Source: Spirochaetes bacterium GWE1_32_154
GTDB lineage: Bacteria > Spirochaetota > GWE2-31-10
Direction: 5' to 3'
Length of the DNA: 48,877 nt
Assembly: GCA_001829315.1 (NCBI GenBank)
Contig: MIAY01000042.1
Location: forward strand, 1 to 48,877
Shown here: in pieces, positions 1-48,877 of the stretch
Layout: each line of letters opens with the position of its first letter
How positions within the stretch are numbered: position 1 is the stretch's first letter
Position numbers and translations under genes: made by a program
The notes under the pieces: model-generated
Database searches by the model: none
Seen by the model: only the letters and a program-made list of their open reading frames with translations
Told to the model about the DNA's origin: nothing

Positions 1-197
1 CCTTCAAAGTTTATTTTATATACAATGTCTGATTCGGTTTCAACATATTCATCAGAGACATACTCTTTATCAATTTTCTGCATACTTGAAAAATCAAGTT
101 TTGCAATGAAATCTTCATGTACGAAAGATTTTAGAAAACGTTCCATTACAATAGGATTACTAAATATTTTCTTGTATCTCTTATCGTGAACACCCAT
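1..197 (-). CDS. Rpn-family (PD-(D/E)XK) nuclease, N-terminal part
   Basis: The reading frame starts at an ATG (position 197) after an AAGGG-like ribosome site and runs off the left edge, so only about 65 N-terminal residues are visible. They begin MGVHDKRYKKIFSNP and include a FVHEDFIAKLDFS stretch. This 'HDK-FKK-FSNP ... LDFS' pattern is typical of the start of Rpn/Transposase_31 proteins, PD-(D/E)XK nucleases linked to recombination and often found in many copies in spirochaete genomes. The catalytic residues lie beyond the edge, so activity cannot be judged. The family call is from recalled motif similarity. Confidence 0.6.
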   Translation of the reverse strand, partial: MGVHDKRYKKIFSNPIVMERFLKSFVHEDFIAKLDFSSMQKIDKEYVSDEYVETESDIVYKINFE

Positions 198-346
198 AAT
201 ACCCTTGTTTTCTTCAATATATATACAGTTTACTATTATTATATGGAAAAATCAAGAAGTTTAAATTTAGGATACGATATGTGGGTACAAAACAGTGTCA
301 TACATACAAAATAATGATATAGTCCATAAAAAATTCGGATTACGTA

Positions 347-1517
347 ATGAAAAAAACATACTCTACTGAATATAAACTGCTTTATAAGCTAAAAATGCTT
401 TCTGACGATGAGACATGTCACATACCAAGATCAACTCAACACTATTTTAACAACTATGATTTTTCAAAAATCTATGGACAGAATTATCTTAGTTGCAATC
501 CTGAAGCAATACAAGCTGTGATTTCTTCTAAATCGCTTCAGCGTATTTGCATTGCATATCAATATATTTACAAGTCTATTTATTCTATAACATCAAAATA
601 CAAGGTTGACTTTAAAAAGTACTACGAGTCCGTTAAAGTAAAGAAAAAAGTAATATCAATTATATAAAAAACAAAATCAGTATTCGGCTTTGAGCAAATG
701 CTGAAAGTATTCCATATTTCAAAAAATACTTTCTACAGATGGAAAGATCAGAAGAAGTGTTCTGAATCCCCATTAAAAAAGTGTTTCAGAAAATATCCGA
801 ATCAACTTACCTCGAAAGAAGTTTATTCGATAAAAAAACTCTTTGATGATCCTAAATATTCTTGGTATATCACGACCATTACCGCCATCCAGAAGATGTA
901 AAAACAGAACAGGTATCAGAACTGATGCTCCAAACAAATTGATTTAACAATCTTTAAAACTATGGATAACATAAAAGTATATATCTACATTGTCATGGAT
1001 AATTTTTCAAGAAAGATTTAGCGTACCGTGCTTTTCACTATCGTGCTTTGCAAATCTTGCTTTTAATTGTCTGAAAGAAGCATATGAGACCCATATTCAA
1101 CCCTACTCAATTCCACACGATGTTGAACTTATCGTTGACGGTGGCTCTGAGGTTAATAATGGCACAGTTGATTCATATATTAAGACAATAGATGTCAAAA
1201 AAATTATTGCACAACAAGACATCTCATTCTCCAATTCAATGATAGAAGCCGTCAATAAAATACTTAAATATAATTATCTCTTCCGTGAAAAAATTCCTGA
1301 TTTTGAGTCGTGTTGTAAGTATCTTGAAAAGTTTATCCCGGATTACAATGATAGACCTCATTGTTCTTTAGAAGGACTAAGTCCTAATGAAGCGTATTCA
1401 GGTGTTACTATCGACCATCATGAAGTGAGCGAACAGGTGAAGTCTGCTAGAATAGCAAGAATTCTTGAAAATCAAGGGTATTCCTGTTCCTCTCATACTA
1501 TTCAGGAGGTAAAATGA
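347..1517 (+). pseudogene. Decayed DDE transposase (rve-type integrase core)
   Basis: Three reading-frame pieces (347-667, 698-901, 990-1517) together resemble one transposase. The first two share a frame and are separated by a single TAA at 665-667; the second piece has a helix-turn-helix-like stretch (HISKNTFYRWK). In the same frame, just before 1000, the peptide VYIYIVMDNFSRKI carries a likely first catalytic Asp, followed by a TAG. The rest continues in another frame with VDGGSEVNNG (second Asp), a Glu in SFSNSMIEAVNK and the rve-like end YNDRPHCSLEGLSPNEAY. Two or more stops plus a frameshift make it a pseudogene. IS3-like is the closest match, but no terminal repeats could be assigned. 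Confidence 0.6.
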
Positions 1518-1649
1518 TAGAAATGTCAAAGATCATTTCACAGAATAAATCTGTTTTCAGGGTCTTTTCACTGACTGTCAATTTATTTCAGAAAATTTAT
1601 CTCGCAGTTTTACAGGAGGTGCCCTGTCCAAATATTTAGACAGGTATTT

Positions 1650-1667
1650 CCCACTTTATCGTGCAAG
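1650..1667 (+). repeat. Dispersed 18-bp repeat beside an inverted repeat, copy 1
   Basis: CCCACTTTATCGTGCAAG occurs here and again at 21994-22011. In both places a short inverted repeat lies just before it: CCTGTC/GACAGG here, CCAGAACA/TGTTCTGG at the other copy. The shared layout suggests the end of a small mobile element or a recombination site. No gene overlaps it. Confidence 0.35.
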
Positions 1668-1688
1668 TGGCAGGGCGAGACGCCATAA

Positions 1689-4154
1689 CTATAAATTATA
1701 TTTTCTAATTAAATAATTCAATTTATTTCTGTCAATATTTAAATATTTTGCAGTATTGACTCGGTTATTTTGATTTTTTATTAAAGCATCAATAATGAGT
1801 TGTTTTTCATAAATTGAAATTTTTTCGTCAAATACATTATTGTCATTATTTCCCGAAATATTAATTTTAATATCTTCCGGAAGGTTTGCCATCTTTATAA
1901 AATCATCATCAGCAATAACTAGTGAATATTCGATGATATTTTCAAGTTGTCTTATATTGCCAGGGAAATTATAATTTATCAGATAATCAAAGCACTTTTT
2001 TTCTATACCTTCAATATTTTTATTATGTTTTAGGTTGAATTTTAATATAAAAGTATTTATTAATATAGGTATATCCTCTTTTCTTTCCCTGAGTGGAGGA
2101 ACTTTAATATTAAATACATTAATTCTGTAAAATAAATCCTCCCTAAATAAATATTTTTGAATCAAATCAGGAAGATTTCTGTTTGTTGCAGATATCAGTC
2201 GGAAATCCAACTCAATTTCCTCATTACTACCTATTGGAGTTATTCTTTTATCTTGAAGTACCCTTAATAATTTTGCCTGCATATTAAGAGGAAGTTCACC
2301 AATTTCATCAAAGAAAATAGTTCCTCCATTAACACTTTGAAGTATTCCTTTTTTATCAGAAATAGCTCCTGAGAAAGCACCTTTTTTATATCCGAATAAT
2401 TCACTCTCAAGTAAATTTTCTGGTATAGCTGCAGAATTAATTGCTATAAAAGGCAAATTATTTCTATCACTTTCCTGATGAATCTTTCTCGCAATTAATT
2501 CCTTCCCAGTTCCATTTTCGCCAGTAATAAGGATGCTTGTATCACTTTTGGCAACACGATTTACAATATTAATTATATTTCTAATTGATTGTGATTGACC
2601 GATTATTTTATCACTTGAATTTTTACCAGAGATCATATTTTTCAATATAATATTTTCCTGGTTCAACATTTCTGTTCTTGACTCAATTATTTTATTATTC
2701 AAATTGATGTTTTCAAGGCATATACCAATATTTATGGAAATCCTTTTAAAAGTATCTTCTACACACCCATCATATTCAATTTTACCCAGATGCTCTAGGA
2801 ACAAGTATCCTAGAATTCTATTTCTAAACAAAATCGGTATCGATATATGATATATAAAAAAAATATAAGTATCATTAATACATATCTCATTATTATCAAG
2901 TATATTATTAAATAAACTATCCCCATGCTTTATTATTTTATCTGGTTTACTTTTTCCATAAGAAATAAGATTATAATCTTGGTCCATTTCTTTTAATATG
3001 AAGAACGCATATTCATTTATTTCCAATTTATTAATAATGTTATTTACAACAATGTTTTTTAGTTCGAGTAAATCAAGAACATTAAGAATGGACTCCGCAG
3101 TTATTAACAATTCATTAATTATTCTCTTTTTTTTATGAAATATGATATCTTCAAGTAGAAATTCAAATTTATTTCTTATTTTACCTGAGTACGATATCAC
3201 AAAAAAAACAAAAAAGCTGTTTAATAGATAAATAATATGTCGTGAGTAAGCATTTGAGTTGCTTAAGAAATAATTTATCATATAAAATATAGCAGTGATC
3301 AAACAAAAAATAAAACTGGACTGAATTAGTTTGCTTACTAAAGATAGATAAGAAATAATCTGATATTTTTGTGTGAATGAAATTATTAAAACGCTGAAAA
3401 TAATATTAATAAAAATGAGATATATGGAAAAAAATGAAAATAAAAATTTTAAAGCAGGAATTTGTTCAAGAAACAAATAAAATATATTTGATAAAATCAT
3501 AGTCAATAGAGTGAAGAGGGAAAAAAAAAGAAATACTTTAGCTATCACTATTTTATAATTATTTTTTTCTTTATAAATAATAAATATGAGAAAAAAAAGT
3601 GAAACAATTTCACATATTAACGAATATAAAAAAAAATATAAAACAAATTTAAGGTCATTATTATTAGGTATAAGATTTAAATTATTCGGATTAAAATTGA
3701 ATAATCTCAGTAGGTTTATGCTACTAAAAATCACAAATGGAATTATTAATAACAATCCTGCAAAGCGCATATTTTTATTTTCATACAATATGAAAATTCT
3801 TAGATAAATTAGAAATCCATTAGTTAGAAAACTTATGGAAAGATAAATAATATTTAATGGATGATTTGTTGTGTAATATGACATATTATTGAATACATAC
3901 ATCTTACCAATACCAAGAAATGGAAAAAGCATTAATATTAAGCTTATAAACTGTAATACTATGACTATTAGGAAGATATAATCAACATAGCCTTTGTTTT
4001 TTTTGTTCCATATTAGCGTTATAATCCAATTGATTATTGATAAAGAAAGTAGAATTGAAAAAAAATGTAAATAATGAAATGTGGCATCTGGCATAGTTAA
4101 ATATGTATACTTAATTAAATAAATTGGCAATAATAATGTTGAAAAATTCAACAT
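1689..4154 (-). CDS. Membrane-anchored sigma-54-dependent transcription activator
   Basis: An 821-residue regulator. Residues ~1-340 are hydrophobic with about ten predicted membrane segments. A GAF-like sensor region follows (~345-480), then a complete AAA+ sigma-54 interaction domain (~505-735) and a Fis-type helix-turn-helix at the C-terminus (NRVNTAKYLNIDRNKLNYLI). Visible motifs are Walker A (TGENGTGKE), a GAFSGA loop (Ser for the usual Thr of GAFTGA), Walker B (GTIFFDEIGELP) and the arginine-finger region (REDLFYRINVF). It should activate RNA polymerase carrying sigma-54 in response to a membrane or cytoplasmic signal. It is transcribed away from the CPBP gene at 4291, which has a -24/-12 promoter, so that gene is the obvious target. 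No strong ribosome site precedes the ATG, so the start is less certain than the body. Confidence 0.9.
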   Translation of the reverse strand: MLNFSTLLLPIYLIKYTYLTMPDATFHYLHFFSILLSLSIINWIITLIWNKKNKGYVDYIFLIVIVLQFISLILMLFPFLGIGKMYVFNNMSYYTTNHPLNIIYLSISFLTNGFLIYLRIFILYENKNMRFAGLLLIIPFVIFSSINLLRLFNFNPNNLNLIPNNNDLKFVLYFFLYSLICEIVSLFFLIFIIYKEKNNYKIVIAKVFLFFSLFTLLTMILSNIFYLFLEQIPALKFLFSFFSIYLIFINIIFSVLIISFTQKYQIISYLSLVSKLIQSSFIFCLITAIFYMINYFLSNSNAYSRHIIYLLNSFFVFFVISYSGKIRNKFEFLLEDIIFHKKKRIINELLITAESILNVLDLLELKNIVVNNIINKLEINEYAFFILKEMDQDYNLISYGKSKPDKIIKHGDSLFNNILDNNEICINDTYIFFIYHISIPILFRNRILGYLFLEHLGKIEYDGCVEDTFKRISINIGICLENINLNNKIIESRTEMLNQENIILKNMISGKNSSDKIIGQSQSIRNIINIVNRVAKSDTSILITGENGTGKELIARKIHQESDRNNLPFIAINSAAIPENLLESELFGYKKGAFSGAISDKKGILQSVNGGTIFFDEIGELPLNMQAKLLRVLQDKRITPIGSNEEIELDFRLISATNRNLPDLIQKYLFREDLFYRINVFNIKVPPLRERKEDIPILINTFILKFNLKHNKNIEGIEKKCFDYLINYNFPGNIRQLENIIEYSLVIADDDFIKMANLPEDIKINISGNNDNNVFDEKISIYEKQLIIDALIKNQNNRVNTAKYLNIDRNKLNYLIRKYNL

Positions 4155-4189
4155 TTAGTAAAATTTCAACAGAATATTCAGATAATTTA

Positions 4190-4246
4190 AAACCAATTAT
4201 GGCATAATAATGTATTACTATACCATAACAATACCATAATTGGTTT
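4190..4246. promoter_or_regulatory. 13-bp inverted repeat, possible activator (UAS) site
   Basis: Perfect arms AAACCAATTATGG (4190-4202) and CCATAATTGGTTT (4234-4246) flank a 31-nt centre containing further CCATA words. The repeat sits immediately upstream of the -24 element at 4248, between the divergent sigma-54 activator and the CPBP gene. A dyad here is what one expects for binding of the C-terminal Fis-type domain, though such sites usually lie 80-150 bp upstream, so this one is unusually close. It could alternatively be a terminator-like hairpin. Confidence 0.45.
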
Positions 4247-4247
4247 A

Positions 4248-4263
4248 TGGCATATAAATTGCT
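4248..4263 (+). promoter_or_regulatory. Sigma-54 (-24/-12) promoter
   Basis: TGGCATATAAATTGCT matches the sigma-54 consensus TGGCA-N6-TTGCT, with the invariant GG (4249-4250) and GC (4261-4262) separated by exactly 10 nt. Predicted transcription starts at about 4273, giving a short leader with AAAGGAGG before the ATG at 4291. A sigma-54 activator is encoded next door on the other strand. Confidence 0.68.
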
Positions 4264-4290
4264 GACCATGAGCATTACAAAGGAGGCGTA

Positions 4291-5040
4291 ATGCACAATA
4301 ATAATTTATTAAGGCCGTTCTGGCAGAAAATTTTCAAAAGTCAAATAGTTCTAATGCTCATTCTATTTTCAATATTGACCATTCCAAGATTTTGGTCAGT
4401 TTTAACTTACAAATATAATCTAGTTATGTTTGTATTTCTAACCATGTGGTTTCTTCCATTTATTTTTCTATCGAAAAGCGGGCGTTTTCAGATCGGAATA
4501 AAAAAACCATCAAGATTTATATTTTTAATTCCATGTATTTTGTTAGGAATTATAGCTGCATTGATTGTTTTTTTCATCGGCAATTTCTTATTTGGTAGAA
4601 CTCAAGATAACTGGTTCATATCAATAGCAACTTCATACTTTTCTAATGTTAATATAAAAGACATAAAGGATAACCGTTTACTTTTCTTTACCATCTATAC
4701 TTCTATGTCGATTATGTTCAGTCCAATTGGAGAAGAATTCTTTTTCAGAGGGATGATTCATGAGTCAATTAGTAAAAGATTTAATAATACAACAGCTTTA
4801 CTCATTGATTCATCTGCTTTTGCGACTGTACATATGGCACATCACGGATTATACTTAAGAAATGGAGTACCTAGATTTTTATTAATTTCAGGATTGTTAT
4901 GGATTACTTTAATGTTTTTTACAAGTATGCTATTTTATTATTCAAGGAAAATTAGCGGATCCATCTGGGGGGCGATAGTAACCCATGTAAGTTTTAATTT
5001 TGTCATGAACTGGACAATTTTTTATATTCTCATTAACTAA
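4291..5040 (+). CDS. CPBP-family intramembrane metalloprotease
   Basis: A 249-residue polytopic membrane protein with the three CPBP/Abi signatures in order: GEEFFFRG (EExxxR, ~residues 150-156), FATVH (~173-177) and THVSFN (~229-234), which supply the glutamates and histidines that bind the catalytic metal. Family members cleave or bind membrane substrates (Rce1-like, bacteriocin immunity, regulated proteolysis); the substrate here is unknown. The start is fixed by AAAGGAGGCGTA-ATG. The next gene begins 12 nt after the stop, so both are probably one sigma-54-driven transcript. Confidence 0.88.
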   Translation: MHNNNLLRPFWQKIFKSQIVLMLILFSILTIPRFWSVLTYKYNLVMFVFLTMWFLPFIFLSKSGRFQIGIKKPSRFIFLIPCILLGIIAALIVFFIGNFLFGRTQDNWFISIATSYFSNVNIKDIKDNRLLFFTIYTSMSIMFSPIGEEFFFRGMIHESISKRFNNTTALLIDSSAFATVHMAHHGLYLRNGVPRFLLISGLLWITLMFFTSMLFYYSRKISGSIWGAIVTHVSFNFVMNWTIFYILIN

Positions 5041-5052
5041 TAGGAGGCAATT

Positions 5053-5763
5053 GTGAATAAATTATTTTTAAAAATAGTATTCTTTTTTTCTATGTCTATG
5101 GTTTTCTCATTTAATAATAAAATAAATCTTTCAAATGATATTAAATTTGAAAATCTCATACAGTTTAAACTGATTAACGAAAAAGGTCAGGAGTCTAGTT
5201 ATAAGATTTCTAAAATCGAATCAAATTTTTTGATAGAGTGTACTAATATCAAAAAACAAACAAATATACATATTGTAATTGATATTTATGGTAGACCACA
5301 ATCATATCAAGAATTTACAATAAACTCAAATAAAATAATTTTGAATGTTAAATACAACTATATCAATAATCAAATTGTTATGAGTAGAGAAGAAAATGGA
5401 ACAAAATCAAATAAGACTATCAATTCTTCAGATTTGTTTGAAGCAGAATCATTATGGATAATTTTATATTCATTAATCAAAAATAACAATAATTTTGATT
5501 GTCAAATTTTTGATCATAATAATAAACGTCTACTTCAAGAACGTTTTAAATTAGTTGGTAAAGAAATGATAAAATCAGAGGGAGTTGATATAGAATGTTA
5601 TAAAATTGAAATGTCACTTACCGGATTTTTAGCAGCTTTTTGGCCTTATAAATATTATTATTATTATTCTGTAAAAAATGAAAATAAATTTATTAGGTAT
5701 GAAGGTAAAGGTGCCGATGGAGGCGTAGAATCATTTGATGTTGTAGAATATAGAATATATTAG
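5053..5763 (+). CDS. Secreted/periplasmic protein of unknown function
   Basis: A GTG start follows TAGGAGGCAATT. A hydrophobic N-terminal signal (LFLKIVFFFSMSMVFSF) precedes a beta-rich soluble region with a conserved-looking GFLAAFWPYKYYYYYS segment near residue 195. The general pattern (signal peptide, then a ~200-residue beta-sheet domain) resembles DUF3108-like periplasmic proteins, but the match is not strong enough to assert. It follows the CPBP gene in the putative sigma-54 operon, so the two products may act on the same envelope process. Confidence 0.75.
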   Translation: MNKLFLKIVFFFSMSMVFSFNNKINLSNDIKFENLIQFKLINEKGQESSYKISKIESNFLIECTNIKKQTNIHIVIDIYGRPQSYQEFTINSNKIILNVKYNYINNQIVMSREENGTKSNKTINSSDLFEAESLWIILYSLIKNNNNFDCQIFDHNNKRLLQERFKLVGKEMIKSEGVDIECYKIEMSLTGFLAAFWPYKYYYYYSVKNENKFIRYEGKGADGGVESFDVVEYRIY

Positions 5764-5827
5764 TTAAAGAAAATCTCAAATATTTTTATGACAATTAATA
5801 TATGACTATACAGTTGATATAATAGAA

Positions 5828-5867
5828 TATTGAACATTTAAATATAATTATATTTAAATGTTCAATA
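5828..5867. promoter_or_regulatory. 40-bp perfect palindrome overlapping a putative transcription start
   Basis: The 40 bp from 5828 to 5867 read the same on both strands without a mismatch (outer arm TATTGAACATTTAAATAT). A TATAAT hexamer lies just upstream at 5818-5823, so a transcript starting near 5830 would begin with the palindrome. AAAGGAG and the ATG of the next gene follow at once. It may be an operator over the start site, a 5' mRNA hairpin, or the end of transcription from 5053-5763. No good -35 was found. Confidence 0.55.
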
Positions 5868-5881
5868 AAGGAGAATAAATT

Positions 5882-7960
5882 ATGAAAAAAAAACTATTAT
5901 TTGTATTTTTACTGATTACGATCTTTTATTCATATGGGTTTGATAATAAAAAAAAACAATTGTATGAAGAGATGATTAATGATTGTGTCATGTTTTGGAA
6001 TTACAATTCCCTAATAGAGGTAAAAAATAAACTACTAGCTGAAAATGAAATTGATAATTTCGATTTGTATTATCTTTTGACAAAGACTGGATTTTATCTT
6101 GTGCATATTGATAATGAAAATACACAATTACAAACTACTCAAGAGATATATGGTAATAATAATAGTGATGGATTTTTGAAAACTGCGATAGAATCTGGTG
6201 AAAAAGCCTTAAAACAGAAATTGAAGGATCCTGAGTTGATGTTTTATCTTTCTTATTTATATAATATGAAAGTATCAAAAACAGATGTGACACCAGCAGC
6301 ATACGGTGATAAATATAAAGAGTTTTTGAATTTAAATGATAAAGATAATATTTGGACAAAAAAAATTAATTTGTTTTACTACCTTTCTAGAGATGAAGCA
6401 TATGGTGGAAATACAAAACGTGGAATTGAAATTTACGATAATTACATACTTGATAATCCAGACGATATATTTGTTATTCTACAAAGAGCCTATCATCATA
6501 TCAAAAAAAATCAATTTGATGATGCTAAAAAATATCTTAATGACATACTTCGTATAAATCCAAACCATCTCGGTGCAAAACTCCGTCTTGATACGATTGA
6601 TGTATATAATAATAATCCTATTTTGAAAAGTATAAAAATATTAAGTAATGCTGGTATGAATAACAGAATAATTAATTATAAATTAAAATTTCTTAAAATT
6701 GGAGATCGGCTAACATATGAAAAAATAATTACATTAAAAAAAACATTTGAAAATTCCACAATGGCTGGAGAATTAAGTTTTGTATTTAATTATGATAGAA
6801 CACAAAATGAAGTAGATATGAATCTTATTATAAATAATGATCCAGGAAAAGGGTATAGAATGATCTTTCTGCAAAGCTCTTATATGCCTTCAATCGATGT
6901 GCTAAATCGTAACTATACATTTGCCTTTTCACATATAAATCCTTCTCTATTTATGTATGATGATACCAATATTGCTGGTATTGGATTAGGATGTTCTTTA
7001 ATGATAATTGGTGGTGTCTATTATTGGCTTGATTTGAAATATAATGCTCTTGATTTTTTTGATATCGGTTTTCAAACTGATATATTCCCTGTACCCTTAT
7101 CTGAATATAAAGATGAATCGAATGGAAATACTGCGATTATCACAAAGTCGTTTATCAATTCATCTTTAAAAGTAGGAAAAAGATTTTCTTCAGGGTATAA
7201 TATATTTGGAAAGTTTTCCATTTTAAAAGATTATTTCAGTCATGATGTTGGGATAACATATCAAACAGATAATAAACCGGAATATATACTACCATCCAAT
7301 GATACTGCTCGATGGAATATAGGATTAGACAGTGATTTCAACAGCATTTCTTATGCAAAGAATGGTTATTTTAAACAGGGGTGGAAATCAAGATTATTTT
7401 ATGATTATTATCTCCCATTGACGCATAAAGATTGGGGATTTGAAAATGATCTTCACAAATTATCCTATACTACAATGACTTGGGGTTGTTCAATTGGGGC
7501 ATATCTTGTTTTTTTAGATAGAATTAATTGGCAAATTGATCTTCATTATCGTGATGGATATTCGCTTGATGAAAATACAAAGTGGACTTTAGGAAAAAAC
7601 CAACCAAATGCATTTAATTCGGATGCGTTAAGGGTTAGAGGTTTTGATATTGGCCAATTTCAGGTGTCAAGGATTATTTTGTTAAATAATAATATTAATG
7701 TTATAGCGTTACCCACCAATATATTTATTGGATTTGATGTGGATAATGCAATTATATATGATTATAAAAATTTGAATGATAAATGGCATTATTTAATAGG
7801 TGGATCAATACATGCAAAAGTCTTTATTCCAAAAGCAGAACTTACTCTTCATATCGAAACGGGGATAGGTACAGACATAAATATTAATGATAAACAATTA
7901 AAATTAAGTAATCTGCAAATTGAATTTTATGTTTCGCGATTTTGGATGCTGCCATTTTAA
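5882..7960 (+). CDS. TPR protein with C-terminal outer-membrane beta-barrel-like domain
   Basis: 692 residues. A signal peptide (LLFVFLLITIFYSYGF) is followed by a helical N-terminal half with TPR-like repeats (for example GGNTKRGIEIYDNYILDNPDDIFVILQRAYHHIKKNQFDDAKKYLNDILRI broken into consecutive helices, ~residues 175-235). The second half (~300-692) is rich in alternating aromatic/glycine strands and ends in FYVSRFWMLPF, a terminal Phe as expected for BAM-inserted barrels. It probably sits in the outer membrane with a periplasmic TPR part. No specific function is recognised. A clear AAAGGAGAATAAATT precedes the ATG and a hairpin follows the stop. Confidence 0.75.
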   Translation: MKKKLLFVFLLITIFYSYGFDNKKKQLYEEMINDCVMFWNYNSLIEVKNKLLAENEIDNFDLYYLLTKTGFYLVHIDNENTQLQTTQEIYGNNNSDGFLKTAIESGEKALKQKLKDPELMFYLSYLYNMKVSKTDVTPAAYGDKYKEFLNLNDKDNIWTKKINLFYYLSRDEAYGGNTKRGIEIYDNYILDNPDDIFVILQRAYHHIKKNQFDDAKKYLNDILRINPNHLGAKLRLDTIDVYNNNPILKSIKILSNAGMNNRIINYKLKFLKIGDRLTYEKIITLKKTFENSTMAGELSFVFNYDRTQNEVDMNLIINNDPGKGYRMIFLQSSYMPSIDVLNRNYTFAFSHINPSLFMYDDTNIAGIGLGCSLMIIGGVYYWLDLKYNALDFFDIGFQTDIFPVPLSEYKDESNGNTAIITKSFINSSLKVGKRFSSGYNIFGKFSILKDYFSHDVGITYQTDNKPEYILPSNDTARWNIGLDSDFNSISYAKNGYFKQGWKSRLFYDYYLPLTHKDWGFENDLHKLSYTTMTWGCSIGAYLVFLDRINWQIDLHYRDGYSLDENTKWTLGKNQPNAFNSDALRVRGFDIGQFQVSRIILLNNNINVIALPTNIFIGFDVDNAIIYDYKNLNDKWHYLIGGSIHAKVFIPKAELTLHIETGIGTDININDKQLKLSNLQIEFYVSRFWMLPF

Positions 7961-7996
7961 TTAAATTGTAATAATTATTCAGTGATGTGTCGTATG

Positions 7997-8031
7997 TCGA
8001 ATTATTTGGTTATTTTAATCAAATAATTCGA
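7997..8031 (+). terminator. Stem-loop after the TPR/barrel gene
   Basis: Perfect 12-bp arms TCGAATTATTTG (7997-8008) and CAAATAATTCGA (8020-8031) enclose an 11-nt loop, followed by TGTTTTAATT. It lies 37 nt past the stop of the 5882 gene and is a plausible intrinsic terminator, although GC-poor. Confidence 0.55.
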
Positions 8032-8106
8032 TGTTTTAATTAGTTGACCAGAACAAAATTCGTAATATCTAATAATTAATAAATATATCATTATACAAAT
8101 AATCAT

Positions 8107-8592
8107 CTACTTTAGACACCGTTTATGGGAAGTCGGTTTTAAGTAAAGTTTTATCAAAGTCAATATGTGATGGACTATCAGTATTAATGAATATAACAAT
8201 AAAAGTAAATATACTATCATCCATAATAATAATAAATAATCACCATTTTGGATTGAGTAATTCAAATCTATATCAAGACTTATTAAATAAATTACAAATA
8301 ATTCTAAAAATAAAAGAGTGGGAGCTGCAAAAATTGAATAATAATATTTACGTTTAAATATATTTAATGTAATTATATTTATTACTGTTATTACTAAAAG
8401 AATAAAATTTAAAAATGTATTAAAATAAAAGATATCATGATCATCTCCACCTGAGCTTTGTAATTCGGAAGAATAATGTATTTTATTATTATATTTATCA
8501 ATTTTAAAACCATTCTTATGTGAATAAATTAAACCGATTAGTATGAGTGAGATATTTAATAATAAAACCAAGTAAGATTTAATTTTATTCAT
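8107..8592 (-). CDS. Small membrane protein, unknown
   Basis: About 161 residues from the preferred ATG at 8592 (MNKIKSYLVLLL). The frame stays open to 8637, but that extension lies in the attC-like site 8622-8683. Four hydrophobic segments alternate with short loops; after the first there is a polar stretch with GGDDHD. No family is recognised. It reads as the last member of the minus-strand cassette-like series, with no strong ribosome site, as is common for cassette genes. Confidence 0.6.
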   Translation of the reverse strand: MNKIKSYLVLLLNISLILIGLIYSHKNGFKIDKYNNKIHYSSELQSSGGDDHDIFYFNTFLNFILLVITVINIITLNIFKRKYYYSIFAAPTLLFLELFVIYLISLDIDLNYSIQNGDYLLLLWMIVYLLLLLYSLILIVHHILTLIKLYLKPTSHKRCLK

Positions 8593-8621
8593 ATAATATA
8601 AATGTATTTTGCCAGTTTTTC

Positions 8622-8683
8622 GCATAACATCTGCCACAAAGAATCCAGTAGGTTGTACACCGTTTTAAAATTGATGTTATCAT
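8622..8683 (-). repeat. attC-like recombination site (cassette junction)
   Basis: On the minus strand this begins 3 nt after the stop of 8687-9193, reads ATGATAACATC, then a ~40-nt imperfect middle, then GATGTTATGCG. The end boxes are inverted (8-bp perfect core GATGTTAT/ATAACATC), as in integron attC sites; GTTATGC is one base off the GTTRRRY core. It sits exactly between two same-strand genes. Assignment rests on position and symmetry only. Confidence 0.4.
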
Positions 8684-8686
8684 ATC

Positions 8687-9193
8687 CTAAATATTCTTGG
8701 TTTCGTCAATAATATCCAACTTTTCAATATTTATTTTTTGATTGTTTTCAAATTCAAAAAGATTTTTCTTTGCTTTGTACCCTGAAATAATCCCCATAAT
8801 TGCAAAAACATGAAATCCAAAACTAAACCAATCTTGAATAAATAAAAAAATTATAGAATCTAATGAATAGATAATAATACCAAATAGTATTAATGGATTT
8901 GATTTTTTGCTATACTCTCCTAATAAAATAAACCCCAAGATAAATACAATATTCAATATTAATCCAATTATTTTTGCGTGTTGAATTTCATTAATAAAAA
9001 CATTAATAATTTGAGTAATGCCAAGGCCTGCTAAAAATGAAATATCTGCATTAATAAAAAAAAGTATTGAATTAATTGTTGAGAAAGCTGCTATCCAATA
9101 AAACCAGCTTAAGCCATTTTTCATTTGGTTCTTTAAATTTATTTCTTTTTCAATTATTTCATTATTTCTTGATTCATTAGTTTCTTCATTCAT
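8687..9193 (-). CDS. Four-TM membrane protein, unknown
   Basis: 168 residues: an acidic/polar N-terminus (~1-28), then four hydrophobic spans (~30-48, 62-75, 78-97, 105-135) and a lysine-rich tail. The ATG follows AAAAAAGGAGTAGAAAT, a strong ribosome site. The gene is flanked on both sides by attC-like inverted repeats, so it looks like a single-gene integron cassette. No motif suggests a function. Confidence 0.7.
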   Translation of the reverse strand: MNEETNESRNNEIIEKEINLKNQMKNGLSWFYWIAAFSTINSILFFINADISFLAGLGITQIINVFINEIQHAKIIGLILNIVFILGFILLGEYSKKSNPLILFGIIIYSLDSIIFLFIQDWFSFGFHVFAIMGIISGYKAKKNLFEFENNQKINIEKLDIIDETKNI

Positions 9194-9230
9194 ATTTCTA
9201 CTCCTTTTTTAAAATGATGCACAATGTCCT

Positions 9231-9272
9231 TTAGCTAAACGAAGTTTTGCACAGTCTAAAGCGTTTAGCTAA
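9231..9272 (-). repeat. attC-like inverted repeat (cassette junction)
   Basis: Perfect 11-bp arms TTAGCTAAACG and CGTTTAGCTAA are separated by 20 nt. On the minus strand the first arm overlaps the TAG stop of 9269-9817, and the second lies just before the leader of the next gene. Placement over a stop codon is typical of attC sites. GTTTAGC deviates from GTTRRRY at one base. Confidence 0.45.
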
Positions 9273-9817
9273 TGATAGTCGTTTCTATTTGATTGTATTT
9301 CGTTAATTAAATCTAAAAAATGTTCTTTTGTTTCAAACGATGTCTTTTTTAGATATATAAATCTACCATTAGTGAATTCTATGATATAAGATTTCTCGTT
9401 TTCTGTATGCCTTAAATAGTCTGATTTAAAAAAAACAAATGTTGTTCCCCATTCTTTTATTGTGATTTTATCATTTTCAACTTCTGTAATCGATTCAATC
9501 TCTTTTGTCTCTAATCCATATTGTTTTGCAGTTATTAATATGTTTCTTCTTAAATTATTCTTATTGTGATTAAAAAAATGTTTCTTGGCAAAAACAACCC
9601 CAAAGAATCCCCAAATTGAATAAACACCGCTTAATATTATTACTGCGGAATATTTTCTTGAAACTGAAAATAGTAAAAGTAAGACGCTAAAAATCATGAA
9701 AATAAAATAAAATAATCTTCGTTTTAGTATGTTTTTTTTTGCTACATCACTTTTCTTTATTAAATCCATTCTATTTTCAATAAGATCCTCAATTGTTAGT
9801 TTTTCTTTTATTTCCAT
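9269..9817 (-). CDS. Membrane protein with C-terminal YcxB-like domain
   Basis: 182 residues. Two adjacent hydrophobic segments (~34-50 and 56-76) are followed by a soluble domain with a beta pattern (ITIKEWGTTFVFFKSDYLR ... YIIEFTNGRFIYLKK). This arrangement resembles YcxB/YdfK-type proteins, but the resemblance is only moderate. The start follows GAGGATAAA. The stop lies within the attC-like repeat. Confidence 0.65.
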   Translation of the reverse strand: MEIKEKLTIEDLIENRMDLIKKSDVAKKNILKRRLFYFIFMIFSVLLLLFSVSRKYSAVIILSGVYSIWGFFGVVFAKKHFFNHNKNNLRRNILITAKQYGLETKEIESITEVENDKITIKEWGTTFVFFKSDYLRHTENEKSYIIEFTNGRFIYLKKTSFETKEHFLDLINEIQSNRNDYH

Positions 9818-9952
9818 TTTATCCTCGATTTCTATTACTTTTCGTTTAAAATAAAATATATTTAATTTTGTAGTATTAGCTAAATATACTTCATTACTAT
9901 ACTGTACAAATATATTTTAATGATTCTTTGTTTAATCTTAATCATTCTTTTC

Positions 9953-10085
9953 TGCACCCGCAGGGTCCTCAAACATTGAGTTGAGCCACAATGCGTTAAA
10001 TGGCGTGGTTTGTGCCGGCGTATAGCCGAGATGCACAAATCATGACATAGCGTTGTCGCACTCGAACTCGTTGTTGAACGTCTTC
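9953..10085 (-). other. GC-rich islet with attC-like ends and a broken short frame
   Basis: This segment is clearly richer in G+C than its surroundings. On the minus strand it starts 7 nt after the stop of 10087-10521 with GTTCAAC (a match to RYYYAAC) and ends near ATTTAACGC. In the middle are complementary words TTTGTGC...GCACAAA and CGGC/GCCG that could pair. The minus strand also reads MKKTFNNEFECDNAMS-stop-FVHLGYTP..., a ~49-codon frame broken by one TGA where Trp would fit. It may be a foreign attC or a degenerate short gene. The rest of the 9818-9952 gap is AT-rich leader with nothing recognisable. Confidence 0.4.
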
Positions 10086-10086
10086 T

Positions 10087-10521
10087 TCATATTATTTCCA
10101 GGTATTTACTATCCAGCATTTGAATCAGAATTTTATCTTTGTATTTTAAGGTTAATTCTTCTTTTGCTATTTTTTTTAGATAATCAAAAAATATTTTATT
10201 AAATGCATCATCTCCTTCTTTTTCTAAGTCTGGTCTAAATGTCTTTAATGCATTTTCTTTAATCTCTATTTTTTCAGAATTATATTCTTTTTCCCATTCC
10301 GGAATTTGAATCATTCCGTATTCAACAAATTCAAAATCTGGACAATTACTTCCAGAATCGTTTATCGTTTTGTTTTTGTTGAAACACAGTGAAATCCATC
10401 CGGACCATGGACAAGAATATATACCAACAGAATTGATTTCCTTATGTTCTGATAAATATTTTGTTATTATTGAATTAATTTCATTTTTTATTTTTACTGA
10501 ATAATCGTTGATTTTAATCAT
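10087..10521 (-). CDS. Cytoplasmic protein of unknown function
   Basis: About 144 residues from the ATG at 10521, preceded by AAAGGAAATACAA. The frame is open to 10566, but that part lies in an attC-like core. The protein is soluble and acidic, with NSVGIYSCPWSGWISLCFN in the first third and an all-helical C-terminal half. It vaguely resembles DUF4303-type or immunity-like proteins, but no family can be asserted. It looks like a single-gene cassette. Confidence 0.65.
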   Translation of the reverse strand: MIKINDYSVKIKNEINSIITKYLSEHKEINSVGIYSCPWSGWISLCFNKNKTINDSGSNCPDFEFVEYGMIQIPEWEKEYNSEKIEIKENALKTFRPDLEKEGDDAFNKIFFDYLKKIAKEELTLKYKDKILIQMLDSKYLEII

Positions 10522-10547
10522 TTGTATTTCCTTTATTTGGTCTTTCT

Positions 10548-10567
10548 GCACTAAGCGTCCGTCCAAC
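10548..10567 (-). repeat. attC right-hand core (GTTGGAC)
   Basis: The minus strand reads GTTGGACGGACGCTTAGTGC. GTTGGAC fits the integron core GTTRRRY. The following CGGACG is shared with the junctions at 19321-19339 (GTTCGACGGACGC) and at 16187-16202 (GTTAGCCGGACG). Three junctions with the same motif upstream of different genes support a common recombination site family. The left half of this attC was not found within the AT-rich stretch up to 10748. Confidence 0.45.
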
Positions 10568-10748
10568 TCTTTTTATACCGAATATTATCTCAACCCTTTA
10601 CTTTCATTTACCTAAATAATTGCCCTGTCAAAATCTCTATTGCTATACTTCAAATAAATAAGTGTATTTTTAATTTAAGTTTACCTACAAATATCTCTTT
10701 GAATTTCAAGTTATTTCATTTTATGAAATAGATGTAAAAAAAGATCGT

Positions 10749-11564
10749 CTACACTTCAGAAATAATTTTCTTACTAAAAACATCTTCAATGCTATACAAT
10801 CCATTATCTTTATCCAATAAATAAAAACAACCATCAATAATTCCCTTTGCAAATGTATTCATATTGAATATATTTAAACCTATTTCTAGGTTTTCATCTT
10901 CAAAACCAAAAATCACTTTAATAGATCCAGGTATCCCACCGCTTCTTATCGAATTAAACGCTATTGTATTTTTCTTTCTCCGTTCCCGACCATTCCTGCC
11001 GAACTCACAGCAAGTAGATAAATCAAAATTTAATTCTTTTGCAATAATTCTTGAGATTTCCTTTGCAGTTCCGCTTGGAGCATCAATTTTCATATTATCA
11101 TGAAAATCAATAATATCAATATCAACTGTCTCCCTAATATTTCTGCAAATACCTATGAGCTGAGAATAAAACAGATGAGTTAATCTTGAAGTATTTGCAG
11201 CTAATAATAACGGAATCGATTTACCAGCATCCTGAATTTCTGATAACTCTTTCTCATTAAAACCGGTTGTTCCAGTAATAAACCTTTTATTATTCTTTAA
11301 ACACTCTTTTAAAATCGAAATAGTTACATCTGGCATGGTACAATCTATGATTATATCCGACTGGATAATAATATCCGAAATATTATCATACACATTTGCG
11401 TTAATTTGCTTGCCTATACCACATAAAATACCAAGATCTATACCAATATAATTTCTTCCTGTAGGTGCAATTCCTCCCACAATGGTAATAGCTTCATTTT
11501 TATAAGCAGTATTAACAATAGCCCTACCCATCTTTCCATTAGGCCCAATAATTAATAATTTCAA
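10749..11564 (-). CDS. dapB: DapB-like dihydrodipicolinate reductase, divergent
   Basis: 271 residues with the DapB layout: nucleotide-binding GPNGKMGRA at the N-terminus, TGTTGF (~residues 92-97), and DFHDNMKIDAPSGTA (~153-167) corresponding to the catalytic/substrate motif E-HH--K-DAPSGTA. DapB reduces the dihydrodipicolinate intermediate of lysine and meso-diaminopimelate synthesis with NAD(P)H. The first catalytic His and the Lys are kept, but the second His is Asp, and the usual GEHT and ITH substrate contacts read GSIK and IGLN. It starts with TTG after AGGAAA. No other lysine gene is nearby, so it may be an acquired paralogue with changed substrate. Confidence 0.75.
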   Translation of the reverse strand: MKLLIIGPNGKMGRAIVNTAYKNEAITIVGGIAPTGRNYIGIDLGILCGIGKQINANVYDNISDIIIQSDIIIDCTMPDVTISILKECLKNNKRFITGTTGFNEKELSEIQDAGKSIPLLLAANTSRLTHLFYSQLIGICRNIRETVDIDIIDFHDNMKIDAPSGTAKEISRIIAKELNFDLSTCCEFGRNGRERRKKNTIAFNSIRSGGIPGSIKVIFGFEDENLEIGLNIFNMNTFAKGIIDGCFYLLDKDNGLYSIEDVFSKKIISEV

Positions 11565-11676
11565 TTTATTTTCCTATTTCTCACTTGTTCATTATAATTC
11601 TCAGTTTCATCGTGTAAATACGTCGGAAGAACGGTATTTATAATTGATATACGATCACCGGATTTAAAATTGCTAC

Positions 11677-12549
11677 TTAAAAAATAAATTTATTTTTCTC
11701 AAGTTTTCCGCTATATTTATCCAGTATAATTGAGTCTTGGTAAATATTCACTAACTCATTACTAAAAGAATCAAATTCATTTATTGATTTTTGTGATAAG
11801 TTTCCAATTATAACCCCACTACCTACAACACCTGGATTGACAACAACTTCATTTTCTTTAATAGAAGATAAAAATAGTTCAATTAAAATAACATTATTGT
11901 CAGATTGAATACAAGATGATTTTATTTTTTCTTTCATCCAATTATTTAAATATTTTCGTTGAGAATTATTTTCATATCCATACCATAACATAGATTTTAT
12001 TCCTTTTTTAACTGAATCAAGAAATGTATCGAAATACGTTTTCCCATCTATATTTTTATTTAATATTGAGTACGGATCAATATGTATAAAATCCAGACAT
12101 GAAAAATTATTTATTAAAGAATCAATAGTTTTAATTGAATCATTTTTATATGTTTCAACCTTATTGAATAAGTTAATTTTTAAAGAATATTCATTTATAG
12201 CATTTAATGAGTTTTCATCTATATCACAAAAAATATATTTTTCGACATTGTTTTTTAATATATTCATTGCCAATCCGGGCGAACCAAGATATTCATTTAA
12301 ATTCATTATATTTTTATTATTATTTAATAATGTCTGATAAAATATAGAGTTCGCAATAATATCAGATTTTAACGCATTATTAATTACTGTACCTATCCCA
12401 TAGTCACGTTCAGGTGAATAAGTAAAATGATAATAGGGTTGTGCCGAATTAGTTTCAATATAAAAGCGTGGTTTTTCATTTAACAAAAAATTGCATAACG
12501 GTAAATGTTTCCATATATCGCCGATTCTTCCATAATGCTTATAACTCAT
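11677..12549 (-). CDS. RlmJ-like SAM-dependent methyltransferase
   Basis: 290 residues. The start MSYKHYGRIGDIWKHLPL parallels RlmJ's 'SYRH-HAGN-ADVLKH'. Further matches are an IETNSAQ segment where RlmJ has the DTHAG motif, EYLGSPGLAMNILK for YPGSP, an acidic cofactor region CDIDENS, and HIDPYSI near residue 155 at the catalytic DPP(Y/F) position. RlmJ makes m6A2030 in 23S rRNA. Here DPPY is shortened to DPY, so substrate and activity are uncertain. The ATG follows TAAGGAG. The promoter lies in repeat copy 1 with a CRP-type box. The first ten codons are duplicated at 19339. Confidence 0.55.
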   Translation of the reverse strand: MSYKHYGRIGDIWKHLPLCNFLLNEKPRFYIETNSAQPYYHFTYSPERDYGIGTVINNALKSDIIANSIFYQTLLNNNKNIMNLNEYLGSPGLAMNILKNNVEKYIFCDIDENSLNAINEYSLKINLFNKVETYKNDSIKTIDSLINNFSCLDFIHIDPYSILNKNIDGKTYFDTFLDSVKKGIKSMLWYGYENNSQRKYLNNWMKEKIKSSCIQSDNNVILIELFLSSIKENEVVVNPGVVGSGVIIGNLSQKSINEFDSFSNELVNIYQDSIILDKYSGKLEKNKFIF

Positions 12550-12724
12550 GTTGTACTCCTTACAGAATAATTATGTCATTGAAATATTTATAGCCTTGTA
12601 TACTATTTAACATAAGCTACTGAAAATGTATGTGAAGTAAGTCACAAAACTTTATTTTAATTATAAGAAGCATATAGTTAAGCCAGTTTTATACCGCAGA
12701 TTTTGTAGTAAATGTTTAAACTGA
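12519..12724 (-). repeat. Dispersed promoter repeat, copy 1 (with 5' end of RlmJ-like gene)
   Basis: Positions 12519-12670 appear base for base at 19339-19490, and 12559-12724 recur nearly identically at 36114-36278. The repeat holds a leader with a TAAGGAG ribosome site, -10-like words (TATACA, TTAAAT on the minus strand), a CRP-type palindrome at 12631 and an AT-rich upstream part. Here it drives the RlmJ-like gene and also includes that gene's first ten codons. Confidence 0.85.
12631..12646. promoter_or_regulatory. CRP-type box upstream of the RlmJ-like gene
   Basis: TGTGAAGTAAGTCACA is a perfect match to TGTGA-N6-TCACA. It lies about 82 bp before the ATG of 11677-12549 (minus strand). 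Candidate -10 words TTAAAT and TATACA lie 20 and 28 nt past the box, so the exact promoter geometry is less clear than at the other sites. Confidence 0.65.
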
Positions 12725-12780
12725 CCCAATAATCTATATCAATGAAACGTTGAAATCAGAAACATGCTCAAAAATATTTA

Positions 12781-13185
12781 TTATATTTTCTTTTTCATTT
12801 TTTGTATAATTAGTAAACTAAAAATACAAAATAATAATAAGTACATAATCGGAACAACAAATAGATCAACTGAAATAGTTTTAAATTTCACAATAAACGT
12901 CAAAGGAATTGTAAAAATGAGTAAAACATTAATTATTACATATTTTAAAAATAAAAAATTGTACTTTTCTATTTTGATCTTTTCATAAAGTGAAATCAAT
13001 AAAACAATTGGACTTATAATGAAACACAAAGTATTTATAACTCCGAATAATTTATCTAAAACATTATGTGAGGTTATAAAAACATAGAAATCAAATACGT
13101 GTGAATTTTTCAACAATATCATTAAGTTTAAATTTGTAATCAGAATCAAAGTTAATAGAATACCAACAATATTTTTCTTTTTCAT
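12781..13185 (-). CDS. Small four-TM membrane protein, unknown
   Basis: 134 residues with four hydrophobic segments (~5-25, 42-66, 80-104, 108-129), lysine-rich loops and a basic tail. The ATG is preceded by GTAGGAAGAAATTTTAA. No recognised domain. It lies between an attC-like site (13220-13260) and repeat copy 1, and is probably a cassette gene. Confidence 0.65.
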   Translation of the reverse strand: MKKKNIVGILLTLILITNLNLMILLKNSHVFDFYVFITSHNVLDKLFGVINTLCFIISPIVLLISLYEKIKIEKYNFLFLKYVIINVLLIFTIPLTFIVKFKTISVDLFVVPIMYLLLFCIFSLLIIQKMKKKI

Positions 13186-13219
13186 TTAAAATTTCTTCCT
13201 ACTTTTATTGTGAAAACAT

Positions 13220-13260
13220 GGCGTTTAACGTTTAAAGTTGCAGACCAGCAACTTTAAGGA
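13220..13260 (-). repeat. attC-like site with GTTAAACGCC core
   Basis: On the minus strand a perfect 10-bp stem TTAAAGTTGC/GCAACTTTAA with a 6-nt loop is followed by GTTAAACGCC, whose GTTAAAC fits the GTTRRRY core. It precedes the leader of 12781-13185. The rest of the gap to 13480 holds a second small dyad (CCAACT/AGTTGG near 13374-13391) and moderately GC-rich sequence but no open frame. Confidence 0.5.
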
Positions 13261-13480
13261 CTAATATTATTAAATTCTTTTTAATGATAATCAACAAATA
13301 TTTTAAGAAAATCAAAAATCATCGGTAATTTGGGTGCAGAGAGGGTAATCCCGAACACTGCCAACTTTGTGTTAGTTGGAGTTGACCGCAAAATAAATGA
13401 TAATTTACAGCCAAGGAAAGCCGATTAATAAAGATTTTTACAGCTTAAAAATTTCTAAATCTTTCACAAAGTAATAGTTA

Positions 13481-14440
13481 TCAATATTCTTCATATTCAA
13501 ATGTGTTATACCACTCTATTTGTCCTGATGAAAAATATTTTATTTGTTTTATTAAATAATTTGTATCAAATTCATAAGAAACATACCATTCTATTTTTTC
13601 ATAATTGTAATATTTTAAAAGTTTTATCTTATTATTATATATATCATATTCACTAATATATATATAATCTATTTCTCCTGATGAATCATAATATTCCTCA
13701 TTTATCACGTAACTATTCTTATTGTATTTCCATATCCAAATACCGTATATATTTCCTCTATAATTTTCTGTTTTTTTACTTATATTATTATTAGAGTCAT
13801 ATTCATATATATACTTCCAATTAATTTCATCATCATAATAATTTGTACTAACTTTCAAATTATTATTTATATTATATTCATATAAAGTATATTGAGATAC
13901 TTTCCCATTAAAATAAGATGTCCATTTAATCAAATTTTCATTTTCGTCATACTCATAAATATTAGAAGATATATAATCATTATAATAATTTGTTTGTTTA
14001 ATCAAATTATTATAATGATTATATTCGTAGGTATCGATACTAGTTATCTCATTAAAATTATAAAAGGTCATTTTGATTATATTATTATTACTATCATACT
14101 CATTTATTTGAAGAGAATCAATTTTCTCCAATAGACTAAATATTCCTTTCTTGATAATATTATTTTTACTGTCATATTCGTAGAATATTTCCTTTTTTAT
14201 TTCTTCTAAATTATTATAAGATATTATTTTGTTTTGTTTATTGTTGCTACTAAACATGTAAACTTCATGCCATTGTATTTCATCAGTCGAGTTATAATTT
14301 GATTTTTTAATACACCTATATTTCTTATTTGGATCGAATGTTATTTTAGAGTCATTGTTATTAGCACCATTTTGACAAGAAATAAATAATAATAAAATAA
14401 AAAATGTATTACAAACATATAGAATAAAACTATTTTTCAT
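13481..14440 (-). CDS. Lipoprotein with tandem YD-like repeats
   Basis: About 319 residues from ATG 14440 (weak GGAATTAAAT site; the frame extends 4 codons to a TTG). A signal peptide ends in the lipobox LLLFISC. The mature part is a run of roughly 11-12 repeats of ~21-25 residues built on 'YEYD-NNNIIK-T-Y'. Such Tyr/Asp/Asn repeats resemble RHS/YD or MORN-like beta structures on the cell surface. No enzymatic motif. Asn and Tyr content is extreme, partly reflecting AT-rich codon use. Surface exposure is inference. Confidence 0.75.
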   Translation of the reverse strand: MKNSFILYVCNTFFILLLFISCQNGANNNDSKITFDPNKKYRCIKKSNYNSTDEIQWHEVYMFSSNNKQNKIISYNNLEEIKKEIFYEYDSKNNIIKKGIFSLLEKIDSLQINEYDSNNNIIKMTFYNFNEITSIDTYEYNHYNNLIKQTNYYNDYISSNIYEYDENENLIKWTSYFNGKVSQYTLYEYNINNNLKVSTNYYDDEINWKYIYEYDSNNNISKKTENYRGNIYGIWIWKYNKNSYVINEEYYDSSGEIDYIYISEYDIYNNKIKLLKYYNYEKIEWYVSYEFDTNYLIKQIKYFSSGQIEWYNTFEYEEY

Positions 14441-14725
14441 ATTTAATTCCAAAAGTTTATTTAATTATATATATAAATAATTTTTTTTAATTTATATAAT
14501 TCCATGTTAATAAACATTATCTTTTCAACTTGTATTTCTTGAATCCAACGGTCTCAAAAATTATATTCATACATAAACTATAAAAAATGTTATCAACAAT
14601 AAAGCGATATAAACAAATTGAATCCAATATATAACGAGTATTGCGATAATACTATATTTATACATAAAAAAATTGATTTATGCAAATAATTAATAATAAA
14701 GTATCTTTTGTAATCAGTAGATTTT

Positions 14726-14993
14726 TTAGCGTGGATGAGATTCTTGCTTTTGATATCTTTTGTCCTTAACGCCTGTTTTGTTGGAAATGTGGGCGAGACC
14801 CCATTAAGATATCGTTTGTAAGCATTAAAATCCTTAGCGTGGGTGAAAATTCGTGTTTTCCAGATTTTATGTCCTTAGCACCGGTTTTGTCGGAAATGTG
14901 GGCGAGACCCCGTATAATTGTGTGGCGAAAAGCAAGTGAAAACAGAAATATTTTCCTTAGCGTGGTTTTTGTCGGAAATGAGCTCCAGACCCC
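14726..14993. repeat. Three degenerate tandem repeats, GC-richer than surroundings
   Basis: A unit starting TTAGCGTGG recurs at 14726, 14834 and 14957. Inside are ~41-bp blocks ending in GGGCGAGACCCC at 14762-14802 and 14871-14911, with a diverged third at 14954-14993. On the minus strand they read GGGGTCTCGCCCACATTTCC. The third abuts the broken end of the intron remnant. They may be decayed attC sites with lost cassettes, or another repeat family. Upstream, 14453-14725 is AT-rich with nothing recognisable. Confidence 0.6.
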
Positions 14994-15253
14994 TCAATGG
15001 ACAACTTTACGGCACCTCATCAGTGATTAACTTTCGTTCGTCTTCCAAAAACTCACCTGACAGATTCATGATCTGCCTTTTCCCACAACGTTAACCACCA
15101 AAGACTCTTAATCTCAGCAGCTTGGGGTAGTTTGAAACCAGTTCCTGAAAACAGATTTCGAGGAGCCATTCAGCTTACGCTGATTTCCTCATCAATTGTA
15201 AAGTTACGATTTAATCTCACTCGTGTCGAGTAAGATTAAATCTCGTGGCACAC
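14993..15253 (-). mobile_element. Group II intron remnant, 5' end only
   Basis: Positions 14993-15259 are identical to 17866-18132 except at one base (15012), so this is the first ~261 nt of the intron at 16238-18126. It starts with the same GTGTGCC 5' end (15253 downward) and has the same upstream exon end TTCAAC. The rest of the intron is missing. The 5' exon reads GGCTAACAACTGCTTCAAC, again an attC left half. Loss of the 3' rather than the 5' part is not what incomplete reverse transcription gives. Confidence 0.85.
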
Positions 15254-15305
15254 GTTGAAGCAGTTGTTAGCCGATTTCTATTAGCGATATTCCTTATTGA
15301 ACCTC

Positions 15306-16151
15306 TTACTTATATACTCTCCAACTATTATTTTCAAAAAGATATAATTGGTCACTAATTTTATATGATTCGCTTTTATAAACTTTTGATACAATATCCT
15401 TTAATTTTAGTATTCCCTTTGAATCATTTGCTCCAATACCAATTAAATAATTTCTTGCTGGTATGGCTATTATTATTTTATCTCCATATTCATTTTGAAT
15501 ATTTTCAATTATTATAGGATTCATAATAAGACTACTCTCATGAATCCCATCATATTCTATACTAAATATCCCATCTATCTCTTTAATTTCATAATTCATC
15601 CTATAATTAAAAAGATTACCAATAGCGTATTTAGTTAGTTGCTTATCATTAATATGAAGTAATTTTATTTCTTCTGAGGATAGATATTTCATCTCTTTTT
15701 CTGTTTCTTGTGAAAAAACTATGTAAATAGAATTGAAAAATGGAATAGAGTAAATAATTTTTTCTTTATTAATATCTGGGGCAAGCTCTATGCTTCGATT
15801 TATTGTTGCTTCAATCCATTCTTTACTTCTTATATTTGGGATAATAATTCCTTTTGAGGTTATTATATTAATAGGATTAATGAGTGCTGTACCTAAATAT
15901 GATAAAATTATTCTATCAACGTCTTCTCCATTTTTTATTCGAATATAAGCATTTCCTAGATCAAATTTTCTTTTTTCATTAAAATATGCATAACTAACTA
16001 GTAAAGATCCAGATGTTTCGACTTTACTAATATTAGGTTCATCCTGCAATTTGTTAATAAACATTTGCGTAAACTCTTTTTCACTAATAACTTTATTACA
16101 TCCAAAAAATAATAAAACAAATATTGAAAATAATATGCAATAAGATTTCAA
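15306..16151 (-). CDS. DUF1444-family lipoprotein
   Basis: 281 residues from a TTG start 8 nt after TTAGGAGATG. A signal peptide with lipobox LLFFGC is followed by a DUF1444-like domain: SEKEFTQMFINKL, IIPNIRSKEWIE, IYIVFSQETEKEMKYLS and IIIAIPARNYLIGIGAND in the expected order. The family's function is unknown; most members are cytoplasmic, so the lipoprotein signal is unusual. The gene sits between two attC-like sites, one with the intron and one with the intron remnant, and is a probable cassette. Confidence 0.7.
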   Translation of the reverse strand: MKSYCILFSIFVLLFFGCNKVISEKEFTQMFINKLQDEPNISKVETSGSLLVSYAYFNEKRKFDLGNAYIRIKNGEDVDRIILSYLGTALINPINIITSKGIIIPNIRSKEWIEATINRSIELAPDINKEKIIYSIPFFNSIYIVFSQETEKEMKYLSSEEIKLLHINDKQLTKYAIGNLFNYRMNYEIKEIDGIFSIEYDGIHESSLIMNPIIIENIQNEYGDKIIIAIPARNYLIGIGANDSKGILKLKDIVSKVYKSESYKISDQLYLFENNSWRVYK

Positions 16152-16195
16152 TTAACATCTCCTAATTTACTATATCAGTTGCGACAAAGTCGTCC

Positions 16196-16237
16196 GGCTA
16201 ACATTTTGTTAACCTGCGAGGCGTTAGCCGACGTCAG
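16196..16237 (-). repeat. attC right half, downstream exon of the intron
   Basis: After the intron the minus strand reads CTGACGTCGGCTAACGCC, then CAGGTTAACAAAAT and GTTAGCC (16196-16202). Joining it to the 5' exon at 18127-18145 rebuilds a site with GTCTAACA pairing to TGTTAGCC (7 of 8) and AACCTG pairing to CAGGTT (6 of 6), as in an attC hairpin. The next cassette gene (15306-16151) starts 45 nt beyond. Confidence 0.6.
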
Positions 16238-16277
16238 GTTGAGTAGACCGGGGGAATCACACCCCCAGTCTCTCACA

Positions 16278-16311
16278 GAACCGTACGTGACAGTCTCCCG
16301 TCATACGGCTC
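16278..16311 (-). ncRNA. Group II intron domain V
   Basis: The 34-nt minus-strand segment GAGCCGTATGACGGGAGACT... ends CACGTACGGTTC. It folds as the expected domain V: lower stem GAGCCGTATG/CACGTACGGTTC with a bulge, a GGGAGACT-type cap, and AGC in the catalytic triad position of the first strand. It is followed by the domain VI stem. Confidence 0.85.
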
Positions 16312-16327
16312 TTCATATTCAATCGTA

Positions 16328-17563
16328 CTAATTAAAGCCAAATTCCCAATGTACAAAAAGTGTTGGTCTGGTTTTAAGTAAAGCTCTCATAAAGTTATAA
16401 GCTCTTACCCAGCTATTACGTAACTTACGAAACTTGTTCTTAGCCCATTTGACTAAGTTCTTCTGAATCCTATCACAAACTCCTCCTAACGCTGACTTCC
16501 TGAATCTTCCATAGTAGTTTAACCACCCTCTAATAGAAGAATTGATTAACTCCGCCATACCATCAATATCCAAACCTGTACAGGACTGAATTTTTATTGC
16601 CCTGATTTTATCCTTAATCGAGACTTCTGCCTTTTTGCTAATCGCAGGTGAAAAACTTACAAAGTACTAATTCCTATTATTCTTTACTAATCTTGGTCGA
16701 AAAGTAAATCCTAAAAAATCAAACTTCTTCTCAGTATAATCTCCCTTTCGATTATCATCTTTGCAGTAAACAATCTTTGTCTTATCAGGATGAACCATGA
16801 GTTTACATTCTGCTAAACGTACTTTGATCTCTTCAAGAAGTTTTGTTGCTTCTTCAAGACTTCTACAGTGAACAACTAAATCATCAGCATACCTCGCAAA
16901 AGGGTTCTCAGGATGATTTTTCGTAATCCATTTGTCAAACGCATAATGAAGAAATAAATTTGCTAACAGGGGACTTATCACACCACCTTGTGGCGTTCCA
17001 ACTTCTCTGTGAATAAGATTTCCTTCAGAATCTATCGCAGGAGCCTTTAGCCATCTTTCAACATATAGACGAATCCAAGCAGGAGGACTATGAAAATCTA
17101 CAGCTTTCATCATCAATTCATGATCGATATTGTCAAAGAATCCCTTGATATCCAGATCAATTACCCAGTCATATTCCCAGCACCGCTTTCTCGTTACCTC
17201 AAGAGCCTGATGAGCTGACTTTTTAGGTCGATACCCATAGGAATTATGATGAAACAACGGTTCAAGGATAGGCTCGAAATATAACCTTGCAGTCATTTGT
17301 GCCACTCGATCCAATACTGTTGGTATTCCGAGTGGTCTTGTTCCTCCACCTTTCTTTGGGATATCTACCCGTTTAACCGCCATGGGAAAGTAACTACCGC
17401 TTGACATTCTATTCCAAAGTTTATACAGAGAATCTTTTTCATTCTCTGCCATTGCTTCGAGCGTTAATCCGTCAATGCCTGCAGAACCTCTATTCCGTTT
17501 AACAAGCTGATATGCATCCCAAATCATTTGCTTTGAGATTCTGTACGATTTTGCCTGTTCCAA
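16328..17563 (-). pseudogene. ltrA: Group II intron reverse transcriptase/maturase, interrupted by one in-frame TAG
   Basis: The frame starts at a TTG after GGGAGGAACTA and encodes 298 residues to a TAG at 16667-16669, then continues in the same frame (YFVSFSPAISKKAEV...) to 16328: 411 codons in all, one stop inside. RT motifs are intact: RPLGIPTVLDRVAQ, SYGYRPKKSAHQAL, DLDIKGFFDNIDH, GTPQGGVISPLL and YADD (~225-228). The part after the stop holds the maturase/thumb region IRGWLNYYGRF. Without readthrough the maturase domain is lost, so splicing would fail in cis. The stop could be real decay, suppression or a base error. Confidence 0.88.
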
Positions 17564-18126
17564 TAGTTCCTCCCATTTCTAGTTGACCACTGAAACAGAC
17601 ATGAATATGTCAGCCCCTTCGCTCCATTTCCATTACAGAAACTTCATCACTACTACGAGCTGATCCGCCCCTGTGCCGTGCATCAGTATTTCCAACTTAC
17701 GGGTTCTCCGCTTGAAGTTTTCCCTTAGCATCACGACGACAGGTTCCCACGTTCCTTACAATAGCCTATTTTTAGATCACGCCACTTCTATGCCGGAGAC
17801 CGCAAACACAGTAATCAGGTTTCCTGCTTGCTTGTCAGACTGTTTCAACGATCAGTCCTTTTGATCTCAATGGACAACTTTACGACACCTCATCAGTGAT
17901 TAACTTTCGTTCGTCTTCCAAAAACTCACCTGACAGATTCATGATCTGCCTTTTCCCACAACGTTAACCACCAAAGACTCTTAATCTCAGCAGCTTGGGG
18001 TAGTTTGAAACCAGTTCCTGAAAACAGATTTCGAGGAGCCATTCAGCTTACGCTGATTTCCTCATCAATTGTAAAGTTACGATTTAATCTCACTCGTGTC
18101 GAGTAAGATTAAATCTCGTGGCACAC

Positions 18127-18145
18127 GTTGAAACCTTTGTTAGAC
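18127..18145 (-). repeat. attC left half, upstream exon of the intron
   Basis: The minus strand reads GTCTAACAAAGGTTTCAAC followed directly by the intron's GTGTG. GTCTAAC fits RYYYAAC, and its TAA is the stop codon of the HAD-like gene (18140-18142), as in classical cassettes whose attC overlaps the stop. The second intron target has the near-identical GGCTAACAACTGCTTCAAC. Confidence 0.6.
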
Positions 18146-18697
18146 TAATTTTTCAAATATTTCTTCAAGTTTTTCAACGTTGTTTATACAATAGGTCGCA
18201 TCTATTATTATTCGATTTGAAATTAGTACAGTTTTAATATTTGATCTGATTCCAGCTTCAACGTCAATATCTCTATCTCCTATTCCTATTGTTTCTTCTC
18301 TTTTAAGGGAGTATTTATTTATCAAATATTCAAAAGAATCGGAAGATGGTTTTTCTTTAAAATTATTTTCCTTACAAATTATTTCAATAAACCTATTTTC
18401 CAATTTTTCTTTATTCAATTTTATTGTCAAAGAATTTCTATCTCGGTGAGTAACTAAAAAATGCTTTTTACCATCATTTTTCATGAGAATTCTTTTCACG
18501 GTCGGAAATGCAGTTTCTTCTTCACCATGTTCATCATAGAAAGTTCTTATTTCTTTTAATAGAGGTTCATACTCTAACCTATACTCATCTGATATAACTT
18601 TGACGCAATACTTTGTGTCAATATACACCAGGTTCTCAATTCGCTCTCTATTAATATCAAGCCTATATTTTTTGTTAAGATTAGAATCAAATAACAA
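18140..18697 (-). CDS. HAD-like hydrolase, N-terminus missing
   Basis: 185 residues from a TTG. Recognisable HAD features are HFLVTHRDRN (motif II Ser/Thr position), KEKPSSDSFEYLINKYSL (motif III Lys region) and IGIGDRDIDVEAGIRSNIKTVLIS (motif IV acidic pair). The N-terminal DxDGT motif with the nucleophilic Asp is absent. Just upstream, in another frame, is a GNAT fragment, so the 5' end has probably been replaced by recombination. Phosphatase activity is unlikely without the nucleophile. It may better be treated as a pseudogene. Confidence 0.6.
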   Translation of the reverse strand: MLFDSNLNKKYRLDINRERIENLVYIDTKYCVKVISDEYRLEYEPLLKEIRTFYDEHGEEETAFPTVKRILMKNDGKKHFLVTHRDRNSLTIKLNKEKLENRFIEIICKENNFKEKPSSDSFEYLINKYSLKREETIGIGDRDIDVEAGIRSNIKTVLISNRIIIDATYCINNVEKLEEIFEKLV

Positions 18698-18699
18698 TC

Positions 18700-18830
18700 T
18701 AAATATATTTCTTTTATATTATTTGCCATTGCTCTTCTAACGCATTCATTTATTATTATTGTTCCAATGTTTTTACCTTTTTCATCAGAAGCAACAAAAA
18801 GACTGCTTAACCAATAATAAAAACTTTTTC
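18700..18830 (-). pseudogene. GNAT acetyltransferase fragment
   Basis: The minus strand reads FYYWLSSLFVASDEKGKNI (then GTIIINECVRRAM, IKEIYLDC), the acetyl-CoA-binding part of a GNAT domain (V---xxGxGxG/A pattern with NIG). It has no start of its own after the stop of 18831-19274 and runs out of frame into the HAD fragment. It is a leftover of a second GNAT gene. Confidence 0.55.
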
Positions 18831-19274
18831 CTATAATTTCTTTTTAAATCCTATATGTTTGGTGCTATTATAACCCAAAGATTCATAAAAAATAATTGAA
18901 TCTTGTCTATTTTTTTCAGTTATAAATTGTATTTGTTTACAACCTTTTTCTTTACCAATTTCCTCTAAGTTTCTTAATAATAATTTTCCAATTCCTTTCT
19001 TCCTATATTTAATATCAACAACTAAATCTTCCATAATTAAAAAAGGATCACATTCACCATACAATTCATAACAAATTATTCCCATTATTGAACCCACAAC
19101 TATATTATTTTCTAAAGCACATAGAATAATATAATTATTATTATCACAATATCTTCTATAAATATCGTGCATTTTATTAATATTCGATTCTTCATTCCAA
19201 AATGTATAATATAGTTTATTAAGAGACTCAAAATCACATTCTAACAATGGTCTTATCGTATAATTATTATTCAT
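18831..19274 (-). CDS. GNAT-family N-acetyltransferase
   Basis: 147 residues covering a complete GNAT fold: N-terminal IRPLLECDFESLNKLYYTFW, the motif A strand LIMEDLVVDIKYRKKGIGKLL with the pyrophosphate-binding RKKGIG (~residues 92-97), and motif B QDSIIFYESLGY. It transfers an acetyl group from acetyl-CoA to an unknown amine. The ribosome site is weak. An attC-like core (GTTCGAC) lies about 60 nt upstream, so it is a probable cassette gene. Confidence 0.8.
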   Translation of the reverse strand: MNNNYTIRPLLECDFESLNKLYYTFWNEESNINKMHDIYRRYCDNNNYIILCALENNIVVGSIMGIICYELYGECDPFLIMEDLVVDIKYRKKGIGKLLLRNLEEIGKEKGCKQIQFITEKNRQDSIIFYESLGYNSTKHIGFKKKL

Positions 19275-19320
19275 TTTACTTTTTATACCTACCTTATAGA
19301 TCTTTTTTTATCACCAATGT

Positions 19321-19339
19321 GCGATAGCGTCCGTCGAAC
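19321..19339 (-). repeat. attC core fused to a truncated gene copy
   Basis: The minus strand reads GTTCGACGGACGCTATCGC. The G before TTCGAC is the last base shared with the RlmJ-like gene copy (AATCGGCG). The join between promoter repeat copy 2 and the GNAT unit therefore falls at the G^TT position used by integron integrases. CGGACG after the core is shared with 10548-10567 and with the site at 16196. Confidence 0.45.
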
Positions 19340-19490
19340 GCCGATTCTTCCATAATGCTTATAACTCATGTTGTACTCCTTACAGAATAATTATGTCATT
19401 GAAATATTTATAGCCTTGTATACTATTTAACATAAGCTACTGAAAATGTATGTGAAGTAAGTCACAAAACTTTATTTTAATTATAAGAAG
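19339..19490 (-). repeat. Dispersed promoter repeat, copy 2
   Basis: An exact 152-bp copy of 12519-12670: CRP-type box, leader, ribosome site and the first ten codons of the RlmJ-like gene (MSYKHYGRIG), after which the sequence switches to an attC-like core. It could now serve as the promoter for the GNAT gene 18831-19274, with a short truncated leader frame. An inverted repeat (19487-19537) begins at its upstream edge. Confidence 0.85.
19451..19466. promoter_or_regulatory. CRP-type box in repeat copy 2
   Basis: TGTGAAGTAAGTCACA, a perfect TGTGA-N6-TCACA match, identical to the boxes at 12631 and 36186. It would place the GNAT unit downstream under the same control if the repeat is still an active promoter. 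Confidence 0.6.
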
Positions 19491-19537
19491 ACAGAACTCA
19501 AAAATCTTTAACTCATCGATTTTTGAGTTCTGTCTTC
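19487..19537 (-). terminator. 20-bp perfect inverted repeat hairpin
   Basis: Arms 19487-19506 (starting GAAGACAGAACTC) and 19518-19537 are perfectly complementary over 20 bp with an 11-nt loop. On the minus strand it follows the IS256-type fragment and the alpha/beta hydrolase gene and is followed by TTATAATT. It would form a very stable hairpin and stop read-through into repeat copy 2. It might also be an element end. Confidence 0.5.
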
Positions 19538-19680
19538 ACTTTTAACCAAAATTTTGCACTTTTTATTAAGTTGCAATTCAAAATCACTTTCACGCTCACG
19601 AGGTACTTCTATCGTCGTTTTACCGAAATTCCCATTACTGGTCTTTGGCGTTTTACCATTTCGAGAATTAATAAATATCT
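19508..19680 (-). pseudogene. IS256/mutator-type transposase fragment
   Basis: A minus-strand frame downstream of the hydrolase gene reads IFINSRNGKTPKTSNGNFG then KTTIEVPRERESDFELQLNKK before ending in TAA. The order 'NSRNG-KT----G--IEVPR-R---FE-QL-KK' is characteristic of the N-terminal region of IS256-family transposases. The rest of the gene is absent. A 25-bp stretch at its start (19678-19702) recurs exactly at 38256-38280. Confidence 0.6.
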
Positions 19681-19718
19681 ATGACCTATTTTTACACGAA
19701 TCATTCTTGCATACCTTA

Positions 19719-20711
19719 TTATTCATCTTTCAAATATTTTCTGACTGCTTCGATTGTCTCTTTTGGCTTATCAATAAACATGTAGTGTCCGCTATCTTTT
19801 ATTGTAACCATTTCACCATTTTTAAATAACTTAATATGTTTTTCTTGAGTTTTTAAGCCTATAACCTTGTTTGAGTCGCTTGTAATAAAGAGCACCTTAT
19901 TGTTGAATTTATCTAATCCCGTAGTCAGATCAAAAACAATTTTACCATCTTTAAACACAGACTGAGGAATTCTCTCTGAAGCAGCCCCGCCAAATCTCCA
20001 ATGTATTTTTACTTCATGAGGTATTTTTCTGTCTTTGTAGTAGTCAAGATAAGGGTTGTCATCTCCTTTATAACCATAAATCCATTCGTAAGAAAAATAG
20101 TCTTTTTGTGCATCTGTATCTCCATAAAATATAGATACCATCTTTGTTCTAATCATATGAAAGAAAGTCCCAAAACTCATTCGCTGGCTTTTCTTTATAA
20201 ACTCTTCAAGCATAACAGCGTTTAATGCACCGGGTTCCATAAGCACAGCTTTTTCCACTTTTTCGGGATATTTTGAAATATATCCCGTTGCTAGCATTGC
20301 CCCCCATGAATGACCTATTAAAATAGCTTTTTTATACTTAGAATAATAATCAATTATACCATTCAGCTCTGACAATGATGATTCCAGTGAATACTCATTT
20401 TCTTTTACCCTCTCTGATAACCCGCAACCCATCTGATCAAAAAACACGACCCTATATTCATCTGCCAATTCTTTGAAAACAAGAGCATTCCTGTAATCTA
20501 ATCCAGGGCCTCCGTGGAGAAAAATGACAACCTGTTTTTCAGGGCTACCGAAAACCTCTGAATGAAGTTTATGTCCGTTTATTGTGATGTTAGGTATCTC
20601 GGATGATTTTGTCACAGTCTCTTTTAAAATATACCCTGATGAACATCCTCCAAATGCTATTAATACCATTATCAGGTACAATATTTTTTTGAAATTAGTG
20701 TCACTATTCAT
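19719..20711 (-). CDS. Alpha/beta-hydrolase lipoprotein (proline iminopeptidase-like)
   Basis: About 330 residues from the ATG at 20711 (AAAGGGGATTGTTA upstream). A signal peptide with lipobox AFGGCSS leads to an alpha/beta hydrolase with HGGPGLDYR (oxyanion region), nucleophile elbow GHSWG (~residue 135), a late Asp in ITSDSNK and the catalytic His in DSGHYMF. HGGPG plus GHSWG is the signature of prolyl aminopeptidase-type hydrolases; the substrate is unknown. It should be anchored in the envelope. A CRP-type promoter lies upstream, with SUMF-like gene debris between promoter and start. Confidence 0.85.
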   Translation of the reverse strand: MNSDTNFKKILYLIMVLIAFGGCSSGYILKETVTKSSEIPNITINGHKLHSEVFGSPEKQVVIFLHGGPGLDYRNALVFKELADEYRVVFFDQMGCGLSERVKENEYSLESSLSELNGIIDYYSKYKKAILIGHSWGAMLATGYISKYPEKVEKAVLMEPGALNAVMLEEFIKKSQRMSFGTFFHMIRTKMVSIFYGDTDAQKDYFSYEWIYGYKGDDNPYLDYYKDRKIPHEVKIHWRFGGAASERIPQSVFKDGKIVFDLTTGLDKFNNKVLFITSDSNKVIGLKTQEKHIKLFKNGEMVTIKDSGHYMFIDKPKETIEAVRKYLKDE

Positions 20712-20796
20712 TAACAATCCCCTTTCTGATTTTACATTTTTTTTCTTTTTTCTTTTTCATACTGATGAAATCCATACTTTAAAATATATTAGATTT

Positions 20797-20880
20797 TGAT
20801 TTTTCCTGATTCCCGGAAGGTCAGTGAATAGTTCGTAACAGTTCCAGCATCTTTCCATCCGTTTGTTTTGGTAATTTTTT
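20797..20880 (-). pseudogene. Remnant of a formylglycine-enzyme-like gene
   Basis: The minus strand over ~20804-20865 matches two pieces of the gene at 32982-33812: the part encoding WERCWDWYELFTDLP (about 43 bp with 2-3 differences) joined directly to the part encoding PGIRKNQN. The intervening ~105 bp are missing, and the join lies at a CTTCC present at both ends in the intact gene, which points to a short-repeat deletion. The same promoter precedes both loci. The remainder of 20718-21182 is AT-rich, with a TTGCGAT/ATCGCAA stem at 21122-21152. Confidence 0.75.
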
Positions 20881-20922
20881 TTCATCTTGAATACTATTAT
20901 ATAATTTTTATTAGAATAATTC

Positions 20923-20938
20923 TGTTAACAATTTCACA
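20923..20938. promoter_or_regulatory. CRP-type box with TATAAT at -41.5 spacing (hydrolase gene)
   Basis: On the minus strand TGTGAAATTGTTAACA (one mismatch to TGTGA-N6-TCACA) is followed after exactly 21 nt by TATAAT, giving a centre at about -41.5. The same ~45-bp promoter occurs, inverted, at 31440-31482. It reads through the SUMF-like remnant into the alpha/beta hydrolase gene. Confidence 0.65.
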
Positions 20939-21182
20939 ATCTTGTAGGTTATTAATCATAAATCACAACAATATATTATAACTCCTTTTTTAATTCATTG
21001 ATAAATGGGGTTTCGCTCACATATCCGAAATATTTTGTAAAACCTGTGTATTCATAAATCGGGAACAATCATTTTATAAATCATAAATCCGGTTCTATGT
21101 GGCTAAATTCTACACGAATCGTTGCGATTTTACCTTGTGGGTAAGATCGCAAAAAAAATCGAGTAGGTTTTGGCTGTTACCA

Positions 21183-21794
21183 TTATTTATTTAAAATAAA
21201 ACCAAATATAATTAAACTTATACTTAGAAATAACCATCCTATCATTAGTAAATAGATATTTGAGAAACCAAAACTTAATATTATTCCATGAAATAAAAAT
21301 AATATTGATGGTAGAAAACTTTCATTTTCTAATCTAAATAATTTTATTGACAATAAACTTATTCCTATGGAATAAGTTAATGCTGAAATTATACCAATAT
21401 TTATTGTTATTGTCATAAGTATTTTTGTTGTTTCTTTTTGAACATCAATTGGAAAATTGATTAAATTGGGGAATACAAATGTCATTGCTCCAATAATTAT
21501 TAATGCTAAGGAAGTTCCTATTATAGAGAGAATCAAACCTAAAAATCCAATTAATGAGTATTTCTTTTTATTAATCTGATCATATAAACAAATAAAAGAA
21601 GATAGTGGTATTAAATAACAAAAAACTAGTGATAATGATTGAATATAATAATTTTTAGATGAATATATAGTAATAATTTTATTTTCATCTAAAAATTGAG
21701 GTAAAATATTTCCTCTTAAAAATATAATAATGATTGCAATAAAACTGACTATAGATGAACTAATCATGATTAGTTTATATGTATTTCTGTTCAT
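21183..21794 (-). CDS. Six-TM membrane protein, unknown
   Basis: 203 residues with about six hydrophobic segments and few charged loops (YDQINKKKYS, KLFRLENES). The general look is of DUF4386-like integral membrane proteins, but no diagnostic motif is present. A strong AAAAGGAG precedes the ATG. A half CRP box (TTCACA) lies upstream near 21840 without a partner. Confidence 0.65.
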   Translation of the reverse strand: MNRNTYKLIMISSSIVSFIAIIIIFLRGNILPQFLDENKIITIYSSKNYYIQSLSLVFCYLIPLSSFICLYDQINKKKYSLIGFLGLILSIIGTSLALIIIGAMTFVFPNLINFPIDVQKETTKILMTITINIGIISALTYSIGISLLSIKLFRLENESFLPSILFLFHGIILSFGFSNIYLLMIGWLFLSISLIIFGFILNK

Positions 21795-21993
21795 TTTACT
21801 CCTTTTAACTGAAATATATAAAATTAGTTATAAATATTCTGTTCACAAATTTTAATGGCAATTGACGATAACTCAATATAACAGTACTTCGCTTTTGCTC
21901 ATGCAATATGATCTACAATAAACAAAAATGCTTGACCAGAACATTATTCTTTATATAAATAAAACTCTCAAAAACTGTTCTGGACAAATCTTC

Positions 21994-22011
21994 CCCACTT
22001 TATCGTGCAAG
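21994..22011 (+). repeat. Dispersed 18-bp repeat beside an inverted repeat, copy 2
   Basis: CCCACTTTATCGTGCAAG is identical to 1650-1667. The pair CCAACA-like arms here are CCAGAACA (from ~21936) and TGTTCTGG (~21976). TTGACCAGAACA also occurs at ~8044. It is probably part of a small decayed mobile element at the end of the methyltransferase gene. Confidence 0.35.
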
Positions 22012-22033
22012 CAGCACCTTAAATTAATTCGCA

Positions 22034-22792
22034 CTAATTTATATTTATTTTTTTTAATGAAATATTTAATACATCCTCACTAATTATAATTTCATTGTTT
22101 TTTATTTCAATCTTGTATAAATCCAATATTCTTTTTTCAGTTTTATTCATTAATTCAAAATATTTATCAGGATATTTCCGTGGAAAACGAATTTCTGTAA
22201 AGTCTGTAAATTCTTTTTCAAACCCGCTATTATTAGCAATTTTTAATAGTTCCGTCTCAAAATAGCATTTTATATGCCCATCATCTTTTATCTGCATATA
22301 TTTATCAATAAATTCTACATTATCTTCTTTATTTGGAGTCGGATCTGAAATATAAAGCTGCCCACCATTTTTTAAAATACGAGACAATTCTTTAAAACAA
22401 AAGTCTATATCCGGAAAATGATGAATAGCGTATCTCGTTACAATAATATCAAAATACCCGTCATCAAATGGGAATTTTAATCCATCATACGACAAAAACT
22501 TCAGATTTTTGATTTTTTGTTGAGATGCTTTTAAATTATTATTTTGAATAGTATTTTTAACAATATCCAGTCCAATAACTTCACAATTCTGATTCTGTGA
22601 CGCTAAAGGAAATGCTAAATAACCGCTTCCTGTTCCAAGATCTAAAATCTTTTTACCGTCTGATAGGTTTAGTCTTTGAAGAATTAGTGATAAATGCTTT
22701 GAATCCTGAGTTTGCATGTTATAAAAAGCCCCTTCATAAAAACTTTCCTCGAATCCTTTTGCTGTTTTTTTAATACTATTGTAATTGAACAT
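22034..22792 (-). CDS. Class I SAM-dependent methyltransferase
   Basis: About 252 residues from ATG 22792, set by ATAGGAGGGAAT; the open frame extends upstream into the GNAT gene. Motif I is KKILDLGTGSGYLAFPLA (~residues 48-65), followed by IGLDIVKN (acidic loop), FDIIVTRYAIHHF (motif IV) and LKNGGQLYISDPTP. This is the Methyltransf_11 arrangement of UbiE-like small-molecule enzymes. The acceptor is unknown. It lies 13 nt after the GNAT gene, so the two are cotranscribed. Confidence 0.85.
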   Translation of the reverse strand: MFNYNSIKKTAKGFEESFYEGAFYNMQTQDSKHLSLILQRLNLSDGKKILDLGTGSGYLAFPLASQNQNCEVIGLDIVKNTIQNNNLKASQQKIKNLKFLSYDGLKFPFDDGYFDIIVTRYAIHHFPDIDFCFKELSRILKNGGQLYISDPTPNKEDNVEFIDKYMQIKDDGHIKCYFETELLKIANNSGFEKEFTDFTEIRFPRKYPDKYFELMNKTEKRILDLYKIEIKNNEIIISEDVLNISLKKININ

Positions 22793-22805
22793 ATTCCCTC
22801 CTATA

Positions 22806-23261
22806 TTATTCAACCAAAAGGCACTTGTTTTTATACACATAATAATTATCAAAATCATCTTCCATTATTTTAATAAAACAATTTTTAATGTAAAAGTTAT
22901 TTGCCAAACTTCCTTTCAATGCATTTAATTTAATATCTTTTTGATTATATTTTTCTTTAATATAATCCAGAATAATTTTTCCAAATCCTTTATTCTGATA
23001 AGGAAGATCTATATATAAATGATTTAAATAATACTCTTCTATATTTTCCTGAATTGAATAAAATCCTATCACAGTACTTTTAAATTCTATAATGACAGTA
23101 TTTTTATCATCATATGTATCTAATAATCTCTTCCTAACTCTATTTTCATCAAAGCGCCCCGTGTTAATTAAACTATCTTTCATTGCTCTTGCTCTAATTT
23201 CTGCAAGTTCAATTTCTTCATCTTTTTTGGGATTTCTAAATTTTATGTGTAATTTAGTCAT
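22806..23261 (-). CDS. GNAT-family N-acetyltransferase
   Basis: 151 residues: MTKLHIKFRNPKKDEEIELAEI at the N-terminus, then TVIIEFKSTVIGFYSI, the core YYLNHLYIDLPYQNKGFGKIILDYIKEK with QNKGFG binding the acetyl-CoA pyrophosphate, and KNCFIKIMEDD at the end. It starts after GGAGAAGTTTAAA. It precedes the methyltransferase gene in the same transcript. Substrate unknown. Confidence 0.82.
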   Translation of the reverse strand: MTKLHIKFRNPKKDEEIELAEIRARAMKDSLINTGRFDENRVRKRLLDTYDDKNTVIIEFKSTVIGFYSIQENIEEYYLNHLYIDLPYQNKGFGKIILDYIKEKYNQKDIKLNALKGSLANNFYIKNCFIKIMEDDFDNYYVYKNKCLLVE

Positions 23262-23326
23262 TTTAAACTTCTCCTATGTATAAATATCAATGTTATGTTA
23301 CAAGTATATTATACCATCACAAGATT

Positions 23327-23779
23327 TTATAATAATATTTTTTCATAATCAATAACTTTTATCTCATCAATTATTCTTTCTTCTTTAAAAACATACCCTC
23401 TTTTTTCATAAAATCGTAATGTATTTTCTCTTAATATAGAAGTATTCAATATTATTTTTTCATATCCTTTCCTTTTTATTTGCTGCTCAACAAATTCCAA
23501 TAATTTCTTCCCAAACCCCATGTCTCGTTTACTTTTTGCAATACGGAATTTAACTAACTCTACAATTTTATTATTTAATTCAATAAAACCACACATTCCG
23601 ATTATTTCGCCTTCTACTTTTAATACATAAAATTCACCATTTTTGCCAAGAAAATAACTTTCAATATTTTTTAGTCGATATTTTTCTCTAAGACTTCTAT
23701 CATCAAATATATCTAATGCTTCATAATCTATTTCTAATATTTTTTCTTCATATTGTTTTGTATAATTTAATATTTCCAT
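23327..23779 (-). CDS. GNAT-family N-acetyltransferase
   Basis: 150 residues with a full GNAT core: GEFYVLKVEGEIIGMCGFIEL, VELVKFRIAKSKRDMGFGKKLLEFVEQQIKRKG (RDMGFG is the cofactor loop), ILNTSILRENTLRFYEKRGYVFKEE. It is the third intact GNAT in 5 kb. It has its own leader (AGGGATAAAATATTT-ATG) and ends about 65 nt before the next GNAT. Substrate unknown. Confidence 0.83.
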   Translation of the reverse strand: MEILNYTKQYEEKILEIDYEALDIFDDRSLREKYRLKNIESYFLGKNGEFYVLKVEGEIIGMCGFIELNNKIVELVKFRIAKSKRDMGFGKKLLEFVEQQIKRKGYEKIILNTSILRENTLRFYEKRGYVFKEERIIDEIKVIDYEKILL

Positions 23780-23877
23780 AAATATTTTATCCCTTATTAG
23801 ATCGAAATAATTTAATAAATAAAACTTAACAATGCTTAATTAAAAGTAAGTAATAGAATTTATATCTGTATTTTACG

Positions 23878-24654
23878 TTATAATTTCTTAACTCTCTGTG
23901 CAAGCTCAATAATTGCATTTTTAATACCATCATTAACATTATATTTTGATTCAACATATTCTAATATAGCAAGTGCAGACTCTGGAACTTTATCATACCC
24001 CTGCATCATCCCTGGTATTTTAGATGCGAAGTGAGGAAATCTGATCTCAAATCGTCTTTCATTTTGAAAATCATCTTTAAAATATGAGACTTCCTGTTCA
24101 AAATAAGAAGCACACGCAACAAGTATATCAAGTGCAAATGTCTGTACAAATTTAGTAGAAATCAATTTTTCACCACGCCCGAATCTGCATAATCCAACAT
24201 ATAAACAAGTTAGTACTTCGCCCATTGCCCAATCAAGATTATCAGGTTTCCATGGTGTATTTTTTTTAACCGGAGTACAAAGTGATTCATCAAAATCTTT
24301 GGTTTTCCAAATTATTCGACCTGAAGAAAATTGGGTATTTGACAATTCATGTTCTTCAAATACAGCAAATTCACAATATATTCCGTCTTCATATAGATAT
24401 TTATACCCATCCGGGCTATTTAAAAAATAAAAAGCTGGTGTCCCACAGTTGGTAAGCCAATCAAGATTATCTATATATCGTTTTTTCATACCATCTTTTA
24501 CTATAACAAAAAAATCAAGATCACTCCATTCATCTAATCTTTCAAGTTCCATTCCAATAGAACCCAATCCCAATAATGCTTTAGCATCTCCTGTTTTTTG
24601 TAATGAATCAGCAATTTCAGTTAATCTTTTCAAAATCAATGCTTTTGTATTCAT
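23878..24654 (-). CDS. Nucleotidyltransferase-fold protein (aminoglycoside-adenylyltransferase-like)
   Basis: 258 residues. The Pol-beta-type motif GSIGMELERLDEWSDLDFFVIV (~residues 31-52; Gly-Ser then Asp-x-Asp) is the NTP/metal site of minimal nucleotidyltransferases, and a helical C-terminal part follows as in DUF4111/AadA-like enzymes. It may modify a small molecule such as an aminoglycoside, but no resistance role can be claimed. The start is fixed by AAGGAGATACAT. It is divergent from the amylase operon and has its own CRP-type box (24702). Confidence 0.72.
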   Translation of the reverse strand: MNTKALILKRLTEIADSLQKTGDAKALLGLGSIGMELERLDEWSDLDFFVIVKDGMKKRYIDNLDWLTNCGTPAFYFLNSPDGYKYLYEDGIYCEFAVFEEHELSNTQFSSGRIIWKTKDFDESLCTPVKKNTPWKPDNLDWAMGEVLTCLYVGLCRFGRGEKLISTKFVQTFALDILVACASYFEQEVSYFKDDFQNERRFEIRFPHFASKIPGMMQGYDKVPESALAILEYVESKYNVNDGIKNAIIELAQRVKKL

Positions 24655-24673
24655 ATGTATCTCCTTGTAGTTT

Positions 24674-24717
24674 ATAATACCAAATTAGTAATTTAATAAT
24701 CTGTGATGTTCTTCACA
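24674..24717 (-). promoter_or_regulatory. CRP-type promoter of the nucleotidyltransferase gene
   Basis: The box at 24702-24717 (TGTGATGTTCTTCACA) is a perfect TGTGA-N6-TCACA. Read on the minus strand, a TATTAT hexamer (24674-24679) follows after 22 nt, placing the box at about -42.5. It is one of two divergent boxes, centres 72 bp apart. Confidence 0.7.
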
Positions 24718-24773
24718 ATTTATCGTTAAATATCTTTTATTCCAATTATTATTGGAAATAAATTCTCTAAATT

Positions 24774-24816
24774 TGTGAAATGATTCACAGAATTATTATT
24801 ATTTAAGTACTATTAT
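24774..24816 (+). promoter_or_regulatory. CRP-type promoter of the amylase operon
   Basis: Box 24774-24789 (TGTGAAATGATTCACA, perfect match) is followed after exactly 21 nt by TATTAT (24811-24816). The box centre is at -41.5, the class II CRP position. Transcription would begin near 24823, 44 nt before the amylase ATG. Confidence 0.75.
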
Positions 24817-24866
24817 ATTAGTAATATTTTGATAATTGCTTAAGATAATAAAAAAGGAGAAAAAAA

Positions 24867-26741
24867 ATGGATATTTTTTTTTCAAAAACTGAGTCGGAAT
24901 ATCTTCAGAATAAAAGTGATAACATTTTTAAGTATGAATCAAATAATCGTGCTTATTGTAGTCCGGCTTCGGACGGGACTATTTTACTACGAGTTATTGC
25001 TGGAAAAAATATAAAAGAAATTATATTGATTTATAATGACGGTAAACCTTTTATCGATAAAATGTCAATTTACCTATCAGACAATCAAGTCAATTACTGG
25101 CAAACTATAATTCTTCCCGATAGAAAATTAATTCGCTATTTCTTTGCGGTTAGTTTTTCAGATATGAAATCATTATATTTTTGTAAAAGAGGGTTTTCTG
25201 ATAATATTACAGCACTTGAACGATGGGAGATCACAGAAACGGAATATTTTGATATAAAAGTGCCATCATGGGCTGGTGGAAGTGTCATCTATCAAATTTT
25301 TCCAGAACGCTTTGCTCCAGAAAGATTAGATTCTCCAGATCTATGGAGAAGAAAACCCGAATGGCTTACATTTCAGGGCGGTACATTAAATGGTATTACA
25401 AAAAATATCGGCTATCTCAAAGACCTTGGTGTTGATATGATTTACCTTACACCAATAAATACATCCCCTTCAACACATAAATATGATGCAACTGATTTTA
25501 GAAATACAGATCCAGGCTTCGGTGGTAACAATGCATTTAGAAATCTTGTTGATTCAGCCCACAATGAAGGAATAAAAGTTATACTTGATATGTCATTAAA
25601 TCATTCTCATCCTTTGTTCTTTGCATTTCAGGATGTTGTTAAAAATGGTAATAATTCAAAATATAAAGAATGGTTTTTCTTTGATGACTTCCCTGTTTCT
25701 ATAACATGCAGGCCGGAAAAAATGAAAGCTGAAAAACCTAAATCATTTGAACTTTACTTTAACTACATAAAAGAACTTTGTGAGATTTCAGGAATTGTAT
25801 TAAAAATTGAAAATGGTGATGGAATCTCTGTAGAGCCATCATACAAAGCTTGGCATAATGTTCCAAATGTTCCAAAATTGAATACAAATAATCCAGAAAC
25901 ACGAAAATATCTTATCGATTCGGCTGTCCACTGGTTAAAAGAATATGGAATAGATGGACTTCGAATGGATGTTGTGCGTCATATCGAACAGGATTTTTGG
26001 AAAGACTTTCGAATTGCCTTAAAAAATTATAATCCTGAATGTTATCTTCTTGGTGAAATATGGGACGACGCTACACCATGGTTACAAGGGGATCAATTTG
26101 ATGCCAGTATGAATTATATTTTTAGAGATTTATGCTTAGATTTTTTCGCTACAAAAAAATCTTCGATTGACGATTTTATAGCTGGAATTAATAGAATGTA
26201 CAGTCTTTATCATCCTTCAATAATTAATCAGATACAGAATTTACTTTCATCACATGATGTTGAACGATTTTTATTCATTGCAGACGGTGATAGAAAGAAA
26301 CTTAAAACAGCAATAATGTTTCAATTAACTATGCCCGGATCTCCCGGTATTTATTATGGTGATGAAATCGGTATGAATGGAGGAAATGACCCAAGTAATA
26401 GAGCAACATTTCCATGGTATGATACAAATTTATGGGATAATGAAATTCTAGAAATGACAAAATCTATAAATAAACTTCGTCACAAATATAGTTCTCTCAA
26501 AACAGGGTGGTGGAAATATATTACTGGAAGTAATGACCATCTTGTTTATGAAAGATTTAATAACTCAGAAAAGATTCTAATCATTATTGCAATAGAAAAC
26601 CCGATAGAAAAACTTATAATAACCGGGGATCATTCTCAACCATCTATTATTTATGGGGATTGTAAAATTACAAATGATAAAAATAAAATTATTATTTTTA
26701 ATATAAAATCATATTCAGTCGTACTTATAAAATATCAATAG
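24867..26741 (+). CDS. GH13 glycosidase, cyclomaltodextrinase/neopullulanase type
   Basis: 624 residues. An N-terminal beta domain (~1-125, CBM34/N-domain-like) precedes the catalytic barrel. GH13 regions are clear: VILDMSLNHSH (I), GIDGLRMDVVRH (II, nucleophile Asp), LLGEIWDD (III, acid Glu) and LLSSHDVER (IV, transition-state Asp). GGTLNGITKNIGYLKDLGVD and THKYDATDF are typical of cyclomaltodextrinases and neopullulanases, which hydrolyse cyclodextrins, pullulan and maltodextrins. No signal peptide, so it works in the cytoplasm. It heads an operon under a CRP-type promoter and would act with MalQ (40768). Confidence 0.88.
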   Translation: MDIFFSKTESEYLQNKSDNIFKYESNNRAYCSPASDGTILLRVIAGKNIKEIILIYNDGKPFIDKMSIYLSDNQVNYWQTIILPDRKLIRYFFAVSFSDMKSLYFCKRGFSDNITALERWEITETEYFDIKVPSWAGGSVIYQIFPERFAPERLDSPDLWRRKPEWLTFQGGTLNGITKNIGYLKDLGVDMIYLTPINTSPSTHKYDATDFRNTDPGFGGNNAFRNLVDSAHNEGIKVILDMSLNHSHPLFFAFQDVVKNGNNSKYKEWFFFDDFPVSITCRPEKMKAEKPKSFELYFNYIKELCEISGIVLKIENGDGISVEPSYKAWHNVPNVPKLNTNNPETRKYLIDSAVHWLKEYGIDGLRMDVVRHIEQDFWKDFRIALKNYNPECYLLGEIWDDATPWLQGDQFDASMNYIFRDLCLDFFATKKSSIDDFIAGINRMYSLYHPSIINQIQNLLSSHDVERFLFIADGDRKKLKTAIMFQLTMPGSPGIYYGDEIGMNGGNDPSNRATFPWYDTNLWDNEILEMTKSINKLRHKYSSLKTGWWKYITGSNDHLVYERFNNSEKILIIIAIENPIEKLIITGDHSQPSIIYGDCKITNDKNKIIIFNIKSYSVVLIKYQ

Positions 26742-26751
26742 GGAGTATTTT

Positions 26752-27909
26752 ATGTACAAACCAGAATATGATGGAAATAGCATTTTAAATTTAATGTCAT
26801 CAATAAAAAGACTGTTTAAAACAAAATCTATTTATCCAGAATTACAACTTTTAAAAAATGAAACATTCAAGGATTTTAAAAATATAGTTTTAATAATTCT
26901 TGACGGTTTCGGATATGACTATATGATGTCAAAACCCAATAAATCACTCCTTCATCACTATTTAAAAGGGAAAATAACATCAGTTTACCCAACAACAACA
27001 GCATCAGCCGTTACAACATTTCTTACATCTCTCCCTCCAATAAGACATGGTGTAACTGGCTGGTATTTATATCTCAAAGAAATTGGATGTTTAATAGCAT
27101 CTCTTCTTTGGAAGACAAGAGGAAGTGAAAACAATATCATAAATAAAGAATTATCTCCTTCAACAGTGTATACAGAAGAGAATATTTTTAAATCAATCGA
27201 TGCAGATTCATTTCTTATTTATCCTGATACTATTATTGATTCTATTTTCTCTGTTTCAATGACAAAAGGTTCTGTAAAAGTTCGGTATAGTACACTTTCA
27301 GATTTTTTTAATGTTATAAAAGAAACTGTTAGAAAGCAGTCAATCAAAAAAAAATTTATTATCGCATATTATACTGAGTTTGACAGCATTCAACATGAAT
27401 ATGGTCAAGAATCAGAAACTGATAAAAATCATTATAAATATTTTATAGAGCAACTTGAAAAAAATATTATACCCGGTGAAAATCCAGATACGGTATTTAT
27501 TATTACAGCCGACCATGGATTAATTGAAAGCCCGCAAGAAAAAATAATAGAATTATCAGATCATCCAGAATTATATAAAATGCTTCTAATGCCATTGTCA
27601 TGTGAACCACGAAATGTATTCTGCCATATAAAAAATGGATATGATAGTGTTTTTATTGAATACATAAAAAAACATTTTTCAAATTCTATAGAATTATATA
27701 AAAGTATTGAACTTTTAGAAACGGGATATTTTGGAAATGGGGTAAGGCATGCAAATATTAAGGATAGAATTGGTGATTATACATTAATTATGAAAGAAAA
27801 TTATATCATGAAAGATAGAATTCCCGGTGAAACAAACAGTTTTAAAATAGGAAACCACGGCGGATTAAGTCATAATGAAATGTATGTTCCTTTAATACTT
27901 ATAAACTAA
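26752..27909 (+). CDS. Alkaline-phosphatase-superfamily phosphodiesterase/nucleotide pyrophosphatase
   Basis: 385 residues beginning 10 nt after the amylase stop (AGGGAGTATTTT before ATG). Metal-site motifs of the PF01663 family appear in order: NIVLIILDGFG (first Asp), YPTTTASAVTTFLTSLPP (nucleophile Thr and typical Pro-rich start), YTEFDSIQHEYG (Asp/His), TADHGLIE (Asp/His) and GNHGGLSHNEM (last His). Members cleave phosphodiester or pyrophosphate bonds; the substrate here is not evident. No signal peptide is visible, so it is likely cytoplasmic. It is cotranscribed with the amylase. Confidence 0.8.
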   Translation: MYKPEYDGNSILNLMSSIKRLFKTKSIYPELQLLKNETFKDFKNIVLIILDGFGYDYMMSKPNKSLLHHYLKGKITSVYPTTTASAVTTFLTSLPPIRHGVTGWYLYLKEIGCLIASLLWKTRGSENNIINKELSPSTVYTEENIFKSIDADSFLIYPDTIIDSIFSVSMTKGSVKVRYSTLSDFFNVIKETVRKQSIKKKFIIAYYTEFDSIQHEYGQESETDKNHYKYFIEQLEKNIIPGENPDTVFIITADHGLIESPQEKIIELSDHPELYKMLLMPLSCEPRNVFCHIKNGYDSVFIEYIKKHFSNSIELYKSIELLETGYFGNGVRHANIKDRIGDYTLIMKENYIMKDRIPGETNSFKIGNHGGLSHNEMYVPLILIN

Positions 27910-27982
27910 TTATAGATAATTAATACATTTAAAACGGAAAAAATAAAAACATAACTATTAGATATGAAAAAGGGGGTAATTA

Positions 27983-29308
27983 ATGAGAAAAAAAATATTT
28001 ATAATTATTTATTTATTTCTAGCAATTTTATTAGTTAGAGCTGATCTAACCTCTGATGATTTAGCAAAAATTAATGATTCTTCAATGGATGAAATAATAC
28101 ATCCAGAAAATATAAAGAAAAAACTTAAACTTGAGTTTATAAAGAATTCAAAATATATTACATGGGAATATGTAGTAAAATATAATCCATTTCAATCTTA
28201 CAATGATGGGAATGATTTTTTTATGACCTTTTTTGATAAGTATTTTGGTAGTGCTTTTTCAGTTCATGATTTGGCTTTTTTCTCAAGATATGATACTTCG
28301 ATGAATTTCTATATTACATTTCCATATCTTTTTTTTGAAGTCTACAATAAAACTTTTTGGTCTGGTAAAATTCATCTATACGGATCTTTTGATGGTCTTT
28401 TTGGTTTTGCAGGTAACCCTATGGGTGATTTAGACAATAATAAATTGACAAATGAGGTTTATATTGGGCATATTTTTAACCTAAGAACTCATTTTAAAAT
28501 AAATCCAATTGATAATTTGTATCTTACAGCTGGTTATTTTGCAAATCTTCAAGTTTATCATGAAGGAATCGATAAAGTTGATAAATATTTTGTAATTCAA
28601 CCAACAAGATATACAAATGACTTTTTCTTGGGAATCTCTTATGATAAACTCGACAAAAATGAGGGTATTCTTGTAAAATTAGAAACCACTTTTGCTTTAA
28701 CAGATAAAGAATATTATTGGGGATACAATAATAAAGAAAAAGTAAATCAATTTCAATTCTTTTTGTTTCAAAATGATGTTTTTAGAATTCCTGTAAAAGC
28801 TTTAAATAATACTTATTTTGAATTTAATATTGAAGGATATTACTCTTATCTTGGTAGTTATAGTTATGGTACGACAAAATTAAACCTTGATTATTACAAT
28901 CCCTACAAAAGATGGATGAATGGATATAAAGATAGAGATATTGATTTTAACAAAGGTGTTAAAGGAAGATTTCTATCTGATATAAATTTTTACCATAAAG
29001 AATATCTTGCTAAGGAAGAAAAAAATCAAAAATTATTATCAACAGGTTTTGATATGGCTACATATTTTTCTTATGATGTTATGTTTTTTAACACCAATTC
29101 AAATTCAGCCGAATTTTATTATGATAACAATATAATAAATGGATTTGGTTTAGGATATAAATTTATTATAACTCCAGTTTATAAGGCTTTACAACATGAG
29201 TTTATTATTGATCTTAATGTTAGTTATGGGTTTGATGCCTTTGGTTATGAACATAAATTTGACAGATTATTAATTGGTATTGCTTTTCTTTGGAAAAGTA
29301 TTTTGTAG
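27983..29308 (+). CDS. Outer-membrane beta-barrel-like protein, unknown
   Basis: 441 residues: a signal peptide (IFIIIYLFLAILLVRA), then a long series of alternating amphipathic strands rich in Tyr, Phe, Asn and Gly (for example LYLTAGYFANLQVYH, FEFNIEGYYSYLG), ending with LLIGIAFLWKSIL. The pattern suggests an outer-membrane barrel. It starts after AAAAAGGGGGTAATTA and is followed by the deleted ABC ATPase gene. It might be a client or partner of the LolC/E-like permease. No family named. Confidence 0.68.
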   Translation: MRKKIFIIIYLFLAILLVRADLTSDDLAKINDSSMDEIIHPENIKKKLKLEFIKNSKYITWEYVVKYNPFQSYNDGNDFFMTFFDKYFGSAFSVHDLAFFSRYDTSMNFYITFPYLFFEVYNKTFWSGKIHLYGSFDGLFGFAGNPMGDLDNNKLTNEVYIGHIFNLRTHFKINPIDNLYLTAGYFANLQVYHEGIDKVDKYFVIQPTRYTNDFFLGISYDKLDKNEGILVKLETTFALTDKEYYWGYNNKEKVNQFQFFLFQNDVFRIPVKALNNTYFEFNIEGYYSYLGSYSYGTTKLNLDYYNPYKRWMNGYKDRDIDFNKGVKGRFLSDINFYHKEYLAKEEKNQKLLSTGFDMATYFSYDVMFFNTNSNSAEFYYDNNIINGFGLGYKFIITPVYKALQHEFIIDLNVSYGFDAFGYEHKFDRLLIGIAFLWKSIL

Positions 29309-29321
29309 GAGGATATTTGAA

Positions 29322-29434
29322 TGAAAATTGTTTTTAAAGATGTATATTGATTCTTCCACTCATGATTATAAAATTATGAATATGGCTGATAGAATAATAA
29401 GATTGTATGATGGAATGGTTATAGGAGGTTGGTA
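29322..29434 (+). pseudogene. LolD/MacB-type ABC ATPase with large internal deletion
   Basis: An ATG after AGGAGGATATTTGA encodes MKIVFKDVY, the usual start of such ATPases, and then stops. In a shifted frame the next 33 codons read STHDYKIMNMADRIIRLYDG and end GMVIGGW, which is the H-loop and C-terminus of an ABC ATPase ('VTHD----ADRII-L-DG'). Walker A, signature and Walker B are all gone. The intact permease gene follows at 29438. Confidence 0.8.
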
Positions 29435-29437
29435 ACG

Positions 29438-30679
29438 ATGGATAAATTACTTATTATAATATTAAAAAATGCTTTTAGAAATTTATTTAGAAATAAAAGA
29501 AGAACTTTATTAAGTGGTATGGCTATAATTATTAGTACTGTAGCTATGCTTTTAATAATGGATTATAATAAAACTAGTATGTATTTTTTTAGAGAAGGAC
29601 AGATTCAAAGTAAATGGGGACATATTCAAGTAAAGAAAAAAAATTACTATGGGGCTGAAACTACATCTTTAAAATATATGCTTTCAAAAGAAGAAGTTGC
29701 AGAAGTAAAAAAAATTATAAAAGAGAGCAATTTCAAAAAGAATATGAACCATTTTCTTGTTAGAATAAATTTCTCTGGACTATTGTTAAAAAAAGGAGAT
29801 TCAGATGCTTCAATTGTTATTGGTAGTGCAATTGACCCACAAAAAGAAACCTTTGCAAATCCGAGCTTAAAATATGGTAATATGTATGAGGGGAAATTTT
29901 TGTCGGGAAAAATTCCTGGCGAACTTGTCATTGGTATCGGACTTGCCAAAAAGTTAAATTTAAAAATATTTGATGTTGTGTATTTATACTCTGTTGGAGG
30001 ATCTGGGCTTCCAGATATTATGGAGGCTACAATTTCTGGAATTATTAGTTTTGGGACTAAATCAGTTGATGATATAATTATTTATGCAGATGTAGAAGAT
30101 ATTCAAAAATTATTTGGCACACAAAACATACATGACATTGTTATTTTTTTGGATGATACGAATAACGTTAATGATGTATTAAAGTATATAAAAAGTAAAC
30201 TTGACCCCAATAGGTATGATGTTTTTGCATGGAGCGACCTTGCAACAGATTATAAGCAAGTAGTAAGTTATATTTCCAAAAATTTATTTTTTACTATTTG
30301 TATAATAATTATTGTCTTAATATTTCTATTAACAAATTCAATTTTAATGTCTGTTCTGGAAAGAATAAGCGAATTCGGTACTTTACGAGCGATCGGTAGA
30401 AATAGAATTGAAATTCCTTTGATGATTATATTTGAAGCTATTATTTTAGGAATAATATGCTCAATTACAGGTCTTGGAATAGGAGTTTTTCTTGCAAAAT
30501 TTTTAACATCACTTTGTATTCCATTACCGCCTCCACCAGGAGGGTCGATCTCTTATCCTCTTTCTATCTTTACCAATGCTGAAAGTTTGTTATTGATTTT
30601 CTTAATTCAGATGGTAACAATATTAATTGCAACAATTTATCCCATACTAAAGATAAACAATGTTAAAAAATTGATATGA
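29438..30679 (+). CDS. FtsX-like ABC permease (LolC/E or MacB type), orphaned
   Basis: About 413 residues; ATG 29438 follows AGGAGG (29423-29428), preferred over the TTG three codons upstream. Topology is MacB/LolC-like: one N-terminal membrane helix (~22-40), a large extracytoplasmic domain (~45-275) and three C-terminal helices (~285, 335, 385). FtsX signatures include LRNKRRTLLSG-type start and LERISEFGTLRAIGRNRIEI. Such permeases extract lipoproteins or export substrates using a partner ATPase. Its own ATPase gene is deleted, so it must borrow one or be inactive. Confidence 0.85.
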   Translation: MDKLLIIILKNAFRNLFRNKRRTLLSGMAIIISTVAMLLIMDYNKTSMYFFREGQIQSKWGHIQVKKKNYYGAETTSLKYMLSKEEVAEVKKIIKESNFKKNMNHFLVRINFSGLLLKKGDSDASIVIGSAIDPQKETFANPSLKYGNMYEGKFLSGKIPGELVIGIGLAKKLNLKIFDVVYLYSVGGSGLPDIMEATISGIISFGTKSVDDIIIYADVEDIQKLFGTQNIHDIVIFLDDTNNVNDVLKYIKSKLDPNRYDVFAWSDLATDYKQVVSYISKNLFFTICIIIIVLIFLLTNSILMSVLERISEFGTLRAIGRNRIEIPLMIIFEAIILGIICSITGLGIGVFLAKFLTSLCIPLPPPPGGSISYPLSIFTNAESLLLIFLIQMVTILIATIYPILKINNVKKLI

Positions 30680-30712
30680 TAAGATACCATTAATATAATT
30701 TGGAGAAATTAA

Positions 30713-31408
30713 ATGAAAAAAATTGCACTATCTTTCTTTTATCTCTTTCTGTTTTCAGTTTTAGCGTTTTCTTTTACTTATAATACAACAGATGAAATTA
30801 AAGACGATTTAAAAAAGTATGGAAATGATCCAATTATTTATACAAATATTGGGATTTTTTATTTTTTAAAAGCTACTGAACAAGAAAAAGGCAGTAAACA
30901 AAAAGAATTTTTAGTTGCTGCAAAAGAATACCTTGAAAACGCTTTGGATTTTGATGAGAATTATAATAAAGCAAAATCATATCTTGGTTCTGTTTATGGA
31001 ATGCTATGTGGGACAACGAATAATTTATCAGATATTCTCAAATATAGCAATAACTCAATTGGATACCATGATGATGCAGTTGTTAATGATTTTTATAACA
31101 TTGATTTTAGACTAAATAGAATAAGAACTTATATTTATTTTCCAACAGAGCATTATAAAAAAATAAATAAGATTTTATCAGATGATCTGACATTTTTGTT
31201 AGACTACCTCGAAAAAGATGTAAGCCTAAGAAACAGTGATTATTATTATAAAATAACAAGAGCAGATATGTATTATCATTATGGAATTGTACTTAAGAGA
31301 ATTGGTGAAAAAGAAAAAGCAAAATTAAATTTTAATAAATGTTTTCAATTAATCAATAAATATTACCTAAACCCGCCATATATCAATGAATTAAAAAAGG
31401 AGTTATAA
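30713..31408 (+). CDS. Secreted TPR-like protein, unknown
   Basis: 231 residues with a signal peptide (IALSFFYLFLFSVLAFS) and an all-helical body with TPR-like helical pairs (YTNIGIFYFLKATEQEKGSKQKEFLVAAKEYLENALDFDENYNKAKSYLGSVYGML in two repeats; YYHYGIVLKRIGEKEKAKLNFNKCF). Likely periplasmic. It is the last gene of the amylase-permease operon; a stem around TTATGATT/AATCATAA (31414-31436) after the stop may end the transcript. Confidence 0.72.
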   Translation: MKKIALSFFYLFLFSVLAFSFTYNTTDEIKDDLKKYGNDPIIYTNIGIFYFLKATEQEKGSKQKEFLVAAKEYLENALDFDENYNKAKSYLGSVYGMLCGTTNNLSDILKYSNNSIGYHDDAVVNDFYNIDFRLNRIRTYIYFPTEHYKKINKILSDDLTFLLDYLEKDVSLRNSDYYYKITRADMYYHYGIVLKRIGEKEKAKLNFNKCFQLINKYYLNPPYINELKKEL

Positions 31409-31439
31409 TATCTTGTTATGATTAAAATCATAATAAGAT

Positions 31440-31482
31440 TGTGAAATTGTTAACAGAATTATTCTAATAATAACTATATAAT
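31440..31482 (+). promoter_or_regulatory. CRP-type promoter of the double methyltransferase gene
   Basis: Box 31440-31455 (TGTGAAATTGTTAACA, one mismatch) and a consensus TATAAT (31477-31482) are spaced by exactly 21 nt, box centre -41.5. The predicted start near 31489 makes the ATG at 31494 an unlikely start codon and supports 31527. Nearly the same promoter lies inverted at 20895-20940. Confidence 0.68.
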
Positions 31483-31526
31483 AAGTAATCAGAATGAATA
31501 AAATACTACCGAAATGGAGGCAAAAG

Positions 31527-32930
31527 ATGAAAGATTTTTGGAATAATCGATTTGTAAATGAACAAAAGGTTTGGGGAGAAGAATGGAGTAAAACAGCCGA
31601 GTTATGTCTTAATTACTTCCAAGCATATAAAATAAAATCAATTCTCATCCCCGGTTCAGGGTACGGTAGAAATGCCAATTATTTTATACAAAATGGGTTA
31701 GAAGTGGAAGGGATTGAAATATCAGATGAGGCTATTACAATAGGGAAAAAAAATGGAATATCGTACCATGTTTATCCGGGAAGTGTTTTAGAGATGCCTT
31801 ACAATTCCAAAATATACGATGGTATCTATTGTTTTAATGTCCTTCATTTATTCAAAGAGAATGATAGAAATGATTTCATTCAAAAATGTTATAAGCAGTT
31901 ACGCAATAATGGAATTGTATTTTTTGTGGTGTTCTCCGAGAATGAAATGACATTCGGAAGTGGTACAAAATCAGAAGAAAATACATTTGAAAGTAAACCG
32001 GGAAGACCTGTTCATTATTTCACTAATGATGATATTCGGGAACATTTTAATAAATTCTCAATAATCGATAGTGGACTCATTAAAGACTATGAAAATCATG
32101 GCGAGGAAGGGTCTCATACCCATATTCTACGATATATTATTGCTCAGAAAAAAGAATCTCATGAATTTGATGGTAAAAAATACAGAAAGGCTTCTTTACA
32201 TCAGAAGGAATGGGGTACGAAGATAATTTCAGAATTTAAATTACATGGAAATGAATCTATACTGGATTTAGGATGTGGTGATGGGACGTTAACATCACTA
32301 TTATCAGAACTTGTCCCGAAGGGAAAAGTTATTGGAATTGATGCATCTGATGGCATGATAAGCACTGCTAAGGAAATTGAAACAAAAAAACTTGTGTTTA
32401 AAAAAATGGATATTGATGAAATTAATTTCGACGAAGAATTTGATCTTATATTTTCAAATGCAACTCTTCATTGGGTAAAAGATCATAAAAAACTCTTAGC
32501 AAATTGTTTTAAAGCACTTAAAAAAAACGGATCTATCCGATTCAATTTTGCCGGAGAAGGTAATGGTTCAAATTTCAATAATGTTATAAAAGAGACAATC
32601 TCTCATGAAAAATTTAAAAAATATTTCGTACATCTTGAATGGCCATGGTTTATGCCGTCAATTTCAGAATACAAAACACTCGTTACAGATTGTGATTTTA
32701 AAAATATTGAAATATGGGATGAAAACGCAGACAGATATTTCGCAAATGAAAATGAATTGATACAATGGATCGAGCAACCTGCAATAGTACCATTTTTAAA
32801 ATTAGTTGCGAATGAAGATAAAGATTTTTTTCGAAGTGACGTTATTAACAAAATGATTGAAAGAACAAGACAATCTGACGGTAGGTGTTTTGAAACTTTT
32901 AGAAGAATAAATGTTAAAGCTACAAAATGA
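31527..32930 (+). CDS. Fusion of two SAM-dependent methyltransferase domains
   Basis: About 467 residues from ATG 31527 (GGAGGCAAAAG upstream). Domain 1 (~1-205): MKDFWNNRF, cofactor loop ILIPGSGYGRNANYF, FNVLHLF and a TehB/thiopurine-methyltransferase-like layout. Domain 2 (~215-467): SILDLGCGDGTLTSLL, VIGIDASDGMI, FDLIFSNATLHWV and a C-terminal RINVKATK, close to the trans-aconitate methyltransferase (Tam) pattern. Each domain has its own motif I, so both could be active. The linker RKASLHQKEWG suggests a true fusion of two genes. Substrates unknown. CRP-type promoter upstream. Confidence 0.85.
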   Translation: MKDFWNNRFVNEQKVWGEEWSKTAELCLNYFQAYKIKSILIPGSGYGRNANYFIQNGLEVEGIEISDEAITIGKKNGISYHVYPGSVLEMPYNSKIYDGIYCFNVLHLFKENDRNDFIQKCYKQLRNNGIVFFVVFSENEMTFGSGTKSEENTFESKPGRPVHYFTNDDIREHFNKFSIIDSGLIKDYENHGEEGSHTHILRYIIAQKKESHEFDGKKYRKASLHQKEWGTKIISEFKLHGNESILDLGCGDGTLTSLLSELVPKGKVIGIDASDGMISTAKEIETKKLVFKKMDIDEINFDEEFDLIFSNATLHWVKDHKKLLANCFKALKKNGSIRFNFAGEGNGSNFNNVIKETISHEKFKKYFVHLEWPWFMPSISEYKTLVTDCDFKNIEIWDENADRYFANENELIQWIEQPAIVPFLKLVANEDKDFFRSDVINKMIERTRQSDGRCFETFRRINVKATK

Positions 32931-32981
32931 ACAGCTTTAATAGTTCGGTAATTGTAATAATCAATATTAAGGAGCCAACAA

Positions 32982-33812
32982 ATGATTAAATATTCTTTTA
33001 TCTATTTTTTATTATGCTTTATAACAATTTTCATATACCCGATTGAACCATCAAAAACGGATCAATTTGTTTTTGTTGAAGGTGGAACATTCCAAATGGG
33101 CGATGAATCTTCAAAAATTCATACTGTAACACTTGATTCTTTCTATATTTCTAAATACGAATTAACTCAAAAAGAATGGACTAATGTTATGGAATATAAC
33201 CGGTCTGTTTTTAAAGGTGACGAAAACCCTGTTGATAATATATCATTTTATGAAGCAATAGAGTTTTGTAATAAAAAGAGCTTAATTGATGGTTTAGAAG
33301 AAGTTTATACTATTGACAAAGAAAATAAAGATCAAAAAAACAGGCATACTAGTGATGACTTAAAATGGTCAATAATTTGTAACTGGAATGCGAACGGATA
33401 TAGACTTCCAACCGAAGCTGAATGGGAATTTGCAGCAAAAGGCGGAAATAAAACTAAAGACTATAAATTCAGTGGAAGTAATACCATAAATAATGTTGCA
33501 TGGTATATTGAAAATTCTGATAAACAGACTAAACCTGTTGGTAAAAAGAAACCTAATGAGCTTGGTTTATATGATATGTCAGGAAATGTCTGGGAAAGAT
33601 GCTGGGACTGGTACGAACTATTCACTGACCTTCCTGCAATAAACCCCAGAGGTGCTGATGGCGGATATTCAAAGGTTTATAAAGGTGGCGGTGCCGGATA
33701 CCAGAAAGATTTCAATACACCAACCGGGCGAGGAGAACTTCCGGGAATCAGGAAAAATCAAAATATGGGTATGAGATTAGCAAAATCAACTTCTGAAATC
33801 ATTATTAAATAA
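32982..33812 (+). CDS. Secreted formylglycine-enzyme-like (SUMF1) protein lacking the active cysteines
   Basis: 276 residues: a signal peptide, then the SUMF1/FGE-sulfatase fold with FVEGGTFQMGDE, FYISKYELTQKEW, YRLPTEAEWEFAAKGG, GLYDMSGNVWERCWDWY and a C-terminal GMRLAKS. FGE converts Cys to formylglycine using a cysteine pair near the C-terminus; that region here (VYKGGGAGYQKDF...) has no Cys, so it is likely a non-catalytic relative, often binding sugars or anchoring at the surface. A broken copy lies at 20797-20880. It follows the methyltransferase gene by 51 nt (GGAGCCAACAA before ATG). Confidence 0.85.
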   Translation: MIKYSFIYFLLCFITIFIYPIEPSKTDQFVFVEGGTFQMGDESSKIHTVTLDSFYISKYELTQKEWTNVMEYNRSVFKGDENPVDNISFYEAIEFCNKKSLIDGLEEVYTIDKENKDQKNRHTSDDLKWSIICNWNANGYRLPTEAEWEFAAKGGNKTKDYKFSGSNTINNVAWYIENSDKQTKPVGKKKPNELGLYDMSGNVWERCWDWYELFTDLPAINPRGADGGYSKVYKGGGAGYQKDFNTPTGRGELPGIRKNQNMGMRLAKSTSEIIIK

Positions 33813-33890
33813 TTAAATTTATTTTTATTATTTAATCTTTTGTTATTATTAGATTTATTTAATAAAAATGCTTAAAGGAAAAATATAAAT

Positions 33891-34538
33891 ATGAAAATAC
33901 AAATAATTTTATTATTATTCTTAATATCGTTAGAAATATATGCATCTGAAATAAAAATAATCGATTTGAAACCCAATAAAAACCAATTATTCAAAATAAC
34001 CAAAGAATGGTTTATTATTGATGAAAATAATCAAAAAGAATTCGGTTATTACAAACAATTGATCGATAGTAGTACAATTATTGGATTCAAAAAAACAACT
34101 TATTTAAAAGCAATTGATAAAACTAAAAATCAATTTCAAGGAAAATTAGATCTCAATTTAATGACTGATATGTTTGTTTCAAATACAAAATATGTTAATT
34201 ATATTTTCTTAACTGCCATACCTTTCAGTATTACAGGAAATTTAGCAGGTTTATTAGGTATCGGACTTGCTACCGCAACAATACTACCAATAAGTAATCC
34301 GCTTTTTATTCCTTATGTATTATTAAACTATGCTTTTACTATCCCTGGAATTATTAGTATAATATCTTTAAATTTTGGTATAATATCATCAATTATTGGA
34401 ACCGTTTATTTTGGCCTGGGATTATATGAATACAATAAATATAAAACAAATAAAATAAAAATTATTAAAGAATTAAATAAAATAAGTATATCAGGAAATA
34501 ACAATACAATAAAATTCGGATATAACATATTATTTTAG
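33891..34538 (+). CDS. Membrane protein with signal peptide, unknown
   Basis: 215 residues. A signal peptide or first helix (IIILLLFLISLEIYA) is followed by a soluble part of ~85 residues, two or three hydrophobic helices (~residues 100-180, with AGLLGIGLATATILP) and a charged C-terminal end. No family recognised. AAAGGAAAAATATAA precedes the ATG. It converges with 34581-35186 across a bidirectional terminator. Confidence 0.65.
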   Translation: MKIQIILLLFLISLEIYASEIKIIDLKPNKNQLFKITKEWFIIDENNQKEFGYYKQLIDSSTIIGFKKTTYLKAIDKTKNQFQGKLDLNLMTDMFVSNTKYVNYIFLTAIPFSITGNLAGLLGIGLATATILPISNPLFIPYVLLNYAFTIPGIISIISLNFGIISSIIGTVYFGLGLYEYNKYKTNKIKIIKELNKISISGNNNTIKFGYNILF

Positions 34539-34544
34539 AAAATA

Positions 34545-34579
34545 ATTTAGCTTGTCATTTATTACATGACAAGCTAAAT
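34545..34579. terminator. Bidirectional terminator hairpin
   Basis: Perfect 14-bp arms ATTTAGCTTGTCAT (34545-34558) and ATGACAAGCTAAAT (34566-34579), 7-nt loop, in the 42-bp gap between convergent genes. TTATTTTC follows on the minus strand. It is the strongest terminator candidate in this part. Confidence 0.7.
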
Positions 34580-34580
34580 A

Positions 34581-35186
34581 TTAATACATATAAACTACTG
34601 GATGAACTGTAACTCTTCGTGATTCAATTTCACCAGTCCCTGTAAAAAGACTTTTACGTGGTTTAATAAATTCGCCATTAGAATCTTTTAAGAATTGTGA
34701 ACAATTTTCAAGAGCTTCATTATAATTATCATTTATAGTCAAATAAGTTTTATCGCCTTCATATTTCATTGACATATCACCAACATATATTACTTTATCG
34801 GTATAATTAAAATCATAGGTAAGGTTTAATCTATATTCAAGAAGGATTTGGTCACCTAATGACACAACAGGAACTAATGCAGAATAAATAAGATATAGTT
34901 TCTCTCTCGGAACTGCCAGAACAAAATATCCGTCATCTCTATAATAATTACCATTCCAAATTTGTTTTTCAGCTGGAAAGACAGCTTCTGAATCTCTGTG
35001 AAAAATCATTCGTAAAAAAAGTTTTTTAGTGTCAATTCCATTAAAAAAATTATCCAGATCAATACCAGTATTAATTCTTCCAATTATATATAATTTATTG
35101 GATTTAAGTTTATCTCCAGGCTTTGGTAATGATATACAACTAGATAAAACTAATGAAACGAACAAAATTGATACATATTTTCTCAT
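34581..35186 (-). CDS. Lipoprotein, unknown
   Basis: About 201 residues from ATG 35186 (AGGAGTGATAATA upstream; a GTG lies three codons earlier). A signal peptide with lipobox VLSSC precedes a beta-rich domain with KLYIIGRINTGIDLDNF and VYVGDMSMKYEGDKTYLTINDNYNEALENCSQFLK. A short conserved-looking architecture typical of spirochaete lipoproteins; no named family. It lies downstream of 35221-36102 on the same strand. Confidence 0.68.
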   Translation of the reverse strand: MRKYVSILFVSLVLSSCISLPKPGDKLKSNKLYIIGRINTGIDLDNFFNGIDTKKLFLRMIFHRDSEAVFPAEKQIWNGNYYRDDGYFVLAVPREKLYLIYSALVPVVSLGDQILLEYRLNLTYDFNYTDKVIYVGDMSMKYEGDKTYLTINDNYNEALENCSQFLKDSNGEFIKPRKSLFTGTGEIESRRVTVHPVVYMY

Positions 35187-35220
35187 TATTATCACTCCTA
35201 TATATATATTTGAAATATAA

Positions 35221-36102
35221 TCAATTTTTTAATTGATTATTATGTAAATTCTTATTATCTTCAGGAACAAGCATCCAAGCAATTAATGCTCCGAATATCA
35301 ACATCTCACTAAAAACTTCTACAAAATGACCAAAGCGAACAACCGGTGGCATTAAACCATTTGGGAACATTAATTGAAAAGATGTAAATACCCCCATTAC
35401 TATGGCAGCCAATACAATCTTTTTTTCTTTTGATCCTTTTAGTATAAAAAATAATGGAAAAATACATATTAACCAAAGAAGACTTCGTACAATCTGTATA
35501 AAAAGAAGTTTTAAACCGCCTCCAGCATCAGTTGAGCTAATCCAAGCAGCATAATATTCCTTAGTAGCCTGAAAACTCATCGGGAAAAGACCGAAAGAAA
35601 AATACAAAATAACATATGCAACAATTATTGCAGGTATCCATAGATACCACTTTGATTTTAATACTAATGCAGCCTTTAATTCTTCGTTATTTCTTTTCCA
35701 TTTTCCATACATCAATATTGGTATACGCAAATAAAGGGCAAAAATAAATAATTGACTCATTATTATTTTTATAACACCAAAAGTATCAAGATCAGGAAAC
35801 GCTTTAATAAAAACCATTGTCTCAACCTGAGTCATAAAAGTCTGAATTCCCCACGTTAAAACAAGCATAGCTCCATACAATTGCACCCCATTCACATTTG
35901 ATGATGTTATGAGGTAATTCACAAGAAACGAAATAGAAAGGGTCACCACGACTAACGCAAGCATCATATATTTTGCATCTTCTACACCAATTTTAGCAGT
36001 TACTTCAGGTGACATTGGAAATAAAATACCACCAATCGAAAATATAACTACAAAAACAATCCAAGATAATACCCATTTTCCAATCCATTTTGTTCTTTCC
36101 AT
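35221..36102 (-). CDS. Polytopic membrane protein, unknown
   Basis: 293 residues with about eight hydrophobic helices, several with Trp/Met-rich faces (LVLTWGIQTFMTQVETMVFIKAFP). It looks like an uncharacterised eight-TM protein. Its start region carries repeat copy 3 with a CRP-type box 84 bp upstream of the ATG, so it appears to have acquired the dispersed promoter. It is followed after 35 nt by the lipoprotein gene. Confidence 0.7.
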   Translation of the reverse strand: MERTKWIGKWVLSWIVFVVIFSIGGILFPMSPEVTAKIGVEDAKYMMLALVVVTLSISFLVNYLITSSNVNGVQLYGAMLVLTWGIQTFMTQVETMVFIKAFPDLDTFGVIKIIMSQLFIFALYLRIPILMYGKWKRNNEELKAALVLKSKWYLWIPAIIVAYVILYFSFGLFPMSFQATKEYYAAWISSTDAGGGLKLLFIQIVRSLLWLICIFPLFFILKGSKEKKIVLAAIVMGVFTSFQLMFPNGLMPPVVRFGHFVEVFSEMLIFGALIAWMLVPEDNKNLHNNQLKN

Positions 36103-36113
36103 TACTAATTCTT

Positions 36114-36278
36114 CTTACAGAATAATTATGTCATTGAAATATTTATAGCCTTGTATACTATTTAACATAAGCTACTGAAAATGTATGTGAAGTAAGTCAC
36201 AAAACTTTATTTTAATTATAAGAAGCATATAGTTAAGCCAGTTTTATACCGTAGATTTTCCGTAAATGTTTAAATTAA
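36114..36278 (-). repeat. Dispersed promoter repeat, copy 3
   Basis: 165 bp nearly identical to 12559-12724, including the CRP-type box and the AT-rich upstream part, but without the RlmJ-like coding start. The identity ends right at the leader of 35221-36102, so the promoter has been fused to a different gene. A few differences lie near the far end (CCGCAG/CCGTAG; a small gap). Confidence 0.85.
36186..36201. promoter_or_regulatory. CRP-type box in repeat copy 3
   Basis: TGTGAAGTAAGTCACA, perfect TGTGA-N6-TCACA, identical to 12631 and 19451. Serves the membrane-protein gene 35221-36102. The -10 candidates (TTAAAT, TATACA) are weaker than at the other boxes. Confidence 0.65.
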
Positions 36279-36311
36279 CCAAAAATCTCGTTATTATAAG
36301 TTTGATTTGAG

Positions 36312-37220
36312 TTATATGCCCAAAGTATTCCCATAGAACTTAGTATATTCACTTTTTACTAATTCTATTGAGAGATCCGGATGACATAGTTCTTTGCTTG
36401 TTATACAAAGTCCGGCTACAATTGTAGCAATTTTCATCGATATTTCTATGCTATAACCGTTGCTATACGAGTATAGTAACGCAGAAAAAAAACTATCCCC
36501 AGCTCCATTAGCGTCAATAAGTTTATATTCGTCAATAATTGGAGTATCAATAAATATTCCATTAGGTGTAAGTGCGGTTGCTCCATTCGCACCGTGTGTA
36601 CATACAACAAGTTTTTTCCCCATCTCTATAAATTTATTCATTACTAATTTGTAATCTTTAAGATGAGTTGAACTCATTGTTATATAATCTGCTCCGATAG
36701 CAAAATCATCAAAATAATTATTTTCTGGTTCATAATCACCGAGATCACACCATATTTCTTTATTATGTTTTTTAATTACGGGTATGAGATGTCGACAGTA
36801 GTTGTAAATATTTAACGCAATGAAGTCATTATTAATTATAAGCTTTTCAAATTTTTCATAATTAATCTTAGGTTCAAATGAACGGGAATTTGTAGTGATT
36901 GATATTCTACTTCCGTGTTTATCCATAAGATTTATATGAGTTTCTGTTCCTGCAGGATCAAAATCGTAATCTAAAATAATATTTTCTTTATCAAAAAATT
37001 CAATTATTTTTCTACCATAATCATCATCTCCGATATATGCTTGAAGAGTTGTTTCAAATCCGAGTTTTTTAAGATTAAGAGATTTTCCAGTACCCATTTG
37101 TCCGAATGTTGTATATGAACTATTACTCCAGAGGTGTTGTGTTTTTGGTTCTGGAAGTTCATTTAAATGTACAACTGTGCAATAGCAAGTGCCACCAATA
37201 ACAAGAACATTGTTTTTCAT
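36312..37220 (-). CDS. PfkB/ribokinase-family carbohydrate kinase
   Basis: 302 residues. The PfkB fold is shown by NVLVIGGTCYCTVVHLNELP at the start, TTFGQMGTGKSLNLKKLGF in place of the Gly-Gly sugar-binding loop, YIGDDDYGRKI, and the C-terminal signature DANGAGDSFFSALLYSYSNG with the catalytic Asp of GAGD. It phosphorylates a sugar or nucleoside with ATP; the exact substrate is not evident. CAGGAGAAATAT precedes the ATG. A CRP-type promoter lies upstream, fitting a role in carbon use. Confidence 0.85.
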   Translation of the reverse strand: MKNNVLVIGGTCYCTVVHLNELPEPKTQHLWSNSSYTTFGQMGTGKSLNLKKLGFETTLQAYIGDDDYGRKIIEFFDKENIILDYDFDPAGTETHINLMDKHGSRISITTNSRSFEPKINYEKFEKLIINNDFIALNIYNYCRHLIPVIKKHNKEIWCDLGDYEPENNYFDDFAIGADYITMSSTHLKDYKLVMNKFIEMGKKLVVCTHGANGATALTPNGIFIDTPIIDEYKLIDANGAGDSFFSALLYSYSNGYSIEISMKIATIVAGLCITSKELCHPDLSIELVKSEYTKFYGNTLGI

Positions 37221-37281
37221 ATATTTCTCCTGAATGAAAAAAAATTGAGTTAACTGTTATAGTTAATTTTATACTTACATT

Positions 37282-37324
37282 ATTCTATACTATTAAAAAT
37301 GATATTTCTGTGAAGAAGATCACA
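37282..37324 (-). promoter_or_regulatory. CRP-type promoter of the carbohydrate kinase gene
   Basis: Box 37309-37324 (TGTGAAGAAGATCACA, perfect) is followed on the minus strand after exactly 21 nt by TAGAAT (37287-37282), a 5/6 match to TATAAT. Box centre at -41.5; the start would be near 37275, 55 nt before the ATG. Confidence 0.72.
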
Positions 37325-37380
37325 TTTACATGTTTTTTAATTCGATTTTTTACTTGAGGGGTAAGCAAAAGCGACTTGTC

Positions 37381-38037
37381 TTAATAGGGTATTCCAAGTA
37401 AATTGGATAAACTAGTTGATAAAGGAATTCCAAAAGCAATAATACCACTTATTGCATGTGAAATTGATGTCATTTTAATAGAATCAAATCTATTAGCTAC
37501 TATACTATATGCCAAACCTAATGGAAATGTAAATAAAGCAAATGCAAGCGTTTCAACAAATGGTTTCTCTATATAGACCATATGAGGACATATATGCCAA
37601 ATTGAGAATAAAATTGCCGGGTAAATTACTTTTAGTAAGACTTTTTTTTGAGTTTTTATAAATAAACCTCTCCATAATATTTCTTCAGATACTCCATTAA
37701 ATACAGTGAAAGGCAGACCAATAAAAAGTAATACAATTGAATATTTGGATAAACTTAAAATGAATAGTGGAATTGCACCAATTATCGGAAGCAATGTCAG
37801 AGCAATATATAATGTATTTTTTCGAGTAAAGATTTTTTTATTTTGCATGAAAATACTAAAGAAAATATTTTTTTTCAGAATTCTGTATGGAATAAATATG
37901 CACCACATTAATTGATAAACTAAAAAACCAAGTAAAATAGCTAAATCTACTCCAAAATGTATAGATAGATATCTAAAAAAAAGACCCATGGTAATTATTA
38001 AACCAATTGGAGTTAATAAAACAACTTTATGTATCAT
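37381..38037 (-). CDS. CPBP-family intramembrane metalloprotease
   Basis: About 218 residues, about seven hydrophobic helices. CPBP motifs: VSEEILWRG (EExxxR, ~residues 103-108), FSIWH (~130-134) and SISHAISG (~190). ATG 38037 follows AAAGAGGTG; an in-frame GTG lies one codon upstream. It is the second CPBP protein in the window but differs strongly in sequence from that at 4291. Target unknown. Confidence 0.85.
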   Translation of the reverse strand: MIHKVVLLTPIGLIITMGLFFRYLSIHFGVDLAILLGFLVYQLMWCIFIPYRILKKNIFFSIFMQNKKIFTRKNTLYIALTLLPIIGAIPLFILSLSKYSIVLLFIGLPFTVFNGVSEEILWRGLFIKTQKKVLLKVIYPAILFSIWHICPHMVYIEKPFVETLAFALFTFPLGLAYSIVANRFDSIKMTSISHAISGIIAFGIPLSTSLSNLLGIPY

Positions 38038-38222
38038 CACACCTCTTTTTTCAAAGATAAATCGAACTTTATCAAATATTCAGTTGAGAATTTCTTGCAA
38101 AAGGACTCTGTTTTTCATCAAGTAATATTGATTTATGCTTTCGTAACATCTATTTTAATTTATTTGTGCCTTATCTATCATTTAAAATTGCTTTAAATCA
38201 TATACTTGGTAAATCTGCCTCT

Positions 38223-38405
38223 TTAATTATACTCACTACAAAATTGTAATATATCTCTATGACCTATTTTTACACGAATCGTTGTCGTATACCAATAATT
38301 TCCGCCCGTATCTCGACGTTTTTTTCTTTGCCAAAAAAGATAGTACCACAGAAAGAAGGCAAAAAATATTCCCAAGGGGGGGCTAACGACCGACAGAGAG
38401 TGCAT
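38223..38405 (-). CDS. Small ORF after an attC-like site, doubtful
   Basis: 60 codons: a hydrophobic start (SPPLGIFFAFFLWYYLFWQ) then a basic tail. It begins in an attC-like site (GTTAGCC, 38391-38397). Its end overlaps the 25-bp repeat shared with the IS256 fragment at 19678. It has no ribosome site, and the codons look random; it may be cassette leader sequence only. Confidence 0.2.
   Translation of the reverse strand: MHSLSVVSPPLGIFFAFFLWYYLFWQRKKRRDTGGNYWYTTTIRVKIGHRDILQFCSEYN
38256..38280. repeat. 25-bp repeat shared with 19678-19702
   Basis: TCTATGACCTATTTTTACAC plus GAATC occurs exactly at both places; a shorter part (TACACGAATCGTTG, first base differing by context) also appears near 21110. 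Probably the leftover of the same mobile element. Confidence 0.5.
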
Positions 38406-38434
38406 ACATCCTCGCTGTTGTGTGATCGTTACGT
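38391..38434 (-). repeat. attC-like site after 38451-38915
   Basis: The minus strand reads ACGTAAC(GA) ... (TC)GTTAGCC over 44 bp, GC-richer than the flanks, beginning 17 nt after the stop of 38451-38915. GTTAGCC is the same core box as at 16196-16202. This would extend the cassette-like series far to the right of the main array. Confidence 0.4.
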
Positions 38435-38450
38435 GGCACGTTTCATTAAT

Positions 38451-38915
38451 TTAGTTCAAATATTTAAAAAGCAAATAAATACCAAAACAAATAGGGACTA
38501 AAGTATAAGAAATAGAATGTATTATATTTCCTTCTACTTTTCCGTATTTTTCTTCCATTACTGAAAGTTTTGCAAAATATTTATATTTGTAACTTGTAAA
38601 TCTTAATATAAAAGTGAATATTCCAAATAATATAAATAATGATCCTGCAATTATTTGAAAATTAATATCTGTTGATTCATATAGATTAATAATTTTTGTT
38701 TTAAAATTCTCATCAATAAGTGGTAATATATATTGGATTAACCCGGCTATTATAAATATAATAGGAACAAAAAATACAATTATATTTTTATAAAATTTTG
38801 CATGACTTTTAGATAGTCCCTTTACATTTTCATAATATTTGTTTATTTGCTTTTTAAAAACAATTACTATAATAAGGCTTAATATGCCTATTACAATAAA
38901 AACTAATGAAACCAT
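38451..38915 (-). CDS. Small membrane protein, unknown
   Basis: 154 residues, four hydrophobic segments (~3-20, 46-68, 90-108, 133-150) with the charged loop KKQINKYYENVKGLSKSHAKFYKN. AAAAGGAGATTAGAAT precedes the ATG. An attC-like site follows its stop, so it may be an isolated cassette gene. No family recognised. Confidence 0.65.
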   Translation of the reverse strand: MVSLVFIVIGILSLIIVIVFKKQINKYYENVKGLSKSHAKFYKNIIVFFVPIIFIIAGLIQYILPLIDENFKTKIINLYESTDINFQIIAGSLFILFGIFTFILRFTSYKYKYFAKLSVMEEKYGKVEGNIIHSISYTLVPICFGIYLLFKYLN

Positions 38916-38992
38916 ATTCTAATCTCCTTTTGTTTTATAAAATATTATGTCCCAAAAGCGACTTAATATTTTATGCTGATTTTCTATAGATT

Positions 38993-39826
38993 TTAAATTT
39001 TTCCGTATGTTAATATTGCATCTTTTATCCATTGGTATATTATTTTTACTATAAAATTTGCGGTCTCTTCTTTTATCATGTTGGTATCTACAATATTAAA
39101 ACTTACACCTACTTCATTTACCGCCGGTGTTTTTCTTGTTACTATTGCTAAGGGTATTTTATATATGGAGTTGTGGGTTATTAATCTCATCATCACTTGA
39201 TCTTTTAATGAAAAGTGATTAAGATCTTCTTTGCTATCAAATTTCACACCTACCCCGCCCATGCTTATGTCTTTAAGGTATCCCGATTTTGCTTCTCGTT
39301 GGTCCGCATAATATACATCAACCTTAAATTTCACATTTGGGAATAATAATAATCTTATATCTGTTCTTCTTGTAATATTCCCATTGGAAAATAATGGTTT
39401 TAATAGGTTCAACAGTATAGCTGCAGAGCCCTCTTTATCGTTGAAATTTTTTTCAAGATAGATTATACCTTCATTCTGGAATATTTCTCGCATTTTGTTA
39501 TCAAGAAGCTTTGTATGAACAACTGATTTGTCTTGCGAAAATCGGGAAATAAATAAAGCTATTTTTTCTGCTATTACATACTCACTTCCCCTCTTTACGT
39601 TAAGAAGTATTTTATCAAGATTAAAAAAAAAAGCCGAAGATTCTTCTCTTTTCTCAATTAATTTGCCATAGTCTTCTAAGCTATACTGACATTCTATAAT
39701 AAAAACATTTCTTTTTAACATTTCAATCCTGTCATACTCACCTATTAATGATGGCATCTGTACCCAATATAGGGTATATGGTGAAATTGTTATTTCTCCG
39801 TCCTGAAAAGTCAAATAACCCCCCAT
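38993..39826 (-). CDS. PilZ-domain protein
   Basis: 277 residues. The C-terminal ~110 residues form a PilZ domain: TRRTDIRLLLF (RxxxR c-di-GMP contact) and LKDISMGGVGVKF (D-x-S-x-x-G). The N-terminal ~160 residues lack a recognised domain and contain ITISPYTLYWVQMPSLIGEYDRIE. This is the arrangement of spirochaete PilZ proteins that bind c-di-GMP and affect motility or the envelope. No ribosome site is visible before the ATG. A 10-bp inverted repeat (39836-39867) lies upstream. Confidence 0.8.
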   Translation of the reverse strand: MGGYLTFQDGEITISPYTLYWVQMPSLIGEYDRIEMLKRNVFIIECQYSLEDYGKLIEKREESSAFFFNLDKILLNVKRGSEYVIAEKIALFISRFSQDKSVVHTKLLDNKMREIFQNEGIIYLEKNFNDKEGSAAILLNLLKPLFSNGNITRRTDIRLLLFPNVKFKVDVYYADQREAKSGYLKDISMGGVGVKFDSKEDLNHFSLKDQVMMRLITHNSIYKIPLAIVTRKTPAVNEVGVSFNIVDTNMIKEETANFIVKIIYQWIKDAILTYGKI

Positions 39827-39835
39827 GATTTTTGG

Positions 39836-39867
39836 TGTTTTTCTATCATATATTATTTAGAAAAACA
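39836..39867 (-). terminator. Stem-loop between membrane-protein and PilZ genes
   Basis: Perfect 10-bp arms TGTTTTTCTA (39836-39845) and TAGAAAAACA (39858-39867) with a 12-nt loop. On the minus strand it follows the gene at 39901 and is rich in T on its far arm. Either a weak terminator or part of the PilZ gene's leader. Confidence 0.4.
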
Positions 39868-39900
39868 TAATCTTTTTTAAAAGCAAGTGTTTTACAATAA

Positions 39901-40764
39901 TTAATTACCACACTTCTTAAAAACAAACATCACTTTTATAACCAATAAAAGTGATATACATTCCAAAATCGAAAATAGTATGACACCGAAAAAATTAAAT
40001 GATCCTGTGTAATTTGATGAATAAAGTTCACCAATAATAACAGACAATACAAGATTCGCAAAAAAAATAAGTCCTACTGCTGATAACAAATATGCATACA
40101 CATTTTTTCTCAAAAGCAATACCCCTATAATAAAACAATAAGGAAAAATCAACCCCATATCCATTGCCTGATCCCATAATGTATGTTGACCTATGGTATG
40201 TTCAGGCTGAATACCCCCCAAGAGTGAACTGAATGTTTCACCAAGGCATTTTAATAAGAGCAAAAAACCAGCAGTTATCAAAAAAATTGCTATTGTTTTC
40301 ACCGGGAAGTGCTTTTCAATATTTTTAGTAGTATATTGCTTTTGCAGAATAATGATTAATATGATGGCAGTAATGAGACTTAATGAAAAACCTGATGTAT
40401 ACAAAAGAAACATTGTATTATAACTAAATGCCATAACAAATTCAAAGTATTGATAAAAATAACTTAATAAAATACCTGCCATAATAATACCGGAACTCAA
40501 AGAACCTCGCAGATAAAACAAAAATGCAATAATTAAAATAGGAAGACTGACAAATAATCGAACTGCATCAAACCCAATAGCAGCTGTTGTAAAATAGACT
40601 GGGTTATTTTTATATATTCCGTTGCCTACAAGATTTACATTCTCTCCTTTGACATTGACAAAGGAGTTTACAGTAAGCTTAGGCGATGAATAAAAACCGG
40701 TTACACTTGTTAAAAATGTAATAAATACTATTATAATCGTGAAAATTAGTACATATTTTTTCAT
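39901..40764 (-). CDS. Polytopic membrane protein, unknown
   Basis: 287 residues: a first helix or signal segment, a polar stretch of ~45 residues (KLTVNSFVNVKGENVNLVGNG), then seven or eight further hydrophobic helices. No diagnostic motif. It starts 3 nt after the malQ stop (GAGGGGTAGGGT before ATG), so it belongs to the crp-malQ transcript. A role linked to sugar use is possible but unsupported by sequence. Confidence 0.75.
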   Translation of the reverse strand: MKKYVLIFTIIIVFITFLTSVTGFYSSPKLTVNSFVNVKGENVNLVGNGIYKNNPVYFTTAAIGFDAVRLFVSLPILIIAFLFYLRGSLSSGIIMAGILLSYFYQYFEFVMAFSYNTMFLLYTSGFSLSLITAIILIIILQKQYTTKNIEKHFPVKTIAIFLITAGFLLLLKCLGETFSSLLGGIQPEHTIGQHTLWDQAMDMGLIFPYCFIIGVLLLRKNVYAYLLSAVGLIFFANLVLSVIIGELYSSNYTGSFNFFGVILFSILECISLLLVIKVMFVFKKCGN

Positions 40765-40767
40765 ACC

Positions 40768-42246
40768 CTACCCCTCTTTATTATTCGAACCCGATATAAT
40801 TGAAAAACCCTTTTGATTACTTTCTAACTGATCTTTTGTAACACGCCATGACCAATTATGATCCCCTGAACTGCCCGGTGTATTTATTCTTGTATGAGCA
40901 TCAAGTTCAAAAATATCCTGTAGCGGAATTATTACCATTGATGCATTCGAATCCATTAATCTTTTAATAGCCGCTTTATGAAGTTTATCATAGTGATTAA
41001 TACCAAGATATTGAAACACATTCTCTTGTTCAGAATCACTTAATGAATGAAACCATCCTGATATAACATGATTATCGTGGGTTCCGGTATATGCAGCAGA
41101 ATATTCATCATAATTATCAACATTATAATCTGACTGTGCTATAGTTTCAAGACTTGTAAAATCAATAAATTGAAAAATCTTCATTCCTTTTAATTTAAAA
41201 TCTTTTTTTAATTTTTTTACTTCCGGTGTTATAAAACCAAGATCTTCAAGTAAGAATAAATCTTCTATTTCATCACCATACACCTCTTTTAAAGCATTAA
41301 AAAATAAATGCCCAGGACCTTGTTCCCATGTTCCATTATGAGCAGTCACTTCACCATAAGGAATACTAAAATACGACTCAATACCTCTAAAATGATCAAT
41401 TTTAATGCAATCAACTAGTTCTTTAAGATGGGCAATTCGTTCTTTCCACCATTTAAACCCGTTTTTTTCTTGTTCATCCCAATTATATAGAGGATTTCCC
41501 CAAACCTGACCATCCACTGTGAAGGTATCAGGCGGAACTCCGGCAACTTGTTTTGGATAATCATTCTCATCAAGTAAAAAGATTTCTTTATTTCCATACA
41601 CATCACTTGAATCATACGAAACATAAAGAGGAATATCTCCGATTAGTTTAACATTTTTTGCATTTGCATACGAACGAAATGCAGTCCATTGTGAAAACGT
41701 CTCAAATTGAAGAAATTTATGATATTCTATTAAATCAGTATCCGGCAACTCCTTCGATCTATCCCACTCAATCCACGCCTTGCTGCCATTAAGCTCTTTT
41801 AAAGCCATAAATTGTGCATAACCGTCAAGCCAATGTTTTTGATTGTTGCAAAATATTTTAAACTCTTTTTTATACCGGTCATTTTCATCAATTTTTTTAA
41901 ATCTCTCATACGCCATGCGTAAATACGTATAGCGGTGAATATAAAGAAAACCATAATCAATAACCGACTGACTACATTCAGGATATTCTGATAGTTCATC
42001 CTTTGATACTAATCCTTTTTCACAACATATATCAAGACTGATAAAATAGGGATTTAACGCAAAAGTAGAAAGTGCATCATAGGGAGAATTCGCATAGCCG
42101 GTCGGTCCGCTGCCAAGTATTTGCAAATAATCAATACCATTATTACTTAACATATCAATCAATGCAAATGCCCCGCCCCCTAGATCTCCAGAGCCATAAT
42201 TTCCGGGTAATGATAAAATATGTGCTAAAATTCCTGTCTTTTTCAT
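40768..42246 (-). CDS. malQ: 4-alpha-glucanotransferase (amylomaltase)
   Basis: About 492 residues from ATG 42246 (AAAGGAGGATTTTAGT upstream); the frame extends upstream into crp. GH77 features are GSGPTGYANSPYDALSTFALNP, DIPLYVSYDSSDV, the VAGVPPD-F--DGQ-WGNP-Y-W loop, IKIDHFRG (nucleophile Asp), LLEDLG (acid/base Glu) and GTHDN. It transfers glucan chains between maltodextrins in the cytoplasm. It follows crp by 16 nt, and both are likely one transcript with the CRP box at 43022. It complements the CRP-controlled amylase at 24867. Confidence 0.95.
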   Translation of the reverse strand: MKKTGILAHILSLPGNYGSGDLGGGAFALIDMLSNNGIDYLQILGSGPTGYANSPYDALSTFALNPYFISLDICCEKGLVSKDELSEYPECSQSVIDYGFLYIHRYTYLRMAYERFKKIDENDRYKKEFKIFCNNQKHWLDGYAQFMALKELNGSKAWIEWDRSKELPDTDLIEYHKFLQFETFSQWTAFRSYANAKNVKLIGDIPLYVSYDSSDVYGNKEIFLLDENDYPKQVAGVPPDTFTVDGQVWGNPLYNWDEQEKNGFKWWKERIAHLKELVDCIKIDHFRGIESYFSIPYGEVTAHNGTWEQGPGHLFFNALKEVYGDEIEDLFLLEDLGFITPEVKKLKKDFKLKGMKIFQFIDFTSLETIAQSDYNVDNYDEYSAAYTGTHDNHVISGWFHSLSDSEQENVFQYLGINHYDKLHKAAIKRLMDSNASMVIIPLQDIFELDAHTRINTPGSSGDHNWSWRVTKDQLESNQKGFSIISGSNNKEG

Positions 42247-42262
42247 ACTAAAATCCTCCTTT

Positions 42263-42970
42263 TTATTCATCTGTTCCATATAAACCGACAAGACCGCCTA
42301 TTATAGATAATTTCTGTTCAAATAAATCCTTATCAGCAAAATAATGATCTTTTGATATCGATGTCAGAATACCGCTTTCTTTCAAATGATGTATTGTTTT
42401 AGTTACCGTTTCTCGTGACAATGAAAGAAAATCGGCTATTTCTTCATGTGTATGCTTGCGGGGTATCATATAAATACCTGATTGTATCAAACCATGTTTT
42501 ATACTCATCCATTTTAAATAATTAAGTATTTTTGTTTCAGCACTTTCTATTACTATTGATTTTTGAAAATCACCTATCTGTAATCCGAGATTTTTTAAAA
42601 GATCAAAAATAAAAACTGAATCATTTTTTAAATGATTAAAAAAATAATCTTTCGGTATTGATATTATTTCACAGGGGCATACACAAACCGCATTGACCGT
42701 ATGAACTTCTCCAAAAAGTTCAGGAATCCCCAAAAAGTTTCCTGATGTTAAAAATGAGAATATTTTCTTAAATTCTTTATCTGTATATTTAGATATTTCT
42801 ACTTTCCCATTACCAATGATATAAAAATACTCTAGTTTTTCGTCTTCAGAATATATAAAATTATTTTTCTGGTATGTTTTTAAAATTCCATTTTGAATAA
42901 TTTGACTTATTATATCTACATTATTAATACTCAATGTATTTTTCATAATTATTTTATCAACGAGTTCCAT
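42263..42970 (-). CDS. crp: CRP/FNR-family transcription regulator
   Basis: 235 residues from ATG 42970 (GGGAGAAAACGT upstream). An N-terminal cyclic-nucleotide-type beta domain (~20-125; NGKVEISKYTD, GNFLGIPELFGE) and a C-terminal winged helix with HEEIADFLSLSRETVTKTIHHL, whose SRETV--- recognition helix matches that of CRP, which reads TGTGA. The canonical cAMP-binding RTA pattern of CRP is not obvious. An unusual CVCPC cluster sits near residue 95. The gene carries a perfect CRP-type box in its own promoter, so it is probably autoregulated. Confidence 0.88.
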   Translation of the reverse strand: MELVDKIIMKNTLSINNVDIISQIIQNGILKTYQKNNFIYSEDEKLEYFYIIGNGKVEISKYTDKEFKKIFSFLTSGNFLGIPELFGEVHTVNAVCVCPCEIISIPKDYFFNHLKNDSVFIFDLLKNLGLQIGDFQKSIVIESAETKILNYLKWMSIKHGLIQSGIYMIPRKHTHEEIADFLSLSRETVTKTIHHLKESGILTSISKDHYFADKDLFEQKLSIIGGLVGLYGTDE

Positions 42971-42992
42971 ACGTTTTCTCCCGCTTGCTATA

Positions 42993-43037
42993 ATTATATA
43001 CAATATTGAATATTTTTTGTTTGTGAAATATTTCACA
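42993..43037 (-). promoter_or_regulatory. CRP-type box and promoter of the crp-malQ transcript
   Basis: Box 43022-43037 (TGTGAAATATTTCACA, perfect) is followed on the minus strand by TATATA after 21 nt or the consensus TATAAT after 23 nt (42993-42998). Both give a box at -41.5 to -43.5. The start would be close to 42986, leaving a 16-nt leader before ATG 42970, and it rules out the longer reading frame to 43036. Confidence 0.7.
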
Positions 43038-43058
43038 TTGTATTAAGATTGTTTATAA

Positions 43059-43577
43059 TTAACCAGCATGACACTCTTCAATAATATTAAATATACCGCT
43101 TACTTCAATAATACCGTAACTATCATCACATTCAAAAAAAGAAATTTTTAGTTTAACGTCTGATTCATGCCTAATCCTAGGGATTCCTAGTCCTATTTTT
43201 CCATCAGCTTTGGCATAAGATTTTTTCATTGCATTAATATAATATTCAAGAGTGTTACTAACACTATTTGCCTCATTAATAGTATTTTGCAAATGTATAA
43301 AATCACTTTTTGTTGTCGAATTAAATACGATTAATTCAATACAATTCGAATCAATCAATTTTATAATTTTTATCCTTATTCCATCATTGTAAGCATGCTT
43401 TACAGCATTTTCAAGCAACTCTGACGCCGCAGTAACAACTTTAGCTATATCTGTTTCTTCTACAAGATGAACCATAAGAAAACCATCGATAAAGTTTCTT
43501 GTTAATGGAATATAATCCCAAACAGGACCAAATGTAATATCAAGATACCCATTCGTATTCTTTTCATAACTAATCAT
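43059..43577 (-). CDS. RsbW-like anti-sigma/serine kinase ATPase
   Basis: About 172 residues from ATG 43577 (GGAGGTAATAATT). HATPase_c-type features: AASELLENAVKHAYN (N box, E---N), and GKIGLGIPRIRHE for the G-rich ATP lid. It shares its layout and many residues with 45152-45652 (NTxGYLDITFGPxWDYIPLxRNFI), so the two are paralogues. RsbW-like proteins bind and phosphorylate STAS partners; the STAS gene at 44766 is one candidate partner. The clear D-box (DxGxG) is not seen, so kinase activity is uncertain. It is downstream of the MCP-like gene by 31 nt. Confidence 0.75.
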   Translation of the reverse strand: MISYEKNTNGYLDITFGPVWDYIPLTRNFIDGFLMVHLVEETDIAKVVTAASELLENAVKHAYNDGIRIKIIKLIDSNCIELIVFNSTTKSDFIHLQNTINEANSVSNTLEYYINAMKKSYAKADGKIGLGIPRIRHESDVKLKISFFECDDSYGIIEVSGIFNIIEECHAG

Positions 43578-43608
43578 AATTATTACCTCCAAAATCGTAT
43601 TGAAAATA

Positions 43609-44655
43609 TTAAGTACTACTATCTTTCATGATCATTTCAACTACTTTTCCTATCTCAATAGGAATTTTATTAACCTCTGACTCAATATCATTATAATTTT
43701 CGTTCTCAAAATCACTATTGATTAATGTAATTAATTCTGACGAATTAAAATTATTATTTGTCAATCTGCCTTCTATAACACTAAACGACAATAAAAAACC
43801 TTCAATGCGATTTAATAATTCATTAAATTCTTTGTATGTTGAACGAGTTTCATTATCAACCGTCTCATTAAGATCAGATACAATCGTTATTGAATTTTTT
43901 AAAGTATTTGAGTACTCTTTCATTTTTTCAACTGACCGTTTAACATCATCTGACAATTTACGAATTTCTTTCGCAATTACCATAAAAGGCTTTCCTAGAT
44001 CACCTGCTCTCGCGGCTGTTATTGAAGAGTTTATAGACAATACATGTATTTTATTGGAGATTTCATCTATTGTATTCATTATAATTAATAAAAAATCTGA
44101 GTTTTTCTTTAATAATTCAGTATTTTCTTTAGTAGTTTCTATTATTGAAAATAATTTATTTATTCTTACAACATTCGATCTTGATTCCTTCATATCAGAG
44201 TCAATACCTGAAGCAATTCCTTTTATAATATTTTTTAAAGAATTATTTGCGTCCGTAGAACCTTTTTCAATATCATTAATTTTTTTTATTAAAACGTTAG
44301 AATTTGAACTTTTAGCTGATTTTAAAAGTTTCGTAATTTCATTTCTTATACAATTTTTCGCTGATTCTATTATTTTCTCAACTTGATTTAATAAAAGTTC
44401 GGACACCATTTCTAATGATATCTGATTTTCTTTTATAATCTCTTCTACTGGTGTAACTATATTAACAATTTCGTCAATTTGAGGTGTAATAATTGGAACA
44501 TCTGAATTCTTATTTTTTGTAAAAAAAGATACCCCGATAATTAGTGAAAGAATAATTGAAAAAGAATAGCTTATATCTTTATTTAACACTAATAAGATAC
44601 TATTAATAAATAATAATAAAAAAACGGAAACAAGGCGAATATATGTTATTTTCAC
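43609..44655 (-). CDS. Degenerate MCP-like signalling protein
   Basis: 348 residues from a GTG after AAAAGGATAATGAA. Two adjacent membrane helices (~5-25, 28-46) and a long cytoplasmic coiled coil. The hairpin tip (~200-250) reads VLSINSSITAARAGDLGKPFMVIAKEIRKLSDDV, clearly derived from the MCP tip LALNAAIEAARAGE-GRGFAVVA-EVRKLA. It lacks a ligand-binding domain and HAMP, and the tip has several substitutions where CheA/CheW bind. It may act in the partner-switching set rather than in chemotaxis. Confidence 0.75.
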   Translation of the reverse strand: MKITYIRLVSVFLLLFINSILLVLNKDISYSFSIILSLIIGVSFFTKNKNSDVPIITPQIDEIVNIVTPVEEIIKENQISLEMVSELLLNQVEKIIESAKNCIRNEITKLLKSAKSSNSNVLIKKINDIEKGSTDANNSLKNIIKGIASGIDSDMKESRSNVVRINKLFSIIETTKENTELLKKNSDFLLIIMNTIDEISNKIHVLSINSSITAARAGDLGKPFMVIAKEIRKLSDDVKRSVEKMKEYSNTLKNSITIVSDLNETVDNETRSTYKEFNELLNRIEGFLLSFSVIEGRLTNNNFNSSELITLINSDFENENYNDIESEVNKIPIEIGKVVEMIMKDSST

Positions 44656-44765
44656 TTCATTATCCTTTTATACTTCAATATTTTAAAATAATTTTCACCC
44701 TTTTTTTAAATAACCAAGTTATGAATATTGATAATTCATAACTTGAATCATACTTTACCATAAAC

Positions 44766-45137
44766 TTATTCTGATACTTTTTTTATAAATCCAGGGCCTA
44801 AATATACCAATGTTGACATACTTGATTCTTGCCATTTATATTCTGTTGATGTCATAATTATAATTGTATATTTTTGTGACAAATCAAGAGCATCTACTTT
44901 TAAAATCCAATCTGCTATTGCTTTAATACCTGATGAATTTAAAAAAGATAATTTCCGAATATCAAATTTTATCTCTTTAATACCAGACTTCATTATTTTA
45001 TCATGTAATTCTGTCAAAAATGGTGTTAAAAATTCATTTGGATTCGCACAATCTATACTTCCACTAAAAATAACACTTGTATCTATTACTTTAATTTCAA
45101 CTCCACTTGTAATTACTGCTCCAATTGTTAATCCCAT
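44766..45137 (-). CDS. STAS-domain anti-anti-sigma factor
   Basis: 123 residues, one STAS domain. KEIKFDIRKLSFLNSSGIKAIADWIL (~residues 55-80) contains the usual phosphorylated Ser in 'LNSSG'. It can bind an RsbW-like kinase unless phosphorylated. The neighbouring ATPase genes (45152 and 43059) and the PP2C end (48789) make a partner-switching module. ATAAGGAGTTTCATT precedes the ATG; the upstream gene ends 14 nt away. Confidence 0.85.
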   Translation of the reverse strand: MGLTIGAVITSGVEIKVIDTSVIFSGSIDCANPNEFLTPFLTELHDKIMKSGIKEIKFDIRKLSFLNSSGIKAIADWILKVDALDLSQKYTIIIMTSTEYKWQESSMSTLVYLGPGFIKKVSE

Positions 45138-45151
45138 AATGAAACTCCTTA

Positions 45152-45652
45152 TTATATTGTATTATTATTAACATTAAATATTGTTGTTACTTCTATATAA
45201 CCATATACATCATTAACCGGAAAATATTTTACTGATAATTTTCCACGACCTTCACAATTTATTCGTGCAAGCCCTAAACCACCTCGATCTCGTTTTTCAC
45301 GAATTTTCATAACATAAAACTCAAACGGATCCGGAGCAGCATTTAATTCATCAATATATTTCATTAAATTTTGAACATCTTCTTTTTTTACTGAATTATA
45401 TACTTTCACGATTATTTCCGGTTTTTCCTTGTCTTTTCGAATTTTTGTTCGAATACCATCCATATACGAATATTTTACTGCATTTTCTAGCAATTCTGAA
45501 GTTGACATTGTTATCTTTTCAATACAATCTCGATCAGTCATATTTACATTCAAAAAGTTTTCAATGAAATTCCTTGATAGCGGAATATAATCCCACTTTG
45601 GACCAAATGTAATATCAAGATACCCCATCGTATTTGATTCATAATCAACCAT
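45152..45652 (-). CDS. RsbW-like anti-sigma/serine kinase ATPase
   Basis: 166 residues, AAGAGGAGGATAGT before ATG. The N box STSELLENAVKYSY and a G-lid-like RDRGGLGLARINCE resemble GHKL ATPases of the RsbW type. Its N-terminus YESNTMGYLDITFGPKWDYI (then PLSRNFI) closely matches the paralogue at 43059-43577. It is placed directly before the STAS gene, so it is the likelier kinase for that protein. No sigma factor gene lies in the window, so the final target may be something else. Confidence 0.78.
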   Translation of the reverse strand: MVDYESNTMGYLDITFGPKWDYIPLSRNFIENFLNVNMTDRDCIEKITMSTSELLENAVKYSYMDGIRTKIRKDKEKPEIIVKVYNSVKKEDVQNLMKYIDELNAAPDPFEFYVMKIREKRDRGGLGLARINCEGRGKLSVKYFPVNDVYGYIEVTTIFNVNNNTI

Positions 45653-45707
45653 ACTATCCTCCTCTTATTTTGTTATAAACTATTACTAAAATTATTAATA
45701 AACTTCT

Positions 45708-46418
45708 TTAATCACCTGTAAAATAGGTAACCCCTTCCTTTCCATTTAACGAATAATCAAAATACTCTAACAGGTACGTATTATTTCCAGTATAAAGACA
45801 AGTAGAACCTCCGCATGAAATTAAATATCCACTACCTGCCCCTCCTTTTGTAATTGATTTCAAACAAATCATTCCCTTATTTCCTGATGTGGTTATATAA
45901 TTTGAACTTTCGGAATTACTCACTTTAAGATCTTTTATAAAATATATTCCTCCTGTTGACGAGTTTAACGTAATCACAGGTTCTAACCCCGATCCGATTA
46001 TATTTGTTAATACACCAGAACCTTGAAGAGTTATATTTTTATCAATAATTAAAGTACTTTTCAAATTATAGTTTCCAGCAGCAATATAAATTTGATCTGT
46101 AGTTGCGGTTTGCAAAACAGCATCTCGTAATCCATTGATTTCAGAACCAATATATACATTATAAATATACGATTTATTTCCATTTTGATCATTTAAAGTT
46201 ATTTGTTTATCAATTTGATCATAGGCTACAATAACCCCATCTTCGTCTGTAAAATTTTTTGAACTATTTAAGTAATCCATATTTTCAATTACTATACACG
46301 ATTTTGCCTTAAACTCATCATTTATTACTGGAGGGGAATTATCATTAACACCCTCTGTACAATTTATAATAATTAGATTTAATAACATAATTATTATAAC
46401 ATTACCCTTAATCTTCAT
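45708..46418 (-). CDS. Lipoprotein with beta-helix-like domain
   Basis: 236 residues. A signal peptide with lipobox LIIINC leads to a repeat-rich domain: LRDAVLQTATTDQIYIAAGNY, LIIDKNITLQGSG, VITLNSSTGGIYFIKDLKVSNSES. This 'LxIxxNITLxG' run is typical of right-handed beta-helix (pectin-lyase-like) proteins. The helix is short (about 5 turns), and no polysaccharide-lyase catalytic residues are evident. AAGGGGGTGAATA precedes the ATG. Surface location is inferred. Confidence 0.72.
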   Translation of the reverse strand: MKIKGNVIIIMLLNLIIINCTEGVNDNSPPVINDEFKAKSCIVIENMDYLNSSKNFTDEDGVIVAYDQIDKQITLNDQNGNKSYIYNVYIGSEINGLRDAVLQTATTDQIYIAAGNYNLKSTLIIDKNITLQGSGVLTNIIGSGLEPVITLNSSTGGIYFIKDLKVSNSESSNYITTSGNKGMICLKSITKGGAGSGYLISCGGSTCLYTGNNTYLLEYFDYSLNGKEGVTYFTGD

Positions 46419-46557
46419 TATTCACCCCCTTATATTCTTATTAGTGATTGTCAATCATTTTCTTATTCAAATAATATTTGAAAAAATTCAATTCATTTTG
46501 TAACTTACATAAATCTCTTTTTCTTATATTGAGTATCTCCCCTTTTCTTAAGAGATA

Positions 46558-48534
46558 TTATTTATTAAGCACTCTTTCCAATATTTTCTTCAACTGGTCA
46601 ATGGTATATGGTTTTACAAGTATATCACAAAAGCCATATTTACGATATTCCTCAAAAATCGGACCATTGGAATAACCGCTCGTTAAAATTGCTTTAACAG
46701 TATTGTCAATCGCTTTAATCTCACGAATTGTATCAACACCTCCCATTCCTCCTTTTATTGTTAAATCAAGTACTAAAAGATCGAAACAAAGCCCTTTCTC
46801 TAAATGTTTTTTATAAATAGAGATTGCTTCGTCCCCATCTCTTACACATTCTACAGTATAACCAAGTCTTTCTAATAATTTCTTCTCAATATCTAAAATA
46901 ATATCATCATCATCCATTACCAAAACATTGAAATTATTTTCAGTTAAAGGATTTCTTTTTAAAACCGAATTATTAAAAGAGAAATCATCATAAGTACTAT
47001 TTGAATCTCCTTCTATTACCGGTATATATATTACAAATGATGCACCCTGCCCTTTCTTTGAATTAACAAATATATATCCTTCATGTTTCTTTATTATTGA
47101 GTATGTAGTCGCAAGCCCTAACCCGGTACCTGTACTTTTAGTTGTAAAAAATGGATCAAATATCTTATCCAAATATTCGCTATCTATTCCCGGTCCATTA
47201 TCATCTATCGTTATTTTAATATACTTCCCATCTTTTATATTCTGATAATTATCAAATATTTCAATATTTCGGGTATATATAGAAATATTTCCACCTTTAG
47301 GCATTGCCTGCATCGCATTTATTACAATATTATCAAAAACTTGAGTTAACTGTATTTCATCATAAGATGTTAACCATAAACCTTCATCAATAGTTAACTC
47401 ACATTTTACATTAGAGCCGCTTGTTATAAATTTAACAGAATCATTTATTAGTTTACCAATATCTCCGGTTTTTTTTACCGGAACTCCTCCTTTTGCAAAG
47501 GTTAATAATTGACCTGACAAATCCTTTGCTTTATATGAGGCTCTTGCTGCTTCTGTCAAAAAGGGATAATTGGCATCTTCATCTTTCATGTTTATCATAA
47601 CCAGCGAAATATTACCTAAAATCCCAGTAAGATAATTATTGAAATCATGAGCTATTCCACCCGCTAAAATACCTAATGACTCTAATCTCTGCGTCTTCTG
47701 TATCTCATTATCATATTTTCGTTTTACACTTATATCTCGGGCTATAATCAGTATATGATCTCGACCATCAATCTTAAAGTACCGTATACTAAGGTCAACG
47801 AGTATTCCTTTTCGTTCGGAATTAATAAACGACATTTCAGTATTAATTGATTTATTGAGAGTCATTTCATCAAGTATCCTACGCATACTATTCAAACTAC
47901 CGCCATCGACAAGATCAAGAATATGCATTGATAACAATCTACTTCTACTGAAATTAAGTTGATTTATGACGCTCTCATTTACCTCAATTATTTTTACCGA
48001 TCCAGTATATTCACATAAGAATATCATATCATTTGCATTATTAAATAATTCTCGAAATTTCCGCTCACTGCCAATTAATGCAAATTCAGTTATTTTTTGT
48101 TCCGTTATATCTTTAATTATTCCCTCAACAGCAATAATATTCCCTTTATTATTTACTATCTTATTATAGCGATGTTCGGTCCATATCACATGACCATCCC
48201 TACGAACCCATCGCATCACAATCGGACGATTTGACATAGCAGAGAAATCTCTTTGGTATTCAAAAACAGGAATATCTTCAGGATATACAAGTTTTTCAAA
48301 TAAACCAGGGTCTTTATAATATTCTTCCGGACTATAGCCGGTTATCACTTCTGAAGATTGACTTATATATATAAATCGTTTTTTTCGACCATAGCGATAT
48401 AAAAAAATTATATAATCTTTAGAATTATTTAATAATAAACCATACCTGTTTGACATTCGAAGCGATTTCAATAGTAAAACTAAGAATAACACAAGAATAA
48501 AAACTAGTGTTGCTATAATTATGTTATTATACAT
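46558..48534 (-). CDS. Hybrid histidine kinase with PAS domains and receiver
   Basis: 658 residues: one N-terminal membrane helix (~5-23), two PAS domains (~35-150 and ~155-275), HisKA with H box LAGGIAHDFNNYLTGILGN (~285-305), HATPase_c with N (FDNIVINAMQAMP), D (DDNGPGID) and G (TGTGLGLATTYSI) boxes (~395-505), and a C-terminal receiver (~540-655) with VLDLTIKGGMGG carrying the phosphorylated Asp and a conserved Lys in VKPYT. It should autophosphorylate and pass the phosphate to its own receiver. No output domain or response-regulator gene is adjacent. GGAGAAGTAGT precedes the ATG. Confidence 0.92.
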   Translation of the reverse strand: MYNNIIIATLVFILVLFLVLLLKSLRMSNRYGLLLNNSKDYIIFLYRYGRKKRFIYISQSSEVITGYSPEEYYKDPGLFEKLVYPEDIPVFEYQRDFSAMSNRPIVMRWVRRDGHVIWTEHRYNKIVNNKGNIIAVEGIIKDITEQKITEFALIGSERKFRELFNNANDMIFLCEYTGSVKIIEVNESVINQLNFSRSRLLSMHILDLVDGGSLNSMRRILDEMTLNKSINTEMSFINSERKGILVDLSIRYFKIDGRDHILIIARDISVKRKYDNEIQKTQRLESLGILAGGIAHDFNNYLTGILGNISLVMINMKDEDANYPFLTEAARASYKAKDLSGQLLTFAKGGVPVKKTGDIGKLINDSVKFITSGSNVKCELTIDEGLWLTSYDEIQLTQVFDNIVINAMQAMPKGGNISIYTRNIEIFDNYQNIKDGKYIKITIDDNGPGIDSEYLDKIFDPFFTTKSTGTGLGLATTYSIIKKHEGYIFVNSKKGQGASFVIYIPVIEGDSNSTYDDFSFNNSVLKRNPLTENNFNVLVMDDDDIILDIEKKLLERLGYTVECVRDGDEAISIYKKHLEKGLCFDLLVLDLTIKGGMGGVDTIREIKAIDNTVKAILTSGYSNGPIFEEYRKYGFCDILVKPYTIDQLKKILERVLNK

Positions 48535-48738
48535 ACTACTTCTCCATTTTATCAGTTCTCTGTATTATTATTTTCCTATTCATTTTACAAATTGCAATTC
48601 AAACATTAGAGTAAATATAAATAAACTATATGTTTACGAAACTGAAAAATCAATACAACTTTAGGATATATAATAAAAGAAAATTGTATTGACAAATATA
48701 CTTTTGAGTAAAAAATACTGATTTATCAATATAAAAGA

Positions 48739-48771
48739 GCAGCCCCGAATACGGGTATAAAATGGGGCTGC
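48739..48771 (-). terminator. Rho-independent terminator of the PP2C gene
   Basis: 8-bp GC-rich stem GCAGCCCC (48739-48746) and GGGGCTGC (48764-48771), 17-nt loop that can pair further (CCGTATTCGG-like). On the minus strand it is followed by TCTTTTATATTG. It lies 18 nt past the PP2C stop and separates that gene from the histidine kinase. Confidence 0.8.
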
Positions 48772-48788
48772 ATGTATATACAGTATTA

Positions 48789-48877
48789 TTACTTCATTTT
48801 TACCACAACAACTGTTATGTCGTCATCCGGTATTCCGTCGCACCAGTCAAGTGCTCCTTTTACTATTGCATTCTTTA
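48789..48877 (-). CDS. PP2C/SpoIIE-type phosphatase, C-terminal end
   Basis: The last 28 codons of a gene running off the right edge: NAIVKGALDWCDGIPDDDI then TVVVVKMK and a TAA at 48789-48791. 'DDITVVVVK' is the final metal-binding Asp and strand of SpoIIE/RsbU-type PP2C phosphatases. Such enzymes dephosphorylate STAS proteins, so it fits the partner-switching set at 43059-45652. The identification rests on a short stretch. Confidence 0.68.
   Translation of the reverse strand, partial: KNAIVKGALDWCDGIPDDDITVVVVKMK

Follow-up and report, generated by a model that had tools for sequence, protein, structure and literature searches.

The CRP protein of Escherichia coli contacts cAMP through Glu72, Arg82, Ser83, Thr127 and Ser128 (PMC11253593) and, in the promoter geometry defined as class II, is positioned 29 bp upstream of the -10 element (PMC9387333). 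A CRP/FNR fold and a helix that reads DNA as in CRP, but no functional cAMP site of the classical type, are found in cAMP-independent members of the family such as DdrI of Deinococcus radiodurans (PMC11253593) and CrpPg of Porphyromonas gingivalis (PMC12040651). The sequence TGTGA-N6-TCACA is also bound by Rex of Staphylococcus aureus, in the fuller form TTGTGAA-W4-TTCACAA (PMC2883068), and the motif is therefore not specific to CRP. Little literature was found on CRP in spirochaetes.

We analyzed a stretch of 48,877 nucleotides (the window), which represents one whole contig (C42) of the 4.03 Mb draft genome of Spirochaetes bacterium GWE1_32_154 and encodes a CRP/FNR-family regulator together with a set of TGTGA-N6-TCACA boxes (Table 1). 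Our preferred interpretation, to which we assign a probability of roughly 0.7, is that of a class II CRP-type regulon under a CRP/FNR activator, distributed across the genome, its sites in the window having increased in number when entire promoter segments were duplicated. The activator, either the product of 42263-42970 or one of its close paralogues, would bind the box in dimeric form, the centre of the box lying 29 bp before the -10 element (about -41.5), and recruit RNA polymerase to promoters without a full -35 element. Predicted targets comprise crp-malQ, the amylase cluster, PfkB-type kinases, a sugar-epimerase-like gene, a MATE transporter and several accessory genes. These features are best read as a carbohydrate regulon of an ordinary kind whose regulator has a divergent effector pocket. 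It would give a spirochaete lineage a CRP-type regulon with predicted targets and precise promoter geometry.

Table 1. Boxes, promoters and associated genes in the window.
Feature	Position	Strand	Context
Box copy A (TGTGACTTACTTCACA)	12604..12646	-	Upstream of ORF 11677-12549; identical to copies B and C
Box copy B	19424..19466	-	Upstream of GNAT ORF 18831-19274; 152 nt identical to copy A
Box copy C	36159..36201	-	Upstream of membrane-protein ORF 35221-36102; ~120 nt near-identical to copy A
Box TGTGAAATTGTTAACA + 21 nt + TATAAT	20896..20938	-	Upstream of alpha/beta-hydrolase ORF 19719-20717
Box TGTGAAGAACATCACA + 22 nt + TATTAT	24674..24717	-	Predicted promoter of nucleotidyltransferase-like ORF 23878-24654
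Box TGTGAAATGATTCACA + 21 nt + TATTAT	24774..24816	+	Predicted promoter of amylase gene cluster
Alpha-amylase family gene (PF00128)	24867..26741	+	Heads cluster 24867-31408
Box TGTGAAATTGTTAACA + 21 nt + TATAAT	31440..31482	+	Predicted promoter of double-methyltransferase gene 31494-32930
Box TGTGATCTTCTTCACA + 21 nt + TAGAAT	37282..37324	-	Predicted promoter of PfkB-family sugar kinase 36312-37220
Box TGTGAAATATTTCACA, TATATA at 21 nt, TATAAT at 23 nt	42993..43037	-	Predicted crp-malQ promoter
CRP/FNR-family regulator (crp), 235 aa, recognition helix SRETVTK	42263..42970	-	
malQ, 4-alpha-glucanotransferase	40768..42246	-	Directly downstream of crp

Seven perfect boxes are present in the window, at 12631, 19451, 24702, 24774, 36186, 37309 and 43022, compared with a chance expectation of 0.02, and none of 100 shuffled sequences reached this number. 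Together with one-mismatch boxes at 20923 and 31440, they reproduce the nine sites located by the first-pass annotation, which had placed nearly all of them in promoters; in a window that is approximately 83% coding, all nine lie upstream of genes. Allowing up to one mismatch, the window contains 11 boxes against 1.27 expected, and the two matches that the annotation had not listed (16462 and 35908, the latter inside a gene) look like background. At the genome level, 18 perfect boxes were found (three for the reversed control pattern), and the scan proposed with the annotation, which asked whether the motif is as common in genes as in promoters, placed 16 of these 18 between genes and the remaining two within transposase genes. 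The TGTGA boxes are thus genuine and far above chance. As 11 of the perfect boxes are spread over the genome outside the window, the regulon is genome-wide and not, as had been supposed, local. The window, which makes up 1.2% of the genome, holds five of the approximately 14 independent intergenic perfect sites (binomial 5e-7), an after-the-fact statistic because the window was picked for its richness in boxes; E. coli CRP, in contrast to these ~14 sites, has hundreds of targets. One-mismatch boxes were rejected as regulon evidence on their own, being mostly noise (107 against 66 for the control; on contig C1, 5 of 20 lie between genes).

The nine boxes had been counted as separate sites, a count that did not survive comparison of their flanks. 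Those at 12631, 19451 and 36186 are copies of a single promoter segment that is absent from the rest of the genome, with stretches of 117-152 nt identical or near-identical, and those at 20923 and 31440 are likewise copies, with 20793-21008 constituting a deletion derivative of 31376-33764. These duplicates reduce the nine boxes to six independent promoters. Copy C retains approximately 80% identity to copy A in its upstream flank, and copy B includes the first codons of the gene that follows copy A. The copied portion in copy B (19330-19490) stops abruptly at ATCGGCG in these first codons and is joined to the GNAT gene, which gives the impression that this gene acquired a promoter together with a leader. 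Integron attC sites were considered as a source of the repeated promoters and rejected, as a core-site search of the window gave none, with about five expected from shuffles. The genome does encode an integron integrase at C2:45444-46364 (TIGR02249, 398.7 bits, cut-off 265); a second copy, on C15, is broken, and a simple core-site search near the C2 integrase gave no attC array.

Since two families of duplicated promoters account for five of the nine boxes, the cluster could be a by-product of duplication in which the boxes carry no regulatory meaning. Six independent promoters in the window and about nine intergenic sites elsewhere argue against this, as does the manner in which the promoters have diverged. 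Three genes of the window and their paralogues on other contigs form pairs that act as footprints: the spacers have diverged, whereas the box is conserved and the -10 element remains at 21-22 nt (at 21/23 nt in the crp copy of the window). In the crp-malQ pair, the copy on contig C17 has a box identical at 16 of 16 positions and a spacer matching at 12 of 21, with TATTAT at 21 nt where the window copy has TATATA and TATAAT at 21 and 23 nt. The nucleotidyltransferase-like pair (C3 copy, 88% identical) retains 14 of 16 box positions and 6 of 21 spacer positions, and the double-methyltransferase pair (C5 copy, 79% identical) retains 13 of 16 and 8 of 21; both of these copies have TATATT at 21 nt. 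The crp gene of the C17 pair (C17:87635-88338) is approximately 80% identical to that of the window and is split by a frameshift, with box and -10 intact, and is either a true pseudogene or the result of faulty assembly.

A second genome, G006, belongs to the same order and is the only other one with this CRP subfamily among nine in its class. All four of its perfect boxes are intergenic, preceding genes for an amylase, a MATE transporter, a DUF4956 protein and rex, and the first three of these promoters have hexamers at 21 nt. The G006 amylase is 35% identical to that of the window, and its MATE transporter is 53% identical to one on contig C18 of the host that is itself preceded by a box. 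In the other sampled relatives, boxes lie mostly within genes. This recurrence of boxes before related genes, in addition to the conserved pairs, makes a mere duplication by-product extremely improbable and favors a CRP-type regulon whose sites were multiplied in the window.

The spacing between box and -10 element provides further insight into the type of regulation. The first-pass annotation had given spacings of 21 nt at four boxes, 22 nt at 24702 and 21-23 nt at 43022, all of which were confirmed: TATAAT, TATTAT or TAGAAT lies exactly 21 nt past the boxes at 20923, 24774, 31440 and 37309. Its statement that most boxes are at class II spacing holds for five of the six independent promoters, in which the box centre is 29-31 bp from a TATAAT-like hexamer, and does not hold for the three-copy promoter, which lacks a -10 element at 21-23 nt and has TAAATA as its sole hexamer at 21 nt. 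Genome-wide the distance peaks at exactly 29 bp from the box centre. Among the 17 independent sites (34 oriented flanks, read in both directions), nine carry a TATAAT-like hexamer exactly 21 nt away; a count of nine at any of 55 gaps was reached in one of 5,000 shuffles and never in 5,000 Markov resamples (P <= 2e-4 with every gap taken into account). The combined pattern box-N21-TANNNT, with at most one mismatch, is found 24 times in the genome (eight exact) against seven for the control, and the longer TGTGA-N6-TNACAGA-N19-TANNNT has nine exact matches, all in promoters. Class I geometry (-61.5) was rejected, as the hexamers do not peak at gap 41; for the crp paralogue on C18, gap 40 is the only one with TATAAT.

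These promoters resemble the class II promoters of E. coli in the distance of 29 bp from the box centre to the -10 element, in TGTGA half-sites separated by six nucleotides and in the absence of a full -35 element. They differ in that GA directly follows the box in most of the 21-nt sites and would fall at -33/-32, and in a regulator without the cAMP contacts. The -35 hexamer TTGACA has GA at these same positions, and the box may therefore extend over the remains of a -35 element. On the basis of these promoters, the amylase cluster, the sugar kinase and an autoregulated crp-malQ, all proposed earlier as members of the regulon, are supported as predicted targets.

The presence of Rex in the host (229.6 bits, cut-off 138) requires that a different regulator be considered, in which the boxes are operators of this redox repressor and the downstream genes are repressed until NADH rises. 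Rex regulons share the same inverted repeat (PMC2883068), and a perfect box precedes rex itself in three genomes (the host, G006 and G004). Box C11:146812 precedes an operon for a NuoE/NuoF-like NADH oxidoreductase, and the crp boxes of contig C17 (TTTGTGAAATATTTCACAAA) and of the window are a close fit to the Rex consensus. Rex represses NADH-linked genes, whereas most boxes here precede carbohydrate and accessory genes at the constant spacing of an activator, a -10 placement that a repressor does not need and that is absent at 21 nt from the box of the host rex and from that of the redox operon. In addition, the window targets are not NADH-linked, and many sites have the half-site TGTGAT or TGTGAC in place of TGTGAA. 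We consequently regard Rex as an improbable explanation for the boxes as a whole, and the CRP-type regulon is preferred for the carbohydrate and accessory promoters.

The boxes before rex and before the NuoE/NuoF-like operon are nevertheless probably Rex sites, and the most economical arrangement would have Rex operators there and CRP-type operators at the 21-nt sites, with possible overlap, for example at the crp promoter. This extends our preferred interpretation to two regulators using one operator, with a CRP-like activator at the 21-nt sites, Rex elsewhere and cross-talk between them. Such an arrangement is consistent with the division of the sites both by gene type and by the presence of a -10 element at 21 nt, with both proteins being encoded and with the recognition of TGTGA half-sites by both families. 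The division rests on few sites, however, and the rex boxes of G004 and G006 have weak hexamers at 20-21 nt, so we hold this extension tentatively. Where Rex is present, TGTGA-N6-TCACA is not assignable to CRP by sequence alone, and promoter spacing may serve to separate the two.

The product of 42263-42970 is a member of the CRP/FNR superfamily, with domains PF00027 (60.1 bits), PF13545 (34.3 bits) and PF00325 (26.6 bits). Its AlphaFold model (pLDDT 81.4) gave GlxR and MtbCRP as the best structural matches (E 2e-15), at a TM of about 0.5 and with uncertain domain orientation. Within the SRETVTK helix, Arg186 and Glu187 correspond to Arg180 and Glu181 of E. coli CRP and are invariant in seven aligned paralogues and orthologues, while the position of Arg185 is occupied by Lys, a conservative change. 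The cAMP contacts Glu72, Arg82, Ser83, Thr127 and Ser128, in contrast, align to Ile, Val/Thr, Asn, Gly and Asp, respectively (E. coli reference sequence checked against 1g6n). This loss, and a score of 33.9 bits for the NCBIfam CRP equivalog NF008732, far below its cut-off of 266, separate the protein from CRP proper. The earlier description of a CRP-family protein with an SRETV helix and its own box is accurate, but the cAMP receptor that it implied is not supported, in view of these two results. Judged from its residues, the regulator should work in a CRP-like manner on DNA, yet it should not be considered a CRP orthologue, and classically bound cAMP is probably not its effector. In this combination of CRP/FNR fold, CRP-like DNA-reading helix and no working classical cAMP site it is similar to DdrI and CrpPg; unlike DdrI, which keeps equivalents of Glu72 and Arg82, it has lost both.

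Five homologues in this subfamily share a C-terminal tail of the form G-x-Y-G. At least four CRP-like paralogues with compatible recognition helices are encoded in the genome, of which those on C18 and C12 have their own box upstream, and any of these paralogues might be the acting protein. The genome also encodes 29 class III nucleotide cyclase domains above the Pfam cut-off, from which cyclic nucleotides are likely made in the host. A more speculative reading, which we consider unlikely in its entirety, is that the subfamily marked by lost cAMP contacts and the G-x-Y-G tail switched effector but retained an operator of the E. coli type together with class II spacing, and controls starch and maltodextrin use amid these class III cyclases, with Rex using the same operator and carbon and redox signals thereby converging on one set of boxes. 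If it is true that the effector changed while the operator stayed, this would represent a useful case of CRP/FNR divergence.

Other features were observed in the window and genome. FlaA (PF04620), with four matches in this genome and no match among 14 control genomes, indicates that the host is most likely a spirochaete. A 93-nt direct repeat, 80% identical, is located at 43486-43578 and 45561-45653, at the starts of two minus-strand ORFs, and suggests a gene duplication. Three 51-nt repeats occupy the non-coding region 14752-14993 and end in GTGGGCGAGACCCC or similar. The window also contains a group II intron with a reverse transcriptase (TIGR04416, 371 bits) at 14993-15277 and 16238-18150, including a second copy of its 5' end of 285 nt.

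Follow-up and report, generated by a model that had tools for sequence, protein, structure and literature searches.

A group IIB intron that splits an attC site in cassette orientation, with guide sequences that appear to match the attC core

How does a group II intron come to split an attC site while pointing in the same direction as the cassettes? A 2015 review describes insertion into attC as a speciality of group IIC introns (PMC4424553). The group IIC-attC introns target the bottom strand of attC, where they insert at TTGT/T in R″ and lie against the direction of the cassettes; the attC hairpin takes the role of IBS2 (PMC7923331). We analyzed a 48,877-nt stretch of DNA from Spirochaetes bacterium GWE1_32_154 (contig MIAY01000042.1; hereafter the window), in which an earlier note made from the letters alone had placed a group II intron in the left arm of an attC-like site, in cassette orientation, and had proposed a different targeting mode. 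The proposal turned on the class of the intron, its exon-binding sequences, the targets of any other copies and whether the minus strand, on which the intron lies, is the top or the bottom strand of attC.

The element is a complete group II intron (Table 1). Its 5′ end at position 18126 reads GTGTGCC, as in nearly all relatives, and its 3′ end at position 16238 reads ..CTACTCAAC and coincides exactly with the end of the Rfam domain V–VI model. Because the start GTGTGCCACGA and the end ..CTACTC(G/A)AC are common to the relatives, the boundaries can be fixed at 16238 and 18126, the limits that had been given before. The intron combines GUGYG..AY ends, a domain I–IV core, domains V–VI and a reverse transcriptase–maturase in domain IV, which makes it a member of group II. 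In the alignment, domain V opens with GAGCC and thus has AGC as its catalytic triad, as in group IIB; the IBS1–EBS1, IBS2–EBS2 and IBS3–EBS3 pairings described below point to the same group. The intron-encoded protein (IEP) is full-length except for a single in-frame stop, the TAG at 16667–16669, which separates the reverse transcriptase and X domains and suggests that this copy can no longer move unaided. No endonuclease (En) domain was found in the IEP of the window intron, either by profile matches or in the translation. NCBIfam and solved structures give no separation of IEP classes (D, E or other).

Table 1. Intron, target and cassette features in the window (positions are those of the whole stretch; intron nt are counted from the intron 5′ end).
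Feature	Position	Strand	Basis
Complete group II intron, 1,889 nt	16238..18126	−	Rfam RF01999 (90 bits), RF00029 (66.7 bits); ends compared with relatives
Domain I–IV core	17928–18047	−	Rfam
Domains V–VI	16238..16313	−	RF00029; fold z −6.6; alignment
IEP, reverse transcriptase part, ends at in-frame TAG	16667..17563	−	TIGR04416 371 bits; RVT_1; translation
IEP, maturase (X/GIIM) part, same frame beyond TAG	16328..16573	−	PF08388 39.8 bits
EBS1 GUUGAA, intron nt 278–283; 6/6 with TTCAAC (both copies)	17844..17849	−	covariation in relatives
EBS2 AGUUGU, intron nt 248–253; 6/6 at copy 2 (ACAACT), 4/6 at copy 1 (ACAAAG)	17874..17879	−	covariation in relatives
EBS3 G, intron nt 339; pairs with C+1 of 3′ exon (copy 1)	17788	−	column search, 13 introns
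Left part of split attC: R″ GTCTAAC and start of L″, ..TTCAAC; contains IBS1 (18127–18132) and IBS2 (18135–18140)	18127..18145	−	
Right part of split attC: remaining L″, terminal loop, L′ GCAGGTTAA, R′ GTTAGCC; IBS3 = C at 16237	16196..16237	−	
Upstream cassette gene, HAD hydrolase, TAA stop within R″	18140..18697	−	ORF and profile matches
Downstream cassette gene, 281 aa, without family match, between both attC sequences	15306..16151	−	
Second intron copy, intron nt 1–261 only, 3′ part lost	14993..15253	−	sequence comparison
attC-like half-site CGGCTAACAACTGCTTCAAC, 5′ of copy 2; 12/12 IBS1 + IBS2 positions pair with EBS1 + EBS2	15254..15273	−	

Deletion of 16238–18126 yields GTCTAACAAAGGTTTCAACCTGACGTCGGCTAACGCCTCGCAGGTTAACAAAATGTTAGCC, a 61-nt site in which 7 of the 8 R pairs and all 6 L pairs form and the flanks meet as GTCTAACAAAGGTTTCAAC/CTGACGTCGGCTAACGCCTCGCAGGTTAACAAAATGTTAGCC. 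As a control, 1,889 nt were cut out at every position on both strands of the window (93,376 positions): apart from 16238–18126, no position reached 7 R and 6 L pairs, and the two that reached 7 and 5 lack attC motifs. The rebuilt site has the R″/R′ and L″/L′ pairing and the extra L″ base of an attC, and its R′ GTTAGCC differs from GTTRRRY at one position. An intact attC at G000:C29:29969 is likewise 61 nt long, is identical to the rebuilt site at 43 of 61 positions and has GTTAACAAAATGTTAG unbroken. Excision of the intron thus does rebuild a hairpin site, as the earlier note had claimed; the L-box pairing that it had drawn, AACCTG with CAGGTT, has to be corrected to TT(C)AACCTG with CAGGTTAA. 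A relaxed finder returned only chance hairpins as further attC sites in the window.

The polarity of the split site can be read from its surroundings and from the site itself. The TAA stop of the upstream ORF (18140–18142) falls within R″ GTCTAAC, an overlap of left box and stop codon that had been noticed before, and the arrangement is the same at the C29 attC. In the rebuilt site L″ has an extra C (TTCAACCTG, compared with TTAACCTG in L′), which marks the polarity; an extra base in L″ is the usual asymmetry of attC, and the strand selectivity of attC has been attributed to extrahelical bases. An integron integrase is encoded in the same genome (TIGR02249, 397 bits; cut-off 265). The cassette genes and attC repeats beside it lead away from the integrase gene and show CTAACAA..TTnAAC on the strand of the genes; the resident attC sites, which point away from the divergent integrase gene, agree with the polarity inferred for the split site. 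The gene order with the stop in R″, the extra L″ C and the match to the resident sites identify the minus strand as the attC top strand and not the bottom strand. Intron and cassettes therefore share their orientation, with the insertion at TTCAAC/C inside L″, and here the earlier description held up in its direction, its insertion point in the left arm and its contrast with the group IIC-attC introns.

The integrase gene lies with a divergent array of long (~110 nt) attC-like repeats, CTAACAACCGATTTAACACCGACTCGG.., at G000:C2:45432–54309 (L026/L027). Several repeats of this type stand at contig ends (including C10 and C39), and the assembly has thus probably broken up the array. Within the window, two intergenic stretches (12550–12780 and 19275–19718) carry near-identical sequence of ~120 nt (CTTATAATTAAAATAAAGTTTTGTGACTTACTTCACATAC..GTAAGGAGTACAAC) ahead of a minus-strand gene start, which looks as if a promoter or leader had been duplicated.

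We then asked how the intron recognizes its target. We aligned the window intron with 19 relatives over their 5′ regions and set each against its own 5′ exon; covariation for EBS1, EBS2 and EBS3 was drawn from 13–18 relatives. In nearly all relatives the hexamer at nt 278–283 is complementary to the six bases that end the 5′ exon; in most of them the loop at nt 248–253 pairs with positions −14 to −9 of this exon, or with a stretch shifted by one base. Of the 12 introns with a letter at nt 339, 10 have one that matches the opening base of the 3′ exon. Among 13 introns the mean pairing was 5.42 for EBS1 (3.82 with exons permuted) and 5.00 for EBS2 (3.98 permuted), and in both cases none of 20,000 permutations reached the observed value. 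The three guides recovered in this way for the window intron match the attC core. By their pairings and positions they lie on the conserved R″ edge (TAACAA) and the conserved L″ box (TTCAA), and the pairing of EBS1 takes in the polarity-marking extra C of L″. The marks of group IIC-attC introns are absent, namely a bottom-strand insertion opposite to the cassettes at TTGT/T and a short EBS1 (3–4 bp) without EBS2.

The 4.03-Mb assembly contains one other copy of the intron, truncated and downstream of the 281-aa cassette gene, and none beyond these two. The copies differ by about one base over their 261-nt overlap, and their flanks differ, which indicates separate insertion. The half-site that precedes copy 2 has a 17-nt core, CTAACAACTGCTTCAAC, in common with an attC-like site at G000:C34:121737; it is judged to be attC from its left half alone, as the right half has gone with the 3′ part of the intron. 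Both copies in the genome (2/2) lie at attC sequences, at the very same point and in cassette orientation, and the possibility that most copies would prove to lie elsewhere did not materialize. Copy 2 retains the 5′ end and lacks the 3′ part, the opposite of what aborted reverse transcription leaves behind, and novel sequence starts directly after nt 261; later deletion or recombination is the likelier cause. Three degenerate copies of a 51- to 63-nt repeat (..TTTTGTCGGAAATGTGGGCGAGACCCC) adjoin the truncated copy at 14740–14993.

Some of the relatives (about 53–65% protein identity) lie in other reverse transcriptase genes, in the part that codes for YADD; others lie in or next to insertion sequences or elsewhere, and no recognizable attC was found at their insertion sites. 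Judged by these sites, the aim at attC is therefore a property of the guides of this intron and not of the wider family. Of 393 genomes of the phylum, this one alone has the attC–intron junction TAACAANNNNTTVAANGTGYGNC, and a search of 369 genomes from the class of locus L013 gave no instance of it. Viral contigs gave 28 junction matches, all without the intron start GTGYGCCACGA and in a number near that expected by chance on a rough estimate, and a protein-based scan of viral contigs gave no match. The relative at L014 has an attC-looking 3′ exon (GGGCGTTCAGCCG..); it rebuilds no attC and adjoins insertion sequences. A candidate at L151 was a chance match within a gene, and a relative intron protein on a Shigella sonnei virulence plasmid was left out of the analysis. 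A related intron of ~420 nt in the same phylum (L069:4915–5336, G020:C68) has no ORF; only ~200 nt separate its domain I–IV core from domain V, too little for a reverse transcriptase gene.

We consider it quite probable that the window element is a group IIB intron that retrohomes without an endonuclease domain and that its guides pair with the conserved R″–L″ segment of the attC top strand. A group IIC-attC-type or otherwise structure-guided intron that recognizes the folded attC hairpin could also be imagined, since the intron has an attC as its target and group IIC introns use attC hairpins as their upstream stem–loop. However, this intron has an EBS2 and a 6-bp EBS1, both backed by covariation, its domain V triad is AGC and not CGC, its insertion point is inside L″ of the top strand, where a group IIC-attC intron would use TTGT/T in the bottom-strand R″, and upstream of this point there is no complete hairpin; recognition of the folded site is thus highly improbable. 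We also find it improbable, if less strikingly so, that the guides simply match a common sequence of which attC is one occurrence among others, with no biological link to integrons. The relatives do not target attC, and ACAANNNNTTCAAC has 46 matches in the genome, the majority of them outside attC; about nine lie in attC or longer attC-like repeats (attC sites in the genome were catalogued by pattern). With these counts, base pairing alone would send both copies to attC with a probability of about 4% (near 0.04), a figure for n = 2 insertions in one genome. Both copies nevertheless lie at attC, each of the three guide elements falls on positions conserved in attC, and CTAACAANNNNTTCAACNNG has four exact matches in the genome, of which two are the occupied sites and the other two are of attC type. 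There is a suggestion of a possible preference for attC beyond pairing (single-stranded attC, replication).

The target may instead have been chosen in another host, the intron having come pre-inserted in a cassette moved by the integrase. In this assembly both cassettes are apart from the integrase array, and the junction is absent from the other 392 genomes of the phylum that were searched, as such an origin would allow. Against it, two attC sequences were hit by copies about one base apart over the 261-nt overlap, which suggests at least one recent jump, perhaps in this lineage. We regard such an arrival as unlikely, though with some claim to attention, and it would leave the targeting mode unchanged.

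On the guide-paired homing that we favor, the intron ribonucleoprotein would have reverse-spliced into the attC top strand, and target-primed reverse transcription would then have copied the intron into DNA. The target was probably single-stranded or replicating at that moment, because the IEP has no endonuclease domain. Its cassette orientation means that the intron could be transcribed along with the cassettes and spliced from cassette mRNA. The split site itself is probably disabled for the integrase, as R″–L″ and L′–R′ are held 1.9 kb apart. The whole appears to be a mobile intron of a common type that has been re-aimed through its guides at a conserved integron site, from the side opposite to that used by the known specialized introns. 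A broader reading, in which a IIB lineage has evolved guides to the top-strand attC consensus and homes to cassette boundaries generally, in sense orientation and spliceable from cassette mRNA, is tentative and in our view rather doubtful; if true, it would provide an RNA-guided counterpart to the hairpin-guided group IIC-attC introns.

A IIB intron would here reach the type of site used by group IIC introns by plain base pairing on the other strand. The attC sites predicted to be vulnerable are those with ACAA-N4-TTCAAC, from which a simple mutational test follows, and attC cores suggest themselves as a programmable landing site for IIB targeting vectors. The case also bears on what introns do to cassettes, which may be reshaped or frozen when attC is split.

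The different targeting mode of the earlier note holds relative to group IIC-attC introns; the homing itself is ordinary IIB EBS/IBS pairing, and reports of group II introns in cassette arrays, in the same orientation or on the top strand, already exist (PMC7923331). In the searchable literature, whose coverage is incomplete so that priority is not proven, we found no IIB intron that splits attC with guides matched to its core. Among the earlier exceptions to the group IIC rule is a Halorhodospira CALIN with truncated IIB introns of class E. A group IIC intron of Enterobacter cloacae with an unusual target (Rodriguez-Martinez 2012, cited in PMC7923331) lies, by the citing description, in the attC top strand and in cassette orientation; that description makes it resemble the window intron in strand and direction, but it belongs to IIC. 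The geometry of exon recognition is that of RmInt1, a group IIB intron of Sinorhizobium meliloti (IBS1 at −7 to −1, IBS2 at −13 to −9 and EBS3 329G with C+1); the likeness is one of guide geometry only, as the RmInt1 exons differ (IBS2 UUCAU) and are not attC. UHB.I2, a group IIB1/CL1 intron from the Tanatar-5 soda lake, lies immediately after an attC in the same orientation as the cassettes (PMC7923331) and, like the window intron, is a IIB intron without an endonuclease domain. It differs in its ends (UUGCG..GU) and in that only the first 2 nt of its 3′ exon are conserved, whereas the window intron splits the attC and its guides spell the attC core. S.ma.I2 and its group IIC-attC relatives likewise have no endonuclease domain and are likewise inserted in attC; compared with them, the window intron is a IIB intron, placed inside L″ of the top strand, running along the cassettes and using EBS1, EBS2 and EBS3.
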